From contig JAGMUV010000010.1 of NCBI GenBank assembly GCA_020744425.1, positions 1,984,001-2,048,000 of the forward strand: 64,000 nucleotides of DNA, read 5' to 3'. Positions 1-64,000 of the stretch are shown one piece after another (position 1 is the first letter of the stretch; the number at the start of each line of letters is the position of its first letter). Source of the DNA: Dactylonectria macrodidyma. Its lineage: Eukaryota; Ascomycota; Sordariomycetes; Hypocreales; Nectriaceae. Made by a program: the position numbers and the translations under genes. The notes below the pieces were generated by a model, which saw only the letters and a program-made list of their open reading frames with translations, ran no database searches and was not told the DNA's origin.

Positions 1-2
1 AT

Positions 3-224
3 ATTACCAGGCCTGAGACAAGGGTTGAAGTTCTTGGAGGATGGCAACGTATTCAGGTGGAAGAAAAAATGCCAGATATGTACTGGCAGTTTGGTTACTC
101 TGGGTTCTCATATGGAAGGAATCATGACGATGGAAACACGATTTACTTGGACGAGCCGGAAGCAAAGATCTTGGTCTACAAGCACGCCAAAGAGATGAAT
201 CGTCTTAACAAGAGAAAGGGCTAG
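3..224 (+). CDS. 3' end of an unidentified protein gene (partial)
   Basis: Frame 3 is open from the window edge for 73 codons and stops at TAG 222-224. The translation has a normal protein composition, rich in W, Y, G and charged residues (it contains [12 protein letters not shown]), and ends in a basic tail. The other two forward frames look less protein-like. I do not recognise the family. It could be the last exon of a gene lying to the left; a chance open frame cannot be excluded at this length. Confidence 0.4.
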
Positions 225-1543
225 CTGCCGTATTGGTTCATGCGCATTGCATGGAGGATTTTTGGTACACTCGATACGGCTCAAATTAGTTTTATACGCC
301 TTGTGAGATGTTGAGCCTCGACTTTTACTCAGGGAAGCCTCTATCAACGAGAAAATTGTTGAGGAAGTGAAAATTAGGAAAGCCGGAAGATTGGAGTCAA
401 GAAAAGTGCCCAGTTGCATAATCTCCATGTAAATTACAAAGGATCAAGGAAAATCTTGTTGAGGACACTTAACTGCTTGGTTACTGGACACCAACAGCTT
501 TCGCTTCCGCACCGCCCTGGGAACTGTGTTTCTCGCCCGAGCCTTATTGCTCCTCTGATTTGTCTCTAGCATAACTAACCTGCTACTATCTTTGGCGTCG
601 GCGTTATTGTCGCCAAAGTTTCTCGTTGAACTTTGCGTAGAGAGAGAACTTGAAACACCATAATTTCTGTAAGACAGTCGGTAAAAGACTTGGAGTATGA
701 TATATTGCTGAGTAACATGACGCTATTTGTGGGGTCCAATTGAGCGGACTTGAACAAGGAGTGTTTTGAGTATTAGCTGCAGTAGCAATAACTATCTACG
801 ACGTAATGACAAATTCAATGTAGAGTCTAGTGAGTTATTGAGCGTTTTGACTTCTATATCCAAGAGACGATGATGTTGTGTGGTAGATCGCTTCCAGTTT
901 AAATCACTAGCTGACTCGGCGTCTACGTTTAGTTAGGCTGGAGCTGAGAAGCTGTGTTCTGTCGGGACTTGACATTTAGCCATTGGGACGCTTAGAAATG
1001 GGGGGCTGTCGTAGGACTTAGCTCACCTTTGTGAACCTATAACCTCACCAATTACAATTGACGCCAATAGACTCTGCCTCGGGTAGTATTCTTGTGATGA
1101 TCTGCACCATATAACGTGAGTGGAGTATGCTTACTTAGGAGAAACCGCGGAAGCCTCGGAAACCTGTAGTAGGTTTCGTTTAGAAGTATTTTAGGTTTGC
1201 CCAGATCCGGAACGGACCGAAAATCTCCGTAGGGAGCTATTTTTCCGTGGGACGCTTGAGGTGCCAAGGTTCAAATGAAACAACCAACCCCTGGCATATA
1301 AACTAACTGTTCTGTGGCGCGCTTCTGGAAATGAGGGGGCCTGGTAATTATAGTGCCGAGTGAAACCCGGTTAGAAAATTAAAGGATCTGAAGGAGATGC
1401 CGCTCAGCTTAAATTCATCAAGCGCTTCGATTATATAAAGTATCAGAGGTGTGCTGCGGTCTCATTTGAAACAGAATCAGCAGCACAGAATCCTTTCAAC
1501 TCCTAAGTTTAAAGCAGATCTGCCCTGGTAATAATCAGCGACC
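225..1543. other. Intergenic region upstream of the arabinanase gene
   Basis: No gene recognised; short open frames here have no protein-like character. Two CCTCGG hexamers lie at 1077-1082 and 1154-1159. The last 110 bp hold a TATA element and an A/T-rich leader for the GH43 gene. Confidence 0.6.
1432..1439 (+). promoter_or_regulatory. Probable TATA box of the arabinanase gene
   Basis: TATATAAA lies 105 bp before the ATG at 1544, a usual distance for a fungal gene. Seen in sequence; function inferred. Confidence 0.5.
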
Positions 1544-2491
1544 ATGTGGAAACTACTTGTTAGCGGCATGCTTGCCGTCTTGTCCATGTCACCGGCCGTA
1601 ATGGGAGCGTATCCCAACCCGGGCCCAGTCACCGGCGACACTCGTGTCCACGACCCTACGGTGGTCAAGACTCCCAGTGGTGGGTACTTGATGGCACACA
1701 CAGGAGACTATGTGGCCCTCAAAACATCTTCCGATCGCACTGCATGGAAAGACGCTGGCGCCGTTTTCCCAAACGGTGCGTCTTGGACAACGCCATACAC
1801 CAACGGCGCGAAGAATCTCTGGGCCCCCGATATCTCCTATCACAACGGGCAGTACTACCTGTACTACTCAGCCTCGTCCTTTGGATCCCGAAAGTCTGCC
1901 ATCTTTCTGGCTACCAGCAAGACTGGCGCCTCGGGCTCATGGACGAACCAGGGCGTGGTCATTGAGTCATCCGATTCCAACGACTACAACGCCATTGACG
2001 GCAACCTCATCATCGATGCTGCTGGTAAATGGTGGCTGTCCTTTGGCTCGTTCTGGTCGGGCATTAAGATGATCTCGCTTGACCCTAATACCGGCAAGCG
2101 ATCTGGCACCAATCTTGTCTCCCTCGCTTCGCGCCCCGATGCCGGCGGTGCCATCGAAGCACCCTTTATTACTCGCCGCGGTAACTACTACTACCTCTGG
2201 GTTTCTTTCGACCGATGCTGCCAAGGCGCCTCCAGCACCTACCGTGTCATGGTTGGTCGCTCTACCAGCATCACCGGTCCCTATGTCGACCGCAGCGGCA
2301 AGCAGTTGATGTCGGGCGGAGGAACTGAGGTCATGGCTAGCCACGGCTCGATTCATGGACCGGGACATAACGCCGTCTTCACCGACAACGATGCCGATGT
2401 ATTTGTCTATCACTACTACGCTAATGATGGTACTGCGTTCTTGGGCATTAACCTCATTCGCTACGAGTCTGACTGGCCCGTTGTTTATTAG
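1544..2491 (+). CDS. Secreted GH43 endo-1,5-alpha-L-arabinanase
   Basis: A single-exon protein of 315 residues, close to the usual size of fungal AbnA-type enzymes. Residues 1-21 form a signal peptide (KLL, a hydrophobic core, then VMGA), so the enzyme is secreted. The GH43 five-blade propeller signatures are present: HDPTVV with the catalytic base Asp37, NAIDGNL with the pKa modulator Asp152, and AIEAPF with the catalytic acid Glu205. WAPDISY near residue 96 is also typical. The family hydrolyses alpha-1,5-arabinan of pectin side chains. It is unrelated to the CoA-ester catabolic genes that follow and probably lies outside that cluster, although its promoter also has two CCTCGG hexamers. The ATG at 1544 is the first one compatible with the signal peptide. 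Confidence 0.93.
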   Translation: MWKLLVSGMLAVLSMSPAVMGAYPNPGPVTGDTRVHDPTVVKTPSGGYLMAHTGDYVALKTSSDRTAWKDAGAVFPNGASWTTPYTNGAKNLWAPDISYHNGQYYLYYSASSFGSRKSAIFLATSKTGASGSWTNQGVVIESSDSNDYNAIDGNLIIDAAGKWWLSFGSFWSGIKMISLDPNTGKRSGTNLVSLASRPDAGGAIEAPFITRRGNYYYLWVSFDRCCQGASSTYRVMVGRSTSITGPYVDRSGKQLMSGGGTEVMASHGSIHGPGHNAVFTDNDADVFVYHYYANDGTAFLGINLIRYESDWPVVY

Positions 2492-3743
2492 ACAACGCAA
2501 GTTTAGTTTTAGTTTCTTGTTTGATACTTGGTTTACTTTTTCGGGTCTTGACTTAGGGATGCCCACGTACATATATCAAGGAGAATGGTTGATAACTCTC
2601 TCAATTGCATTTTCTCTACTTTAAGAGGGCCTTGCTTTCACATTTACATATTCATCGCTTTCCTAAATGCAGCTGCCCCACAAGGCCGGGGACCGAGGAA
2701 CCCAGTGCCGCGCCCAAATTAATGCCGTAAAGTATCCAGAGAAGATGAACGGGCTGGTCTAAGATGTCTTGCATAAGACACATTTGCTGCACATGCACTT
2801 TGACGCTACAGAGAAGCTGTCCGAAAAGCATTGCTCAGTTCGGTCGTTTTGAGACTTCAACTCCCTGATGACCCGGAGGGCAATGTTTCTTTGATATGGT
2901 CTGCTCTCCTCCGTTATGAAATAGACCAACGCTTCGGCGATGGCGGATGTCGAGATGCTTTTGTACCGGTAGGTCTCTCAAGCGTTCAACATCCTGGCAA
3001 ACCAATTTAACATATTGCAGAACCCAACGACGGACGAAAAAGTTCTGGCGACATGCTGAACTTGAGAAAATTGACGAAAAGCCTGCAGTTAGCCAAGCTC
3101 AGTGCTTTGAAGAGATTAAAAAGGGCCGGTTCTGTGAATTTATCGGTTTGGGAGCGAACGCGCACTCTGCTTCACCGTCCCGGGTACAAACTACATCGAT
3201 TCATCAACTTCAAACCACCAGAAGATTGTAGAACACACTCCAGGAACTTCTCTTGCAGATGTGCTCTATAGTTACCACCTTGCCTAGATAATAAAGGGGG
3301 CGTTGGCCTACATTCTCCCCTAGTGGGCCTGGCATTTCTATGACTCGGATTGGCTGAAGACGCCCTGAACGAGCAGAGCAATGCGGTTTATAGGACAGCG
3401 CAGTACTAGACATAGTGAGGATGAACTAGATGTGTTTCTGTCAAAACCTTATTACTCGGTGCACTTTGGTGAGCCAACCCTCTATCAGCAAAGCTAGCCG
3501 TCTGTACCGCTGTCAAACGCCGGCAACGGCTCGATCCTATTCTTCATGGCTGCTGCCAACGCAAGCCTCAACTCGGCAGAAATATTTCCCGCGAAGTGTG
3601 CAGACACTGCACATCGGCTACCACGGAGGTGGCAGCTGGGTTGGTGAAGGCATGTTGTTAGGGCAGAGGCTAATAGTTAAAAAACAAACAAGAAAAGAAA
3701 GAATATAGTATGTATTACTAATAAAAAAGCTACCTTCTGTATT
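2492..3743. other. Region between arabinanase and MFE-2 genes
   Basis: Contains a CCGAGG at 2693-2698 and the decayed coding relic described separately. From about 3640 it is A/T-rich and is probably the 3' flank of the MFE-2 gene, which is read towards it. No intact gene seen. Confidence 0.5.
2830..3470 (+). pseudogene. Decayed coding relic, possibly of a DUF7580-type fungal protein
   Basis: From 3228 one forward frame runs to TAG 3514-3516 with three internal stops (TAG, TAG, TGA). The residues between the stops still look conserved: TSLADVLYS, ALAYIL, WAWHFYDSDWLKTP, VFLSKPYYS. The pattern of an LADVL stretch, an LAYIL stretch and an H-F-Y-D-S-x-W-L motif recalls the C-terminal region of large fungal DUF7580 proteins. 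Upstream, 2850-2960 encodes DDPEGNVSLIWSALLRYE and is followed by a GTAGGT...GCAG intron-like stretch. The TGA after KTP would replace an expected Trp (TGG). Family assignment is from memory of the pattern only. Confidence 0.33.
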
Positions 3744-6654
3744 TTATAAACAACTTTTAAAGGTATTCTTTAATAGCCCAGCACTACCATTTATAGCTAC
3801 CTTTCCAGTCTCTTTAACTCTTACTTGAAACTTCACCAAGTCACCATCCTTCCACATCTCAGTAACCAGCGTCTGGCCTGGGATTACTATGCCAGCAAAT
3901 CGCACATTGATGTCCTCGATGGGGCCAAAGGTTGACACGACGTGCTTGGCACCGATGCCGAAGCTGCAAAGCCCATGCAATATCGGGGCCTCGAAGCCGC
4001 CGGCCTTGCTAACAGCAGGGTCAATGTGCAGGGGGTTTCTGTCACCGTTTAGCCTGTACAGGGCGGCCTGGTCTCGGGTCGTTTTCTCTTCAACGAGGGC
4101 GTCTGGCTTGTGGTGAGGCTTGGAGTAGGCAGCAGAGGCGTCGTCGCCGTGGGCAGACGAAGTTGAGGTGCGGGTGGCATGGCCGCCAAAGCCCCCCGAG
4201 CCGCGCATGAAGAGGGAAAACTCGTTGTAGAATATATCTTCCCCCGTGACGGCGTCCTTTGTCACGGTACCGATGATGGCGACGCTTGCTTTGCCCTCGC
4301 CCTTGTCCAGCATGTCGAGCAGCTTGCTTCGGGAGACAAAGGTACCAGATGTGGGGATGGGATACTTACGGACCTGCAAGAAATGCTCGCCGTGGAGGAG
4401 CCGCTTGTACGAGTAGTTTGGGACCAGGTCCTCGAGCTTGAATGGTCTTGGGGCAGTTGTCCCGGGAATCACGCCAAACGTGGGTAATACGTGGAAGTCG
4501 TTGCTCTGCTCAAACACCAGCGGTAGCTGAGTTGCCGTGGCGCCCAGCGAGAGATTGTACAAGATGACGTCTCTGTCGGTAAAGGACATGGTTGTCTCTT
4601 CTGGCACGGTATGCTTGGCCCTCTTGATGGCTTCCAGGTATCGCTTTTTGTCAGACGGTTGTTGCTCTGAACCTGAATACTTTCTACTATTCGCCATGAT
4701 GCGCCTTCGCACATCGGAAGCAACCTCAGGGTTGCTGGTTTTTCCGGGGGTGAAATCCACAATGGTCTTCCAACTCTCCAAGACTTCTTCGGGGGTCAGA
4801 GGTTTGGTGAGTGGAAAATCGACGCCGTTGGATCGCTGCCACCTCGTCCGTCCTTGCCAGCCACAGCCAACCTCAAAGACATGCCCAGTTGCGGCAGTAG
4901 GAACCTGGTCAGAGGACAAGAGCAGCACGAGATGGGCTACAAACTCGGGCTTGCGAGCGTTGACAATCTCGTCGCTGTGGACAGTCTTGGTGAGCTGCGT
5001 TCCCGCCGATGGCGCAATGCAGTTGACTTGGATGTTGTTCTTGCCACCTTCGATCGCTAGGGCTTTTGAGAAGCCTATGATGGCTGTTTTCTGCACCGAG
5101 GTCAGCTAGACTCAATTTATTGTCGAAGTGAGTTTTACTCACAGCGGCTGCATAGTTTGTTTGGCCAAAGTTGCCGTAGATTCCACTGGTGCTAGTGGTG
5201 TTGACAATGCGGCCGTACTTTTGCTTGACCATGTAAGGATATGCCGCCTTTGTACACTTGTACGTGGCACGCAGGTGGACATTGTTGATGTCGTCCCACT
5301 GCTTGTCCGTCATATTTTGAAACGACTTATCTCTCAAGATGCCCGCGTTGTTGATTAATATGTCGATCCGTCCAAAGTGATCGATGGCCGTCTTGATGAT
5401 TTCGTCTCCACATTCAGCAGAGGACGTGTTTGGCACAGCGACTCCTCCGAGCTGTCGAATCTCCTCGACGACAGTGTGAGGGTTCACGATGTCATTGACG
5501 ACAACTGACGCACCGAGCTTCGCCAGCTGCAAGCAATATGCCCGTCCCAGCCTGCCAAGAGGAGGAATGTTAGTTGTTGAGCGAGAGAAAGCGGGTGATC
5601 AGAAACACGGAACTCTGTCTTACCCAGCGCCTCCCCCCGTGACTACAGCCACTCTTCCATCAAAGCGAATAACGGGTCCGGGCTCGTTTGACGCTAGCTT
5701 CTGGGACTCTTTCAGCTTTTCAACCATGTCTGCCGTCGTCTTTGGATGATCAGGGTTGGCAAAGTCGTTGACGGCAGCCCAGTTCGCAAGAATCCCACCC
5801 GGCGTCATGCTGGGGTCACACCTAAGTAAGGCACCCTTGGATCTCTCCCACCTCAGTTTGGAAATATGACCCCCGCCCACTTCAAAGATAGAACCGTTCT
5901 CAAAGTCATTGCTTTTATGTACCAGTACTGAGACTAGCGGCACGACCCAATCTGGGGTGAGTATTCCTAGCAAGTCTGGGGGCATAACTGTGGCCGTCAT
6001 CCGGCTGGCGGCAATTGGGGCAATGATATTGGTCCGTATGTTGTACTTTTCTCCCTCCTTAGCCAGCGTCTCGCCGAATCCCACCATAGCAGACTTGGCA
6101 GCCGCGTAGTTGCATTGCCCAAAGTTGCCGTGGAGCCCAGTTGCCGAGGACGTCAAGATGACGCGGCCATACTTTTGCTTGCGAAACTGAGACCAGGCAG
6201 CATGGGTAGTCGTATACGCCCCTCTGACGTGTACTGCAATGACGGCATCCCAGTCTGTATCAGTCATGTTCTTGAACGAAACATCTCGTAGAATTCCCGC
6301 ATTGTTGATGAGAATGTCAATGCGGCCAAATACCGATACTGCCGTGTTAATGATGTTGGCACCCTGCTCAACGCTGTCATAGTTGGCGACAGCCCGACCG
6401 CCTCCATCTACAATCTCCTTAACGACTTGGTCTGCGGCCTGCATGCACGTTGTCAGTGGCGTTGATAAGGCACATGGTGACTTGGAAGTTGTCTTGCGAA
6501 CCTTTGTGTTGTTACCGTCGCCCTCTAGAGAGGCTCCGACATCGTTTACAACAATGGCAGCCCCCCGGGACCCTAGAAACTTGGCATAAGCCATACCCAG
6601 ACCTGATCCTGCCCCTGTAACCACTGCAACCTGGCCATCGTAACGTAGCTCCAT
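3744..6654 (-). CDS. Peroxisomal multifunctional beta-oxidation enzyme (MFE-2 / Fox2 type)
   Basis: Four exons: 6654-6502, 6438-5624, 5551-5143, 5090-3744. The product has 907 residues, the normal Fox2 length. Two short-chain dehydrogenase domains lie in tandem. The first has Tyr162-x3-Lys166 (NYAAAK), and the second has TGGGAG near 317 and Tyr456-x3-Lys460. They are followed by a MaoC-like 2-enoyl-CoA hydratase-2 domain with [10 protein letters not shown] near 808-817, which holds the catalytic Asp and His. The enzyme hydrates enoyl-CoA and oxidises the (3R)-hydroxyacyl-CoA. It ends in -KSCL, a variant peroxisomal PTS1. The ATG at 6654 ([16 protein letters not shown]) was chosen because it matches the family start; an upstream non-homologous extension was left out. 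The 63-nt first intron (6439-6501) has a weak donor (GTTCGC) and no stop, so it could be retained. Confidence 0.93.
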
Positions 6655-7220
6655 GTCGCTACTTGTTCGTCTTTTCACGATAGGGGAGGGTAGGTAGAAA
6701 CTCCGAAGCGTTATGAGATGCTGCAGAAGAAATGGCAACGAGGCAACGTCAAACTTGAATTAGGTTCACCGCAGTTGATGGAGAAGACGCAGATGTAATC
6801 TTAATATTGTATAGCCTCGAATATATACCAAAAGGAAGATTCACGCGAGTTTCCACGAGTCTCCGTCATCTTAAGCGAAACCGGCCCGGCCTGATTTGTT
6901 AGTAGCAGTTTGTTTTTGGTTTATTGTCGCTTGGCATACATGCTTGGCGCATCTCCTCTTGCCTAACAAGGTTCGGCTTAAGCCGAGGATATCGAGTGGT
7001 TGCCCGCCTCGACGACTGAAGACAGCCCAAAAGTTTTTCATGAAAGCCGAGGTAACCTACAATATCTACTTCTTCTGGCCGCGGTAAACGCCACGTCACG
7101 CATACCAGATTTTGGATTGACAACCTTTCACCGTCCCAGGACATCTATCACTGGTCCTTATAGACATAGGTGATCAAGCAGATTTTCACGACAGAGGTAC
7201 ATAAAATTGGTCAATGTACG
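6655..7220. promoter_or_regulatory. MFE-2 upstream region with CCTCGG sites
   Basis: No gene. Two copies of the complement of CCTCGG lie at 6983-6988 and 7047-7052, the second as GCCGAGGTAACC. It forms the promoter of the MFE-2 gene and the 3' flank of the MDR reductase gene. Confidence 0.5.
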
Positions 7221-8545
7221 CTACTGCCGCGGTGTGTCGACTACCCTATACACAAGTTTTGCCGCATTCACTTTTCCCTCCTTTAGATCCTGCAGACCCT
7301 GAAGAACTCCCTTCAAACCTCCCTCGCCAACATGGTGATTGTGGGGTCTCAAACGCCCCTGTCAAAACTATCAGTACGTGGCGCAACATGCCAATGACTC
7401 TGGGAGTGGTGACATCTGGATGAGGGAAGGGTTTGAGTCCACTCACCTGTGCTAACAGCTTCTCCGTAATGCGTGAAAAGGTTTTGGCAAATTCAAAATC
7501 CTCCCTACTTGCAGGCATGTGCACTTTGCCAAACATGAACTCTCTGCCAAAGGCGGTGTGCATGACCGTCGTGATGGTGCTAACATCCTTACGAGGGCTC
7601 TGGACTGGGAGCAAATTACCGTAGATGGGTTTGAGGGAGGAGTCGGTGGTGAGCGCTGTGGCACAGATTTGGGCCGAACTGTCTATGCTGATTGTATCCC
7701 ATGCATATCTTAGCTCGTTGTTGGTATATTGGCGGATTTTTTCTCCGGCCTCAACGTCTTTGTAGTCGACTGCAAAATCTGCTCCCAGACTTTTAACATA
7801 GCCAAAGTCTTCGGGAGAACACGCCGTTACTACGGTGTAGCCAGACCTAGGAACATGTCAGTCCTCGCCTCTTCTTGATCTTTCATTATCTTCAGAGGTC
7901 ATGTGCTGCTCACTGCTTTGCGTATTGGATCCCCAGAGCACCAGTTGAACTAGTGCCGCCGTATATCAACACCGGAATGTTTTTCTTTTCCACCTCGTTA
8001 GCAGCCACCACCGGCAAGTCAAGCCTTAGAGACTTTTGAAACAGCCCTTGGCCAACCGTCAAGGAGCCCAAGCCCAAGGTAGCGGACTGCTCGAAGCTTA
8101 AAGACTCGGGGACTCGCATCTGTAAGTCCCCGATGACGGTAGCAAACTCGCCAAAGACTCCGTCGTCCGGGTTGACCAAGTTGGCTCCATGGGCGCAGCC
8201 AAAGATGCGATCCCCTCGTTTCCACGTCTTGTTGACTGTTCTCCCGACGGCCTCGACGACGCCGGCATAGTCGCAGCCTAGAATGCAGTTGTCTTTGGCT
8301 CGACGATAATCTATGTGTCGCCAGTCTGTCGGATTCAGGGCTACGGCGACGGGCCTCACGAGTATGCAGTCGTCGCGCAGAGCAGGGACTCTCCTTGCAT
8401 AGTCGAGCCGGGCTGCACTTCCTTCGATCACGACAGCCTTCATCGAGTGAAGTCTTCGTCGTTGCGCCATGTATGAGCCATTGGCAATGGCGAAACTCGT
8501 CTTGTTCCTGAGCAACGGTGTGGTTCTCCTAGTAGCGGATGACAT
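7221..8545 (-). CDS. MDR-family (TOXD/quinone-oxidoreductase-like) NADPH reductase, probably mitochondrial
   Basis: Three exons: 8545-7914, 7846-7447 and 7358-7221, giving 389 residues. The N-terminal GroES-like domain has [16 protein letters not shown] and RGDRIFG, and the Rossmann part has YGGTSSTG. The final exon restores the family tail [19 protein letters not shown]. The ligands of the catalytic and structural zinc of alcohol dehydrogenases are not evident, which fits the zinc-independent quinone reductase / trans-enoyl reductase branch. The ATG at 8545 adds a basic stretch (RRTT...RRRLHS) before the family start at Met 8443 and would work as a mitochondrial presequence; initiation at 8443 would give a cytosolic form. 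It probably reduces an activated C=C bond of the substrate or an enoyl intermediate (inference). Confidence 0.83.
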
Positions 8546-8986
8546 GATTTCTTTCAAGAGTGTAATGTAAAAGTAGCTGCCAGAGGACCAAACTATAGTT
8601 ACAATACAAGGAAAAGGCGACACCGTTCCATCCATAATAGCAGGTCCCCTTGAAGATTACATCTTCTCACGCAACTGAGGAAATGAGAATGATGATTGCT
8701 GAATATCTAGGGTAATCTAGGTACTCGGCGTCATCCTGGGCATTGTGGCGTTCCCTATTCGGGCCTCGGCAATCAAGCAGGTGGCTGTGAACAGCGGCTC
8801 TCAAAACCAAGCCCATGGCGGACAAGAAAGCACAGACGGTAAAAGTCGGGTTAGTTGATCATATGATCTACTTATCAGATCAATGATCTTCAAGCATAAC
8901 GTACATGGAAACAATTCACATTGGAGATTCCAAAGGCCAAGCTCAGTTTCTGTACCATTTGGTGTGAGAGTAACGTTTTACAAGTC
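8546..8986. promoter_or_regulatory. Divergent promoter of MDR reductase and acyl-CoA dehydrogenase 1
   Basis: A 441-bp head-to-head intergenic region. GCCTCGGCAATCA at 8763-8775 contains the CCTCGG hexamer and recurs exactly at 13573-13585. An upstream ATG at 8904 is out of the main frame. No gene. Confidence 0.55.
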
Positions 8987-10456
8987 ATGTCCTCTTCCTT
9001 GAATATTACTCCTACGCCCTTTTCCGAACCCCCATGGTTAACCGGGCTTCCCTCCCCTTACTACACAGACTCGCATCGAAAATGGCAGAAATCGTGTCGC
9101 GAATTCATCTCGCAACACCTCGGGCCTTATGCCCTGGAGTGGGAGGACGAAGGCAACGTTCCCGCCCACGTCTTCGAGACGTTTTCGAAACACAACATGC
9201 TCATACCAAATCTGCCCGCGCCTCTCCCCATTGATATGCTTAAGAATATGGGTATCACTGAGCTCCTGGGCGGGTTGAAGATTGACGAGTTCGACTACTT
9301 CCACTTTTCTATTTACATAAGCGAAATGCGAAGGTTTGGCGTCGGCGGTCCGACTTCGTCCCTGTCAACGGGAATGGCGTATGGGATGCCGCCCATCATC
9401 ACATATGGCAGTCGAGAATTGCAGCAGCGTTTACTTCCAGAACTGATACGAGGCGAGAAGAGAATCTGCATCGCCATCACGGAACCCGACGCAGGCAGTG
9501 ACGTTGCCAACATCTTAACGACGGCTGTCAAGAGCGAATGCGGAAAATACTACATTGTGAATGGTGAAAAGAAGTGGTGAGTTTGAGTCTCCTTCCAAGC
9601 TTGATCCCAGCTCTTTGTTTCACAGGAACCGGCTAAAAGAAAAAGGATCACTAATGGAATATGGTCACATTATGCAACCATGGCTGTTCGCACAGGAGGT
9701 CCCGGGGCTGCAGGGCTTTCGCTACTCGTGGTACCTCTGCTCGACTATCCTGGCGTGACGATGCGTCGAATGAAGACAATGGGAGGAACAACAAGTGGCA
9801 CGACCTTTATAGATCTGGAAGACGTCAAGGTCCCAGTTGGAAATCTGATTGGACAAGTGAGCATCCGTGGTTCCTTAGTTTTTTCCCCCATGTCCCCAAG
9901 TCATCCAAGGCCAACAGAAGTGTAGGAAGGGAAGGGAATGAAGATGATTACCAAGAATTTCAACCACGAAAGACTCGCTATTGCCATCGGCGTCAATCAG
10001 ACAGCCCGAGTCGCGCTCTCTGCCGCCTTCGCATACGTCCTCAAGCGAGAAGCCTTTGGGAAGCCCCTCATGGAGCAGCCAGTTGTCCGACATCGCCTTG
10101 CCAAATGTGGCGGCGAGCTAGAGTCTCTCTCGGCTTGGCTAGATCAGCTCGTATATCAGATATCACAACCGAATCACCATCCCAGTGGGGCCCCACAACT
10201 TGGGGGCCTCGTGGCCCTAGCAAAAGCGAGAGCGGGTATCGTCCTCGACGAATGTGCCCGTTGCGCTGTCCTCTTGTTTGGGGGGAACGGATATACGCGC
10301 ACAGGTCAAGGGGAGTTGGTTGAGAAGATCTTTCGCGAGGTTCCGGCAGCGCGGATCCCCGGGGGTAGCGAAGATGTTATGTTAGACCTCGCAATCCGTC
10401 AGATGGTGAAGGAATTTCAAGCCAAGACTCGTATACTGGGGAAAGAGAGGCTGTAA
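8987..10456 (+). CDS. Acyl-CoA dehydrogenase 1
   Basis: Three exons: 8987-9576, 9646-9856 and 9926-10456, giving 443 residues. The N-terminal alpha domain is followed by ITEPDAGSD (FAD/substrate-binding signature) and NGEKKW-ITNG, rebuilt across intron 1. The C-terminal helical domain has NFNHERLAIA, LKREAFGKPL and LFGGNGYTR. The classical YEG catalytic loop is replaced by IPGGSEDVM; the Glu in NHERL is a candidate base, as in IVD-like enzymes. It would form a 2,3-double bond in an acyl-CoA. The start at 8987 is the first in-frame ATG. The tail -KERL is not a canonical PTS1. It shares its promoter with the MDR reductase. Confidence 0.92.
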
Positions 10457-10838
10457 GATGTTTTCAGATAACATCCAAGTCCGCGTTGGGATTGCAGGAA
10501 TTCCAACGTCGACGGTAAATTAGGATACTATGAGATAGAACTAGGAAAATTCATCAAAGCTGTTGATAACAACTTGAGAAAGGGTGGGTTCGTCATATGG
10601 AGCTTGGGTTGGAGATCGGTAGTATTCAGCCGCCTGTAAGCTAAGACTAAAAGAGCAGCGGTTTCGAGCATCAACCCTAACCCCCATGATGACGAGACCA
10701 AAACGAAGTTTAAAACTTATTGAACCTAGCTTCACAGACCTACATAGGAATAGATGACACAAAAAACCCTGACTATGGAACGGCCATTGAAGTTGACATT
10801 CAATGATAAGAGTAGAACTATCATGTATGCCGGAAATT
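10457..10838. other. Convergent 3' region
   Basis: 382 bp between the 3' ends of ACAD 1 and the HMG-CoA lyase fusion gene. Nothing recognised besides likely 3' untranslated sequence. Confidence 0.6.
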
Positions 10839-12875
10839 TCACTGCTTATCTGCCGCGGCCTGCTTTCGGATGGTCTGAACATCCTGGAAGGGATTCCGAC
10901 CGCCCCAAAACTCGCGCCAGCTGAAGTTCTTGATTTTGTTCTGGAACTGTTGGATTCCATGCTCGCCCTCTAACCCAGGCGACATCATCTTGTAGTAAGC
11001 CCTCTGGATCATGCCCGCCTGGGCTTTCGTTTCGGGGCCGTACCAACCAACCCGAACCAGCTCCTTGTTGACAGCGGCTGCCCGAGGAGCGCCCTTTTCA
11101 AGCTGGTCGAGATAGTTATCTAACTTGGAGCTCAAGGACTCACTGGGCTCAGTGATACCATGCACGGCTCCCACGCGGAGCAGCTCATCTGGTGAGACTT
11201 CCCTACCCGATATCATGGCCTCGCGCGCCATGGAAGCGCCCCATTCCCGCACGAGGTACTTCGAGATGATGGCTGGGTTCACACCAATCTTGACCTCGCT
11301 CAGGGTCCATCTCGCCTTTGGTGACACTAGTCGAACGTCGCAGGCGAAGCCAAGTCCCACGCCACCGCCATAGCAAGGTCCATCCACCAAAGCAATCGTC
11401 GTCTGTGGAGCCTGATCGATGGCATCAAATAGAGAGAGAACTTTGCCGTAGTAGCTAGAGTCGCCGGAATTTTCAAATATGGGTGTTCCGCCGCTCAAGT
11501 CCATGCCGGTGCAAAAATACTTGCCTTCGGACTCGATCACGACGTGGTAGACGGATGAGTCCTCGGCTAGGTTTCGAAACAGGTCGGTCAGGCCCTCGAG
11601 CATGGCGACGGTCATGGAATTGCCGTTCTTGGGTCGGGTCAATGTAACCTTCAAGGCGGTTCCCGAACGAGAAACTCGGTATTCGCCAGTGTCTGTCTCG
11701 TTTGTCCACAATCTCGCTTGTTTAGCTTTTGGGGCGGCTGGCATCGCATTCTTTTCCGTACTTGTCGCCGCTCTCTTCGCCGCCAGTGCTGCACCAGCTC
11801 TGCTTCCATAGGGAATCCCGAGTTGATGCGAGATCCACTGGCCAACAGATATAAGCTCGTTCAAGTTGACACCTGTGTTGATGCCGGCCTGCTCGAGGCC
11901 GTATACGACATCTTCGGTGGCCACATTGCCTCGGGCACCGGGAGCATAAGGACAGCCGCCCAGGCCGGCAACACTGCTGTCAAATGTCCTGATGCCCATC
12001 TCGTAGGCTTTGAATATGTTAGAAATTCCCATCCCGTACGTATCGTGGAAGTGGCCTGCAAGTTTGCTTGCTGGGATGTCACGGAGCAGCAGTTCCAACA
12101 ACACTTGAGTATCCTTTGGCGTTCCAACGCCCAAAGTATCTCCGAGGCCAACCTCGTAACAACCCATGTCAAGGAACTGCTGTACCACGGGGAGGACCTC
12201 CTCAGGTGCCGTTGGCCCAGAAAATGGATCTGAGAAGATGCAAGAAACTACACTGCAAGAGTACGATTTTAGTAGTTAAAATTCATCTACCTGTATCATT
12301 GGGATGACTTACCCCCGAACTTTGATGCCAAGGGAGAGGGCCTCCTTTGCAACGGCCCTAGCTTGGCTGAGGGCCTCGGCGACTGTGCAATTTTGGTTTG
12401 ACTTGCTAAAAGCTTCGGTGATGGAAGCAAAAACAACCACTTCCTTCGCTCCCGCTGCATTTGCATTCTTCAAGCCTATAGCATTTGGCGCCAGAACAGG
12501 GAATCGGAGAGGATGTCCTTTGTGTTCATGTTGAGCAAAGCGGAGGATGTCTCTCATGACGATAGCGCCATCTGCTAGCTGCGGCACCCATTTCGGCGAC
12601 ACAAATGACGTTGCCTCAATGTCACGCAAGCCTGTGCCTGCGAGGCGTTTAATCAATTCAACTTTGGTATCCTTGGGCACCTGTTGGTCTTGGTTTTGAA
12701 GTCCATCTCTGGGCGCGACTTCAATAATGCGGAGTTTTCCATCATTTCTGTATGTTGACTGATATCTCCTGTAGGCGTTCAGGCGCAGAGAACCAGCCCG
12801 AACACGATGACGGGCAGATGCAGAATTGATACTGAAAAGCCTCGTCATAGGTGAGTGAGATTGGTGTAAAGTCAT
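10839..12875 (-). CDS. HMG-CoA lyase / enoyl-CoA hydratase fusion, mitochondrial
   Basis: Two exons: 12875-12313 and 12252-10839, giving 658 residues. Residues 1-45 are rich in Arg and Ser (RHRVRAGSLRLNAYRRYQS), a typical mitochondrial presequence. Residues 48-345 are HMG-CoA lyase, with APRDGLQN (catalytic Arg56, metal ligand Asp57), GHFHDTYG (His255, His257) and GLGGCPYAPGARGN (catalytic Cys288). After a linker, residues 380-620 are a crotonase domain with FCTGMDLSGG, CYGGGVGLGFACD and TLSEVKIGVNP. The second crotonase Glu (508) is kept and the first is replaced by Gly. HMG-CoA lyase gives acetyl-CoA and acetoacetate. A fused hydratase would supply its substrate from a methylglutaconyl-CoA-like intermediate, as in leucine and acyclic terpene catabolism. 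Each domain is near full length, and they share one uninterrupted 1.4-kb exon. Confidence 0.92.
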
Positions 12876-13718
12876 GTTCAGATATATACAATGCTGTGAG
12901 GGTTAGTTGACGAATGGACAGGCAGGCAGGCAGGCAGATAGAGGAAATAAAATATGAGATCAAAGCACACTCTACGTGAGGAGTGTCATACAGCAATCTC
13001 TCTGTGTTGGTCGCACTCTGCCAATAGATTTTTCATCTTATTCTATCAAGAGTAACTTGACATTAATCAGCTGAAGTGGGCCGTAAGCCTCGGCAACCAA
13101 GCTCTGTATTACGCAGGTGTATCTAAGACATGGATTTCGTGACTTCGCACTCAATGAAGCAGTCAAAAGCCCATACTCGCCATCTCAACATCTAAAGACA
13201 AGGTGATTTGCTACACAAGGTTCCCTCTTAGCTCAAGACGGGCAGGATTGTCGGTTTCATGAAGAAACATGGCATTACCCTGCAAGAAGCTAGCCACAAC
13301 GCACCTTTACCTCGGACCGAGACATTAACCAACCATATCCCCTCTGCTACACACGACTAAACCCCAAATTACTGAACACGAGCATATAGGCTCTATTTCC
13401 CTGCCGGTGACCAGATTTGCATTCAACTATCGAAATTTGCCTGGGTAATGCGTGCCGACATCTATCATGACAGAATTAATGTATTGGGATAGAAGTCTTC
13501 TTACACTGAAGATGATACAGTAATTTATGCGCCATATAAGTGCTTGATAGCCTAGTGTACACTGTAAGTTCAGCCTCGGCAATCATGTTCATCCTCAGGA
13601 GGTGGAACGGGAGGAGCTACAGCTACGAGTGTTATTCGATTACATAAATCCAGACGAAACGGCAAGAAGCCTTGTTGGGTTATCCCGTCCATATCTGTCT
13701 TTCTAGCACCTCATCAGA
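12876..13718. promoter_or_regulatory. Divergent promoter of lyase fusion and hydrolase 1
   Basis: 843 bp head-to-head. CCTCGG occurs at 13088-13093 (GCCTCGGCAACC), 13310-13315 and 13574-13579 (GCCTCGGCAATCA). A short GGCA/CAGG microsatellite lies near 12918-12938. No gene. Confidence 0.55.
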
Positions 13719-14690
13719 ATGGCTCTTGAATATGACGCTGCTTACCTTGACGCGCTCAAAGCAATACTTCCGAAGTTATCTAAGCGCGTACCGCTCACTT
13801 CTGTGGAAGACATTCAGCCCAGTCGCATAAGCCGTGAAACTGATCTTGTCAATTTGTATGCGACTTGGCCAGACTCGCCGGACGTTGAGACGGCAGTGCA
13901 TCACGTGGAAGCAAGCGACGGTTACCAGATCTCGATCCACAGCTTCACTAAGAAGGATGTCAGCAGCTCGGTGCCAGGTTCGGCCATTGTACATTACCAC
14001 GGTGGAGGAATGATCCTGGGATCAGCCGAAGTGTTCTCCAAAGCTCTCTCACAGCTGGTGAGCCAGTCGTCAGTTCCTATTTTCAGTGTCAACTACCGTC
14101 TAGCTCCCGAACACACCGGGACGACTCCCGTCGAAGACTGCTACACTGCTCTCAGCTGGTTATATCAAACTGCGGCTAAGCACAACATCAACCCTGCAAG
14201 GATCGCAGTATTTGGAGAGAGTGCAGGCGGTGGTTTGGCTGCGGGAGTTGCGTTGATGGCCCGAGACAGGAATCTTCAGCCTCCTCTCGCCAAGCAGATT
14301 CTCATCTACCCCATGCTTGACGACCGGAACCTCATTCCCAATGAGGCCGTTGAGCCGTTGGCCTTTTGGAAAACCCGAGACAACATAATCGCGTGGACCG
14401 CGCTTCTCGGAGACAAGGCAGGCGATCCGGATGCCGACGTCTCTCCTTACACGGCCCCAACACGAGCCAAGAGCCTTGCAGACGTAGCTCCGGCCTACAT
14501 TGACGTTGGGACTCTGGACATTTTCCGCGACGAAAGCATTGCGTATGCTACGAGGCTGTTGGCGCACAACATTGCAACCGAGTTGCACGTCTATCCTGGT
14601 CTGCCGCATGCGTTTCAACTGATTGCTCCAAACATACCAGCAACCCAGAGGGCCATGTCCAATAGAGTATCTGCAATGCTGAGTTTCTGA
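13719..14690 (+). CDS. HSL-family alpha/beta hydrolase 1 (esterase or lactonase)
   Basis: A single exon of 323 residues, usual for the hormone-sensitive-lipase family. HGGG (94-97) forms the oxyanion hole and GESAGGG holds the nucleophile Ser168. The acid is probably Asp267 (GTLDIFRDE) and the base His297 (GLPHAF). NYRLAPEH at 125-132 is also typical. There is no signal peptide, so it is intracellular. In this setting it could hydrolyse the lactone or ester made by the neighbouring Baeyer-Villiger monooxygenase (inference). The ATG at 13719 is the first in frame. Confidence 0.92.
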   Translation: MALEYDAAYLDALKAILPKLSKRVPLTSVEDIQPSRISRETDLVNLYATWPDSPDVETAVHHVEASDGYQISIHSFTKKDVSSSVPGSAIVHYHGGGMILGSAEVFSKALSQLVSQSSVPIFSVNYRLAPEHTGTTPVEDCYTALSWLYQTAAKHNINPARIAVFGESAGGGLAAGVALMARDRNLQPPLAKQILIYPMLDDRNLIPNEAVEPLAFWKTRDNIIAWTALLGDKAGDPDADVSPYTAPTRAKSLADVAPAYIDVGTLDIFRDESIAYATRLLAHNIATELHVYPGLPHAFQLIAPNIPATQRAMSNRVSAMLSF

Positions 14691-15326
14691 TACAAACTAG
14701 GCATGAGTTTAGTGTGCTTGAGTCAGTTAAAGGATACCAGTGTGGTGGAGTCTAGATATCTTGGTTTGACCAATGAAAATACTCTTCATAGCTAAAAGAA
14801 CCAAGGAAGATGATGTGAAAATGCGTTCGAATGAGTTAATATATGATGTTGAATGTGCTCTTAAGATTAACATATAACCTTATGTTGCTGTTGAAGCTGC
14901 TGCTTACTCTTTCTGTGTTTCTAAACATTTGTTAAGAAGCAAGGGACGTTACTGCTATACACATTCCTAGGGAGGGGGCCGAAGTTAAGTTATAAGAAAA
15001 TGAAACCACCAGGAACAACAGTAGACAGAACGATTGGATTAAAAGCAAAAAGGTCACTGAAGGCTGCTGTCGCTCGGATTTCAACAGACTGCACCCGTCA
15101 TCGATAATAAGGTGGCCAAGTAGTAAAAAGTGTGGAGTAGTGCCAATTGAGCGACAGAAAGTAATTTGACATTGACTTAATTGGACGAGCTCTGCATTTC
15201 TAGGCAAGTACATAGCTATTTCAACAATAATCATACCTAAAAATCGCCACCAAATAGATAACGGAAATACATCGAAAGGTCAGAGATGCCATATGCCGCA
15301 TTCCTCTACTTGAAAGCCACCTTAGC
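14691..15326. other. Convergent 3' region
   Basis: 636 bp between the 3' ends of hydrolase 1 and BVMO 1. A/T-rich; no gene and no CCTCGG seen. Confidence 0.6.
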
Positions 15327-17300
15327 TCATCTGAATTCAAAGTCATCAAAGTCGGGCTTCATCACCATGCGATGGTAATCGGCAGTAGGCCACGGCAGAT
15401 TAACACTCTGGCGACCAAACTCGTTGACATAATATCCATGGCCCTCTGACTCCCAAATGAGGCCCCTGCCCTCCTCATCGAGTTTGGCGTTGTAAGCCTC
15501 AAAGACGTCCCTCTTGCATTCCATGGACTTCTTGTCGTTCTCAATGAGGTGGACGATGGCTGTGGCAGTATACCGTGACCAAATCTCGCCCCAGGAGTAA
15601 AACCCACCCGAGCGAGGCTGATGGTTGGGGCCGTAGAAGATAAAAAAGTTAGGGAAGCCCGGCATAACCAAACCGAGATATGAACGGGGGCCGTCCTTGC
15701 TCCACAGCTCCTTTGTCGTTGCGCCGTCTCGGCCAACATACTTGGCAGGCCAGAAGTATTCCGAGACCTTGAAGCCGGTGCCAAGGATGACAACATCGTG
15801 CTCTCGCTCTACGCCATTGGCAGTCTTGATGCCAGCCTCACTAAAAGATTCGATCTCGTCGTCGACTAGTTCGTTGTTTTCCTCACGAAGCATATCGTAG
15901 AAGCCGTTATCCACGACCAGCCGGCGGACCAGCGGCGCGTGCTTTGGCAGGATCTTTTCGAGAAGGCCCGGGATGCCCTCGGCCTTGGACTTGATATAGT
16001 CTGTGAGGTTTTTACGAGCCAAGTCGTTGCGCTCGTTGATGTCGCCGCCCTTGGCCTGCCACTCCTTGTCATAGTTTTGCAGATGCTGCAGCTGCTGAGC
16101 GGCGACGTGGGCTGAGTAGCAATACCAATTCCAGTAGTAGGGCATGCGGTCGAATATGTACCTCACGTGCTCGTCAATCAGAGTTTGATAGCCATCCAGC
16201 TTCATGATCCAGTTTGGAGTCCGCTGATAGACAGTGAGCGACTTGGCCTTGGAGGCAACGATGGAGGCAAGCTGGGTGCCCGTGGAACCGGTTCCAAGGA
16301 GCGCCACACGTTTGTTGCTGTAGTCGACGGAGTGGTCCCATTTGGCTGTGTGAAAAATGGGTTTCTTGAAATCCTCTATGCCCTTGATGCTAGGCAGATT
16401 AGGCGTTGCAAAGAGCCCCGTGCCACTGACAACTGCATTGCACCTCAACGTCTCGGTGTGGCCATCGCCATGTTTGATGGTGAGCTCCCACTCGCTTGCG
16501 TCCTCGTCCCAGATGGCGCTGACGACTTCACGGTTGAAGAAAAATCGATCTTTGACCTGGTACTGCTCGGCCACGTCCTCGAGATACTTTCGAGTCTCGC
16601 CAGCTGTGGCAAAGTACTCGGACCACGGATAGTTCTTGACGAACTTGAACTGGAAGAGGAAGCTGGATGTGTCGACGCGTGCCCCGGGATAAGAGTTGAG
16701 CAGCCAGGTGCCCCCGATGCCTCCCTGGCGCTCCACCACCTGGAAGTTGATGCCAAGGTGCTTGAACTGTACGGCAGCGGCCAGGCCACTGATACCACCA
16801 CCAATGACGATGACCTTGAAGGCGGCAATCTTGTCGGCCGAGGGCTTCTTGTCAGTCCACTCCGCAGAACGGGGAAGGTCGTTGAAGGCTAACTCTTCGT
16901 AGTCGTACTCCCACTCGACCTCTCTCACGGGCTGGTCGCCGAAGACGTCGGCCAACTTCCTGCTTTTGGCCTTGGACGGTGGTGGAGGCACACTAGTATC
17001 GTGGTCGAGTTCTCGCTGTCGGAGATATGCAAGAGCCTTTTCTTTTAGGGCTGGAGCGTCTTGGTCGGCTAAGGCGTACGAGAACATGGCCCCGCCGCGG
17101 ATGGCTTGCCGCTTGGTGCGCATCTTGGCTAAGTCCTGGTCCCCAGTTACCTGAAGAAGTGCCAGACGGAGGGCATTCAGGTTGGCCTTGTCAATGGCCT
17201 TGCAGATGAAGTCATCGTCGACTGGCTTGGTGCCATTCGTCGACTTGGTGCCGTTCGTTGGCTTGACGCCATTCGTCAGCTTACTGGTTTCTGAAGACAT
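15327..17300 (-). CDS. Baeyer-Villiger flavin monooxygenase 1 (4-hydroxyacetophenone monooxygenase-like)
   Basis: A single exon of 657 residues. The N-terminal extension begins with a low-complexity run of repeated TNGxK units (residues 9-26). A helical segment with LRLALLQVTGDQDLAKM follows, resembling the extra domain of HAPMO-type enzymes. The FAD Rossmann motif GGGISG is at 167-172 and the NADPH motif GTGSTG at 336-341. The BVMO fingerprint spans 311-322 (FKKPIFHTAKWD), with Lys where FxGxxxHTxxW[PD] has Gly. The family inserts one oxygen next to a ketone, giving an ester or lactone. It lies between a hydrolase and an acyl-CoA ligase, fitting a ketone, lactone, hydroxy acid, CoA ester order. 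Confidence 0.93.
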   Translation of the reverse strand: MSSETSKLTNGVKPTNGTKSTNGTKPVDDDFICKAIDKANLNALRLALLQVTGDQDLAKMRTKRQAIRGGAMFSYALADQDAPALKEKALAYLRQRELDHDTSVPPPPSKAKSRKLADVFGDQPVREVEWEYDYEELAFNDLPRSAEWTDKKPSADKIAAFKVIVIGGGISGLAAAVQFKHLGINFQVVERQGGIGGTWLLNSYPGARVDTSSFLFQFKFVKNYPWSEYFATAGETRKYLEDVAEQYQVKDRFFFNREVVSAIWDEDASEWELTIKHGDGHTETLRCNAVVSGTGLFATPNLPSIKGIEDFKKPIFHTAKWDHSVDYSNKRVALLGTGSTGTQLASIVASKAKSLTVYQRTPNWIMKLDGYQTLIDEHVRYIFDRMPYYWNWYCYSAHVAAQQLQHLQNYDKEWQAKGGDINERNDLARKNLTDYIKSKAEGIPGLLEKILPKHAPLVRRLVVDNGFYDMLREENNELVDDEIESFSEAGIKTANGVEREHDVVILGTGFKVSEYFWPAKYVGRDGATTKELWSKDGPRSYLGLVMPGFPNFFIFYGPNHQPRSGGFYSWGEIWSRYTATAIVHLIENDKKSMECKRDVFEAYNAKLDEEGRGLIWESEGHGYYVNEFGRQSVNLPWPTADYHRMVMKPDFDDFEFR

Positions 17301-18211
17301 CTCTCAGCCTTGCCTGTTGAATCAGGTGGAATATGTGAGTGAGACTCTAGAAGGTTTTGAGAGTGGTTTCAAATGCTAATAAGGTGGAATGACTGGTAAA
17401 GAGAACAGTCGGAGCGGAGGATGTAATTTGACTAGACACAGTTTAAGAGCCAACCATTTCCCCAGCAACTTGTTACTCTTTATTACAATAAGATATCATA
17501 CAATCAAAGACGTGTATGGTGATCTCTGCATAATTGACTTGACATGACCAGTCGTTGAGATTGCTTTCCGAGGGCCGAGGTGGCCGCTGATGAGTTTCGG
17601 AAGGGATCATACGACTTTCAAGTAAAGGAAAGACTTTGACGACATTCAAGCCTGGTAATGGCCTGAGCTAATCTTCACCAAACAGAACCCGCAAAAAAAG
17701 CGCAAGAACAGTCCAGGTTCCAGTAACACTCGGCGCCACTGGTTCTGGCTATGTCAAGCCACACCAACAAGAGCTAGGGGAGATGATAACCCTCAAAAGC
17801 CACTCCCAGTTCATCTATGACCAGTACTTTGAAAAAATTTCCTTTCCGGATAGCGGCCGGGCTTACCCAACTAGGAGTTAGGACGGAAGGCAAACGTACC
17901 CGGTGGCTTGGCTTCACTCTGCAGCCTGCCACTCTCTCTGTGATAGACTGGACTGCCTAGTGGAGAATGATAGCCGGTAAATTCTGCCACGAACTGTCAT
18001 ACCTCGGATACCAGTTAAGATCAGTGTCGCCTCAGAAAATCCATACCGATCGCCTCCTATTCAACACCCCAGCACATGGTACCAGGGCTCAATAAAATAG
18101 TCCGAGAAGAGATGATTCACAAGCAACAGCGGATTTTTGAGTCACCCCCGACCTCGTGATTTCTGTGTTTCCCGGCTGTTCTTTCCCAGTTGCACGCCAC
18201 TATAGCCCGCC
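17301..18211. promoter_or_regulatory. Divergent promoter of BVMO 1 and acyl-CoA ligase
   Basis: 911 bp head-to-head. The complement of CCTCGG occurs twice in tandem 7 bp apart (17568-17573, 17575-17580), plus a forward copy at 18002-18007. No gene. Confidence 0.55.
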
Positions 18212-20217
18212 ATGGTTTTCACATCCAGATACCCAGATATCTATTGTATGTCGATAATATTCTTGAGAGTTTGCTGATTGCTAACTAGGCTATTTTTCTC
18301 TTTGGAAAGATCCCAAAGATTTGACGGTGTGGGAATGGGCATTCGAGGACCCGAGGTACTCGCCGCTCTTCAGGTACCCGCCCGACGAAGTCGCCGGGTT
18401 CACCAATAGTGCCACAGGAGAGCGACTCGACTTTATCCAGGTCAAAGAGTACTCGACCCATGTATCTACGGCCTTGGTCAAAAGGTACGGCTTGCAAGTG
18501 ACGGATACGGTGGCGCTCTTTAGCCAAAATACAATATGGTATCCAGTAGCCCTGTTTGCCACCTTGAGAGCAGGTACGTTGGATACGATTTCTAGTGATG
18601 ATACGTGTGAGGTATTGACATGTCTCCATCGACACGGACATGACCTCAAGGAGACAAGCACTGAACTGATAACTTTGGTGTATAGGTGGGAGAGTTAGCG
18701 GGGCATCTCCTTCATACAGCGTAGAGGAAATGACAGGTGCTCTTGGAACGGCGAAGGCCAAGTTCATAATGACAGTTCCCAGCTCTATCAAAGTAGCTTC
18801 GGAAGCCGCAAAGAGAGCCGGGATCCCTAGTGAGCACATCTTTCTACTCGAAGGAGAGCTACAAGGTTACACTTCAATGAAGCAGCTGCTAGATATTGGC
18901 AAGAGATACGGCAAAGAGTCGCAGACTCCGTTTTTTCGCGTTCCAAAGGGCGAGACGAATGACATCTGTGGCTTCCTCAACTTTAGTAGCGGAACAACTG
19001 GTCTCCCAAAAGCGGTGAGCTACTTCCCATGATGTACAGCTTTAAACTTGACCGTCAACCTTTTTACTGACCCAGGAGACAACAGGTAATGATATCCCAC
19101 AAGAATGCGATTGCGCAATGTCTTCAACTGAGAGACGTGGCTGGACCCAAGAAGAAGAGATTTTTGGCTGGCCTGCCCTTGTTTCACAGTATGCATTTCT
19201 CAACCCCGACGAGCCTCAACTCAAACATTCCCAAGCTATTCCAAGCTAACAAGTACCGCAGTAAGTGGACTTATACGCTTCATCCACTGGCCCATTGCTG
19301 GTAACGACGAATGCATCATGCTCCCGCAATTTACCATCAAAGACTTCCTTGAGGCCGTTGTCAAGTATCAGATTACTGACCTCACACTCGTCCCGTCCAT
19401 CGTCATACGACTTGTCCGCGATCCCGTGGTCAGCTCCTACGATTTGGCGTGCGTGCAGACAGTTGCGTGCGGCGCGGCTCCTCTCGGACAAGAAGTCCTC
19501 CAGCAGCTTCAAGCAAAGATGCCCTGGGTAGGCTTCAGACAGAGCTACGGAATGACGGAATCGTGCTGCTGCCTATCGACGCACCCGCCAGAGTTCTACG
19601 ACTTCAAGTATGGCAACAATGGGGGCATGCTGCTCGGTTCGACCGTCGTCAAAGTCATCGACCTGGATACCGGGGTAGAGCTTGGCCCAAACGAGACAGG
19701 TGAAATCCTAGCCAAGGGTCCACAGATTGCCATGGGATATCTCGGAAACGCAAAAGAAACGGCAGACACCTTTGGCACCGATGGCTTCTTGCGTACAGGA
19801 GACATTGGGAGCATTGACGAAGACGGCTTCATCCGTATCGTTGACAGGATCAAGGAGATGATCAAGGTCAAGGGCCAACAGGTTGCCCCGGCTGAGCTAG
19901 AGCACCTCTTGCTGGAACACCCTGGGGTCAATGATTGCGCCGTCTTGGGAGTGCCCGGAGAACACGGCACTGAGCGGCCCAAGGCTTACGTGATGCTGCG
20001 GCCTAATGTCGAGCCCACCGATGCCCTTGGAAGAGAGCTCATGAACTATGTTAAGGAGCGACGAGTGCGCTACAAGTGGGTGAGGGAAATCGAGTTTGTC
20101 GATGACATTCCGAGAAACCCCAGCGGCAAGATCTTGAGGAGGATTCTTCGCGACAAGGGAAGAAATAGAATCAGGGGCCATGTGGTCAAGGATTTACTCG
20201 TGCGAGGGAGGCTGTAG
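18212..20217 (+). CDS. Acyl-CoA ligase (4-coumarate-CoA ligase-like, AMP-forming)
   Basis: Five exons: 18212-18245, 18289-18573, 18686-19014, 19086-19188 and 19262-20217, giving 568 residues. The phosphate-binding loop FSSGTTGLPKA, the QSYGMTESC core, LRTGDIG and the hinge/Lys motif RNPSGKILRR are all present. They are the adenylate-forming ligase signatures in the right order. The enzyme activates a carboxylic acid with ATP and CoA. The substrate cannot be read from sequence; the neighbours suggest a ring-opened hydroxy acid. Exon 1 encodes only 11 codons but restores the family start (RYPDIY...). The tail RGRL is a weak PTS1 candidate at best. Confidence 0.92.
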
Positions 20218-21023
20218 TAGGATTTCTTAGAATCAAGCATGTAACGGCAGATTGAGAATGCTTATAGAATACAGCAAGATGGCTAGCTACCCACAAACAG
20301 TATATGTGAATTTCAGTCTTTCCAAATGTCTCCAACTAGTTGAGGTGATACTGCCCTCATCATCAACTCTAGGGCAACGGAGTTCACTCTTCATTGTTCA
20401 CAATCATTCCAACTAAAGCGTTCGTGCCATTTATTTATTCCATGCTTATAGCTTATAGCCGAGGTAGTGACAACATGTATTCTTTTTCTCGATTTGTTAT
20501 GCGGCCAGCATACATCATTGACAGGCCTCGTGAAACGCCGAATTTAACGAGAGGTTTGACATCAACGAAACTAGCAACAGACAATTGAAAGAATACTAAG
20601 GTTTATGTCCACCGTTGCTTTGACTCTCAACTGATCCGTCGCGATGTCTTGCCTCGCCTCGGCAACTTGAACTCTATAGAAGCATGCTTAGATAATCATG
20701 CTTACAGAAGGATCCATTCTGAATTCAACGTTCATTCAACAAGCCCGCGTTTGATAGAGGCGAACACGGTATTTTACGAATCGTGGCGCCAGATCTCCAT
20801 CCCGAGGTTACGACCTAAGGCACGTTATGTCGTTACCAACGTTCTCAAGCTCGGGCTTCCAGACCTCGGCAACTCCCGCTTTCAAAATAGGAAACAAGAT
20901 TCCCTAGACTACACAGTTATGTTTGTTTTAATACAGTGCCTCCTGATGTCAAGTCATATGTGCAAAACGCCACGCCACTGATTTAAACAACTCAAGTGCA
21001 AGATATAACCACTATATCACAGG
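20218..21023. promoter_or_regulatory. Upstream region of the SDR gene, dense in CCTCGG
   Basis: Four copies of CCTCGG or its complement lie at 20459-20464, 20657-20662 (GCCTCGGCAAC), 20802-20807 and 20864-20869 (ACCTCGGCAAC). This is the densest run in the window, all within 565 bp of the SDR ATG. No gene. Confidence 0.55.
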
Positions 21024-22127
21024 ATGTCGTATACTGGAGAGACTGCTTATATTACAGGTAAGAAGAACACGATGGAGACTAGTGTTAAGAGTTTGGCATT
21101 GACAATCATGCGATCTAGGAGGCGCAAGTGGCATTGCGCGTGCTCTGGCCATTTCGCTGGCCAGCAAAGGGTATGTACCCTTCAACCTTGTGAGCGGGAG
21201 AATGGTTCTAATCTTCATATTTGCAGCATGAAAGTGTTTGTTGTCGATCGTAACATCAGCGGTGCCGAGGAGGTGGCCAAAGAGCTCAACGAGAGCGCCA
21301 AGACCAAAGTCGCCTGGGCGGTGCAGGTGGACGTGGCCGACTGGGAGTCGCAGAAGAGAGGCTTCGAAGCAGCCGTCGAGCAATTTGGCAGAATCGACTA
21401 CGTATTTCCCATTGCCGGGATTAGCGAGATATCCTGGCTGCCCAATCGACCCAAGGCAACTGGGTTCGAGAAGCCCAACTTGGCTGTTTTGGAAGTGAAC
21501 ACTAATGGCGCCCTCTACACTTCGGCCCTCGCCATCCAGCTGTTTCGCCGTCAAAAGCCAAATAAACATGGCTTTCGTGGAAAGAGTATGACTCGACATT
21601 GACATAGGTCGAAGCCGTACTTGCTTTTGTAACTAACATGTGCCATTACAGTCGTTATAGCGGCATCTGGGGCTGGGTTTTACTACCTCAACGCCCTACC
21701 TATTTACACTGCTGCCAAACAGTAAGTTCGCCTTCTTCCAAAAAACGCTGAACGAACCATCTCACCGCCATCCAGTGCCATCGTTGGCTTTGTACGTTCA
21801 TTCGGCAAATACTTGCCAGACGAAAAGATTACCCTCAACGCCATGTGTCCCAACATTGTCAAGACCGGCATCTCCACTGGAGAATTCTACGACAAGGCCG
21901 ATGCAAGGGGGCTGCTCGTCACAATGGAGTCTGTCGTGCAGTCCTTTGAGAACCTTTTGGGCGCGAGCACCATTTCAGGCGAGGCTATTGAAATTTTGCC
22001 GGGTGATGAAGGGTGGAGGATCAAGGAGCGTGCTCCATTTACGAACGAGAGATGCCAGGAGAGCGTGGAATTGACACAGAACCGGTCGCATAGGTCATAT
22101 CAGTTTCATCAGCCCATCAAGGAGTAG
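21024..22127 (+). CDS. Short-chain dehydrogenase/reductase
   Basis: Five exons: 21024-21057, 21119-21170, 21227-21585, 21652-21721 and 21776-22127, giving 288 residues. The NAD(P) motif TGGASGIA is rebuilt across intron 1. Further motifs are the acidic strand end VVDRN (favouring NAD), ASGAG with the catalytic Ser, and YTAAK with the catalytic Tyr and Lys. The arrangement is like 15-hydroxyprostaglandin dehydrogenase-type SDRs. It would oxidise a secondary alcohol to the ketone used by a Baeyer-Villiger enzyme, or the reverse. The second exon is only 52 nt. Confidence 0.88.
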
Positions 22128-22575
22128 ACTAGATAGTGAAATAGGTTTTCTAGCCAATCATCTATTACGATAGTGAAACTAGTTTCTAGTAAATTGAGAG
22201 TAAGAATAAGGTCACTCACTCTCAGTTTGCCGTGAAAATTGCCAAGTTTTTACAAACTTCTAGGTCTAAGCCAACGCGCTACATGACCCAGAAATCTAGT
22301 CCAGACAGGCGGTTGAGGCAACCTAGGAAAGCAAATCAATCACATATTCGGCTTTAGTTGCATTCTGCATTGGTATCTCTTATTGCAAAGAATGGCTACA
22401 GACTCATTAGAAATAGATCTGACAAAAGTTCCTCTTGACAAGGCACACCGGAGATCTTAGATCTAGTGCCTCGACCTTCCACTAAGTCTGGCTAGGAAAT
22501 ACATCATGACGAAGTATACAACAAGGGTCCCGTTTCCAGCTTTCAAGATAAAAGTCGTAGATCAGTGCCAACAAT
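22128..22575. other. Convergent 3' region
   Basis: 448 bp between the SDR and the NTF2-FMO genes. No gene or CCTCGG seen. Confidence 0.6.
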
Positions 22576-24663
22576 TCAGAGCGGCACGCCTTGTGGACGA
22601 GGCTTGCGCCCAGCTGCGGTACTGGGAGGTCCCAGGGGTTTATTTCCGTAAGGCGTAACGTCGATGCCCAGCTCCTCGGCCCTGATGCGAAGCGCGAGAC
22701 GCGCCGAGTGGAATCTACTGAAGGCAAACTGGTGATACATGGCATAGAGACCCCTTTGTGGTAGGGGGCAGTAGTTGATGAGGGACTCGCCCTCGGGACC
22801 GATGAAGAAGGCATTTCCCTTTTCCCATCTCTCATTGCATTTCGCCGCCATGTCATCGCCCATCAGGGCTTGAATGGCGCTCTTGGAGTTCATGTATCCA
22901 GTTGCAAAGACTACGAGATCAGCCTGCTCGGAGGTGCCATCTTTGTAGAGAAGGCCTTCTTTAGTAAACCGCTCGACCTCAGAGTGTACGAGGTTGATCT
23001 GCTTCTCGGCTATAAACTTGCAGGCGCCTGTGTCCCAGTAAAAGCCTCCCTGGACGAAGAGGAACATGGAATAGGCACCGCCGCCGTGATAGCCGTCGTG
23101 AAGGCGGTATCCGACGCTTCGAAGAGAATCTAAGAGATTGCGGTCCAAGGCGCGAGCTTGCTTCTGTCCGCGCGGCAGAAGCTCGTATTCCACCGTAAAT
23201 GGCTGGCGGAGAAAACTCGACTGGTCAACGATGTCCGTCGGAAGACCGTCTCGTCGATTCGTCCTTTCACGGGGCTTGAATAAATGGCGAACGCTCCTCT
23301 CCACCGACATGACATGGGTTGCGCTACGCTGGATCATAGTAACTTGCGAACCACCCTGGTGCAGCTCGGAAGCAAGGTCGTTGGCCGATGTTGCAGCACC
23401 CACGATGATGACTCGCTTCCCTTTCCACTTGGCATCAGATTTGTAGCTCGACGAATGGACGACGTGACCGCCGTTCTCCTCAAACTCGGCCATGCCTGGA
23501 ATGTCCGGGACATTGGGCGACGTTCCTGAGATTCCAGTGGCTATGATCAGATGGCGAGGATGAAGAACATGCTTTCTACCATCTCCTCGCGTCACAGAAA
23601 CCGTCCAGTGACTCTTTGTGTCGTCGTAGACTGCGCCTTCGCCGTCAATGTGCGCATTGGACCAGATGTTGAGGTCCATTATGCTGGCATAGTTTCGTAG
23701 AAACTTGGCCAGCTGCTGTGCTGGGAGGAATACGGGGAACCAGTGAGGAAAGGGAACGCAGGGAAGGTGGTTTGTGAACGTGGGACCATGCAACGACAAC
23801 GACGAGTAGCGGTTTGCCCAGCTTTGTCCCGGCCCGTCCCCCTTTTCAACCACGAGATGCGATATACCTAGAACTTTGAGGCGAGCAGCCATAGCTAGGC
23901 CCGTCTGCCCAGCACCGACAATGATGACGGCGGGGTCGGATCCATCTTTGAGCTCGACCTCGTCTTGTCTAAGTTGGTTGTACGTACGACCTTTGCCCTC
24001 GGGATCATGCAGCTTTGCACGCTGATCGCGAGTCTTGTCGCCGTACTCGGCATCCCATCCTCGCACCGTTTCCACGGCTGTACCTATGCTGTAAATCTTC
24101 CAAGACCCAATGTCTGCCAGCTCAGCAGCCGAACCAGTCTTGGCTGCAGCTGGGCTGAGACGCGCGACGCCCACACCGGTGCCATGCGCAAAGTCGAACT
24201 CAATGTGGAACAGGATGAAAGCAAGATCGTCCCCAACCCTCTCCAAGCTTGCGGTGGCATGCTGATTGAGCCGAATGTTCGTAATTCCTGTCTTTGGAAG
24301 CCGCTCTTGAAGCATGCGGCGAATGTCGTCGTGCCCGCGAAGAGTCCGGAGATCCCACGTGAGCAGCTCGACGTCTTTCCAGAAGCCGTCGCTGGAGATA
24401 TTGTCGACAATGGAGTCAACATCCTGTGATTCGACGGCCTTAGCAAATAAATCAACAAAGGCTGTGGCCGTCGCAGCGACGTCGACAGAGTCGTAGTCTG
24501 GAGTGAAGCCGAGTTGATCATTCGTTGGAAGCGTAGCGCGCTTGATATGGCCGTAGTAACCCAACGTCTGAGACAAAGGCACGCCAGCCCAGCCGATGGT
24601 AGAACCAGCATCGTCTGGACGAATCGCGTCGTCGTTCCAGTCAGGGACTGCTTCTTGGGTCAT
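22576..24663 (-). CDS. Flavin monooxygenase with N-terminal NTF2/SnoaL-like domain
   Basis: A single exon of 695 residues. Residues 60-200 resemble an NTF2/SnoaL-like fold (FVDLFAKAVESQDVDSIV, DDIRRMLQ, HIEFDF). The flavin part starts with GAGQTG at 250-255. The FMO fingerprint F-x8-H-S-S-S-Y lies at 394-407, a second nucleotide-binding loop (VGAATSAND) near 421, and the FATGYMNS motif later. The family covers N-, S- and Baeyer-Villiger oxygenations. Fungal NTF2-FMO fusions are known but their substrates mostly are not. It ends in GVPL, with no peroxisomal signal. It lies between the SDR and a transcription factor gene of the same set. Confidence 0.9.
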   Translation of the reverse strand: MTQEAVPDWNDDAIRPDDAGSTIGWAGVPLSQTLGYYGHIKRATLPTNDQLGFTPDYDSVDVAATATAFVDLFAKAVESQDVDSIVDNISSDGFWKDVELLTWDLRTLRGHDDIRRMLQERLPKTGITNIRLNQHATASLERVGDDLAFILFHIEFDFAHGTGVGVARLSPAAAKTGSAAELADIGSWKIYSIGTAVETVRGWDAEYGDKTRDQRAKLHDPEGKGRTYNQLRQDEVELKDGSDPAVIIVGAGQTGLAMAARLKVLGISHLVVEKGDGPGQSWANRYSSLSLHGPTFTNHLPCVPFPHWFPVFLPAQQLAKFLRNYASIMDLNIWSNAHIDGEGAVYDDTKSHWTVSVTRGDGRKHVLHPRHLIIATGISGTSPNVPDIPGMAEFEENGGHVVHSSSYKSDAKWKGKRVIIVGAATSANDLASELHQGGSQVTMIQRSATHVMSVERSVRHLFKPRERTNRRDGLPTDIVDQSSFLRQPFTVEYELLPRGQKQARALDRNLLDSLRSVGYRLHDGYHGGGAYSMFLFVQGGFYWDTGACKFIAEKQINLVHSEVERFTKEGLLYKDGTSEQADLVVFATGYMNSKSAIQALMGDDMAAKCNERWEKGNAFFIGPEGESLINYCPLPQRGLYAMYHQFAFSRFHSARLALRIRAEELGIDVTPYGNKPLGPPSTAAGRKPRPQGVPL

Positions 24664-25372
24664 GTTTAATTTGAAAAGAGGGCAAGCTAGTTTGAATACT
24701 GTTATGGACTTGCTACAGCACGAACTGAACTTTTCAATACTTGACGAATTATTTAACCAGTACTAGACTAAAGAGTATACCTCTCTCTATACTATGTTAT
24801 TAACAAGATGAGCGGCCTTTGAAATCAGCTATTGGGTTTTGCTTTGCCTCGGCCCGAGTGTCAGCGACCATCTGTCATACTAAACTTGGGCGGAGAGAAT
24901 CTCGGCCATTGCCGCCTCGCCATCTGCGGGCCACAGCAATAGTCAAAGAACCAGAATCAGATATCAAATCACAATGGGTTATTTGACTCGGCTTTCTTAT
25001 TCAAAATCATTGTCACTACATCCGGGGGGGCTTGGAAAGAAACTAGGTAGACTTGGCCTCGTGGGGCATTGCGTTTCCACATAGCTAACTTGGATGGTGG
25101 TCTGCATGGGTCTCTGACGAAGGCAATGGTGCCGCATCTCCACCCAGGCTACAATTGATAATATATTAATGTCCATATTCTCAACCCAGCAGGTTTGAGA
25201 ACATTTGGTATTATATAGTGGCACCGAGTTAATAGAACAGAGTTAAGGGTGAACGGCATGTGTCTTACTCTCTTCTCTACATTGTTTACCCTGAAATGCT
25301 CGCTGTACTTACATGTGCTTATTGCTGCATCACCACTCCGCAGTGGCTATAAGAGAATTTTCTTAACTATAC
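24664..25372. promoter_or_regulatory. Upstream region of the NTF2-FMO gene
   Basis: 709 bp, also the 3' flank of transcription factor 1. One CCTCGG at 24847-24852 (GCCTCGGCCCGAG). Otherwise A/T-rich; no gene. Confidence 0.5.
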
Positions 25373-27719
25373 TTAACCGCCCATGCCGACACAATCCAGA
25401 AGACTGTCGGTGGTCTCGTATAGACTGCTAAACTCTTCAACGACTTCATAAAAGTCCCCCAAGTCATCCCGCTCCACGCACAATACATCCTCGTGATTTA
25501 TACGTGAATGCGAGATTTGCCAGAGCAACGGCAATAAAGAGAAAGCAACACTACACCCCCCATATTAGTAATGATTGTTTCTATTGCATGCAAAAACTTA
25601 CAAAGTATTGGGCAAAAACTTTGCCAAGTCTTTCTTCTTCAACTCAATAAAGCTTCGTGTGATACTTTGAAGAGAATCTGTAACTTCCTCTGATGCGAAC
25701 CATGTTTCATATAGGTTATTGCTCTCAGCACTGTGATTAGTTACAAGATCCACGATGTGATAGTTCAAACAAGCTTTCGCAGTGCTGCGAGCGACGTCAG
25801 TCAGCACGTCTCGTACCTCTGGCGATGACTCTTACAAGTAGTAGATGTAAAGGGCGTTGGCAAAGAGGGTCAGCGACTCATGCATCCCAGGCAGTCTCAC
25901 TGGTACCTGAAACTTGGCTGCAGCAGTCTGATGCCACTCGTCCAATCTGATAAAGAGGTCTCTGAGCTCTTGAGGGGTTCTTTGATGGCGATCGACCTCC
26001 AGCTCCGAAGGGTAGCAAACCAGCAGAGTCTCATTCATTGCGACTGCTAGCTCGCATAGCGAAACAGCCATTTGCGCCAAATGCCTCTTCGTAGCCGGGT
26101 CATAGACTTTGGAAAAGGATATCTCATCTTTGATATCCTCTTCCTTCAGTCCAGGTTGGGAGAAGTCGAAGTCAGTTGGTTTGATCTGGAGAGAGCGTCG
26201 GAGACCAAGAGCCATAATCCTATCGCGAAGAATACAACACCACCATAGGCGCTTGAGTGTGGTTCTTCGTTTAGCTCCAATACTCGGGCTTTGGTACCTG
26301 TTTGCACCAGCCATGGTCGCAAAGTGGATTGCCGTACTCAGCCAATAGCTACTCGTCTTATCGTAGATAGTAGGGACATGATAGGTCAACATCAGTGCTA
26401 TCTGAGCACTAGAAACGTCGTCCTTCTGCTCCTGCATATGGAACAGTGTCTAGACCAGATGTCAGCCTGTTGCTTGATCAAAGCTTCCTAACACGTCCTT
26501 ATTCTCACCTTGGCTACTGAATAAAACCTGGATCTGGCCTGTCGGGCAGAAGAAAAACCCAAATCATCGAGTGTCGTTGTGGAGACAAACTTAGACCAAA
26601 AAGTATTAGACTTCTACTCATAACCGCTTTCAAGGAAATGGCTTACGGGACAGGCTACAAAGATCATAGCCTGGAGAACAGCGAGCGGTACGCGCTCAAC
26701 TAATGTCACTGCGGATGGTTGCGCATGGTACACAGCCCAGAAGTCGCGTTCATTGATGAGGGGTAGGATGGGATGGACATGGAGAAAGTATTGCCGAATG
26801 AACTCATGCAAGGCCGGTTTGGGGGGCAAGTGAAGGCAACCTCTTTGCTCAAGACAGTTTGAATCACCATGGTCTAGGTTCAAAATTGCGTCGGCAGAGA
26901 TGAAGTGGTAAAACGAGAAGAGCACGGATGAGCACCCTGAAGATTGCTGCTTTTGGCGAGGAAGTTGTCTCTGGAACAATCTGGGAGCTGCCACCGATGC
27001 TGGCCAGGGCGAGAAGGCGTTGAACATGGCCGGGGAGGATTTGATGTCAGACAAGTCGTCTCCAGCTATACCGTGTATTGTGCCGCAACTTTCGTCTTCA
27101 ATGGTCGTGCACGATGACTCAGTCGTAGTACTATTCATCATACTTGCCGTACTTGCAAGGCCGTCTACCGGATACTCGCATGCCCGGTTAGGTATCGTTA
27201 ATAGTTCTTCAGTCTGTTGCACGTCGACGTTGGCGAGCAACGCATCCATGTCAAAAGCTTGATCCAAGTGACAGTCGTCAGATGCACTCGAATGTGTACT
27301 TTGCTGCTCTTCCTCCTCGTGACTCTGCTCTGTCTGACTGACAGGGAGTTCTGCGGCCACTAACCTCCGGCGACGACCTTTCTGTCTGCGCTTCAAAGGC
27401 GGGACCAAGGGTTCCAAAAACGCAACAGCTTTATACGGTATTTCTTGTTGATGCTGGGCCGCTGCCTGCAACGGGTGGCTATCTCGATTCATTAGCTCAT
27501 ACAAGCTTGTAATCTGGGTTTACGTTAATTCGATGACCCATACCGGCTACGCCTGGATGTGATGAGACACTGCCTTTCGTCCAGCGAACAATTGGTGCAA
27601 GGCGAGCCGTGAAAGACGACATCGCATCGTACTTTCCTCAACCTGCAGCTGAGACAAGCTCGTGAGGCGCGACGCCTGGGCCTACAGTCGGCGTTCACAG
27701 GACGTTTAGATGGTGCCAT
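25373..27719 (-). CDS. Zn2Cys6 transcription factor 1 with fungal-specific domain
   Basis: At least six exons. The first starts at ATG 27719 and encodes RRRASRACLSCRLRKVRC...PCTNC...C, the six-Cys zinc cluster after a basic stretch. The junction into the second exon (about 27545-27515) is not resolved. Later exons are ...-26647, 26589-26509, 26449-25836, 25784-25602 and 25550-25373. The middle-homology region has RLWWCCILRDRIMALGLRR. The 51-nt intron 25785-25835 has GTAAGA, CTGAC and CAG, and removes an in-frame TAA. The zinc cluster and middle region are clearly related to transcription factor 2 at 44.4 kb. It is a nuclear DNA-binding regulator, probably of this gene set. Confidence 0.87.
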
Positions 27720-28621
27720 GATTTCTTTTGTCAAGGTTGTTTGTTTGGGTCACGACGGCGCGGGTCAATAGGACGAGACTTCCAGGTTCCAAGAAGCGGA
27801 AAATTGTGTGTGCCACACCGTCGAGGTCCTCGAGGATACGATCATAGCCTAACATAGAATATCGATACAGTTTTTTTTGGGTGTTTTCTTCGGGGCTGTA
27901 AACCCTAGATTTCCGGCCCATTTGGTAGCCGGAGGTCCCTAGTGGGACGCATGCCAGGCGGGAGCCATGGTGGGACATAAGGTTGCCGAGGTTAAGTCTT
28001 GGTTCGCCTCCCGTCATCAAACCAACGATCTGAGTGAATACCCGTCGAAATGGACCACTAAGACTTTCCATGGCCAGAGCCTATTAAATCTAGTCCACCT
28101 AGCATACATTCTTTCGTTACGGAGCCTTGAGGCCTACGACTTAAGCTTCATTTAAGTTGAGCCGCTGTGGTGCTACGTTTCAACGCAGCGTTTAGTGGAA
28201 TAGAACAGGGTACAAGGGACTTGGAAGTCTCAATCACTGCTATACTCTTTGCCTTTGAGCCCCTTACTCGGCTCAAGAAGAATTGACAACTGGTTAGCAG
28301 TTTCAAGCAGTGAATCCCTCAGTGTCATTCCGATAAGCACTCTGAGACTTCTCATTCGTCTTCGTCCTATTATTCCATAGCAATGTACTTCTACTTCGCT
28401 GTCTGCTCCGTCAAGAACGTGTTGTTGCTACGACAAAGTCAGATAAACAAAACCTTCTTCACAATTTAGGCGTTTCAAAACCCAATGCTTCCACTGTTTT
28501 CTATAAGATGCCAATGTACGTACGTCTATGAAGCTGAAGAAAGGTCTCTGTCTCATCGCTGCCCTCCAATGGCCACTAATTCCTCCAAAAGAAGCTTAAG
28601 ATCTCGCCCTTTATTCGAACT
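27720..28621. promoter_or_regulatory. Upstream region of transcription factor 1
   Basis: 902 bp between two genes on the minus strand. The complement of CCTCGG at 27986-27991 sits in GGTTGCCGAGGTTA, a near-palindromic extended form. An open frame at 27706-28071 on the minus strand has no protein-like signal and overlaps the TF start. No gene. Confidence 0.5.
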
Positions 28622-31225
28622 TCACAGTCGAACAGTTCGCTTCTGCTGCTTGGTGCTCTCAACTGGCAGATCCCGATATTTGTAATACAATTTCAAAGCC
28701 TCTGGGTTTCCTACAGTCCCACTGACAAAAACAGCGCGGCCATTCACGATGTGCTTGACGTTGATCTCGCATTTTTTTCCATTGACGGTGTATGGGATAT
28801 CTGCAACTTCAAATATGAGGTGTGGGACATGTCGTGGAGAACAGCCATCTCGGATGGCGGATCGAATCTGCGTGTCAACCTCAGCAGTAAATGGGTATCC
28901 GGGCTTCATCTTGACAAAGAGCAAGACCCTCTCTTCCGGATCAATATCACGATGCTGTCCGATGCAGAGACAATCCGACAGTTCGGGCAGGGTATCCGTA
29001 ATTGCATATATCTCTGCAGAGCCAAAACGCACTCCTGATGGATTGAGCACGCCGTCACTAGGAAAAAAAATTAGATTTGCGGGAGTGGGGATGAAGAATA
29101 TGGCGTTTCTCACGATCTTCCAAGCATCACGATGCCATTGGTTTCCAACGATCGTTGGACGAAGTCCCCCTGGCACCACACAGTAGGGCCAAATTGCTCA
29201 AAGTAGGATGACTTATACTTGTCCCACCCCATTTTACCAACGAATGCGAGCGGTTGGCTTGGGAAGGGCCTGATGCACACCAACTCACCGGGGGCACCAC
29301 TACTTTCAATTGAGGTAGGACTTTCAGCTACAGAATCGTAGACGTCGACTGCCATTCCAAGAGCTTTGCACTGTATCTCGCCAGCATAAACAGGAAGAAG
29401 CGGAGTTCCACCAACAACTACGATGTATCAGTAACTTGCTCACGGTAGCCCTGGCTCGCGAAGAGTGGGGGGGGGCAGGGGTGATTGCATACAGGATCCT
29501 GCTATATCGGTTCCTCCACTCATCGAGATGAGATGTGCAGAAGGGGGAAACGCAGTCTTGTAGAACCACGAGTATAGATCTTTAGCCAGTGCAGACCCCG
29601 TAGAGGTAACAATTCGGAAATTGTTGAGATTGTATTGCTCTCCTATTTATGTAACTGTCAGCAGGCTAAACCGAGTGTTTAGGCTCATCAATTGAAGCGG
29701 AGTATCACATACTAGGCCGTATCCCCATGCTTTTAAGGGTTGAAAGATAACGTGGGGAAGTCCCGAAAACGCCAACTCTGCAGCCACTTCAGCTCTGCTT
29801 CGCAAGTAGGGCATACCTAATGTAGAAAATGATCTTACCCCACATATTCGGCTAGCTCCAACAAGATTGTTGGCCGAGGGTGGAACGGTGAGCCATCGTA
29901 TAGAAGCATGGCGCGTCCGCAGGAGAGGTTGATGAAGTTCAGCACCCACATCACCCATGAGGTCTACCGGCAAGTCAAACTTGGGCTCAGCCAAGACCAG
30001 AGAGGCTGCCAACGAACCGTTGTATACTGAAACACGACATCCGTAGTACGAACATCGTGCTGAAGAACCATGTCCGCCATTACTTTCAAAGCTACGCCCT
30101 AAAGGTGGCGTATGAGTTTCATGGTTACTGAAGATTCTGTCACGGCCCACATACCCCAGTGGAATGGACGATACACTTGGGAACGCCGGTCTATCCACAT
30201 TAATTAGCAAGGTTTCACTACCAGCTCAGGTGACATTGAGGGGGGTAGAGAAAGGGGGAGAGAAAGAGAGTGAGACAAACTGTGCCTGAAGAATACAAGA
30301 TGAATGCCGGGTGAGAGAAGGGGACCATGTCAAATTCCAAGCTATGGCCCGAATCTCGAGAAAGAAAATCCTCGAATGTGCATTCGTGCTCGACATCCGA
30401 TAAGTCCATCCCCAGATTGCAGGAAGATATGATGACAACGTCGCTCAGCTTTCCGGCTTGTCGTTGAAGATCCAGCGACCACTTCCTAATTTGAGGTGCC
30501 AGGTCGATGGTCTTTCCCGCATAGACGTAGCCATCGTCTGCAAAGACAATCTTAGGAGACACCTGAGAGTATCGGTTCACGATACCGGCAACTCCCAGAT
30601 CGCACGACGTCGACGACCAGACGGCACCAATGGACAGTGCTGCCATAGCAATGGCGATAGCATGAACAGAGTTGGAGATGACGGCTGCCACAACGTCGCC
30701 GCGCCTCACTCCAGAGTTGATCATGGCGCTGCGGATCTGATGCACGCGTTCTCTGAGATCTCCCCAAGAGACGTGTTCCAAGCCCGAAAGGGTCTCTCTG
30801 GCAAAGTGAATGGCCACTTGTTCGTCCTTTCGGTTCCGCAGCATCATCTCTGTAATGTTGAGCTCCTCAGTTGGAAAGAAATGCGGAGGAGGAAACATGG
30901 CCCCTGATGTCAATTCCTGGCACAACACATGTCAGTACTTGTTGCATTCCGGTGTTGACAATGTCTCGCATAATTGGGACTCAATCACTTCACCGTGTAA
31001 CATGGGGCCTATTGTCTCGCGGCTCGGAGGTCCAAGTTTGAGCTAAGTATATGCGTCTCTCCAAAAGTCTTGGAAAGAGCCCTCGTCAACCGACCATCTG
31101 TGTAAGTCCTCGTAAGTTCGAAACTGTTTCCCATGTTTCCTGTTCACATAACCCATGAACTTGGTTACATTGGCCTCGTGAGTGTTTCGAGGCTCCCACA
31201 CGGGCAGTTTTCGTTGACCAGTCAT
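28622..31225 (-). pseudogene. Acetoacetyl-CoA synthetase gene with one in-frame TAG
   Basis: Nine exons: 31225-30994, 30903-30281, 30190-30155, 30098-30018, 29963-29839, 29777-29713, 29642-29493, 29417-29114 and 29057-28622. Frames and splice signals fit throughout, for about 683 codons, the usual AACS length. Family features are KFMGYVNRKHG and WSVDEGSFQDFW near the start, YSSGTTGVPKCIVHS (ATP loop), VMWVLNF, LYDGSPFHP, SMSGGTDIAGSF, DGVLNPSGVRFGSAEIY and YTVNGKKCE. The enzyme joins acetoacetate and CoA, the natural next step after HMG-CoA lyase. A TAG at 31043-31045 interrupts exon 1 after WRDAYT, although the downstream residues (LKLGPPSRETIGPMLHG) still match the family. No convincing intron removes it. 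The gene is therefore either recently inactivated, corrected in the RNA, or affected by a base-call error. Confidence 0.85.
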
Positions 31226-32325
31226 GGCTGAGCTGGATTGGGTGTATGCCTTTGACGAGACGATGAAGCCAGCCACATGTGAGATTCAATGTTCAACTAC
31301 CTCCTGGGTGCCTTGTATTAGAGCGTGTCCGGGAAGCCAATCAAAACTCACACAGCCTACCCGAGATAATACCTCGGCTTCTGTTCAGCTCTCTATGACA
31401 ATCCCCCTTATCGATGGAACGCCCCTGTAGATGGAACGGGTCTGTGCACAGGCTTTGGGAGTTGGTCAGTCCATCCGGGTTAGTGTTAGGGTTATCAATC
31501 TGACCAATTAAACGTCATGTGCACGAATCCGTTTCCATTCAGAGGAGTGTTTCATCCATTGCTATATTGTCTTCCTGCTTCTTCGTTTGCTCGCCCACTC
31601 TGAATAAAGAGCCCGTTTAGTAGCTACTAGATAAGGCTAGCTTGGATGCATCAAGGCCAACTTAGCGCACTGCATCTATTAGTTGTGGGGTGCGCCATGA
31701 TTGCCGCGGCTACTCAGCTCCAACGTATGAGACTAAGTTCAGGATGCCGCTTAATGTAGCTTGAGGCGCAGAGGAAAAAAGCTGAAGTGAATCGATTGGC
31801 GAGTTGGGTTGCTCCTACCTCATTACCAAGAGAAGCCTTTACTACATGTCACTCATAATGGGTCTACAGAGATTGATCAAGATGATCTCTTGAACTTTCC
31901 CGCCTGTGATGAGTAATAACCCTGCGTGGGCCGGTCTAGGGTAGGCCAATATGCGGGGACGGTTGACACAAGGGGGCGCAATCGAGGACAGACTTGACAA
32001 ATTTGCTCAAGAGTCATCTCCACAAATGTGACACGGACATACTGACAGCCAACAGTTTCGTAGATCCACCCATATGTAGTTAGCTATCCGGTACTTCTAG
32101 GTACGAGCCTGGGCGAATTTACCAAGTTGACACGAAGGAATTACCCACTCCGTACGGTGAGTCTAGTCCTCGTTCATAGCCATATCTCGGGCTCTGGTAT
32201 CATGGCAGTTCTTTAGCAGTCTGTTGAGCCCTTCTGTTCTAGCAACTCCTTCTGAGGTTCCATAATTGAGAGAGGGCTAAAGCTGAATCAACTAATCTCA
32301 ATCTAACCTATGACTGTGACATCCA
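31226..32325. promoter_or_regulatory. Upstream region of acetoacetyl-CoA synthetase
   Basis: 1.1 kb. CCTCGG at 31372-31377 (ACCTCGGCTT), about 150 bp before the AACS start. No gene recognised in the rest. Confidence 0.5.
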
Positions 32326-34019
32326 TCACACAGCCCCTTGCTGTCTTAGCTTGCTAGTCTCGGCGGCATCGATACCGAGCTCGACGAGCACGTCTTCGGT
32401 GTCTTGTCCAAGACGAGGCGGAGGTGATCTGAAGCTGGGTTTGGTCTCGCTAAACTTGACGGCAGGTCCAATGACGCTGATCTCGCCTGACTCTGCCGCG
32501 GTGGTCTTGATCTGGGCGACCATGCCTCGCGCTAGGGCCTGCGGGTGGGCAAAGGTATGCTCCATGTTGTTGATGGGCGCACGAGGCAGATCCGTGGTGC
32601 TGAACAAGTCGAGCCACTCAGCTGTCGTCTTGTGGCTGAAGGCGTTGTTGAAGATGGGGGTGAGTATGTGGCGGTTTTTTACTCGTTTGGGATTCGTCGA
32701 GAAGCGTTGGTCTTGAACGAGGTCATCCAGTCCTAGCAGCTTGCAGAGGCTGGCGTACTGGGCATCGTTGGTGGCGCCGCACACGAGATACGAATCCTTG
32801 GTCTTGAAGGCATCGTACGGAGCGATGCTCGGGTGCTGGCAGCCCCAGCGTTCCGCCTCGATGCCCAGATTCAGCCACGCCAAGCCCACATTGGTGAGCA
32901 TGCTAATCTGCGCCTCAAACAGCGATGCGTCGACTCGTTGGCCGATTCCTCGCCGCTCGCGAGCCTGCAGAGCTGCCAGGATGGCTCCGTGTAGATATAA
33001 GCCGGTGGCCATGTCCACGACGCCAATGCCTGGCCGAACTGGAGCTCCGTTGCGTTCGCCAGTTACGTGGATGAGGCCGGCCTCGGCTCCAGCGATGGGA
33101 TCGTATCCTCCCCGGCTTGCAAAGGGTCCGGTAGTCCCGTATCCTACGAGTATGGCCCCTTCAGTTAGTACCTGCTCCGACAGTCCAGAATTCTCCGTTG
33201 GGGCGACGGTTCCTCACCCGAGATGCTCGCATATATGAGACGAGAGTTGTGCTTCTTCAATGCCTCATATCCCAATCCCAACCGGTCCATTGTTCCTGGC
33301 TTGAAATTTTCGACGCTGAGTCAAAGCAACCATTGACGACGGTTAGCTGAATTTTGTGACACGTAGCCTTTCATTTCGCCAGTCGAGTGGCTTCGGCTTC
33401 TTCGTCTCTTCACTCACATGACATCTGCCTTTTTGACCAGTTTCAAGATAACCTCTTGACCCTTGGGATGCTTCATATCCAAAGTGATAGATCTCTTGTT
33501 GCGATTGACAGAGGAAAAGTAGTTGGACATGGGTCCGGCCTCCTTCTTCCATTTCGCAGGCTCTCCATTCATCATCCAGTGTCTTGTATCATCCTAGAGA
33601 GCACCCAACGTCGAAAATCAGCACTAGTACCGTCATAAGACCAAGAGATTGCTCTTTGAGGATGAAATCAACACTTTCTTACCCCCTTTCCAATCGCCTC
33701 GACCTTGATGACGTCGGCTCCATAGTCCGCCAAAATCTGAGTACAGAAGGGCCCCTAAACCACAACGGCACGGCTTAGTTTCTGGTCACTATAAGTGATA
33801 GAAGAGACATACGGCTAAGACTCGAGTGAGGTCCAAGACCCTCAACCCTTTCAGCGGCCCCCCGTCTGCCTCTCCTGTAAAATTTGTAGTGCCTGTCGTA
33901 ATCCACCGGCGCGCGAGCTGCGCGGGCTTCTTCATGGAAACATTGGGTACCAATAAGCCTGTTAAGCTGTGTTGGAAACTATGCCTCTGCAAAATTCGCC
34001 ATTTGACTAGGAGATTCAT
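32326..34019 (-). CDS. Class III (CaiB/BaiF) CoA-transferase, mitochondrial, SUGCT-like
   Basis: Five exons: 34019-33813, 33754-33683, 33593-33418, 33315-33218 and 33143-32326, giving 456 residues. A basic, Ser-rich N-terminus (residues 1-45, ending [10 protein letters not shown]) predicts mitochondrial import. Family motifs run [77 protein letters not shown] and [15 protein letters not shown], whose Asp is the expected catalytic nucleophile. Class III enzymes move CoA between carboxylic acids. This one resembles the succinate/glutarate (SUGCT) branch and not the racemase encoded at 51 kb. It could activate a dicarboxylic or hydroxy-acid intermediate without ATP. Confidence 0.9.
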
Positions 34020-34555
34020 GTTGGCTATGTGCTCCTCGGCCAATGCAGTCGGTGATATGATAAAGATGGTCAACGAGAGACCACGTTTCGAATATTAGTT
34101 CTCTGCTACGCGGGTTAGATTTCATAGACTTTAGCCTCTGTTGAAGGAGAATCGCATTAGATTTTGGTCAATCTTCTCGAGTACATTCTTTTCACGGACC
34201 GCGGCCGAATATGCGCCCCTGGGAGTGACCTCGGACACATCAATTCTTCTCCATGCTAGCCCCGACCGACACGGTAGACAGAGCAACTTGTTAGAAGCTT
34301 AGTAACGAACACCTCGGTAACGCCACAGAGGTATGGATGCCATGCAGCTCAGACTACCACAATACACCAAGACGTAGAATCGTGCTGAAGCGATGACTTG
34401 TATGTCATGTGTGCTCAAATGTCATGCATCGAAATTTGACTACTGTCGTGATATTCTTACAGAACATCTCTCAGGTGCTCGCGAGTTTGGAATCCATAAA
34501 AAACCCGACAAATGACATTGACATGAGTTCTATAACCTAAAGCAAGACATCTAGA
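34020..34555. promoter_or_regulatory. Upstream region of the CoA-transferase gene
   Basis: 536 bp; also the 3' flank of ACAD 2. CCTCGG at 34312-34317 (ACCTCGGTAACG). No gene. Confidence 0.5.
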
Positions 34556-35878
34556 CTAATAGCTCTTTGGTAGCCCCAAAACCCGCTGACCTATGTAGTT
34601 CTTGATCATTTCTGCACTGACTGGGGCAATTCTCGACAGCGTTGCCTCTCTAAAGTAACGTTCCACATGATACTCCTTCGCATACCCCATGCCTCCATGC
34701 GTCATGACGGCTCTTTCTGCAGCTTTGAAAGCAGCTTCAGCAGCCAGATACTTTCCTGCATTCGCATATTCTCCATCTGTGTAGCCTTGGTCGTACAGGC
34801 GTGCGGCCAGGTAGATCATGAGCCGGGCGCTCTCGAGATTCATCCAGCACTCGCTGAGAGGGTGTTGAATAGCCTGATACTTTCCAATGGGGCTGCCAAA
34901 GACAACTCGTTCGTTGGCGTAGTTGCAGGCGCGGCGCAGGGCCGCGTATCCAATTCCCAATGCCTCGGCACCGACTAAGATTCTCTCGGCGTTGAGGCCG
35001 TGCATGATCATCTTGAAACCGTCCCCTTCGTTTCCGATCAAGTCCTCCGCGGGAACTTTCCAGTCCTCGAAGAAGAGAGCGTTGGAGTCGACGGCACATC
35101 GTCCCATCTTGGGAATTTCCGTGACCTCCACGGCGGATCGATCTAGATTGGTATAGAACAGGGAGAGCCCCTGGTTCGGCTTGTTGACCTGGTCCAACGG
35201 TGTGGTCCTGGCGAGGATCAAAATCTTCTCCGCCACTTGCGCCGTAGAGGTCCACACCTTGGAGCCCTTGAGTATGTAGTGATCCCCGTTTCGGCGAGCA
35301 GACGACTGCAGCCGGAGAGTATCTAGGCCAGTGTTGGGCTCCGTGACTCCAAAGCACGATCGTTCTTTGCCTTGGATCAGCGGCACCAGCCAACGCTTCT
35401 TCTGCTCCTCGGATCCAAACTTGGCCACGGGTTCCAAGCCAAAGATGTTCATATGTACAGATGAGGCCCCATTCATGCCACCACCAGACTCGGATATTGT
35501 CTGCAGCATGACGGCCGCCTCGGATAACCCGAGCGCAGAACCGCCGTAGGCTTCAGGCAGACAGATCCCAAGCCATCCATTGGAGGCAATGTCGTTATAC
35601 AGCTCCCACGGAAACTTGTGCAGCGTGTCTTTGTCCTTCCAGTATTCGTCCCCATACTGGGAGCATATCTTGGAGATGGCCTCACGAACCGAGATCTGTG
35701 ACTCTGTCCACTCTGGGAGGTAATTGGGGAGAAACTCTGTGGCGCGAGCGTGGATGGACCTTCTACCGGGCGTAGATAGAACCCTTAGAATCTGATTTGG
35801 GACTGCTGAATGGGACGTTCCTTGGGACCAAAGCCACGAACGCAGCGGCCGCGTGGCACTGAGGAGACGGCCTCGCAT
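34556..35878 (-). CDS. Acyl-CoA dehydrogenase 2, mitochondrial
   Basis: A single exon of 440 residues. Residues 1-45 are a strong mitochondrial presequence (MRGRLLSATRPLRSWLW...RRSIHAR). It then shows the ACAD fold: LPEAYGGSALGLSE, FGVTEPNTGLDT, KGSKVWTST and FEDWKVPAEDLIG. The conserved NAER at 296-299 puts Glu298 at the catalytic-base position used by isovaleryl-CoA dehydrogenase. The C-terminal loop has IAPVS in place of YEG, which fits a base located elsewhere. Later motifs are RVVFGSPIGKYQAIQHPL and MTHGGMGYAKEYHVER. It would suit branched or short acyl-CoAs, and works in mitochondria beside the CoA-transferase and lyase fusion. Confidence 0.93.
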   Translation of the reverse strand: MRGRLLSATRPLRSWLWSQGTSHSAVPNQILRVLSTPGRRSIHARATEFLPNYLPEWTESQISVREAISKICSQYGDEYWKDKDTLHKFPWELYNDIASNGWLGICLPEAYGGSALGLSEAAVMLQTISESGGGMNGASSVHMNIFGLEPVAKFGSEEQKKRWLVPLIQGKERSCFGVTEPNTGLDTLRLQSSARRNGDHYILKGSKVWTSTAQVAEKILILARTTPLDQVNKPNQGLSLFYTNLDRSAVEVTEIPKMGRCAVDSNALFFEDWKVPAEDLIGNEGDGFKMIMHGLNAERILVGAEALGIGYAALRRACNYANERVVFGSPIGKYQAIQHPLSECWMNLESARLMIYLAARLYDQGYTDGEYANAGKYLAAEAAFKAAERAVMTHGGMGYAKEYHVERYFREATLSRIAPVSAEMIKNYIGQRVLGLPKSY

Positions 35879-36461
35879 GGCTTCGATGAATCAATTGAAT
35901 GGACTACTGGCAGGGGTTATAATCCAAAAAAAATTCGCTGAGACCCGTGGTGATGGCACTGAGGAGTCGCGAGAGGGAAGGGAACGCGTTATAGTCTTTA
36001 CTATGGACGTATTAGCCTTGCCATGTCATCTCAACTCGCCTTTAAGACGCACTCTGAGCATCTGTCTTAGTATCGTACAAAGAAAAAGCATAGAGCTATC
36101 TGCCACATGGCTAAGTCCCGATTGGCACCATAAGCCTGCTTGTGGATGAGTGGCGCAGCATTGAAGATGGCCTGAGCCGAGGTTACCAACTATTTCCGAG
36201 GCCATCATGATCTATGCTTCTCCATAGGTGGCTTCGCTCAGCACGACGTAAATCACCACTACGCTGGATGCCAAGTGATAGGCGGTACAAGTGCGATGAG
36301 ATATTGGGTGTATGGAGTAGTTGGGCCTATATGTCCCTAGGGCTCTGTACCGCCCAGAGAGTGGCATAGCGTTTGATCAAATGTCAGATTCAGGTCCCCG
36401 GCGCTACTTCTAATCTGATCGAATCACTCCTGCAGCGCATCTCGAAGTAGGTAGCTGGACA
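35879..36461. promoter_or_regulatory. Divergent promoter of ACAD 2 and mitochondrial carrier
   Basis: 583 bp head-to-head. Complements of CCTCGG at 36177-36182 and 36196-36201. The first lies in a 13-mer (complement GTAACCTCGGCTC, 36174-36186) that recurs at 41704-41716. No gene. Confidence 0.55.
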
Positions 36462-37479
36462 ATGTCGATGCCTGAGCTAGTGGGACACCCGACAAGGATG
36501 GAATCACTCTTCAGTACTGTTGTCCCCTTTGCAGTGGGTTGTTGCTCTGGCATGGTCGCAACTGTCTGCATCCAACCAATCGACACGGTCAAAGTCCGTA
36601 TGCAATTGACGGATCAAAGCAACGGCAGAACGTCACCGTGGTCTGTGACGAGAAGCGCCGTGGCAAGAGACGGAATCTTCAACCTCTATCAAGGCCTTTC
36701 AGCTGGTCTTCTCCGCCAGCTAGTATACGGAACCCTTCGGCTCGGTCTCTTTTCCACCTTTGATCAACGCCTCGAGCAAAGAGCTCGCCAACAGGGAACG
36801 ACATATGGGTTCGGAAGCAGAGCGCTGGCTGGACTCAGTGCTGGCGCTCTGGCCGCCTTAGTGGGAACGCCAACCGAAGTGGCTCTGATCCAGATGCAGG
36901 CCGACAGCATGAGACCGGTTGCTCAGCGAAGAAATTATTCTTCCGCCTTTGATGCTCTGTGGCGCATCGCAAACAAGGAAGGTATCTTGAGCCTATGGAA
37001 AGGGGCAGCTCCAACCATTATTCGAGCCATGTCCACCAACTTTGGTCAGTTGGCCTTCTTTTCTGAGTCCAAACACCAAATCAGAAAATACTCTTCCATG
37101 TCTCAGCCAAAGCGCACGGCGTTGGCGGCCCTTGTTGCCGGCTTTGCCGGGGCCTTTTTCAGTCTGCCGTTCGATTTCGTCAAGACGCGTCTACAAAATC
37201 AGTCCCTAGGCGGGAGTCCTGTTGGTCTCCCTATGTACTCTGGTACTGTGGACTGTTTCGCCAAGGTGATACGCAACGAAGGCGCGTTACGCTTCTACCG
37301 AGACTTTTTACCATATTTTCTGAGAGTTGCGCCCCATTCGTAAGTCAATGTCTTTGTCTAGATTTTCAACACGTGTCTCTACTTGCAGCTGACGAAATCC
37401 TGTTCACAGCATGATTGCTTTATGTCTAGCAGACTGGCTGAACGAAGTAATCTCGAAGCAACGAGGGAGCAGGAGTTGA
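36462..37479 (+). CDS. Mitochondrial carrier (oxoglutarate/malate-carrier-like)
   Basis: Two exons, 36462-37339 and 37410-37479, giving 315 residues. Three repeats of the carrier family carry PIDTVKVRMQ, PTEVALIQMQAD and PFDFVKTRLQ. The second motif, with Glu and Leu in place of the usual acidic and basic pair, is characteristic of oxoglutarate/malate carriers. The protein would sit in the inner mitochondrial membrane and exchange dicarboxylates. Exon 2 adds the last 23 residues; without it the sixth helix would be cut. The carrier shares a promoter with a mitochondrial acyl-CoA dehydrogenase, so it may move a pathway dicarboxylate (inference). Confidence 0.88.
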
Positions 37480-37914
37480 GTACCGTCAGCCGAGAGGGGA
37501 CGTCACTATCAGATCTCGCGGGGAATCAGCCATGTGCTTGCTGACAAGCAAGCTAGCCCTCTGGTATGGATGGTGCCATTATAAACAACTAGATCTGACC
37601 AATGTACCTTCGAGTGGCCTGTAGAAGAGTCATGTAGACTGCAATAGTGCATTTCCTCTACCATCTACGCAAACCCCATCCCCGTGGCATGTTAACAGCC
37701 TAGGACAGGCCACATCACTCTGTTCTGTTCTTTCCATCTTCTTACGTTATATGAAACTCATCGATTATTTGTTGTCAGCATTTCGCAAAACATATGGTTA
37801 CGATTCGTTACGTGCGCTGGGGCTTGTTTTCATGCTGGCCTCGATTCGATTCTCAACATTCGTTCTTGCTAGTTCTAAAAACCCATCTGGTAACTATCCA
37901 GGTCATGTCTTGTT
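37480..37914. other. Convergent 3' region
   Basis: 435 bp between carrier and kinase 3' ends. No gene or CCTCGG seen. Confidence 0.6.
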
Positions 37915-39158
37915 CTAGTCGAAAGCGTCGAGGGCGTCATGATCGTCAATTAGTGAACAGATGCGACCGATAAAGTCCAGTGTCGTCTCCTCGCTCTGCA
38001 TGTCTGGCATGATCTTAGACGGCGTAAGAGTAAAGGTCCAATACCACAGGGCGCCAAATGACTGCCTTCGTAGCTGGAGCCATGCCTCTTCCACAGATGT
38101 CTTGGGCCCACCGGCCTTTTCAAATTCAGAAACGTAAAGCTGGACCATTTCGTGTTCCCAAAGGCGACGGGTTTCTGTAGGGACGCCAGTGCCCAAGACG
38201 TAGGCAAGATCGCGAGACCAGTGACCTCTTGACATGGCCTGCCAATCTGTCAGACCCATGCGGCTATTGGACTTAATATACCAATTCCCTTCAGAGGTTG
38301 AAAAGATATTAACAGTTGGTCTATGTGTAAAGGGGTTGGGTGTGAACTGTGTCAGGGGGGCTTCGTACCAAGATGAACGTCTCCGTGGACAATTGTCTGT
38401 GGCAAGGAAGCATTGCTTGCTACTGATTGAACAGTTGCGGGCCATATCTCGTTCTCCCTCGCAAACAATCTCGGAGGCACAACGCTCTTTGCCGCCTTGA
38501 AGCCGTTGCCGCACACCTTCTCGATGTCCAAGCTGACAATGAGATTCTCGAACCGGTCCTTGTATCCAACCAATTGCTCAAAAAAGGGTTCCTTGGACTG
38601 ATAGAACTGGCCATGCAATCTAGCAAGGGTCTGAATCTGCTCAGCGAATTGAGTCTTGGTCAGAGTCGTCTTGTGCGTGCAAAAGGTGGCGTCGTCGCCC
38701 ATGTCCTTTAACATGATCATCGACGCCCACGACCGAGGATCATAACCAGCAAAGTATGCCGAGGGTGCCTCGACGTCTATATGAGGGCGGACATTGTTGT
38801 AGAAGCAGACCTCGCTATATGTGCCGGCGTTGGACAGCATGATGCGGTTTTCCAAGGCATGCGCGGCTTTGCAAAAGACCGACGTTGGCATCTTGTCCCT
38901 GTCGATGCCGTCCCATTCGAGTTGAATACGGCGTCGGTTGGAAGATCCGTCATCCTTGGGACCGAGATAAAAGCACTTGACAAAGGTGCCCGTCGCTTGC
39001 GTGGCCAATGTGGCAGTTAACCACTCTGTTGTAATGGCCTCGTAGGACACGGGGATGTCGCCATGTTTCCTTGGAGTAGGGGGGTCTTGACTTTCTTGTT
39101 CGCAACACTGTCGTATGAGGTCAATTATATCACTACGAATAGGGCCTAGAGGGGGCAT
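37915..39158 (-). CDS. CHK/EcKinase-like phosphotransferase
   Basis: Two exons, 39158-38369 and 38288-37915, giving 387 residues. The kinase-like fold is shown by a conserved FCKAAH strand, MIMLKDMG and ARLHGQFYQS. The catalytic loop HGDVHLGNW (Asp260, Asn265) is split by the intron and restored exactly, and the metal-binding Asp278 lies in LTDWQ. The domain order fits the aminoglycoside-phosphotransferase superfamily, closest to CHK/ecdysteroid-kinase-like proteins. It would phosphorylate a hydroxyl on a small molecule. A hydroxylated pathway intermediate is a sensible substrate but is not shown. The start at 39158 is the first ATG; an earlier GTG is not used. Confidence 0.82.
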
Positions 39159-39673
39159 TATGGCATGAGTAACCACTTTGCGGCGTGTAGCGGGAAGTTG
39201 TGCAGAATTCGCGTTCTAGTGGGTGTGTTTAGCTATAGTTGTTCTTCAGGGTATTTATCCCTTGTTAAGTAGAGATGTATTGAAAAAAGGCACCTACTCA
39301 AACGTTGAAAACACTTACTCTGCACCATACTCTGTGCGCTGGCATAAACCTGTAGCATAGCAATTAGCCGGCTGAAGTGCAGCTCGGTGATCTTCACGTT
39401 CAGCCCAAGTTGGCCCCCACAACGTGAACTGCATTCGGTGCCGTGAATGCCTCGGCGACTTTAAATTGGAGGGATCATCATCGAGTGTCTAACTGAAAAG
39501 GTGACTTCTCCAGACATGTATTGACCCATGCCCGAGGGTGACACTAATGTGAGGGCAAAAACGCAACCATATATGACAAGAGTGTTGACCTGCGTACCCG
39601 CACGGAAGTAAGGCGTTTGCTTACGTCTAGTACAAGCCATTCTTTCGGCTTCAAATCCAAACTCTAATCTAAC
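39159..39673. promoter_or_regulatory. Divergent promoter of kinase and MFS transporter
   Basis: 515 bp. CCTCGG at 39450-39455 and its complement at 39532-39537. No gene. Confidence 0.55.
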
Positions 39674-41217
39674 ATGGCCTCATCTGACCATGATGGTCAG
39701 GTCGAAAAAGATACTCTCGGCACTCTTGTTCTCTCCAAGGATGACCCACCTCCATCAGCTGATCATGAAGAAAACGTCGGGTCCAAGGTGGAGAGCGAAG
39801 ATGCCGTTGTCGGCGGGCAAGAACTATCCAGAATCATCAGAAGGATGGATGTCGTCGTTCTACCCATCATGACGATTGTCCTTGCGTTCTGCTACATTGA
39901 CCGCTCCAACATGGGTCTCGCCGCCGTGGCAGGCATGGCAGAGGAGTTGGACTTCAAAGGTTACCAGTTCTCCATTGCGCTACTCGTCTTCTTCCCTGGC
40001 TATGCCCTATTCGTCCTGCCCAGCAACTACATACTTTCCAAGACTTCGGTCCGATACTGGCTCACATTTCTCTCCATTGCCTTTGGTTTTTTCAGTGTGG
40101 GGTCCGGGCTCATTCGAAACTACGGGAGTCTCCTTTCCATGCGCATCTTGTTGGGCATGTGCGAAGCTGGGTCAGTTGACTGTTGTTATTTTCGTCTACT
40201 TGTATGATCCAATACCCTAACTTACAACCGTGCAGTGTCTACCCGACCGTTATCATGGTTGTGAGCTCTTGGTATCCCCGCTACTACTTCGGAAAACGAT
40301 TGGCTCTTGTCGCTTGCGGCGCCAGCCTGATATCTTCCCTATCCGGCGTCCTCGCCTATGCATTTTCACGCATCAACACTACTGACTACGCTGGGTGGCG
40401 TTGGATATTTATACTAGAAGGTGCCATGACCATTGTTGTGGCCTTAGGCTGTTTCTTTTTGATAGACGAGTACCCTGAAAAATCGAGGTTTCTAACCGAA
40501 CAACAGCGCAACACTACCGTCAGACTGATTGCGCAGGACCGACAAGAGCAAAATGAAGAGGCGTTAACGGTGTGGTTTGTGGTACAAACCCTTGTCGACT
40601 GGAAAATCTGGATCTTTGCTATTATGTACATGCTGTCCGTCTCTGCGACGTACGGCATGGCTTACTTTATCCCTTTGATCTTGAATGGTCAGATGGGCTT
40701 CAGTGGAGCTCTCAGTCAACTCCTAACTACTCCGCCATATTTCTATGCCACCATTCTAGCAACTGGAGTTTCCTGGTTCTCTGATCAGCGACGCGTCAGG
40801 ACCCCATTTATCATCTTTCTAGCACTCAACACCATACTAGGCATCTCATTGACGAGATGGGGGCCCAATACCGGTTCTCAATACTTGGGATTGTTCTTTG
40901 CCTTTGGTGGCTCGTTGGTCAACGGCCCCATGATTATCGTCTTTGCGCAGAACAATGCACCGACGCGAGCAAAGCGCAGTGTCAGCTCGGGGCTGCAACT
41001 CACTCTTGGCGCCGTGGGAGGCATCATCGGCTCTACCGTATTCCGCTCGCAGGATGCCCCGAAGTATACACCAGGCGTGATAACTGTGCTTTGTGGTGCT
41101 GGTGCCATCATTGGTCTCAGTTGTCTACTTGCGTGGCAGTTGAATCGGCTGAACAGGCTCCGTGCAGAGACGGGTCTTGTCTTGCAAGGCCAACAAGACT
41201 TTGTCTATACGCTCTAA
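39674..41217 (+). CDS. MFS transporter, anion:cation symporter (allantoate permease-like) family
   Basis: Two exons, 39674-40170 and 40236-41217, giving 492 residues. A hydrophilic N-terminus of about 60 residues precedes the first membrane segment and the family signature FCYIDRSNMGLAAVAGM. The LLGMCEAGVYPT motif of helix 4 is rebuilt across the intron, and about twelve hydrophobic segments follow. Members of this family import organic acids such as allantoate, nicotinate, pantothenate or tartrate with protons across the plasma membrane. Here it is the obvious candidate to import an organic acid substrate or breakdown product of the pathway. It is divergent from the kinase gene. Confidence 0.92.
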
Positions 41218-41813
41218 GTGTATTTGTCTATGGGTCTCAGGCGATGAAACTTTGCTAGAATAAATTGGATGTAGAAATACCCTCATAATTCGTGCACACG
41301 TTCTGGTACGAAACCTTATTAATGTAGCTCGGTATCGTGATAACCATTGCACTAAGTTTGATCATGACCTTACTAAAGCACATATACGAGTTGAGTAGAC
41401 CGGTGAAGCTGAATTGCACTTAAGGGCAATCCGCGCTGCATTATTTCGATCCAAGCAGTCTATTTTTAGGTTGTTAACAATGCTTAGGGTTCAGACCATC
41501 TTCCCGCGCATCATAGATGCCCAACCATGCTGCTCGGTAACCTCCAAGGTCGTTTGTACCCACAATCTTGCTCCTCGGCGTTGGTGTATTTAGTAATCAT
41601 TGTACCGCTTATTTTCGGGGAAAAGGTTTCCTAGGGAGTTTTGACTGTCAGCATGCCCCATTAAGGAAGGCCAAGTTATGAAGACAATATTTGGAGTAAT
41701 AGCGTAACCTCGGCTCCATTAGATTAGGTATAAAGCAACCTAGGAAGAGTCAACCATGTTCTCGATGTGAGTGACGGACACAATTTTTTTCCAGGTCGAA
41801 ACGAGCAGCAAAG
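41218..41813. promoter_or_regulatory. Upstream region of hydrolase 2
   Basis: 596 bp. CCTCGG at 41573-41578 and 41708-41713, the second in GTAACCTCGGCTC, about 100 bp before the ATG. No gene. Confidence 0.55.
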
Positions 41814-42719
41814 ATGCCTTCCCAAGAGTCACAAGCGTTGAAAGCTCTGTACCGGAGGATAAATGGCCTTCTCGCTTCTCCAGGTCTCAATCCAGACTTT
41901 TTCGGAATAGTCATGGAAGAAACCGCAACTGTCTCAGCGGAACCAACAGATGTTACATACGAAGAAGTCCAATGTCCCGGAACAGTTCGGCCGGCCATCT
42001 GGTGCAAGCCGCTCTCGGCGTCCCCCTCTCGCGTCATTTTATACATACATGGTGGAGGCTTCTCGGGAGGCTCTCCAGCGTGTCACCGAAAGATGGTGGC
42101 CCATCTGGCAAAGAGGGCGAGGTGCCACGCCATCGTAATCGACTACCGAAGATCACCGGAGCATCAGTTCCCCAAGCAGATTGACGACGTCTTAGCCACC
42201 TACGATTGGCTAGTCAAGGAAAGAGGCTTTACTAGCAAGCATATCGCCTTTGCGGGAGACTCTGCTGGAGGAAACCTGACCGTGGCCGCCTCGCTTGCGG
42301 CTAGAAATCGCGGTCTCGAAGTTCCGGCGTCCATTGTCGCATTCTCTCCGTGGATAGACATGAAGTTGACTTCCAAGACGTATCAAACACACGCACACAC
42401 CGACGCCCTCGTGATACAAGAGGCCATGCAGGGCTTGGTTGGCGCATACGTCGGCGACGCCTCACTGGAAGACCCTCTGATAGACTTGATCCACGCAGAT
42501 CTCAAAGGTCTTCCTCCCATGTACATCACAGTAGGAACCGCCGAGGTTTTGCACGACGACGCAACTCGGCTCGCAGACAATGCAAGATCGGCGGGAGTCG
42601 AGGTCCACTTGGAACTTGAGAAAGACATGCAGCATGTTTGGGTTTTCATGGCAGGGACTGCGCCAGAGGCTGATAGTTCCCTCGCTCGAGCTGCGGAATT
42701 CATCCGTGGCAAGTTTTAA
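41814..42719 (+). CDS. HSL-family alpha/beta hydrolase 2 (candidate epsilon-lactone hydrolase)
   Basis: A single exon of 301 residues. HGGGF at 79-83 is the oxyanion hole and GDSAGG holds the nucleophile Ser150. The acid is Asp248 or Asp249 (EVLHDD) and the base His274 (MQHVW). Size and motifs match bacterial monoterpene epsilon-lactone hydrolases and related HSL esterases. There is no signal peptide. With two Baeyer-Villiger enzymes in the same set, lactone opening is the simplest proposal, but general esterases look the same at this level. It shares only family motifs with hydrolase 1, so the two are not a recent duplication. Confidence 0.9.
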   Translation: MPSQESQALKALYRRINGLLASPGLNPDFFGIVMEETATVSAEPTDVTYEEVQCPGTVRPAIWCKPLSASPSRVILYIHGGGFSGGSPACHRKMVAHLAKRARCHAIVIDYRRSPEHQFPKQIDDVLATYDWLVKERGFTSKHIAFAGDSAGGNLTVAASLAARNRGLEVPASIVAFSPWIDMKLTSKTYQTHAHTDALVIQEAMQGLVGAYVGDASLEDPLIDLIHADLKGLPPMYITVGTAEVLHDDATRLADNARSAGVEVHLELEKDMQHVWVFMAGTAPEADSSLARAAEFIRGKF

Positions 42720-44418
42720 GAGTGGTGTCTAGCATAATTCGAGTGACTCGGAGGCTGAGTATGCGCCTGTACGAGTTAGTTTACATGGAAGGTTTTGTGG
42801 AATCGAGGAATCGTCATCTAAAGTCTATCCCAGAAGCATTGCGTCGAAAATATTTTTATTATCACAGAGAGAAAAGAAAAAACCATGACAAATAGTAAAT
42901 GTTCCATCAATTAAATCTAATTACTCACTGGAACCTCAATTTTCTACATAAAAGTATGATCTTGAGTAACCAGTCTTCGTATCTTAGGCAGGAAGCATTG
43001 CAAGTTGAGTCGGCGGAGACTGCAGACTTTCAGCGGAATTGTTGTCACAAGCTGGGGTTTATTAATTTGCCGCATTGTTGAGTCTACGGTCAAATGTTTT
43101 ATGGGATCATCAAACTGTAATACCTTCTCTGGGTGTGTCAAGGATCGCATACATCATGAAATGTCTTCAATTACCAGACACCAGTTTGTCATTGAGAAAA
43201 AGCATAATGACAAGTCATTCGTCGAGTAAACTATAGGGTAACTAGCATTGAAGTAGGTGTGGATATGCCATGAACGCGTTGCAAAGAGTGGAGACACATG
43301 AGCGGCTCTATTACGTCAGCTCTGTCGCTGGAATAAGTTTAAATCCCCTTGGTCTCCCCTCCTCGATGATAGTTAATGAAGAATCAGTATATCCATATTC
43401 TAGTCCCCGCCATCCACAGTGCTAGTGGCCATGGCCGTGACGATTTGATGGAACCAAGAGGTAAGTAGGTAGCCGAACCGTAAAGTAAATCCGTGAAGAG
43501 GCGAGCTAGAGAGTAGCCGAGTTGCCGAGCTCCAGCTCCCAAGCTAGTGTGCCCGCCCAAGTAGCCTCACCTCGGCATTTAAAGAATGGGTTTGATAGCC
43601 GAAACCACGTTGAACTAACCGATCGGCACGTATCCAATATCATGCACCTACGTACCCCGTAGTCTGCCAATAATTCTTTCCCTAGTTTTACTTAGATCTA
43701 CACCCAGCAGGGTTCTGTCTGGTGATCTAGCTTGTTGCAAGGGTCTTGTCTGGGATGAGATTAATTGTGGCAGAAAATGCATACTCGACGGCAAATGTGG
43801 GCGGTTCTTGTGGTTTTATCATGGTTTTGCAAGATCCAAGATAATGTCTTAGGCATAGGTTCATGTTATTGTAGCGAGACGTCGTGAGTAAGGGCTAGGG
43901 TTGAAAAGCAGTAGGCAATCAAACGTGTCAGACAACTTACCGAACACGAGCCTCAGCTGGTGTAGAGCATCCCCCCCCTCTCTGGCTCATGTATGTATTA
44001 GTTATGATGCAATGCCTGCCTTCATGCCCGTGCCCCCTTGTGACGTTCCAAGGTCTTGATCCTCCCAAGCTCACCGGGTTCTTAGGCCAGTCCGTGGAAC
44101 CGTGGAGAAGCGGGGAAAACCTGCAAAACGCGGGGAACCTGGCTCGCGAAGAGCCCGGGTTTTCTGTGAAAGTGTTGGCGTCTCCACCATCATGTTGCCC
44201 TCCTAATTGCTGATAGTTTCTCGTCTTGCATCACGGGGGATTCGCACCACCTTATTCATGCTGCTTGTCCACGCTGCCTTTGCACTGCCTTGTTCACGAC
44301 TACCTCGATACATGACAGATGCTTGCAAGCTTTGGTTTTAGCCTTTCCCCCACTCTCTCCATCTCTCTCTCTTCGCTCTCATCCATCACTGGATTCATTC
44401 AGACCGGCCACTCCCGAT
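42720..44418. promoter_or_regulatory. Long upstream region of transcription factor 2
   Basis: 1.7 kb without a recognisable gene. CCTCGG at 43570-43575 within an area of several GCCGAG half copies (43500-43575). A pyrimidine-rich leader (CTCTC repeats, about 44351-44384) precedes the TF ATG. Short open frames here show no protein-like features. Confidence 0.5.
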
Positions 44419-47179
44419 ATGCCATCACCAAACCCTAATACCCGTGTCAATGCCAGTGCTAATGCCGACCGGAACCCGGATCAGGACGCCGGCACCGTCA
44501 GCTCTGGTTCTGGCATCGGATTCGGTGAACCATCATCGGGTCAGAAACGTCCGGCATGGGACAGCAACAATAACGGAAATAACGACCGAGCCTCCAAGCG
44601 ACGAGCCTCCAAAGCCTGCCTCTCGTGCCGCAACCGTAAGGTCCGGTGCGACGTGCTGAGTGGAGGCCATCCGTGTACGAATTGTCGACTGGACAAGCTC
44701 GACTGCATCGTCAAGGAGTCCAATCGAGGACGAAAACCTGGTGTAACGTCGAGTCAAGCTGCTCCGGAGTCGCCGGCCTCAAACGAGGTCATCATGTCCA
44801 ACCCGACTCCTCCACTCGCAGCTGCAGAGCCTGCAGAGCGGCCAGCGATTGTCGATACGCCGCCCTTGTCTCCCCAGCGACGGAATCACTCGAGCGACTA
44901 TCTAATATCGCTGTCCTTTGAAGGTGAGTGTTGACTATTGATTCTTGAACCTTCTGTCGCTGCCTCTGCCTTTTGCCTTGGTCCGCTTTCATTTTTTCTT
45001 TTGAAACACGATTAATAACCAATCCCATTGCCGGTTTCCAGATCAACAAAGCCTTCCTCCTGATCAAGAAATTGCCGACGAGATCCACGTCAATGTCTGT
45101 TCTCCAACGATCCTTGAAGCCGGTGAGATCCGTGGGTTTGCAGAGGGTGCAACGACGGCATCGGATCTGGGTTCAACGCGACAGAACATTTCATGCGCCC
45201 AACCCGAACATCAGCACCAAGACCAGAACTTGCATCAAGAACAACGTCAGAATCAACATCAGCGTCCGCCTCAGGACCACTGTCACCATCAGCACCGGCC
45301 TCAACCTCTGCCAATTGGCTCATTGAAACTACCTCCATACATAAAACCATTGGCTCGTCATCTTGACGCACGAGATCAGAACTACCTGTTTGAAAAGGAC
45401 GCCTTAACCATTCCTGACGATTCGTTTCGCGACGAACTGCTGAGAATATACGTCTACATTGTATACCCCTTCATGCCAGCCCTCGACCTCGAGGACCTTC
45501 TACACCCCATCATGCTCGCCGACGGACGCAACCCCCTTAGTTTATTGCTGTTCCAGGCCGTCATGTTTGCCAGCGTCACCTTTGTGGACGCCGAGATTCT
45601 GCAGGCCCGCGGATATAAGAGCAGGAAGGCGGCCCGCAAGGTCTTTTTCAACCGCGTCCGGTTGCTGTACAGCCTCGACTCTGAGCCAGAACGTCTGCCA
45701 CTTCTCCAAGCCGTGCTGCTCATGACCTATTGGTACGACTCCCCGGCGGACGATAAAGATACGTGGTACTGGATGGGCATCGCGCTGAGCCTAGCCCAAG
45801 TCCTTGGCTACAATCGCGAGCCAGACCCAACCAGAACCTCGGTGAAGAATAGACAGCTCCGGCGCCGTATCTGGTGGTCTTGTGTTATGCGAGATCGGTT
45901 ACTGGCACTTGGAATCCGTCGCCCCTCGAGGATTCGTGATGAGGAGTTTGGCGTTTCTCCCCTTACTCTCGATGATTTTGACCTGCATTCACCTTCAGAG
46001 CCCATTGCTAACCTCCTTGGAGAATCGAGGCTGACTGCATCCGGGCCATCAGCTCGGTCAGAGATGGCCGTCATGTGCGTCGAGTTGAGTCGGCTTTGCA
46101 TCTGCCTGGGCCATATACTGCACTCTCAGTACTCGCTGGTAGGAAGCCAGCCGGGCGGCTCCGAGTTTCTCTTGAAAGCCATCGTCGTCCCCAAGCAGAC
46201 TGACTCGCAACTGCAGGATCTGGCCAGGTGTGATGCAGAACTGAGTGAGTGGCTCAGTAGCCAAGACCACCGCTCAAAGTACATGCCTACACCGCGAGAG
46301 TCTGAGGAAAACCAAGACGAGGCAACCCAGATTATTCGATTGCACCAAGCACTACTGCAAATGATCTATCTCACATCCATGAGTGTCTTACATAAGCCTC
46401 AAGTCTTCTATTCTGGGTGTGACGGAGATGCTGCCAGCCGGAAGAAGGCATCGAGGGAAAAGGTGTCAGAGGCTGCCGTTGCCATAACAAAAGTTGCCTT
46501 TCATTTACAGACCAGCAACCAACTACGATATCTTTCCACTAGCAGCATCCCAGCCTTCCTCTCGGCCAGCCTCATCCACCTAATGGATGTACGCTCTCCG
46601 GAAGAAGAGATCCGCAACATCAGCATTGGCCGCTTCTACCAATGTGTCCACGCGTTGCAGGAGCTGCAGGACATGTACCGCGCGGCTGACTACGCCGTCA
46701 AGTTCATCGAAGCAGTTCTCAAGAACACAGACATTAACGTTCCGATGCTGAGACCTAGTTCAACGTCGCCTCAGACCAATGCAAGAAAAGCTCATGGAAG
46801 GAGATTTTCAAAATGGACTTCCCAATGCATCAGTTTCGGAAGAGATGTTACGGCGTATCCAAGTCCCTCGAGCTCTCGGAACCAACGGCTCAACCAAGAC
46901 GACTCGGAACCTCCAAGCAGAGACACCAGCAACCCATTTGGGGGGCCAGACAACGTCATGCCCCCTGCTCCTAGTCCCCTCAACGCTGAACTTGAAACAT
47001 GGTCGGCAGCAACTGCCAATGGACAGTTTGGCGGGGCCCACCATGATTCTGGAGACGTCGTGCCCGACTCTGCATTTATGGGCGATTGGATTGATATTGA
47101 TACCTTTGTCCCTGCTCTCATCAACTTTGAAGCCGATAGTACCATGTCCCTGATGAATACCAATGTACCTTTCCTGTGA
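44419..47179 (+). CDS. Zn2Cys6 transcription factor 2 with fungal-specific domain
   Basis: Two exons, 44419-44923 and 45042-47179, giving 880 residues. The zinc cluster is KRRASKACLSCRNRKVRC followed by PCTNCRLDKLDC, near residues 60-95. A Gln/His-rich linker follows (encoded about 45190-45310), then the fungal-specific domain with YIVYPFMPALDLEDLL and RRIWWSCVMRDRLLALGIRRP. The C-terminus is rich in Asn, Ser and Pro and ends in an acidic, hydrophobic segment that may activate transcription. It is a full-length relative of transcription factor 1, with matching zinc cluster and middle-homology region. The start at 44419 is the first ATG; the longer open frame begins only with TTG. Confidence 0.93.
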
Positions 47180-47589
47180 AGATACGATGGAGTCTTGCCA
47201 TCACACATGGCACGGGCAGATAAGCGGAAGTTGTCACTCGCAGTTTAATGACATTAATGCGTGGGTATGGGAAGACTGTCCACTGCTATGTAGTTCCCTG
47301 ATCCCGACGACTTTTCGAGGTCAGCAGAAAGTATTGGAGTTATTTGGTACAGAAATGACGCGTTGGGATTTAGCTCTTTGTTATTTGAATTAATACTTCT
47401 TTGATAGACAAGCGTTATAGCCTACCCCTTTTCAGCGCTGACAAGACTCCTGCCTCTCCGACCTCGTAGTCATTCCCACTTTCCCAACCAAACCAGTTCT
47501 TTAACGTCTCTTGACCTCTTTGCCCAGGCTCTAGAACACGGCCTTTCCAGGGAGCATCGACGGGTTTCGCTGGCGACCCTTGCAAGTGG

Positions 47590-47597
47590 ATGAGTGG
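47590..47597. repeat. Target-site duplication, left copy
   Basis: ATGAGTGG directly abuts the left inverted repeat and is identical to 50834-50841. Eight bases is the usual hAT duplication. Confidence 0.95.
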
Positions 47598-47614
47598 CAG
47601 GGTTCAAAGCCACT
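47598..47614 (+). repeat. hAT left terminal inverted repeat
   Basis: CAGGGTTCAAAGCCACT, exact inverse of 50817-50833. CAGGG ends are typical of hAT elements. Confidence 0.93.
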
Positions 47615-47790
47615 ACACTCCACTACACATTCGAGGATATGGAATTGATGTGGATGATGACTAAGATCATGGCGGTGGAATGGATGGATATGGATCCATT
47701 ATGGATGTGAGTCCACAATGTGGAAAGGATTTCCACATGACGAGCAAGGGACTTACTCCCTTGCATAACTCGACCCCTGGCATATCGCCA

Positions 47791-50299
47791 TCATTCCCTC
47801 GAAGGTTCTGTCAGTATCTGATCTAACTGCCCGATCAATCCTGCACGTAGCCAACTGCGTAAAGTCTGGCACATGCCGATAGTTGAAGCATCTAGCCGAT
47901 TCCTAAGCCTCGTAACCATCTGCCCGGCCACTGAAAATAACCTCTCACACTCTGCTGATATAGGGGCCACAGTCAGTAAATCCAGGGCCATCCTACTCAA
48001 TTTGGGGTACTTGAGCCGCCTGGTGTGCTAGTATTCGTATGGGTCAGTAACGAGGGCGTCAGAATCGTCGATATTGCGTTACCACTGATCGTACTCATCG
48101 AGATCCAACCCTCTGTACAATGACGAAAGAGATGCCCCGGCAGACTCGTCAATAGCCTGATTCTAAAGAGTTAGCCCTCGTTTGCTATTACGCCAGGCTG
48201 TAAACTTGTTCCTTGAGGATTTAAGACGTTTACTTGTAGGTAAATCGGGGTCTTGATCTTCAGAAAATAAGTCCTTATATTCGCATTCCTACAGATTCTG
48301 AACAATCGCTTTGGCTTTGATAATCCACGTCTGCTGCTTAGTATCATCACCCTACAGATCGTCAAATAATGCCCAGCGGTAAGCAGGATGGAGAGCCGCC
48401 GCGCCGTAGATCACAGGACTGTTATTAAGGTATTGATAGTACTCATCGAGCTTTATCCAGCCTAGGTTAATATTAACTGCGAGATGCCCGGAGTCAGGGA
48501 GGCTAACGGCTATCTTTTTGGCGGATTCGAGGGACTTGAGAAGATATTCGTATGCGTGAAGAAGATCCCAGCTTGTACCTTCGAGTCGTGGCTTAGTTAG
48601 CTATACTAATTACAGACTGACTCTATCTAGCTAGGACTTACCGGATAATGGAAGCTCAATCTCATCTTCTTGACCTTGCTTTTGGTGTTTTCCCTGTCCA
48701 TCGCCCTCTAAGGCTTTGACTACTAGCTGAAAGTCTAGTAGGATATTGCGGAGTGCCTGGAGCATACGCTAGTCGCTGCTTGAAATCCGGTTCTCTTCCT
48801 TTAAAAAGAACGGCATCCTGGCCCCCTTCCTAACGGAGCCACTTTTCGTAAGATTCGCTTTGTTCCACTCACTCAACGCTCGCTGGATAAAAGGGTCGTA
48901 AAACGGCTGCAAAACAAGAGCCCGGTCGATCATGGCTAGCTGGGAGAGCCAACGGGTAGCGTTATCTAATACAACGCTAACAGGATCATGGCTTTGGATC
49001 GCTGGATCGTCGGATAGTTGGGATTCGACCTGCTGGACCTTTTTAAGGACGTCGGTCCAGATATCGGATCTGTTAATCTCCTGCAAATGCAGTTAAAATA
49101 AGTCGGAAACAGGAAAGTCAGAAAACATTGTAGTAAAAATAAGAAAAATATCAGCTTACTATAGCGAAGTTGTGCCATTTACCCACTGGACCCCTTTTGC
49201 GCCACTGCTCATGTTCCCTCGCTGCTGTTAATTGGCTATCGTAGATCTGTTGCTCGAATGCGTTTGGATCTCGGCCAAATAGCATGTGTTTCACCACTAT
49301 ATTGATAACATGGCCAATGCAGCGAACCCAGCGCTTCTTCCAGTCGAATCCTAGCTCATGGCCCAGCTCTTCCATCGTTGTTTTGTTATTCGAGGCGTTA
49401 TCTAGCGTAAAGTAGCCCAGCTTATCCCCAATCTCGAACTCCCGGACGATGTTGAGTATCTGCTCAGCGATATTCTCGCCTGTGTGCCGGCCTAGTAGCT
49501 CCGGAAGGCCGAGAACGCACTTCCGGGGCCTGTTATCCAGATCCCTGAATATATAAGTAATGCTGTAAAGAGCATGCCTGTTCCCGGATCGCCATCCATC
49601 AAACTGGATATGGATCTGGCCTGGGCTCTTCCGAAGCGTCTCTCGTACAGCCGATTTATTCGCGTTGAATTCTCTTTCAGCGATCGCTCGCACCGTTATA
49701 TCGGATATGTGAGCTTCTGTAATGGAAACAGAAGGGTTGAGATATTCGAAGATCGCTCGCAGGTCAGGATCTTTCGCGGTAGTGAACGATCGATTCGTGG
49801 TGACGATCCAGTTAACGATCATCTGTTGAAACGCGGCTTTATTAAACCGCTTGATTAATAGATTCGTTATTTCTTGATTGCGGGGAACTTCTGGATTTAA
49901 TCGAAGTAACGTAGCAATTGAGCGGGCGGGTGTTGTAACGGTAGATTTCAGGGGCTGCCTTTTACCTGAAGGATCTACTATGCCGTTATGATCCTTGAAC
50001 AAGTGGCTCTTAGCGTTCTGCAGGCCCTTATAGTTGTAATTCTTCGGCCTCGGATCCTTCCGTTTGATACACATACAACAGACCCAGCGGCGTTCCTTCG
50101 TTGCTATATTCTGAATGTCGTACCCAAATCGGTAGACCCATTGGCGCGTGTGGCCATCTCTTTCGGACAAAGTCCAGCCTCTGAACAAGCGAAATAGTCG
50201 TTGTTCGTCTTCTTCTGTTCGTTCGGGGATCGCTGCCGTCGATTTCCCTTGCGCAGGGGGCTCGAGAGTAGGTCGGGAATCGGGCTGAGAGTCGGCCAT
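47791..50299 (-). pseudogene. hAT transposase, degenerate
   Basis: The first exon, 50299 to about 49159, is open for over 375 codons. It has a BED zinc finger (CCMC...H near residues 75-105), FDGWRSGNRHALYS with the first catalytic Asp and FTLDNASNN with the second. An intron (GTAAGC...GCAG, about 49087-49158) leads to an exon with LDNATRWLSQLAMIDR. The C-terminal dimerisation block near 47990-47830 reads LLTVAPISAECERLFSVAG. In the second half six in-frame stops lie at 48769-48771, 48352-48354, 48289-48291, 48163-48165, 48079-48081 and 48028-48030. Five are TAG and one TAA; all can come from Gln or Trp codons by a single transition. It cannot make a full transposase. Confidence 0.9.
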
Positions 50300-50816
50300 T
50301 GTGATACGATATTCGCAGCTTTGTCGCCAGTCAGAAATGAGCTAAAGTACCGGTAGTCGGACGCATTAGCATTGTCAGATAATTAAAATCCTTATAGTCG
50401 AAGGTCTAATAGCATTAGCTAATTGATGAGAATTATCTGAGGAATGCGTCCTCTATGAGGAAATGCACGGGATCGTACAGCTCTTTATTCCGCCAGCCAG
50501 GCAGCTGCGGTCGCGAGCAGCATCATAGGAACAGCTGAACAGACATTCCAGGTAGCTTGATACCAGTAGGGAACAGGTATGTGTTGTCTTAAATCTGGCA
50601 TATTAGTTAGCAAATACTTTAAACTCAACCTATTAACTAGGGGTTCTGTGGTATTTGTAAACCTCCGCTAAGATTAAGGAAATATCCACTGCATTCCACT
50701 GCATTCCACATGTGGCCTGGCTCCCGTGGAGTGGTAGTAAATCCACAACTGGGTCTGATGGAATGGAGTGTATTTGATATGGATCCACATGTGAGTCCAT
50801 ATGTGGGTTTTCGTGG

Positions 50817-50833
50817 AGTGGCTTTGAACCCTG
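50817..50833 (-). repeat. hAT right terminal inverted repeat
   Basis: AGTGGCTTTGAACCCTG, exact inverse of the left end. Confidence 0.93.
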
Positions 50834-50841
50834 ATGAGTGG
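50834..50841. repeat. Target-site duplication, right copy
   Basis: ATGAGTGG, identical to 47590-47597; it encodes part of the PLI residues of the racemase when read on the minus strand. Confidence 0.95.
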
Positions 50842-51863
50842 TCTTTGCGGATATTCTGCCTCTTCAAGCTCTCCGTATTCCAGCACCGGCACGACACAGG
50901 CGTCCATGTCGTCAAAAATGGCTTCCCATTCTCTTCGCGTCTTTTTCTTAAATCGATTTTCAAATACGCGGTACATGTGTGGCCAGTTTCTCTTGTCGTC
51001 CCGTTTCATGTTACCATGACCAATGTCTTTTGGGCTGATGTTCAAACCTCGCAGCAGGTTTGCAAAGAACTGTGGCTCCAGTGCACCAACAGACATGTAT
51101 TTTCCAGCGTCCTTGCACTCGTAGCACCTGTAATACGGGCATCCTCCATCCAAAAGGTTCGTGCCTCTCTCATCGCTCCATACGGGCTCCTTGGTTCGTA
51201 GCCTCGGGATGGTACCCAAGTAGCCAGCGCCATCAACCATAGTGGCCTCTACCACCTGGCCCTTGCCACTTGTGCTACGATGTATAAGAGCAAGAACCAC
51301 GCCGGAGAATGCAACTAGTCCACCGCCGGCATAGTCCCCAAGGATGTTGGCCGGAGGAGATGGAGGTTCGCCTCGGGCGCCCAACATGCTGAGAAGACCC
51401 GAGACGGCCAGATAGTTGATGTCGTGGCCAGCCAAGTCTTTGTATTTCCCGTCGCGTCGATATCCCGTCAGCCGAATCACTATCAGCCGCGGGTTGTCTC
51501 TAGTGAGAGCACTCGGGTCGAGATCTAGCTTCTCCAGGACTCCAGGTCGAAACGGATCGATCAACACGTCAGCCTTGCGCAGTATCGACTTGAGCAAAGA
51601 TATGCACAGTTGAGACTTGAGATCTAAGACCACAGACGACTTGTACGAAGTGAGGATGTCGGAATGTGGCGAGGTGTCAGGGCGATCGATTCGGAGGACG
51701 GAAGCGCCATAAGAAGACAATAGCTGGCCGCAGAAAGGTCCTAGAATTTCCACATCAGACTCAGGATTTTGAGAAAATGGTGGTTACAGAGGGGATCCTC
51801 ACCGGGGGCTAAACCTGCAAGCTCAACAACCCGTATCCCGTTCAACGGAGGGCCGGCTGACAT

Positions 51864-53540
51864 TTTCGCCTCAGTAGAGAATGTGTTGGCTGCACTGATT
51901 CAAAGGTGCCAGGGTTACAATAGTAATGAGGCAGCGATTGCCGCCGTTGGTAATCCCGAAAAGCACTGAATGGGAATCCTTTGAAGTCGTATACCAGTAG
52001 GCTGAGCCGTGTAGCGGTTGTGCTTGCGATGGCTCATCACCACGTGGGCGATCTAATGTATCGGTGTGGTTGGAACTTCGAAAATTTTCTCCGCCACGGA
52101 GCACAGCCAAGGGAACGGCTTGGATTTAAACCCTCGTTCATGCCGAGTCTCCAAAAACAACACCTAAGGGTGTCCGAAAAGACTGTAGGTCGGAATCCTG
52201 GGATGGCTCCATAATCGGACAATAAATGACTAACCGAGGATTTAAATTGTTTACCGAGGAGAATGTGAAGAACCAGTCTTTCTTCACATGAACCTATAAA
52301 TAAGCGCGGCCCTGGAGTGAAAATAGTAGACAGGTAGTACCCACGACCGGTGAGAGCCGCTGGCTTTTCCTGAAATCCAAGAGGACTCTGGAGTATTTTA
52401 GTACCGTTGAGATGCCGGAGGAACAGCTATGGAGAAGATAGGACATAGGAAATACGTCACAATCATTCAGGGAGGTTACAAAATACGGACCAAGAAAAAG
52501 AGTAGAATTGAGAGGACTATCAACGACCTTAGGTCAGCTTCAAAACGCTGCTACCTGTATCAGAACAAGCCTGAGATATTGTGGCATTAACTAAGATCTG
52601 GCAAGTCTACACCCCATCGCATACTGAATATCAATCCAATTTTGACAAAGCTGCTGCTGCAAAGGCAGAGGTCGTGTTTGGCAAGCACTGGTCGAAAATT
52701 GAAAACTGAATGGAAATAGTTAGATATTGAATCTGCACTAGTGCAACTGAAAAAGAAGACTGACCACATAAAGTCATGGTATTTTTACATACAATAATTA
52801 TGCTTCAGGGGCCGTTGGTAAGTGAGTGCAATGGGTGAGGGTGCAGTGTCGTGGACCATGTAGAGTATCCATACTAATTACTGGAGACTTGTTCAGGCTA
52901 AACGGAGTTACCCCGAGCCTTGACTTGTATCATCACCCGTAAGATCCCGTTAAGTGGGCAAGTCACTTGATAGTATGCCGCTCCCTCTCTTGCTGGAGCT
53001 ATCGGAGTTGGGCAAGCGACTTCTTCAATCCACTGTTGTCTATCATCAGTTAGCCTTGAACACACTTGAGCATTAGCAAAATCACCTTGACTTCAGGACT
53101 AATCTCGACAAGTACATACCGAAATAGTAAGGATTATATCATTTTGGGCATATGTATCATTGACATGACATCATGTGGCTACAATACACGACCCGCGGCT
53201 TTGTGAATCGCCTCGGGTATCTACTAATGGACGTATTTTGTTCGAGCACCCAAGTGGAATCCACCAGTTGCAACGAATGAGAGGTCACATTTATCAAAGT
53301 GCGACTAACGAGCTATGCCTTTCACATACATCTTGAGGTGACATTGAAGCATGGCCTGTCAGGCTGGAGAACTTAATCGTGCACATTTCTCTTCTACGGT
53401 TCAACAGCTTGACAACTGTGGAGGCTTCAGAGCAAATTGAATGAACGGAGTTTTGAGACGTGCATATATTCCCACCATGAGATGAGACTCCGGTCCCCAA
53501 GCAATCCCCAAGCAATCATAACAGGATCAGCCTTTGCATC
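51864..53540. promoter_or_regulatory. Divergent promoter of racemase and thioesterase genes
   Basis: 1.68 kb. Complements of CCTCGG at 52234-52239 and 52254-52259 (both as ACCGAGGA), and a forward copy at 53211-53216. Open frames here are short and not protein-like. No gene. Confidence 0.5.
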
Positions 53541-54665
53541 ATGTCGACGCATCATCCTGGTCCCTCAATCCCCCCCAGATCGCAGATGGAGAGAGTTCTG
53601 TCTCTCTACCGCTTGAAGGGAAAACGCGATGACTCAGACAGCTTCAGTAACCAAGAGCCCCTTCAGTGTGCCCCTTGGGCACGAGGGGCTTACGGTGGAC
53701 AACTCGTTGCTCAGTCACTGCTGGCTGCGTACGAGACAGTGCCGAGTCATTTCGCCGCACACAGCATCCATTGTCACTTCCTGAGAGCCGCAGACGTCGA
53801 CATGGCCATTATATATCATGTGTATAGAGTGCGAGACGGGAAAAGCTTTGCGACGCGCGTCATTTCTGCGACACAGGGCCACAGAGTCATCCTGTCGGCC
53901 ACTGCTAGCTTCACTCAGGACACGGAAACGAGCAGCAAGAAGCTCAAACACGCGGCTTCAATGCCGCTTAACGTGCCATGTCCCGACGACAGACCTGAAG
54001 CCGTCGTCACTCAGTCTGCTGCGGGCCAGGGAGGCCATGGGAGACCATGCGACTGTGTACGCTCTGTTTCGGAAACCAGGGGCCGACCTAGTGAGAGAAG
54101 ACTTCGCCAGTGGACAAGAGCTCGTGGACGGATGGGAGATACGACGCCTTTAGTTGTCGACGCTGACATGGCAGAGACGCAATCGGCAAACACTGACCCA
54201 AGCCCACGAGATAACCATCATGCTCATCTCGCAGCCTTGACATACATAACGGACAACTACTTCATCGGCACCGTCTTTCGAGTACATAACGCTTCTCGCT
54301 TCTCCAGCCCATCGACGCCGCACGCCATGCTTTCTACGCCTCGGGGCAACTTTGCGGATATTGAGACACTCCAAGCGTACTTTGATGCTTTGGTAGAGGA
54401 AGAGAAGAGTGACAACAGGGAGGCGCTTAAAAACGACAAGCGCGTCGAGATGATGGTGACTCTGGACCACACCATCTTCTTCCACCGGCCGCGAGGCTTC
54501 CGCGCCGACGACTGGTTGCTGTCCGAGATGGAGAGCCCGTGGGCAGACGACGAGAGAGGTGTCGTGGTGCAGCGGATCTGGAGCCGACATGGTACTCTGG
54601 TGGCCACGGCTATCCAAGAAGGTATCGTGAGGCTGTCTCAAAACGAAGGCGAGAGCAGATTGTAG
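53541..54665 (+). CDS. Peroxisomal acyl-CoA thioesterase II (TesB/ACOT8 type)
   Basis: A single exon of 374 residues. The double hotdog fold of the TesB family shows GAYGGQLVAQSL, SIHCHFLRAADVD, RDGKSFATRVI, CDCVR with ERRLRQW, ALTYITDNYF and LDHTIFFHRP. The Asp, Thr and Gln active-site set is plausible as Asp in YITDNYF, Thr in LDHTIFF and Gln in ATAIQEG. It ends in -SRL, a canonical peroxisomal PTS1. The enzyme frees acids from acyl-CoA and would release CoA or export chain-shortened products. It lies next to the racemase and thiolase, the other peroxisomal branched-chain enzymes. Confidence 0.93.
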   Translation: MSTHHPGPSIPPRSQMERVLSLYRLKGKRDDSDSFSNQEPLQCAPWARGAYGGQLVAQSLLAAYETVPSHFAAHSIHCHFLRAADVDMAIIYHVYRVRDGKSFATRVISATQGHRVILSATASFTQDTETSSKKLKHAASMPLNVPCPDDRPEAVVTQSAAGQGGHGRPCDCVRSVSETRGRPSERRLRQWTRARGRMGDTTPLVVDADMAETQSANTDPSPRDNHHAHLAALTYITDNYFIGTVFRVHNASRFSSPSTPHAMLSTPRGNFADIETLQAYFDALVEEEKSDNREALKNDKRVEMMVTLDHTIFFHRPRGFRADDWLLSEMESPWADDERGVVVQRIWSRHGTLVATAIQEGIVRLSQNEGESRL

Positions 54666-54750
54666 TTAAAATAGTAAGAATACACGTCCATGTTTAAAAC
54701 CTTAAATAACCAAGAAGCTCAGCAGCAGTTATAGTTGCAGTTGCAGTTGT

Positions 54751-56242
54751 CTACAAATGTGACTGAGCACCGATTCTATCTTTCGTATCTCCCAAGGCAA
54801 AGTCATTTCTGTTCTTCTTGCTCCGCACCCTATCGGCGTCACCGTCAGTAATGCCCCGCGCCTCTACAGCGGGATTATAGCCCAGCCAGGAATCCCTCGC
54901 AACCTCTTGGTTACTAACGATGGCGTTAGCCCGGTCGTCTGCGCGCTTGTAGACGTTGACAACAACAGCGCCTCCGAGGCCTAGATTATGCTGCAGGGCA
55001 ACCCGTGTCTTGTCGGCGAGTCTATTATTGGCCCATCCTCTCAGCTGCCACGTCAGCTCGGCGCACTGAGCGAGCCCCGTTGCGCCGATGGGATGTCCCT
55101 TGGAGATCAAACCTCCTGACGGATTTACCACCATTTTTCCGCCAAACGTGATGTCTCCTCGGCGGACCATTTCGTGGGCTTTTCCAGGTTCGGCAAAACC
55201 TATGGCGTCTAAGAGGACCAGCTCGTTCGTCGAGAAGCAGTCATGCAGCTCGCAGACTCGAACGTCGCTAGGTGTTACCCCTGCCTCCTTCATGGCTGCT
55301 CGGGCCGCCCGTTGCGTCATGTCATAGCCGACGAGCTCCATAGCACTCATTTGGAAGGCTTTGGGGGAATCTGTAAGAAAGGACTGCCCGGCCATCAAGA
55401 CTGCGTTGCCTTTGAGGTGAGGCCGAGCATCTAGGAATCTTTGCGAGACGATGACTGCCGCAGCGGCACCATCGCTTGTGGGGCTGCATTGTAACTTGGT
55501 CAGAGGGGCAAAGATGGTTGGCGAATCCAGAATCTCCTTAAGACTGTAGGTCTGACGGAACTGCGCATATGGGTTGTTCTTGGAGTGCTCATGAGAGATG
55601 CGACCAATCTCAGCAAAGTCTTCTGCCGTTGCCCCGTACCTAAGCTCTCTTGTCAGCAACATGTTGTCCAAAACCCGCTCATTCTTGTTCCCTTCGGCTT
55701 CAAGCCACGGTATGAGATGAGTCGGCCAAAGTTTGAACTTACTTTTCCATATACTCGCGGCCTGCGTTTGCAAAGTATTGCGCTGTCAGAGGGGCCTTCT
55801 TTTCAATGCCCACCAACTCTGCCATTTTAGCGGCAAAGCGACCACTGGAACTAGGCCTGTCATCCCACACGCTTTTGAGACTCCCTGGCTTCATCTTTTC
55901 AACTCCCACCACCAGAACACAATCTACCTTGCCACTCTTGACAAGTGTACGAGCCAAGTAGAGACCCACGGAGCCGGTAGCACAGGCATTGCTCGTGTTA
56001 ATAATGGGGATAGTTGACATGCCAAACTGGTAAAAGACGCGCTGTCCAGACGTCGAGTCGCCGTAGGCAAAACAGGCAACGCCGTGCTCGACGTCGTCGT
56101 AGTTGATCTGGGCGTCGAGCATCGCCTTGATGCCAGCCTCGTACCCCATGTCGGGATACTCGCGCAGCCCGCGGGGCTTGATGAACTTTGTCATGCCCAC
56201 GCCAAGCACGTACGCTTCCGATTCAAGCGGTGGGTTTTCCAT
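54751..56242 (-). CDS. SCPx-type 3-oxoacyl-CoA thiolase, peroxisomal
   Basis: Two exons, 56242-55743 and 55639-54751, giving 462 residues. The nucleophile Cys87 lies in NTSNACATGS, followed by CELHDCFSTNE (His299) and GHPIGATGLAQ (His349) near the C-terminus, all in the SCPx/ACAT-like thiolase pattern. No SCP2 lipid-binding domain follows. Instead there is an extra tail of about 70 residues rich in charged residues, ending in -SHL, a good PTS1. SCPx thiolases cleave 2-methyl-branched 3-oxoacyl-CoAs, such as pristanoyl and sterol side-chain intermediates. That matches the racemase next door. Confidence 0.92.
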
Positions 56243-57265
56243 TGCGGAGATTGGCTACGTCAATTTTGCGATATCTCGAAGCGTTGTTGTCAAGGGACGA
56301 GGCAGATGAAATAGTTGTAACTGGATTGCCTTTTGCTAGTTACTGCTTAAATCTTCTACAAATAACCCTGAGCTATCGTCTTAAAGCACTCCAGGAGTGA
56401 ACAGAGGTGAGAAGGTTCTTGTCGAGCAAGCACAAAGGTCGTATGACCCGTCACCCGAGGTAATGAGTCACTCAGCATATGGGACGCCTCGGTGTTGAAA
56501 AACCACCAGCTACGTCAGCCACCTTACAAACGCCCTCGGCTCACAATTGTCTGAGAAAAGGCCAAGTTGGGATCTATTACAGATCATCTAGTGATAACTA
56601 TCCATTGTTACATCATGCAACTAGTGACTCAATCGATGTTTTGGTTCATTATTTGGTTTCCGCTCCTTCCAAGGCACGCGGACTACCGACACAATAACAA
56701 AAATACGCTATCTACTTCTTTCTCACCCTTAAAGGTTTTTTGAACTCATGGCGTGAAATCTCTTAATGTAATAAATCCTGTACGATTTGGCAGCATGACA
56801 CAATGTGCCACTCTACATTATATTCAATCAATCGATGAGCTGTAGGGTAGGAACTACAAGCGGGTTTCAAATTGATATCAAGTGACTGACTTTTCTTGAT
56901 GTCAATAATATGACGGAGTTTATTAAATAATGAAAGATCTGCTGAGAATAACAGTGTACTAGTTAAGCAGATACCTTAAGTAATACATTGCGAGTTACTC
57001 ATGATGAGTCATCCGCCGTTTGGCTGTCATGGCCAGTTAATTACGCACGATGCTATGAGCACCACCCGCTGTCGCGTCAACACAGTGACTTGGTCAATGA
57101 TTGCAATTAATGCTTCGTGTAATAAAGCATGCAAACTACATACATAAGGAGCAGCGAAAACATCCGCGCGCGACACTGTCCTCATACCTACATGAGGCCG
57201 ATTTACTCAGGCAGAAGCAAAGCCTCACCCTACCTTGCCAACTTGCCATGTTGTGACAGTGCGAC
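56243..57265. promoter_or_regulatory. Upstream region of the thiolase gene
   Basis: 1.0 kb. Three CCTCGG sites lie within 84 bp: complement at 56455-56460, forward at 56487-56492 and 56533-56538. The BVMO 2 3' flank is at the right; the middle is A/T-rich. No gene. Confidence 0.55.
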
Positions 57266-59426
57266 TCAAAACGTGGTGATTTCAATACCCTTGAAACTCT
57301 TGGTAGCTCTCCACGCAATCAAATGCTGTTTGAAATGAGAAGGCCCCTTGGACCAGAGCGCCAAGCGAGCCCTCTTCTGCTGAACCTCTGGCGCCGTCTC
57401 GCGATCAAACTCCCCCTCGCCGTTGAAGTAACTGGGCGTACAGCCAGCGCCGGCCGCAAAGACGCCGGCTTGGGAGGCAATGAGCTGAGCCCATTCCTCT
57501 TCGGCTTCAGCGGTGGGTTCGACGATGAAGTTGCATCGGTAGTTGCGAGGAGAGTCCAGTGAGGGTTGGCTGCTGATGGGCTCCGCTTTGGATGCCACGG
57601 CTCGAGCATGGGCTATGATCTCGGCCGTATGGAGGGCTGACACCTCGACAGTATAGGTAAAGTTGGGGCCGACACCGCTCTGGTTGAGACCGGGCCAAAA
57701 CAGGTTTGGAAAGTCGTGGCTCATCATGCCGTGGAGCGTCGTGACGCCGTCCGCCCACTTCTTGTTGAGGGAGAGCCCATTGCGACCCTTGACGTCGATG
57801 CCGGCTCGACCTACGGGGCTGTACGAGAGCGGCCCCTTGTAGCCGGTGCTCAGGACTAGCAGATCAACCTTGTACTCCTTATCACCGATTATGATGCCAT
57901 CTTCGGTGATTTCGTTGACCCCAAACCCGTTTGTATCAACGAGTTGCACGTTGGGCCTGTTAAAGGACTGCAGATACTCGTCGTGGAAGCAAGCCCGCTT
58001 GCACCAGCCCGGGTACCACGGCTTGAGCTTCTCGGCCGTCTCTGGGTCATTGACAATGTCGTCGACGCGTTGGCGGACCTTGTCTTGCACGGGCAAGTCG
58101 ATGGCGTTGAGCTCCTGGACGCGCTTATGAGTATCTTCTGGGGTCCGACAGTCGGCTTCAGGGGTTCCCGAGTTGGCGCTGTACGTGAGCAGCCTGGTCC
58201 ACCCATCGTCGACCATGTTGAGAGACGGAGGGTTTACCCTGATGTTCGCGACGTAGGCGTTGAAGTTCTCGCTTCGCTCAGCCTGCCAGCCCGGGGTTAT
58301 ACGCATCTCATCGGCCCATTTTGGATCTGTCGGCCGATTATCTCGCGGATTGACCGATGAAGGTGTCCGTTGAAACACGTACAGCTTCTTGGCCCAGGCT
58401 GCCAGGGCCGGCACTGTTTGGATCGCCGTGGCACCGGTGCCGATAATGCCAACTCTTTGGTTCCTCAGCTGCGTCATCTCGGGGTTTGCGACGGTTCCCC
58501 CGGTACTGGCATAGTCCCAGCGAGCTGTATGAAAGCAGGGGCCCTTGAACTTTTCGATGCCGGGGATCTGAGGAAGACGAGGAACGGCAACGACACCGGT
58601 TGCGAGAATGATGAATCGCGACCGGACATTGATCAAGGGGCCTTCTTCGCCGCTACCTAGCTGGGCGTTGAGTCCGGTTACCCACTCCTTACTGTTGTCG
58701 TCCCAGTCGATGGAAGCGACGCGCTGCCTAAGCCACGCCGTCTTGTCGAAACCCCACTGCTTGGCAATCCTTTCTGCGTGCTCTCTGAGCTCCTTGCCAG
58801 AGGAGTACTTCATTGATGGAATGTAGTTTGTCTCTTCAAGTAGAGGCATGTAGATGTAACTTTCAATATCGCACATTAGACCAGGGTAGCGGTTCCAATC
58901 TATGGCAGTCAATGAGTGAGGCTCAAGTAAGAATGAAGACGAGGAGTCACTTACACCAGGTTCCACCAAAACCGCCCGCCAAGTCCACGATCCGAATCTC
59001 TTCGGGTTTGAACCCAGCTTCGAGTAGTCTGACTGCGTAGAGCAGCCCGGAGTAGCCTCCGCCCATAATTAAGACTTCACTGCGGGAGCCATCCTGTGGC
59101 GGAGCAACACTCGGGCGAGGGCCGTCTTGTTCGAGCCATGGATCCGCTTTGAAGCGCCGGAATCTTGCGTGGTCGTAGAGATCGATGAACTGGCTGGCGC
59201 CGTCGTCGCGTAGCCGCTTGTTGCGCTCTTCCGCGTACTTTTGTTGAACGGCAGCAATCGATTCGATGCTCCTAGTGTCACCATTTTCGACCTGGGATGG
59301 AGGGACAAGGGTTCCGTTTGTCTGTATCGTTGCTTCCGACATGGCAAGAGAACAATCAGAGGCGACTAGGTTCATATGGATGTTCGATGTCTTGTGTGCG
59401 TTTGCAACAGGTGGCATGGCCTTCAT
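57266..59426 (-). CDS. Baeyer-Villiger flavin monooxygenase 2 (steroid/cyclopentadecanone monooxygenase-like)
   Basis: Two exons, 59426-58955 and 58899-57266, giving 701 residues. The FAD motif GGGYSG is at 122-127, and GGTWYWNRYPG is rebuilt across the intron. The complete type I fingerprint FKGPCFHTARWD is at 275-286 and the NADPH motif GTGATA follows. It has an N-terminal extension of about 110 residues and a long C-terminal part, as in the large BVMOs that accept macrocyclic, steroid and terpenoid ketones. The start may be 59426 or the later ATG at 59342 (MSEATIQ). It ends in ITTF without a targeting signal. With BVMO 1 it suggests two ring or side-chain oxygen insertions. Confidence 0.94.
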
Positions 59427-60499
59427 GAGAAGATGTATTGATTATAGACGGACTAGAGACCGCATTTATTCAACATATTCATTCAGAAAATAACTTATAG
59501 CTTGAGACGTGAAATTGTTGTTCACTAAGCCTCCCGTCGATAGTTCTCAACTAAGTCGCCGAGAGACGTCGAGCGATGCCCTCGGCCCGTGGTCCACAAG
59601 CACGGGACGCGGTATTTGAGGGACCGCTATCCGCAAAGGCATGTTTACTAAACAGACAAAACACGACGGAGAAATGGATCATGATTTCCTAATTGCGGGC
59701 GTGATGTGCTCGAATCTCCAACGGCCTGATGCCATGAAATCCTTAACATTTTGGTTGCAGCCTGGTACGAGGCGATTAAGGAAATCAAGCAGCTTAGAAC
59801 ACGATCAAATGATAGGAACAGCTCGAGAAAAATAAGACACTGTTGGTCTGTAACGTAATCTGGGAAATATCCTGGATGGGATACGCCATATGGCTAGTTT
59901 GATGTTCCACCTTGAAGGAGTTCCACAGGTCTAATTGAAATGGGTCGGCTACGTAACAAAGCCGACATCAGCCAATTGCAGTTATCAACCTGTCATGCAC
60001 ATAACTGAGACAGCATGAAACCGATCGTGTACTTGCATCGTATTGATCAACAAGCCTAAGAGTTGTCATGCTAAAAATCTTGTCATCACATATCCCGCCA
60101 CAGGCGACTTTTCTTTTAGTTGAATGGTAAGCGAGGTTAACAAGCCCTTTCAGATGGCTCAAGATTGCGCCAACCTATTTTTTATGTAGCCGCGGCCAAT
60201 TTAGGCTGGAAAAAGCAGGATCCTCGGCATATAACTTAGCCACCCTGCTTAGTGCCCAGAATGACTATCATACGACGTTTAGCGGCGACACTACGTTTCC
60301 AAGGGGAGTGGACGAGGTTTGTCTGAATTCACAACGTCACTTTACGGTGGATCAAATATTCTGTTCTTAGAGTTGCAACCGCGGCGGCAGTGGTGATGTT
60401 TATTTTGATGTAATTGAAACAAAGAAACACTACAACAATATCCCAGGATGTCTATCGCTTCTAGTCTAGTTGTCGCGTACCATTGGTTATGACCGAGGC
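59427..60499. promoter_or_regulatory. Upstream region of BVMO 2
   Basis: 1.07 kb. CCTCGG at 59580-59585, about 155 bp before the BVMO start, and at 60222-60227. No gene recognised. Confidence 0.5.
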
Positions 60500-61903
60500 T
60501 CAAATTCTGGACAATCCGCCTCTACGTTCTTTGATCCTTTGCACCCGCTGAAAAGCCGCGTCCAAGAACTTTTTTGTTTTGACAAAATACAGGTGACTCG
60601 ATGTGCTGCTCGCCTGACCGCTGATTGTACGTGCTTGAATGCCGTGGTTGACGGTGCCTGCTCGGACGTACTGGAATATCGTGGCAATCTGCCAATCCTT
60701 TCCCCCTCCGTCCTTTCGAAGGTCGAAGCCGACTAGTTGGGTGTAGCGGTCGAGGAGTTCATCAAGTTCCAACCTTGCACTCGGTTTTTGGTTTTCCTCC
60801 TTGGATGGTGACGATTCATTAGGCGACGGAGCTTGAATTTCGAAAGTGACATAATCCTCAAAGAAAGGACTGACGTGAAAGACAAGATCCATCAGCGGGT
60901 GGCCGATGGTAGACAACTCCCAATCTAGGATGGCAATCACTCTCGGCTCCGTAGGATGGAGGATCTAGAGAAGAAGCGTAAGTCGAATGTTACCTTCATC
61001 AGGGTTGAGCATGTGATGCCATTACCAGATTGTCAAATTTGAAATCTCCGTGCACAATGGCATACCGCTCCCCTGGTGAGTTGTCTCTCACGTAATCCAT
61101 CAGGACGTCGTATTTATCATGAGCTCGACCTAGAGCTTTACCCGTCGCTGCGTCTTTGACGGAAGCCTGTTGAGATTCGACACGGCTCCAGGTGCGGCAA
61201 TGGCGACGATAAAAGTCGGACTTTTTGCCATATCCCTCGAGACCGATTGCGTCTGGGTCGAGGGAATGCAGCCATGCTAGAGTCTCTATGGCGGAGAACC
61301 TACTGTGAATAAATGATTAGAATGATGCCTCAAGAGCCTTGGTGAGTTGTTACTTACGCTTTGCGTCTGTCGGTTGGTGAAAGTTCACTTAGATTCGGAT
61401 CTGTTAAGATTCTACCCTTGACAAACTCCATTACCTAGACATCGATAGTGAGCAGCAGGGTCAACGACTAGGCTAGTGATGACTTGCATAGAAGGAACTT
61501 CCAATAACAGAAGGGTCCTTGCAGAAATCAAAAACCTTGGGGACAGGGAAACCCTCGACGGAGCTGAGTGCTTGAAGAACCCTGAATTCTCTATGGATTT
61601 GGTGTGCCACGGGACTGATGGATTCCCCCGGAGGTTTCTTCCTCAGTATGAACCTCGAACCACTGTAGGATACAAGTAGAATCAGTGTCAAGTCGACTGG
61701 CGTTAAGGATACCGCAAAAGCTTTACAACTCACGCTGCATCATCAATGTAGTAGGTAGGGTTACTCTGACCGTAGCCGATTTTGGTCGTCACAATCGGTC
61801 CTTGCAAATTTGGAATCTTGCTTGTTTGAAGCAGGTATTTCCCCAAAGCTTCATCGTCGAGGGTATGCTGCGAACCAGCCGTTGAGCCGGCGATAGAAGA
61901 CAT
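60500..61903 (-). CDS. ACAD10/11-type aminoglycoside-phosphotransferase-family kinase
   Basis: Five exons: 61903-61734, 61662-61488, 61434-61358, 61299-61026 and 60964-60500, giving 386 residues. The pattern is that of the kinase half of ACAD10/ACAD11: GYGQSNPTYYI, RFILRKKPPG, VMEFVKGRILTDP and ETLAWLHSLD. The catalytic loop HGDFKFDNL (Asp226, Asn231) and ILDWELSTIGHPLMDL (Asp246) follow. ACAD10/11 phosphorylate 4-hydroxyacyl-CoAs so that the partner dehydrogenase can remove the group. Here the partner is the divergent ACAD gene at 62335. Intron 2 (61435-61487) uses a GC donor (GCAAGT). The start at 61903 was chosen because it gives the family N-terminus; a longer upstream frame shifts out. 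Confidence 0.9.
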
Positions 61904-62334
61904 CCCTGACGATCCTTGGTGGTATGTCAGAGTAGCTTTGGGCGGTGTCGTTGGCTTGATGCATCTCCTGGCTCATATAAGTCTTTGACGCACAGGACCT
62001 TGAGGAAAGCAAATCATTGGCCATGATTGGTTCATGCTTAAGGCATGAGTTGCTTTGACCCAAGGACGTGGATGGCTAACTAAGTTGCATGCAAGGGGTC
62101 GCTAGGTTGCCGAAGAAGCCGAGGCATGGAAATCTAGACTGGAACGCGAACGTGTCGCCTCACCACGGCCAGCAAGTCGAGTCAACAATTTCTGACTGTG
62201 AGTGTGCTTGAGAATAAACCTTGTGGTGTGTCCAACTCATGGCTCCAACAATTCAGGTTTCCGACTTTTGCTGCTAATTCAACATCCACCATTGAACGTA
62301 AGGTCTAGGTTGAAACTCTTGGAGGTTATTCACC
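61904..62334. promoter_or_regulatory. Divergent promoter of kinase and ACAD 3
   Basis: 431 bp head-to-head. Complement of CCTCGG at 62119-62124 (AGCCGAGGCATG). No gene. Confidence 0.55.
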
Positions 62335-63693
62335 ATGAACTTTGAACTCCCAACAGGAGTGCAAAGCTATCTAGCGCGCATTGATGCATTTATACGCGAT
62401 ACTGTCAAGCCGATACAGGACAAGGACGATAACCAGCGCTTCTTCGACCATCGCCGAGAAGCTTCGAGAACGCAGTGGGACAACCAGGGCTTGCCCACCG
62501 AGGACTGGGAGGACTTGCTCGCACGGGTCAAGAAGCTTGCCGACGAAGCAGGCTTCTACCGCTTTTCGTGCCCAGTGGAATATGGCGGATCGGGCCACGC
62601 GTCTCTGAATCTGTACATGTGTGCCATTCGATACCACCTCACCTCTCACCCCGACTATGGAGGCGGTGTCAGCCTGGCCAACGACCTGCAGAGCGAGCAC
62701 AGCGTCGTAGGGAACATGCCATTTGTGACGCTTCTCTATTACTACGGCACTGAAGAGCAGAAGAAGACGCTCATCCCTGCGAGCATCCAAGGCGAGATGA
62801 AGCCTACTTTTGGACTGACCGAGATCGAACACGGCTCCGACGCTACGCACATGGAGACGACGGCCGTGCCTATCACTCTCCCTTCGGGCGAAGCTGGGTA
62901 CGAGATCAACGGCAACAAGAAGTGGCAGACGGGAATGCATACAGCCAACTATTGCGTCGTCTTTGCACGAACATCTGGAAGAGCTGGAGACGCAAGGGGC
63001 ATCACAGCCTTTATGGTACCTGCCAACTCCCCAGGTGTAACTGTGGCTTCGTACGAATGGACGCTCAACATGCCAACCGATCACGCTACCGTTCTGTTCA
63101 AAAATGTGCGCGTTCCAGCGTCTGCCATTTTGGGCCCATTGAACAATGGACTGGCCATTGCCCAGACCTTTACTCACGGAAATCGACTCCGTCAAGCCGC
63201 CGCAAGCTGCGGTGCCGCGCGATACTGCATCGATCGAAGCATTGAGCACGCCAACAAGCGCAAGGTGTTTGGGAAACCCCTTTCGGTTAACCAGGCCATC
63301 CAGTGGCCCCTCGTGGAACTCGCGACGCAAGCAGAGATGCTTATGCTCTTGATCCTCCGCACAGCCGTCGACATGGATCGAGTCACGGCCGAGGCTGAAG
63401 CGTCCGGTGAAGCACCATGGATCGCTATCGAGAAGCAGCTCGGACACAAGATTGGGATGTGCAACTACTATGCGAACCGTCTGGCTTGCGAGTCAGCCGA
63501 CCGTGCCATCCAGATCCACGGTGGCGACGGATATTCGCGGCATCTTCCCTTTGAGCACATTTGGCGACATTTCAGGCGATATCGGCTCACCGAAGGCAGT
63601 GAGGAGGTGCAAATTCGTAAAGTGGCTGCCTACCTCTTTGGCTACAAGAAGACTAAAGAGACAAAGGGGGCCAAGGGTGAAGTGAAGCTGTAA
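62335..63693 (+). CDS. Acyl-CoA dehydrogenase 3 (ACAD10/11-like dehydrogenase)
   Basis: A single exon of 452 residues. FSCPVEYGGSG, FGLTEIEHGSD, INGNKKWQTG and FMVPANSPGV form the first half. NGLAIAQTFTHGNRLRQAA, KRKVFGKPLSVNQAIQWPL, IQIHGGDGYSRH and RLTEGSEEVQIRKVA form the second. The -SEEVQIRK- end in place of YEG and the helical insert (VTAEAEASGEAPW) resemble the ACAD10/11 branch. Paired with the divergent kinase it may act on phosphorylated hydroxyacyl-CoA. The tail GEVKL is a weak PTS1-like end. No mitochondrial presequence. Confidence 0.9.
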   Translation: MNFELPTGVQSYLARIDAFIRDTVKPIQDKDDNQRFFDHRREASRTQWDNQGLPTEDWEDLLARVKKLADEAGFYRFSCPVEYGGSGHASLNLYMCAIRYHLTSHPDYGGGVSLANDLQSEHSVVGNMPFVTLLYYYGTEEQKKTLIPASIQGEMKPTFGLTEIEHGSDATHMETTAVPITLPSGEAGYEINGNKKWQTGMHTANYCVVFARTSGRAGDARGITAFMVPANSPGVTVASYEWTLNMPTDHATVLFKNVRVPASAILGPLNNGLAIAQTFTHGNRLRQAAASCGAARYCIDRSIEHANKRKVFGKPLSVNQAIQWPLVELATQAEMLMLLILRTAVDMDRVTAEAEASGEAPWIAIEKQLGHKIGMCNYYANRLACESADRAIQIHGGDGYSRHLPFEHIWRHFRRYRLTEGSEEVQIRKVAAYLFGYKKTKETKGAKGEVKL

Positions 63694-64000
63694 AGAGTTT
63701 GAAACTATTGGATAGCTGCTTAAACATATACACTAAATTGCGAAATCTGTATAGACTACGCAAAGTATAATGCTTACCATTAGGGTAAGTCTGACTTTGA
63801 TAATTCTTGACACATCACATGCCAAATGGCACATCCCACTCCTTCTTGCAACAGGAATTCTAAACAGATAGCAATAGTTACGGGCAAAAGATTGTATTTT
63901 AGGTCATGCCAGATATCCGGGCCTCGGTTGCTTAGGAGTCTAGTCGAAATGGTCTTGAACAAGTTAGGCTAGTGGGTTGGCCCTTTGCGCCTGCAAGCAT
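63694..64000. other. Right-end flank
   Basis: 307 bp after ACAD 3. CCTCGG at 63922-63927 suggests that a further gene of the set starts beyond the window. No gene seen. Confidence 0.45.

Follow-up and report, generated by a model that had tools for sequence, protein, structure and literature searches.

A probably shared catabolic gene cluster of Dactylonectria macrodidyma with a possible role in the use of cyclic isoprenoids

Closest Described Systems

Limonene use by Grosmannia clavigera, which according to Wang et al. in 2014 reportedly requires two BVMOs and involves clustered, induced genes, with roles also suggested for an enoyl-CoA hydratase and an epoxide hydrolase, may serve as a BVMO-dependent precedent for the D. 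macrodidyma cluster described here. To our knowledge, SUGCT-like and kinase modules have not been described for that system. The Pseudomonas Atu/Liu pathway for acyclic terpenes and leucine comprises a glutaconyl-CoA hydratase and an HMG-CoA-lyase-type cleavage and requires a biotin-dependent acyl-CoA carboxylase. The same hydratase and cleavage are predicted for the D. macrodidyma cluster, which differs by the fusion of both activities, by added ring-opening enzymes and by the lack of an acyl-CoA carboxylase match on its contig.

A review names CMQ_7007 and CMQ_6956 as the G. clavigera BVMOs (PMC8120277). A five-gene cluster of this fungus, induced by pine phloem extract, contains co-induced steroid-monooxygenase, P450 and MFS transporter genes together with a P450 reductase and a beta-lactamase-like gene, and according to its authors is not conserved in Aspergillus or Fusarium (PMC3091685). 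It is smaller than the D. macrodidyma set and lacks a CoA-ester pathway; unlike it, the D. macrodidyma probe genes are linked in Aspergillus and Fusarium members. In case of the ACAD10/ACAD11 and LvaA-LvaC systems, two reports describe phosphorylation of 4-hydroxyacyl-CoAs by ACAD10/11 (PMC11342911; PMC12440821), and the lva operon carries a kinase and an acyl-CoA dehydrogenase (PMC12440821). Likewise, the kinase of the D. macrodidyma cluster most resembles the ACAD11 kinase domain and adjoins an acyl-CoA dehydrogenase gene, but the best match of this adjacent dehydrogenase is not ACAD11. Human SUGCT is the best match of a cluster transferase across residues 27-412 of 428; unlike the human gene, the fungal one belongs to a catabolic cluster that also includes a fused hydratase-lyase.

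At about even odds (roughly 0.5), we read the locus as a cluster conserved among fungi that would break down a cyclic isoprenoid (terpenoid-like) compound, so that this root fungus would hold an assembly-line-like gene set for consuming a ring-shaped, probably terpene-like plant compound. Both ascomycetes, D. macrodidyma and G. clavigera, possess the lyase-hydratase fusion (67% identical). Named G. clavigera entries are present among the listed fusion relatives, and none occurs among the 120 listed BVMO-1 or the 120 listed kinase relatives, which counts against this reading.

Gene Content and Edges

Pfam scans of 40 reading frames plus spliced pieces, together with a custom gene finder that takes introns into account and a frame-by-frame inspection of split genes, revealed 25 genes at positions 3,744-63,693 of the window, i.e., the whole analysed stretch of 64,000 nucleotides (Table 1). 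These are three acyl-CoA dehydrogenases, two each of BVMOs, HSL-type hydrolases, AMP ligases, CoA-transferases III, Zn2Cys6 regulators and APH-fold kinases, and single genes for the HMG-CoA lyase/enoyl-CoA hydratase fusion, FMO-like enzyme, MFE-2, SCPx-type thiolase, thioesterase, zinc alcohol dehydrogenase, SDR, mitochondrial carrier, MFS transporter and transposase. The 60-kb catabolic gene set of the preliminary description is partly confirmed and holds in substance; it named about 24 consecutive genes, but 14 of the 25, not almost all, encode CoA-ester or flavin enzymes.

Table 1. Genes of the cluster with positions in the window, strand and supporting matches
Gene	Position	Strand	Evidence
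MFE-2, two SDR dehydrogenase domains + hydratase-2	3744..6654	-	adh_short 9.2e-34; MFE-2_hydrat-2_N 3.1e-38; MaoC 6.7e-28
Zinc-type alcohol dehydrogenase (MDR), split across two frames	7249..8443	-	ADH_N 1.9e-10; ADH_zinc_N 1.5e-5, below cut-off
Acyl-CoA dehydrogenase a, two introns	8987..10456	+	Pfam; spliced by eye; PDB best 3r7k 3.2e-47
Fused HMG-CoA lyase - enoyl-CoA hydratase, 649 aa	10839..12848	-	HMGL-like + ECH_1, one frame
HSL-type alpha/beta hydrolase 1	13719..14690	+	Abhydrolase_3 1.4e-54; LipP1 family 7.2e-54, below cut-off
BVMO-1, single exon	15327..17300	-	PDB best steroid monooxygenase 4ap3, 1.1e-60
Acyl-CoA ligase	18212..20217	+	AMP-binding + AMP-binding_C; acyl-CoA ligase families below cut-off
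Short-chain dehydrogenase/reductase	21024..22127	+	adh_short 1.9e-12
FMO-like flavin monooxygenase, long N-terminal region	22576..24663	-	Pyr_redox_3 5.7e-24; FMO-like 1.5e-18
Zn2Cys6 transcription factor 1	25601..27749	-	Zn_clus 1.8e-7; Fungal_trans 1.8e-10
Acetoacetyl-CoA-synthetase-like (AACS-like) ligase	28625..31225	-	acetoacetate--CoA ligase family 8.6e-51, N-terminal frame
SUGCT-like CoA-transferase III	32326..33935	-	PDB best 9br7 succinate--hydroxymethylglutarate CoA-transferase, 4.8e-113
Acyl-CoA dehydrogenase b	34556..35878	-	Pfam, PDB, NCBIfam
Mitochondrial carrier family protein	36468..37592	+	Mito_carr 9e-56
EcKL/CHK-like phosphotransferase, start unsure	37915..39215	-	EcKL 8.1e-10; APH 4.4e-9; frames joined by eye
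MFS transporter	39845..41217	+	MFS_1 3.8e-24
HSL-type hydrolase 2	41814..42719	+	Abhydrolase_3 3.9e-55; GESAG HSL subfamily 1.3e-68, below cut-off
Zn2Cys6 transcription factor 2	44419..47179	+	Zn_clus 1.2e-6; Fungal_trans 1.2e-26
Transposase, mid-cluster	48352..50299	-	repeated genome matches
AMACR-like CoA-transferase III, model 3' end unsure	50674..51863	-	CoA_transf_3 3.6e-57
Acyl-CoA thioesterase, C-terminal SRL	53541..54665	+	4HBT_3C 1.2e-29; Acyl_CoA_thio 3.6e-23; tesB 3.7e-55, below cut-off
SCPx-type thiolase, C-terminal SHL	54751..56242	-	Thiolase_N, Thiolase_C_1; lipid-transfer protein/thiolase family 1.2e-98, C-terminal frame, below cut-off
BVMO-2	57266..59417	-	PDB best 5mq6, 3.7e-179, query 55-696 of 698
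ACAD11-like (LvaA-type) kinase, five exons, four introns	60500..61903	-	PDB best ACAD11 7.8e-55
Acyl-CoA dehydrogenase c	62335..63693	+	Pfam, PDB, NCBIfam

On the left, a GH43 gene at 1.5-2.5 kb (Pfam) lies outside the cluster, as does a presumably mannanase-like gene. On the right, the gene set probably continues beyond the window as far as about 86 kb, with a third HSL hydrolase, a membrane protein, a P450, another alpha/beta hydrolase, an ABC transporter and one further protein lacking a Pfam match. The transposase gene, without Pfam match and by its sequence presumably of the hAT type, is an insertion and not a pathway gene; of its 36 listed matches in the genome, counting the copy in the window, 15 extend over no fewer than 1,400 of the 1,948 bases, each at 86% or above.

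As described before, no PKS, NRPS or terpene synthase gene was found in the reading frames scanned by Pfam. PKS-type models matched only through superfamily resemblance, KR to the MFE-2 dehydrogenase and ketoacyl-synt and ACP_syn_III to the thiolase. A cluster for detoxification or secondary-metabolite tailoring, which would modify rather than consume a lactone- or ester-bearing compound, may hold BVMOs, a P450, HSL hydrolases, a thioesterase, two regulators and MFS and ABC transporters, all encountered here; it is nevertheless unlikely, as no backbone synthase was seen in the window scans and the fused lyase, SUGCT-like transferase, SCPx thiolase and AMACR-like protein suggest consumption of carbon. 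Catabolism of a cyclic isoprenoid is in turn weakened by the lack of an aldehyde dehydrogenase match in the window frames scanned.

Candidate Ring-Opening and Side-Chain Enzymes

BVMO-1 carries the motif FKKPIFHTAKWD, and its relatives are named 4-hydroxyacetophenone monooxygenase by their sources. BVMO-2, which we take to be PockeMO-type, contains the exact motif FKGPCFHTARWD. BVMOs are present as described previously, but the flavoenzyme at 22.6-24.7 kb lacks the BVMO fingerprint in the motif scan. The HSL hydrolases, two in the cluster by Abhydrolase_3, agree with the preliminary description, as do MFE-2 (its layout presumably that of fungal Fox2) and the SCPx thiolase, both identified by Pfam.

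For AMACR the agreement is partial. The protein encoded at 50674..51863 is probably AMACR-like, an identity resting on the stretches AGHDINY, GDYAGGG and GALEPQF, which are absent from the SUGCT-like protein and which we assume to belong to the AMACR active site; in NCBIfam it matches solely formyl-CoA-transferase-type models, below cut-off, and this dependence counts against our reading. The second CoA-transferase was rejected as AMACR, given its far weaker PDB match to AMACR (just 7e-39) than to human SUGCT; its best NCBIfam model is succinate--glutarate CoA-transferase (below cut-off, partial frame).

Degradation of a sterol, steroid or triterpenoid, with SCPx thiolase, AMACR and MFE-2 acting on the side chain and bulky-substrate BVMOs on the rings, would draw on the side-chain set present here and on the best PDB matches of BVMO-1, a steroid monooxygenase, and BVMO-2, a fungal enzyme presumably acting on bulky polycyclic ketones. 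We consider it quite unlikely, since best matches of BVMOs do not predict the substrate, families presumed typical of steroid ring cleavage are not among the Pfam matches in the window, and the SUGCT-like transferase, fused hydratase-lyase and AACS-like ligase would be left without a role.

Fused Lyase-Hydratase, Kinases, and Dehydrogenases

Both domains of the previously described hydratase and HMG-CoA lyase are present, but in a single fused gene. The lyase half is closest to human HMGCL (3.6e-84), with the loops RDGLQN, HFHDT and GGCPYAPGARGN, and the hydratase half to isohexenylglutaconyl-CoA hydratase (3.6e-27), with which it shares a GGGxGL alignment. By eye, the N terminus of the fusion is presequence-like.

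No biotin carboxylase was found on the cluster's contig (C2): all eight carboxyltransferase and ten biotin-carboxylase N-domain matches of the genome are located elsewhere. On contig C18, a carboxylase locus lies 5.5-8 kb from a hydratase-only match; on C1, both carboxylase match types occur about 24-31 kb from a paralogous lyase-hydratase fusion. This distribution favours a carboxylase-free branch in the cluster and with it our reading. A carboxylase-free role is therefore not intrinsic to the fused enzyme, and the C1 paralog counts against our reading. An Atu/Liu-type pathway for acyclic isoprenoids or leucine, supplemented with extra oxidases, would account for the fusion and its isohexenylglutaconyl-CoA hydratase-like half; with no match for the required carboxylase on the contig and two BVMOs unexplained, it is very unlikely.

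In the cyclic-isoprenoid reading, the SUGCT-like transferase and the ACAD11-like kinase are central pieces, which the preliminary description did not use; neither kinase appeared in its gene naming. The ACAD11-like kinase gene, one intron of which apparently has a GC donor, encodes HGDFKFDN and DWE, and is divergent from that of dehydrogenase c, with starts about 430 bp apart. ACAD11 is the closest PDB match of none of the three dehydrogenases that might partner the kinase, a further point against our reading. The same holds for the NCBIfam scores of dehydrogenase b (acryloyl-CoA reductase, 249 bits; glutaryl-CoA dehydrogenase, 228 bits) and for its lack, by eye, of what we take to be the carboxylate-binding arginine of human GCDH. 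The N terminus of dehydrogenase b appears presequence-like by eye.

The AACS-like gene agrees with the activity named before, but contains an in-frame TAG at 31045-31043, 60 codons past the first ATG; in the PDB set, the mitochondrial carrier protein resembles uncoupling proteins (UCP1, 2.2e-36) more than the oxoglutarate/malate carrier (1.6e-17). Both observations count against our reading.

Linkage in Other Fungal Genomes

Three genes served as probes: the lyase-hydratase fusion, BVMO-1 and the ACAD11-like kinase. Among the matches listed, two or more of them are linked in 12 further fungal genomes of Sordariomycetes and Eurotiales (class checked for five species), i.e., separated by no more than 18 locus-tag numbers (10 genomes) or assigned to contigs of equal length (two genomes). 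In tag-matched assemblies, fusion and BVMO-1 are linked in 5 of 9 (unlinked in 4), fusion and kinase in 4 of 10 (unlinked in 6), and BVMO-1 and kinase in 5 of 7 (unlinked in 2). The linkage favours our reading, as do the gene content and the best matches of the SUGCT-like transferase, the fusion, the kinase and BVMO-2; the unlinked assemblies count against it. Since the three genes are linked across classes, they are not scattered in all relatives, and the earlier interpretation of the region is partly supported, namely as a catabolic cluster; a complete route that includes uptake may be encoded. Due to the co-occurrence of pathway parts in distantly related moulds, the cluster probably represents a real, shared catabolic pathway. 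That unrelated catabolic genes merely lie side by side by chance, for which the large genome (77 Mb) rich in such families (79 fragment-level BVMO-1 matches), the transposon and the unlinked assemblies might speak, is extremely improbable given this linkage in 12 genomes of two classes.

Proposed Route

For the catabolism of a cyclic isoprenoid we infer the following reactions, with their order, compartments and substrate. The flanking P450 and the cluster SDR/ADH would produce a ring ketone, into which BVMO-1 and/or BVMO-2 would insert oxygen, and the HSL hydrolases would open the lactone. The resulting methyl ketone may be converted to an acetate ester by a second Baeyer-Villiger step, the ester cut by an HSL hydrolase and the freed alcohol oxidised to a dicarboxylate. 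A remaining 4-hydroxyl (gamma-lactone type) would be phosphorylated on the CoA ester by the ACAD11-like kinase, with an acyl-CoA dehydrogenase driving loss of the phosphate. After mitochondrial entry, 3-alkylglutarate would receive CoA through the SUGCT-like transferase, dehydrogenase b would form the glutaconyl-CoA, and the fused hydratase-lyase would hydrate and cleave it to acetyl-CoA and a 3-oxoacid, in a branch that would run without a biotin carboxylase. The AACS-like ligase would re-activate the 3-oxoacid for splitting by thiolase, and 2-methyl-branched pieces would be shortened in peroxisomes by AMACR, MFE-2 and SCPx thiolase.

Oxygenated p-menthane terpenoids would fit best as candidate substrates. 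For this skeleton, 3-isopropenyl-6-oxoheptanoate or its hydrated form would yield 3-isopropenylglutarate and finally acetyl-CoA and a methacrylyl precursor, and the arithmetic closes.

Gene content of the cluster

Gene calls from a purpose-written intron-aware gene finder, together with Pfam scans of 40 reading frames, assign 25 genes to the 3.7-63.7 kb part of the window, namely 22 genes for enzymes or transporters, two for Zn2Cys6 regulators and one for a transposase. This set is a real catabolic cluster whose core is conserved, and the preliminary description was right in substance as to its gene content and in kind as to its interpretation, with a mechanism that was incomplete. CoA-ester and flavin enzymes, said there to make up almost all of the genes, account for 14 of the 25; the absence of PKS, NRPS and terpene synthase genes was borne out, since none was seen by Pfam in the 40 reading frames of the window, and a KR match on the MFE-2 dehydrogenase and a ketoacyl-synt match on the thiolase are superfamily cross-hits. 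The hydratase and the HMG-CoA lyase are encoded by one gene with both domains in one frame, and two kinases, one EcKL-like and one ACAD11-like, had been missed. For the sterol side-chain set, MFE-2 and an SCPx-type thiolase were found, and a candidate AMACR by CoA_transf_3 and motifs only. The tRNA scan found none, and the composition analysis gave nothing useful.

Location of features in the window and of further loci in the D. macrodidyma assembly (G000, 77.3 Mb in 77 contigs; C2, contig of the window; C1 and C15, other contigs)
Feature	Location	Strand	Remark
Fused HMG-CoA lyase and enoyl-CoA hydratase (fusion)	10839..12848	-	protein P0001
BVMO-1	15327..17300	-	
FMO-like flavoenzyme	22.6-24.7 kb		
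In-frame TAG, acetoacetyl-CoA-synthetase-like gene	31045-31043	-	60 codons past first ATG
SUGCT-like transferase	32.3-33.9 kb		
Transposase	48352-50299		repeated family in genome
AMACR-like protein	50.7-51.9 kb		
BVMO-2	57266..59417	-	
ACAD11-like kinase	60500..61903	-	deposited protein P0243
Right flank (L006-L008)	64161 to ~86290		window coordinates; probable extension
Transposase copy	G000:C2:2094030-2095977		98% copy, ~60 kb downstream
Second fusion locus (L011-L015)	G000:C1:6435433-6469992		
NRPS-like gene	G000:C15:1146026-1175425		

Linkage of the core genes in other fungi

Linkage of three probe genes (fusion, BVMO-1 and kinase) was judged by locus-tag numbers and contig sizes of their relatives in three protein searches, with assemblies matched by tag prefix, so that the tags cover three genes, not all 25. 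The searches scored 8,000 proteins for the fusion, 7,998 for BVMO-1 and 8,000 for the kinase, the best 120 of each entering the comparison, and BVMO-1 relatives of at least 60% identity entered the fusion-BVMO-1 count. The fusion was linked to BVMO-1 in 5 of 9 assemblies and to the kinase in 4 of 10, and BVMO-1 to the kinase in 5 of 7. The numbers of unlinked assemblies are upper bounds, since the proteins were clustered at 90% identity and a linked copy can hide under the name of another strain.

Linkage of probe genes by locus-tag numbers (first/second gene of the pair)
Pair	Linked	Not linked
Fusion/BVMO-1	F. decemcellulare 2904/2906; F. sp. NRRL 66182 10399/10398; A. nanangensis 004013/003996; P. 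lividum 005054/005071; P. pulvis 000992/001008	C. psammophila; F. falciforme NW767; S. stenoceras; S. eucalyptigena
Fusion/kinase	A. nanangensis 004013/004004; P. lividum 005054/005064; F. ambrosium 012271/012264; N. clavispora g4445/g4427	F. falciforme NW767; S. eucalyptigena; N. mojaviensis; C. europaea; C. psammophila; C. immunda
BVMO-1/kinase	A. nanangensis; P. lividum; F. nematophilum 005614/005607; S. eucalyptigena 002996/002998; F. falciforme NW767 011942/011926	T. curvatum; C. psammophila

Contig sizes agree as well in all 10 tag-linked genomes, and A. unguis (fusion-kinase) and P. minimum (BVMO-1-kinase) are linked by equal-sized contigs alone, which gives 12 genomes beyond that of the window, including Hypocreales, Ophiostomatales, Amphisphaeriales, Togniniales and Eurotiales (the order was verified for five species). 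In F. decemcellulare, the tags of fusion and BVMO-1 differ by two, which matches the window with its single HSL gene in between. By a rough estimate, the chance that two genes picked at random from about 8,000 or more lie within 20 numbers of each other is well below 1%. A chance neighbourhood was set aside, because the probe genes are linked elsewhere.

Species whose proteins stem from strains that differ or cannot be matched were left out of the counts: Clonostachys rosea, C. byssicola, Ilyonectria robusta, Fonsecaea pedrosoi, Fusarium nematophilum (fusion), F. falciforme FALCPG4, Neopestalotiopsis sp. 37M versus N. clavispora, and Paraphaeosphaeria minitans. Capronia epimyces, Cladophialophora immunda, Mytilinidion resinicola, Aspergillus carlsbadensis and Lophium mytilinum were left out due to BVMO-1 identities below 60%, and no linkage was found among these five species. 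Contigs of 6172, 4854 and 105287 bases, each present in two lists and likewise excluded, suggest further linkage.

In a tree built from 37 named fusions and the paralog on contig C1, linked members occur in both the Eurotiales and the Sordariomycete groups, and the label "linked" requires 3 changes compared to a shuffled mean of 5.5, a value as low being reached in 17 of 500 shuffles. The fusions of Seiridium and Neopestalotiopsis nest with those of F. decemcellulare and F. piperis (95/87), adjoining the Dactylonectria pair (100/99). Due to this placement among the Nectriaceae, the tree hints at horizontal transfer of the fusion gene and possibly of the cluster, or else at hidden paralogs.

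Fusion protein and CoA-transferases

The lyase and hydratase domains of the fusion are encoded in a single frame, and P0001 (649 aa) contains both. The lyase half carries RDGLQN, HFHDT and GGCPYAPGARGN, the catalytic loops of HMG-CoA lyase, and the NCBIfam HMG-CoA lyase model scores above its cut-off (369.7 versus 246 bits). The hydratase half is closest to isohexenylglutaconyl-CoA hydratase, with GGGVGL aligned to GGGFGL. In the acyclic-terpene/leucine (Atu/Liu) pathway a carboxylase accompanies hydratase and lyase, whereas a profile search across the whole contig of the window gave no PF01039 or PF00289 match indicative of a biotin-dependent acyl-CoA carboxylase; for this reason the acyclic pathway was set aside.

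Elsewhere in the assembly, contig C18 holds acyl-CoA carboxylase matches and, 5.5-8 kb away, a match to the hydratase alone, and contig C45 a lyase-only match. On C1, a second fusion, 48% identical, is situated about 24-31 kb from biotin carboxylase and carboxyltransferase genes, and this locus possibly represents a separate isoprenoid or leucine route.

The assumption of two AMACR genes was dropped, as one of them is SUGCT-like: its best PDB match is human SUGCT (9br7, 4.8e-113), with AMACR far off (7e-39), and SUGCT scores 381 bits, the runner-up under another name 297 and AMACR 137. The SUGCT-type NCBIfam model also ranks best, below its cut-off (197 of 750 bits) on a partial frame. The AMACR-like protein matches CoA_transf_3 in Pfam and has three stretches absent from the SUGCT-like protein, which we take to be AMACR active-site motifs; its NCBIfam matches are formyl-CoA-transferase-type models only, all below cut-off, and its identity as AMACR is putative.

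Flavin monooxygenases, kinase and acyl-CoA dehydrogenases

Type I Baeyer-Villiger monooxygenases share the fingerprint FxGxxxHxxxW[PD]. BVMO-2 contains it exactly (FKGPCFHTARWD at residue 272) and matches 5mq6, the polycyclic ketone monooxygenase PockeMO, over nearly the full length (3.7e-179). BVMO-1 carries FKKPIFHTAKWD, with one change, lysine for glycine, and the exact fingerprint is found in 76 of the 120 best proteins listed for it, the window's own entry included. In the motif scan, the FMO-like flavoenzyme matched neither the exact nor a relaxed BVMO pattern, and the count of three BVMOs in the window was accordingly dropped.

The best PDB match of the kinase is ACAD11 (7.8e-55). Its catalytic residues HGDFKFDN and DWE are encoded in the DNA, and 111 of the 120 best listed relatives match HGD[FWY][KR]xDN. 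The deposited protein P0243 (379 aa) differs from our splice model (97% identical) and lacks HGD[FW]KxDN, although the DNA encodes HGDFKFDN. Both the kinase gene and that of ACAD-a, one of the three acyl-CoA dehydrogenases of the cluster, look broken in a single frame, an impression dropped because four introns (one apparently with a GC donor) and two introns, respectively, account for the split frames.

The window kinase shares the kinase domain and its catalytic residues with the ACAD10/11 and LvaA/LvaC systems, but no partner dehydrogenase of the LvaC/ACAD11 subgroup was found among the three cluster dehydrogenases, whose best PDB matches are other ACADs; for ACAD-c, ACAD11 appears only far down the match list (2.7e-25). 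ACAD10 and ACAD11 phosphorylate 4-hydroxyacyl-CoA and then eliminate the phosphate (PMC11342911; PMC12440821), and neither main text contains the string "fung". Since lactone opening yields hydroxy acids, it is chemically reasonable to find a predicted 4-hydroxyacyl kinase near two BVMOs and the HSL esterases.

Proposed route and substrate

It is tempting to speculate that the cluster specifies a fungal route, not described before, for the full breakdown of a cyclic terpenoid, in which the ACAD11-like kinase and an acyl-CoA dehydrogenase remove a 4-hydroxyl and a 3-alkylglutaryl-CoA provided by the SUGCT-like transferase is cut by the fusion, without a biotin carboxylase, and whose core is common to the five orders Hypocreales, Ophiostomatales, Amphisphaeriales, Togniniales and Eurotiales. 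We hold this reading tentatively, at a probability of roughly 0.3. Lactone opening would leave a tertiary or secondary 4-hydroxyl as target of the stand-alone kinase and the dehydrogenase. Because no carboxylase match exists on the contig, the SUGCT-like transferase and a dehydrogenase would make the glutaconyl-CoA out of a dicarboxylic acid, in place of a carboxylation. A mitochondrial location is suggested by the presequence-like N-terminal stretches, judged by eye, of the fusion and ACAD-b and by a mitochondrial carrier gene adjoining the latter; uncoupling proteins match this carrier best and the oxoglutarate/malate carrier less well, which leaves its type unsure.

For a p-menthane terpenoid as substrate the carbon count would close. 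Baeyer-Villiger opening would yield 3-isopropenyl-6-oxoheptanoate or, if terpineol or cineole is the starting compound, the hydrated form of this acid. The latter is a 4-hydroxy acid, and its lactone is described in a review as the product from 6-oxocineole in Rhodococcus (PMC4097962). A second Baeyer-Villiger step and hydrolysis would give the 3-isopropenylglutarate skeleton, which the SUGCT/fusion module would convert to acetyl-CoA and a methacrylyl precursor. A sesquiterpenoid of the bisabolane type is just as possible, because AMACR, SCPx and MFE-2 would suit a longer, methyl-branched chain. Sterols are possible substrates too, but would leave the SUGCT/fusion module idle. Within the part of the open-access literature covered, no fungal pathway paper was found on 3-isopropenylglutaryl, fungal SUGCT, or combinations of terpene, BVMO and HMG-CoA lyase, nor did a description of the present gene set turn up there.

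Comparison with Grosmannia clavigera

The nearest known case is G. clavigera, to which the window cluster appears similar in outline. Its limonene-utilisation cluster is reportedly induced by monoterpenes, with growth lost on BVMO deletion, and Wang et al. are said to have inferred in 2014 that limonene carbon is used through the valine pathway and that two BVMOs are needed. The G. clavigera fusion is 67% identical to that of the window; no named G. clavigera protein occurs among the 120 best listed relatives of BVMO-1 or of the kinase. A five-gene cluster of this fungus is induced by phloem extract (PMC3091685), two of its BVMOs act in terpenoid detoxification, and its enzymes were, according to a 2021 review, the only characterised fungal ones for this function (PMC8120277). 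Fungal terpenoid mineralisation would become open to direct testing through a largely self-contained set of genes that has relatives in moulds amenable to culture. The window cluster would furthermore give a catabolic context to fungal ACAD11-type kinases and SUGCT-like transferases, and would offer a carboxylase-free degradation of beta-branched carbon.

Flanking region and further observations

The right flank of the window comprises genes for a third hydrolase of the HSL type, a small membrane protein with no match in Pfam, a P450, an alpha/beta hydrolase, a protein without Pfam match in its first 330 residues, which we take to be regulator-like, and an ABC transporter, presumably of the PDR type; this region is a probable extension of the cluster. 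The in-frame TAG of the acetoacetyl-CoA-synthetase-like gene lies within family-like sequence, and the gene may be inactive, misassembled or spliced in an unseen way. The transposase is by likeness presumably of the hAT type; among 36 genome matches listed, 15 (window copy included) span 1,400 or more of the 1,948 bases with an identity of 86% or higher, and besides the copy downstream of the window further near-full copies occur elsewhere. On contig C15, a frame that runs for 12,685 codons without interruption and carries at least six AMP-binding matches represents a giant NRPS-like gene.
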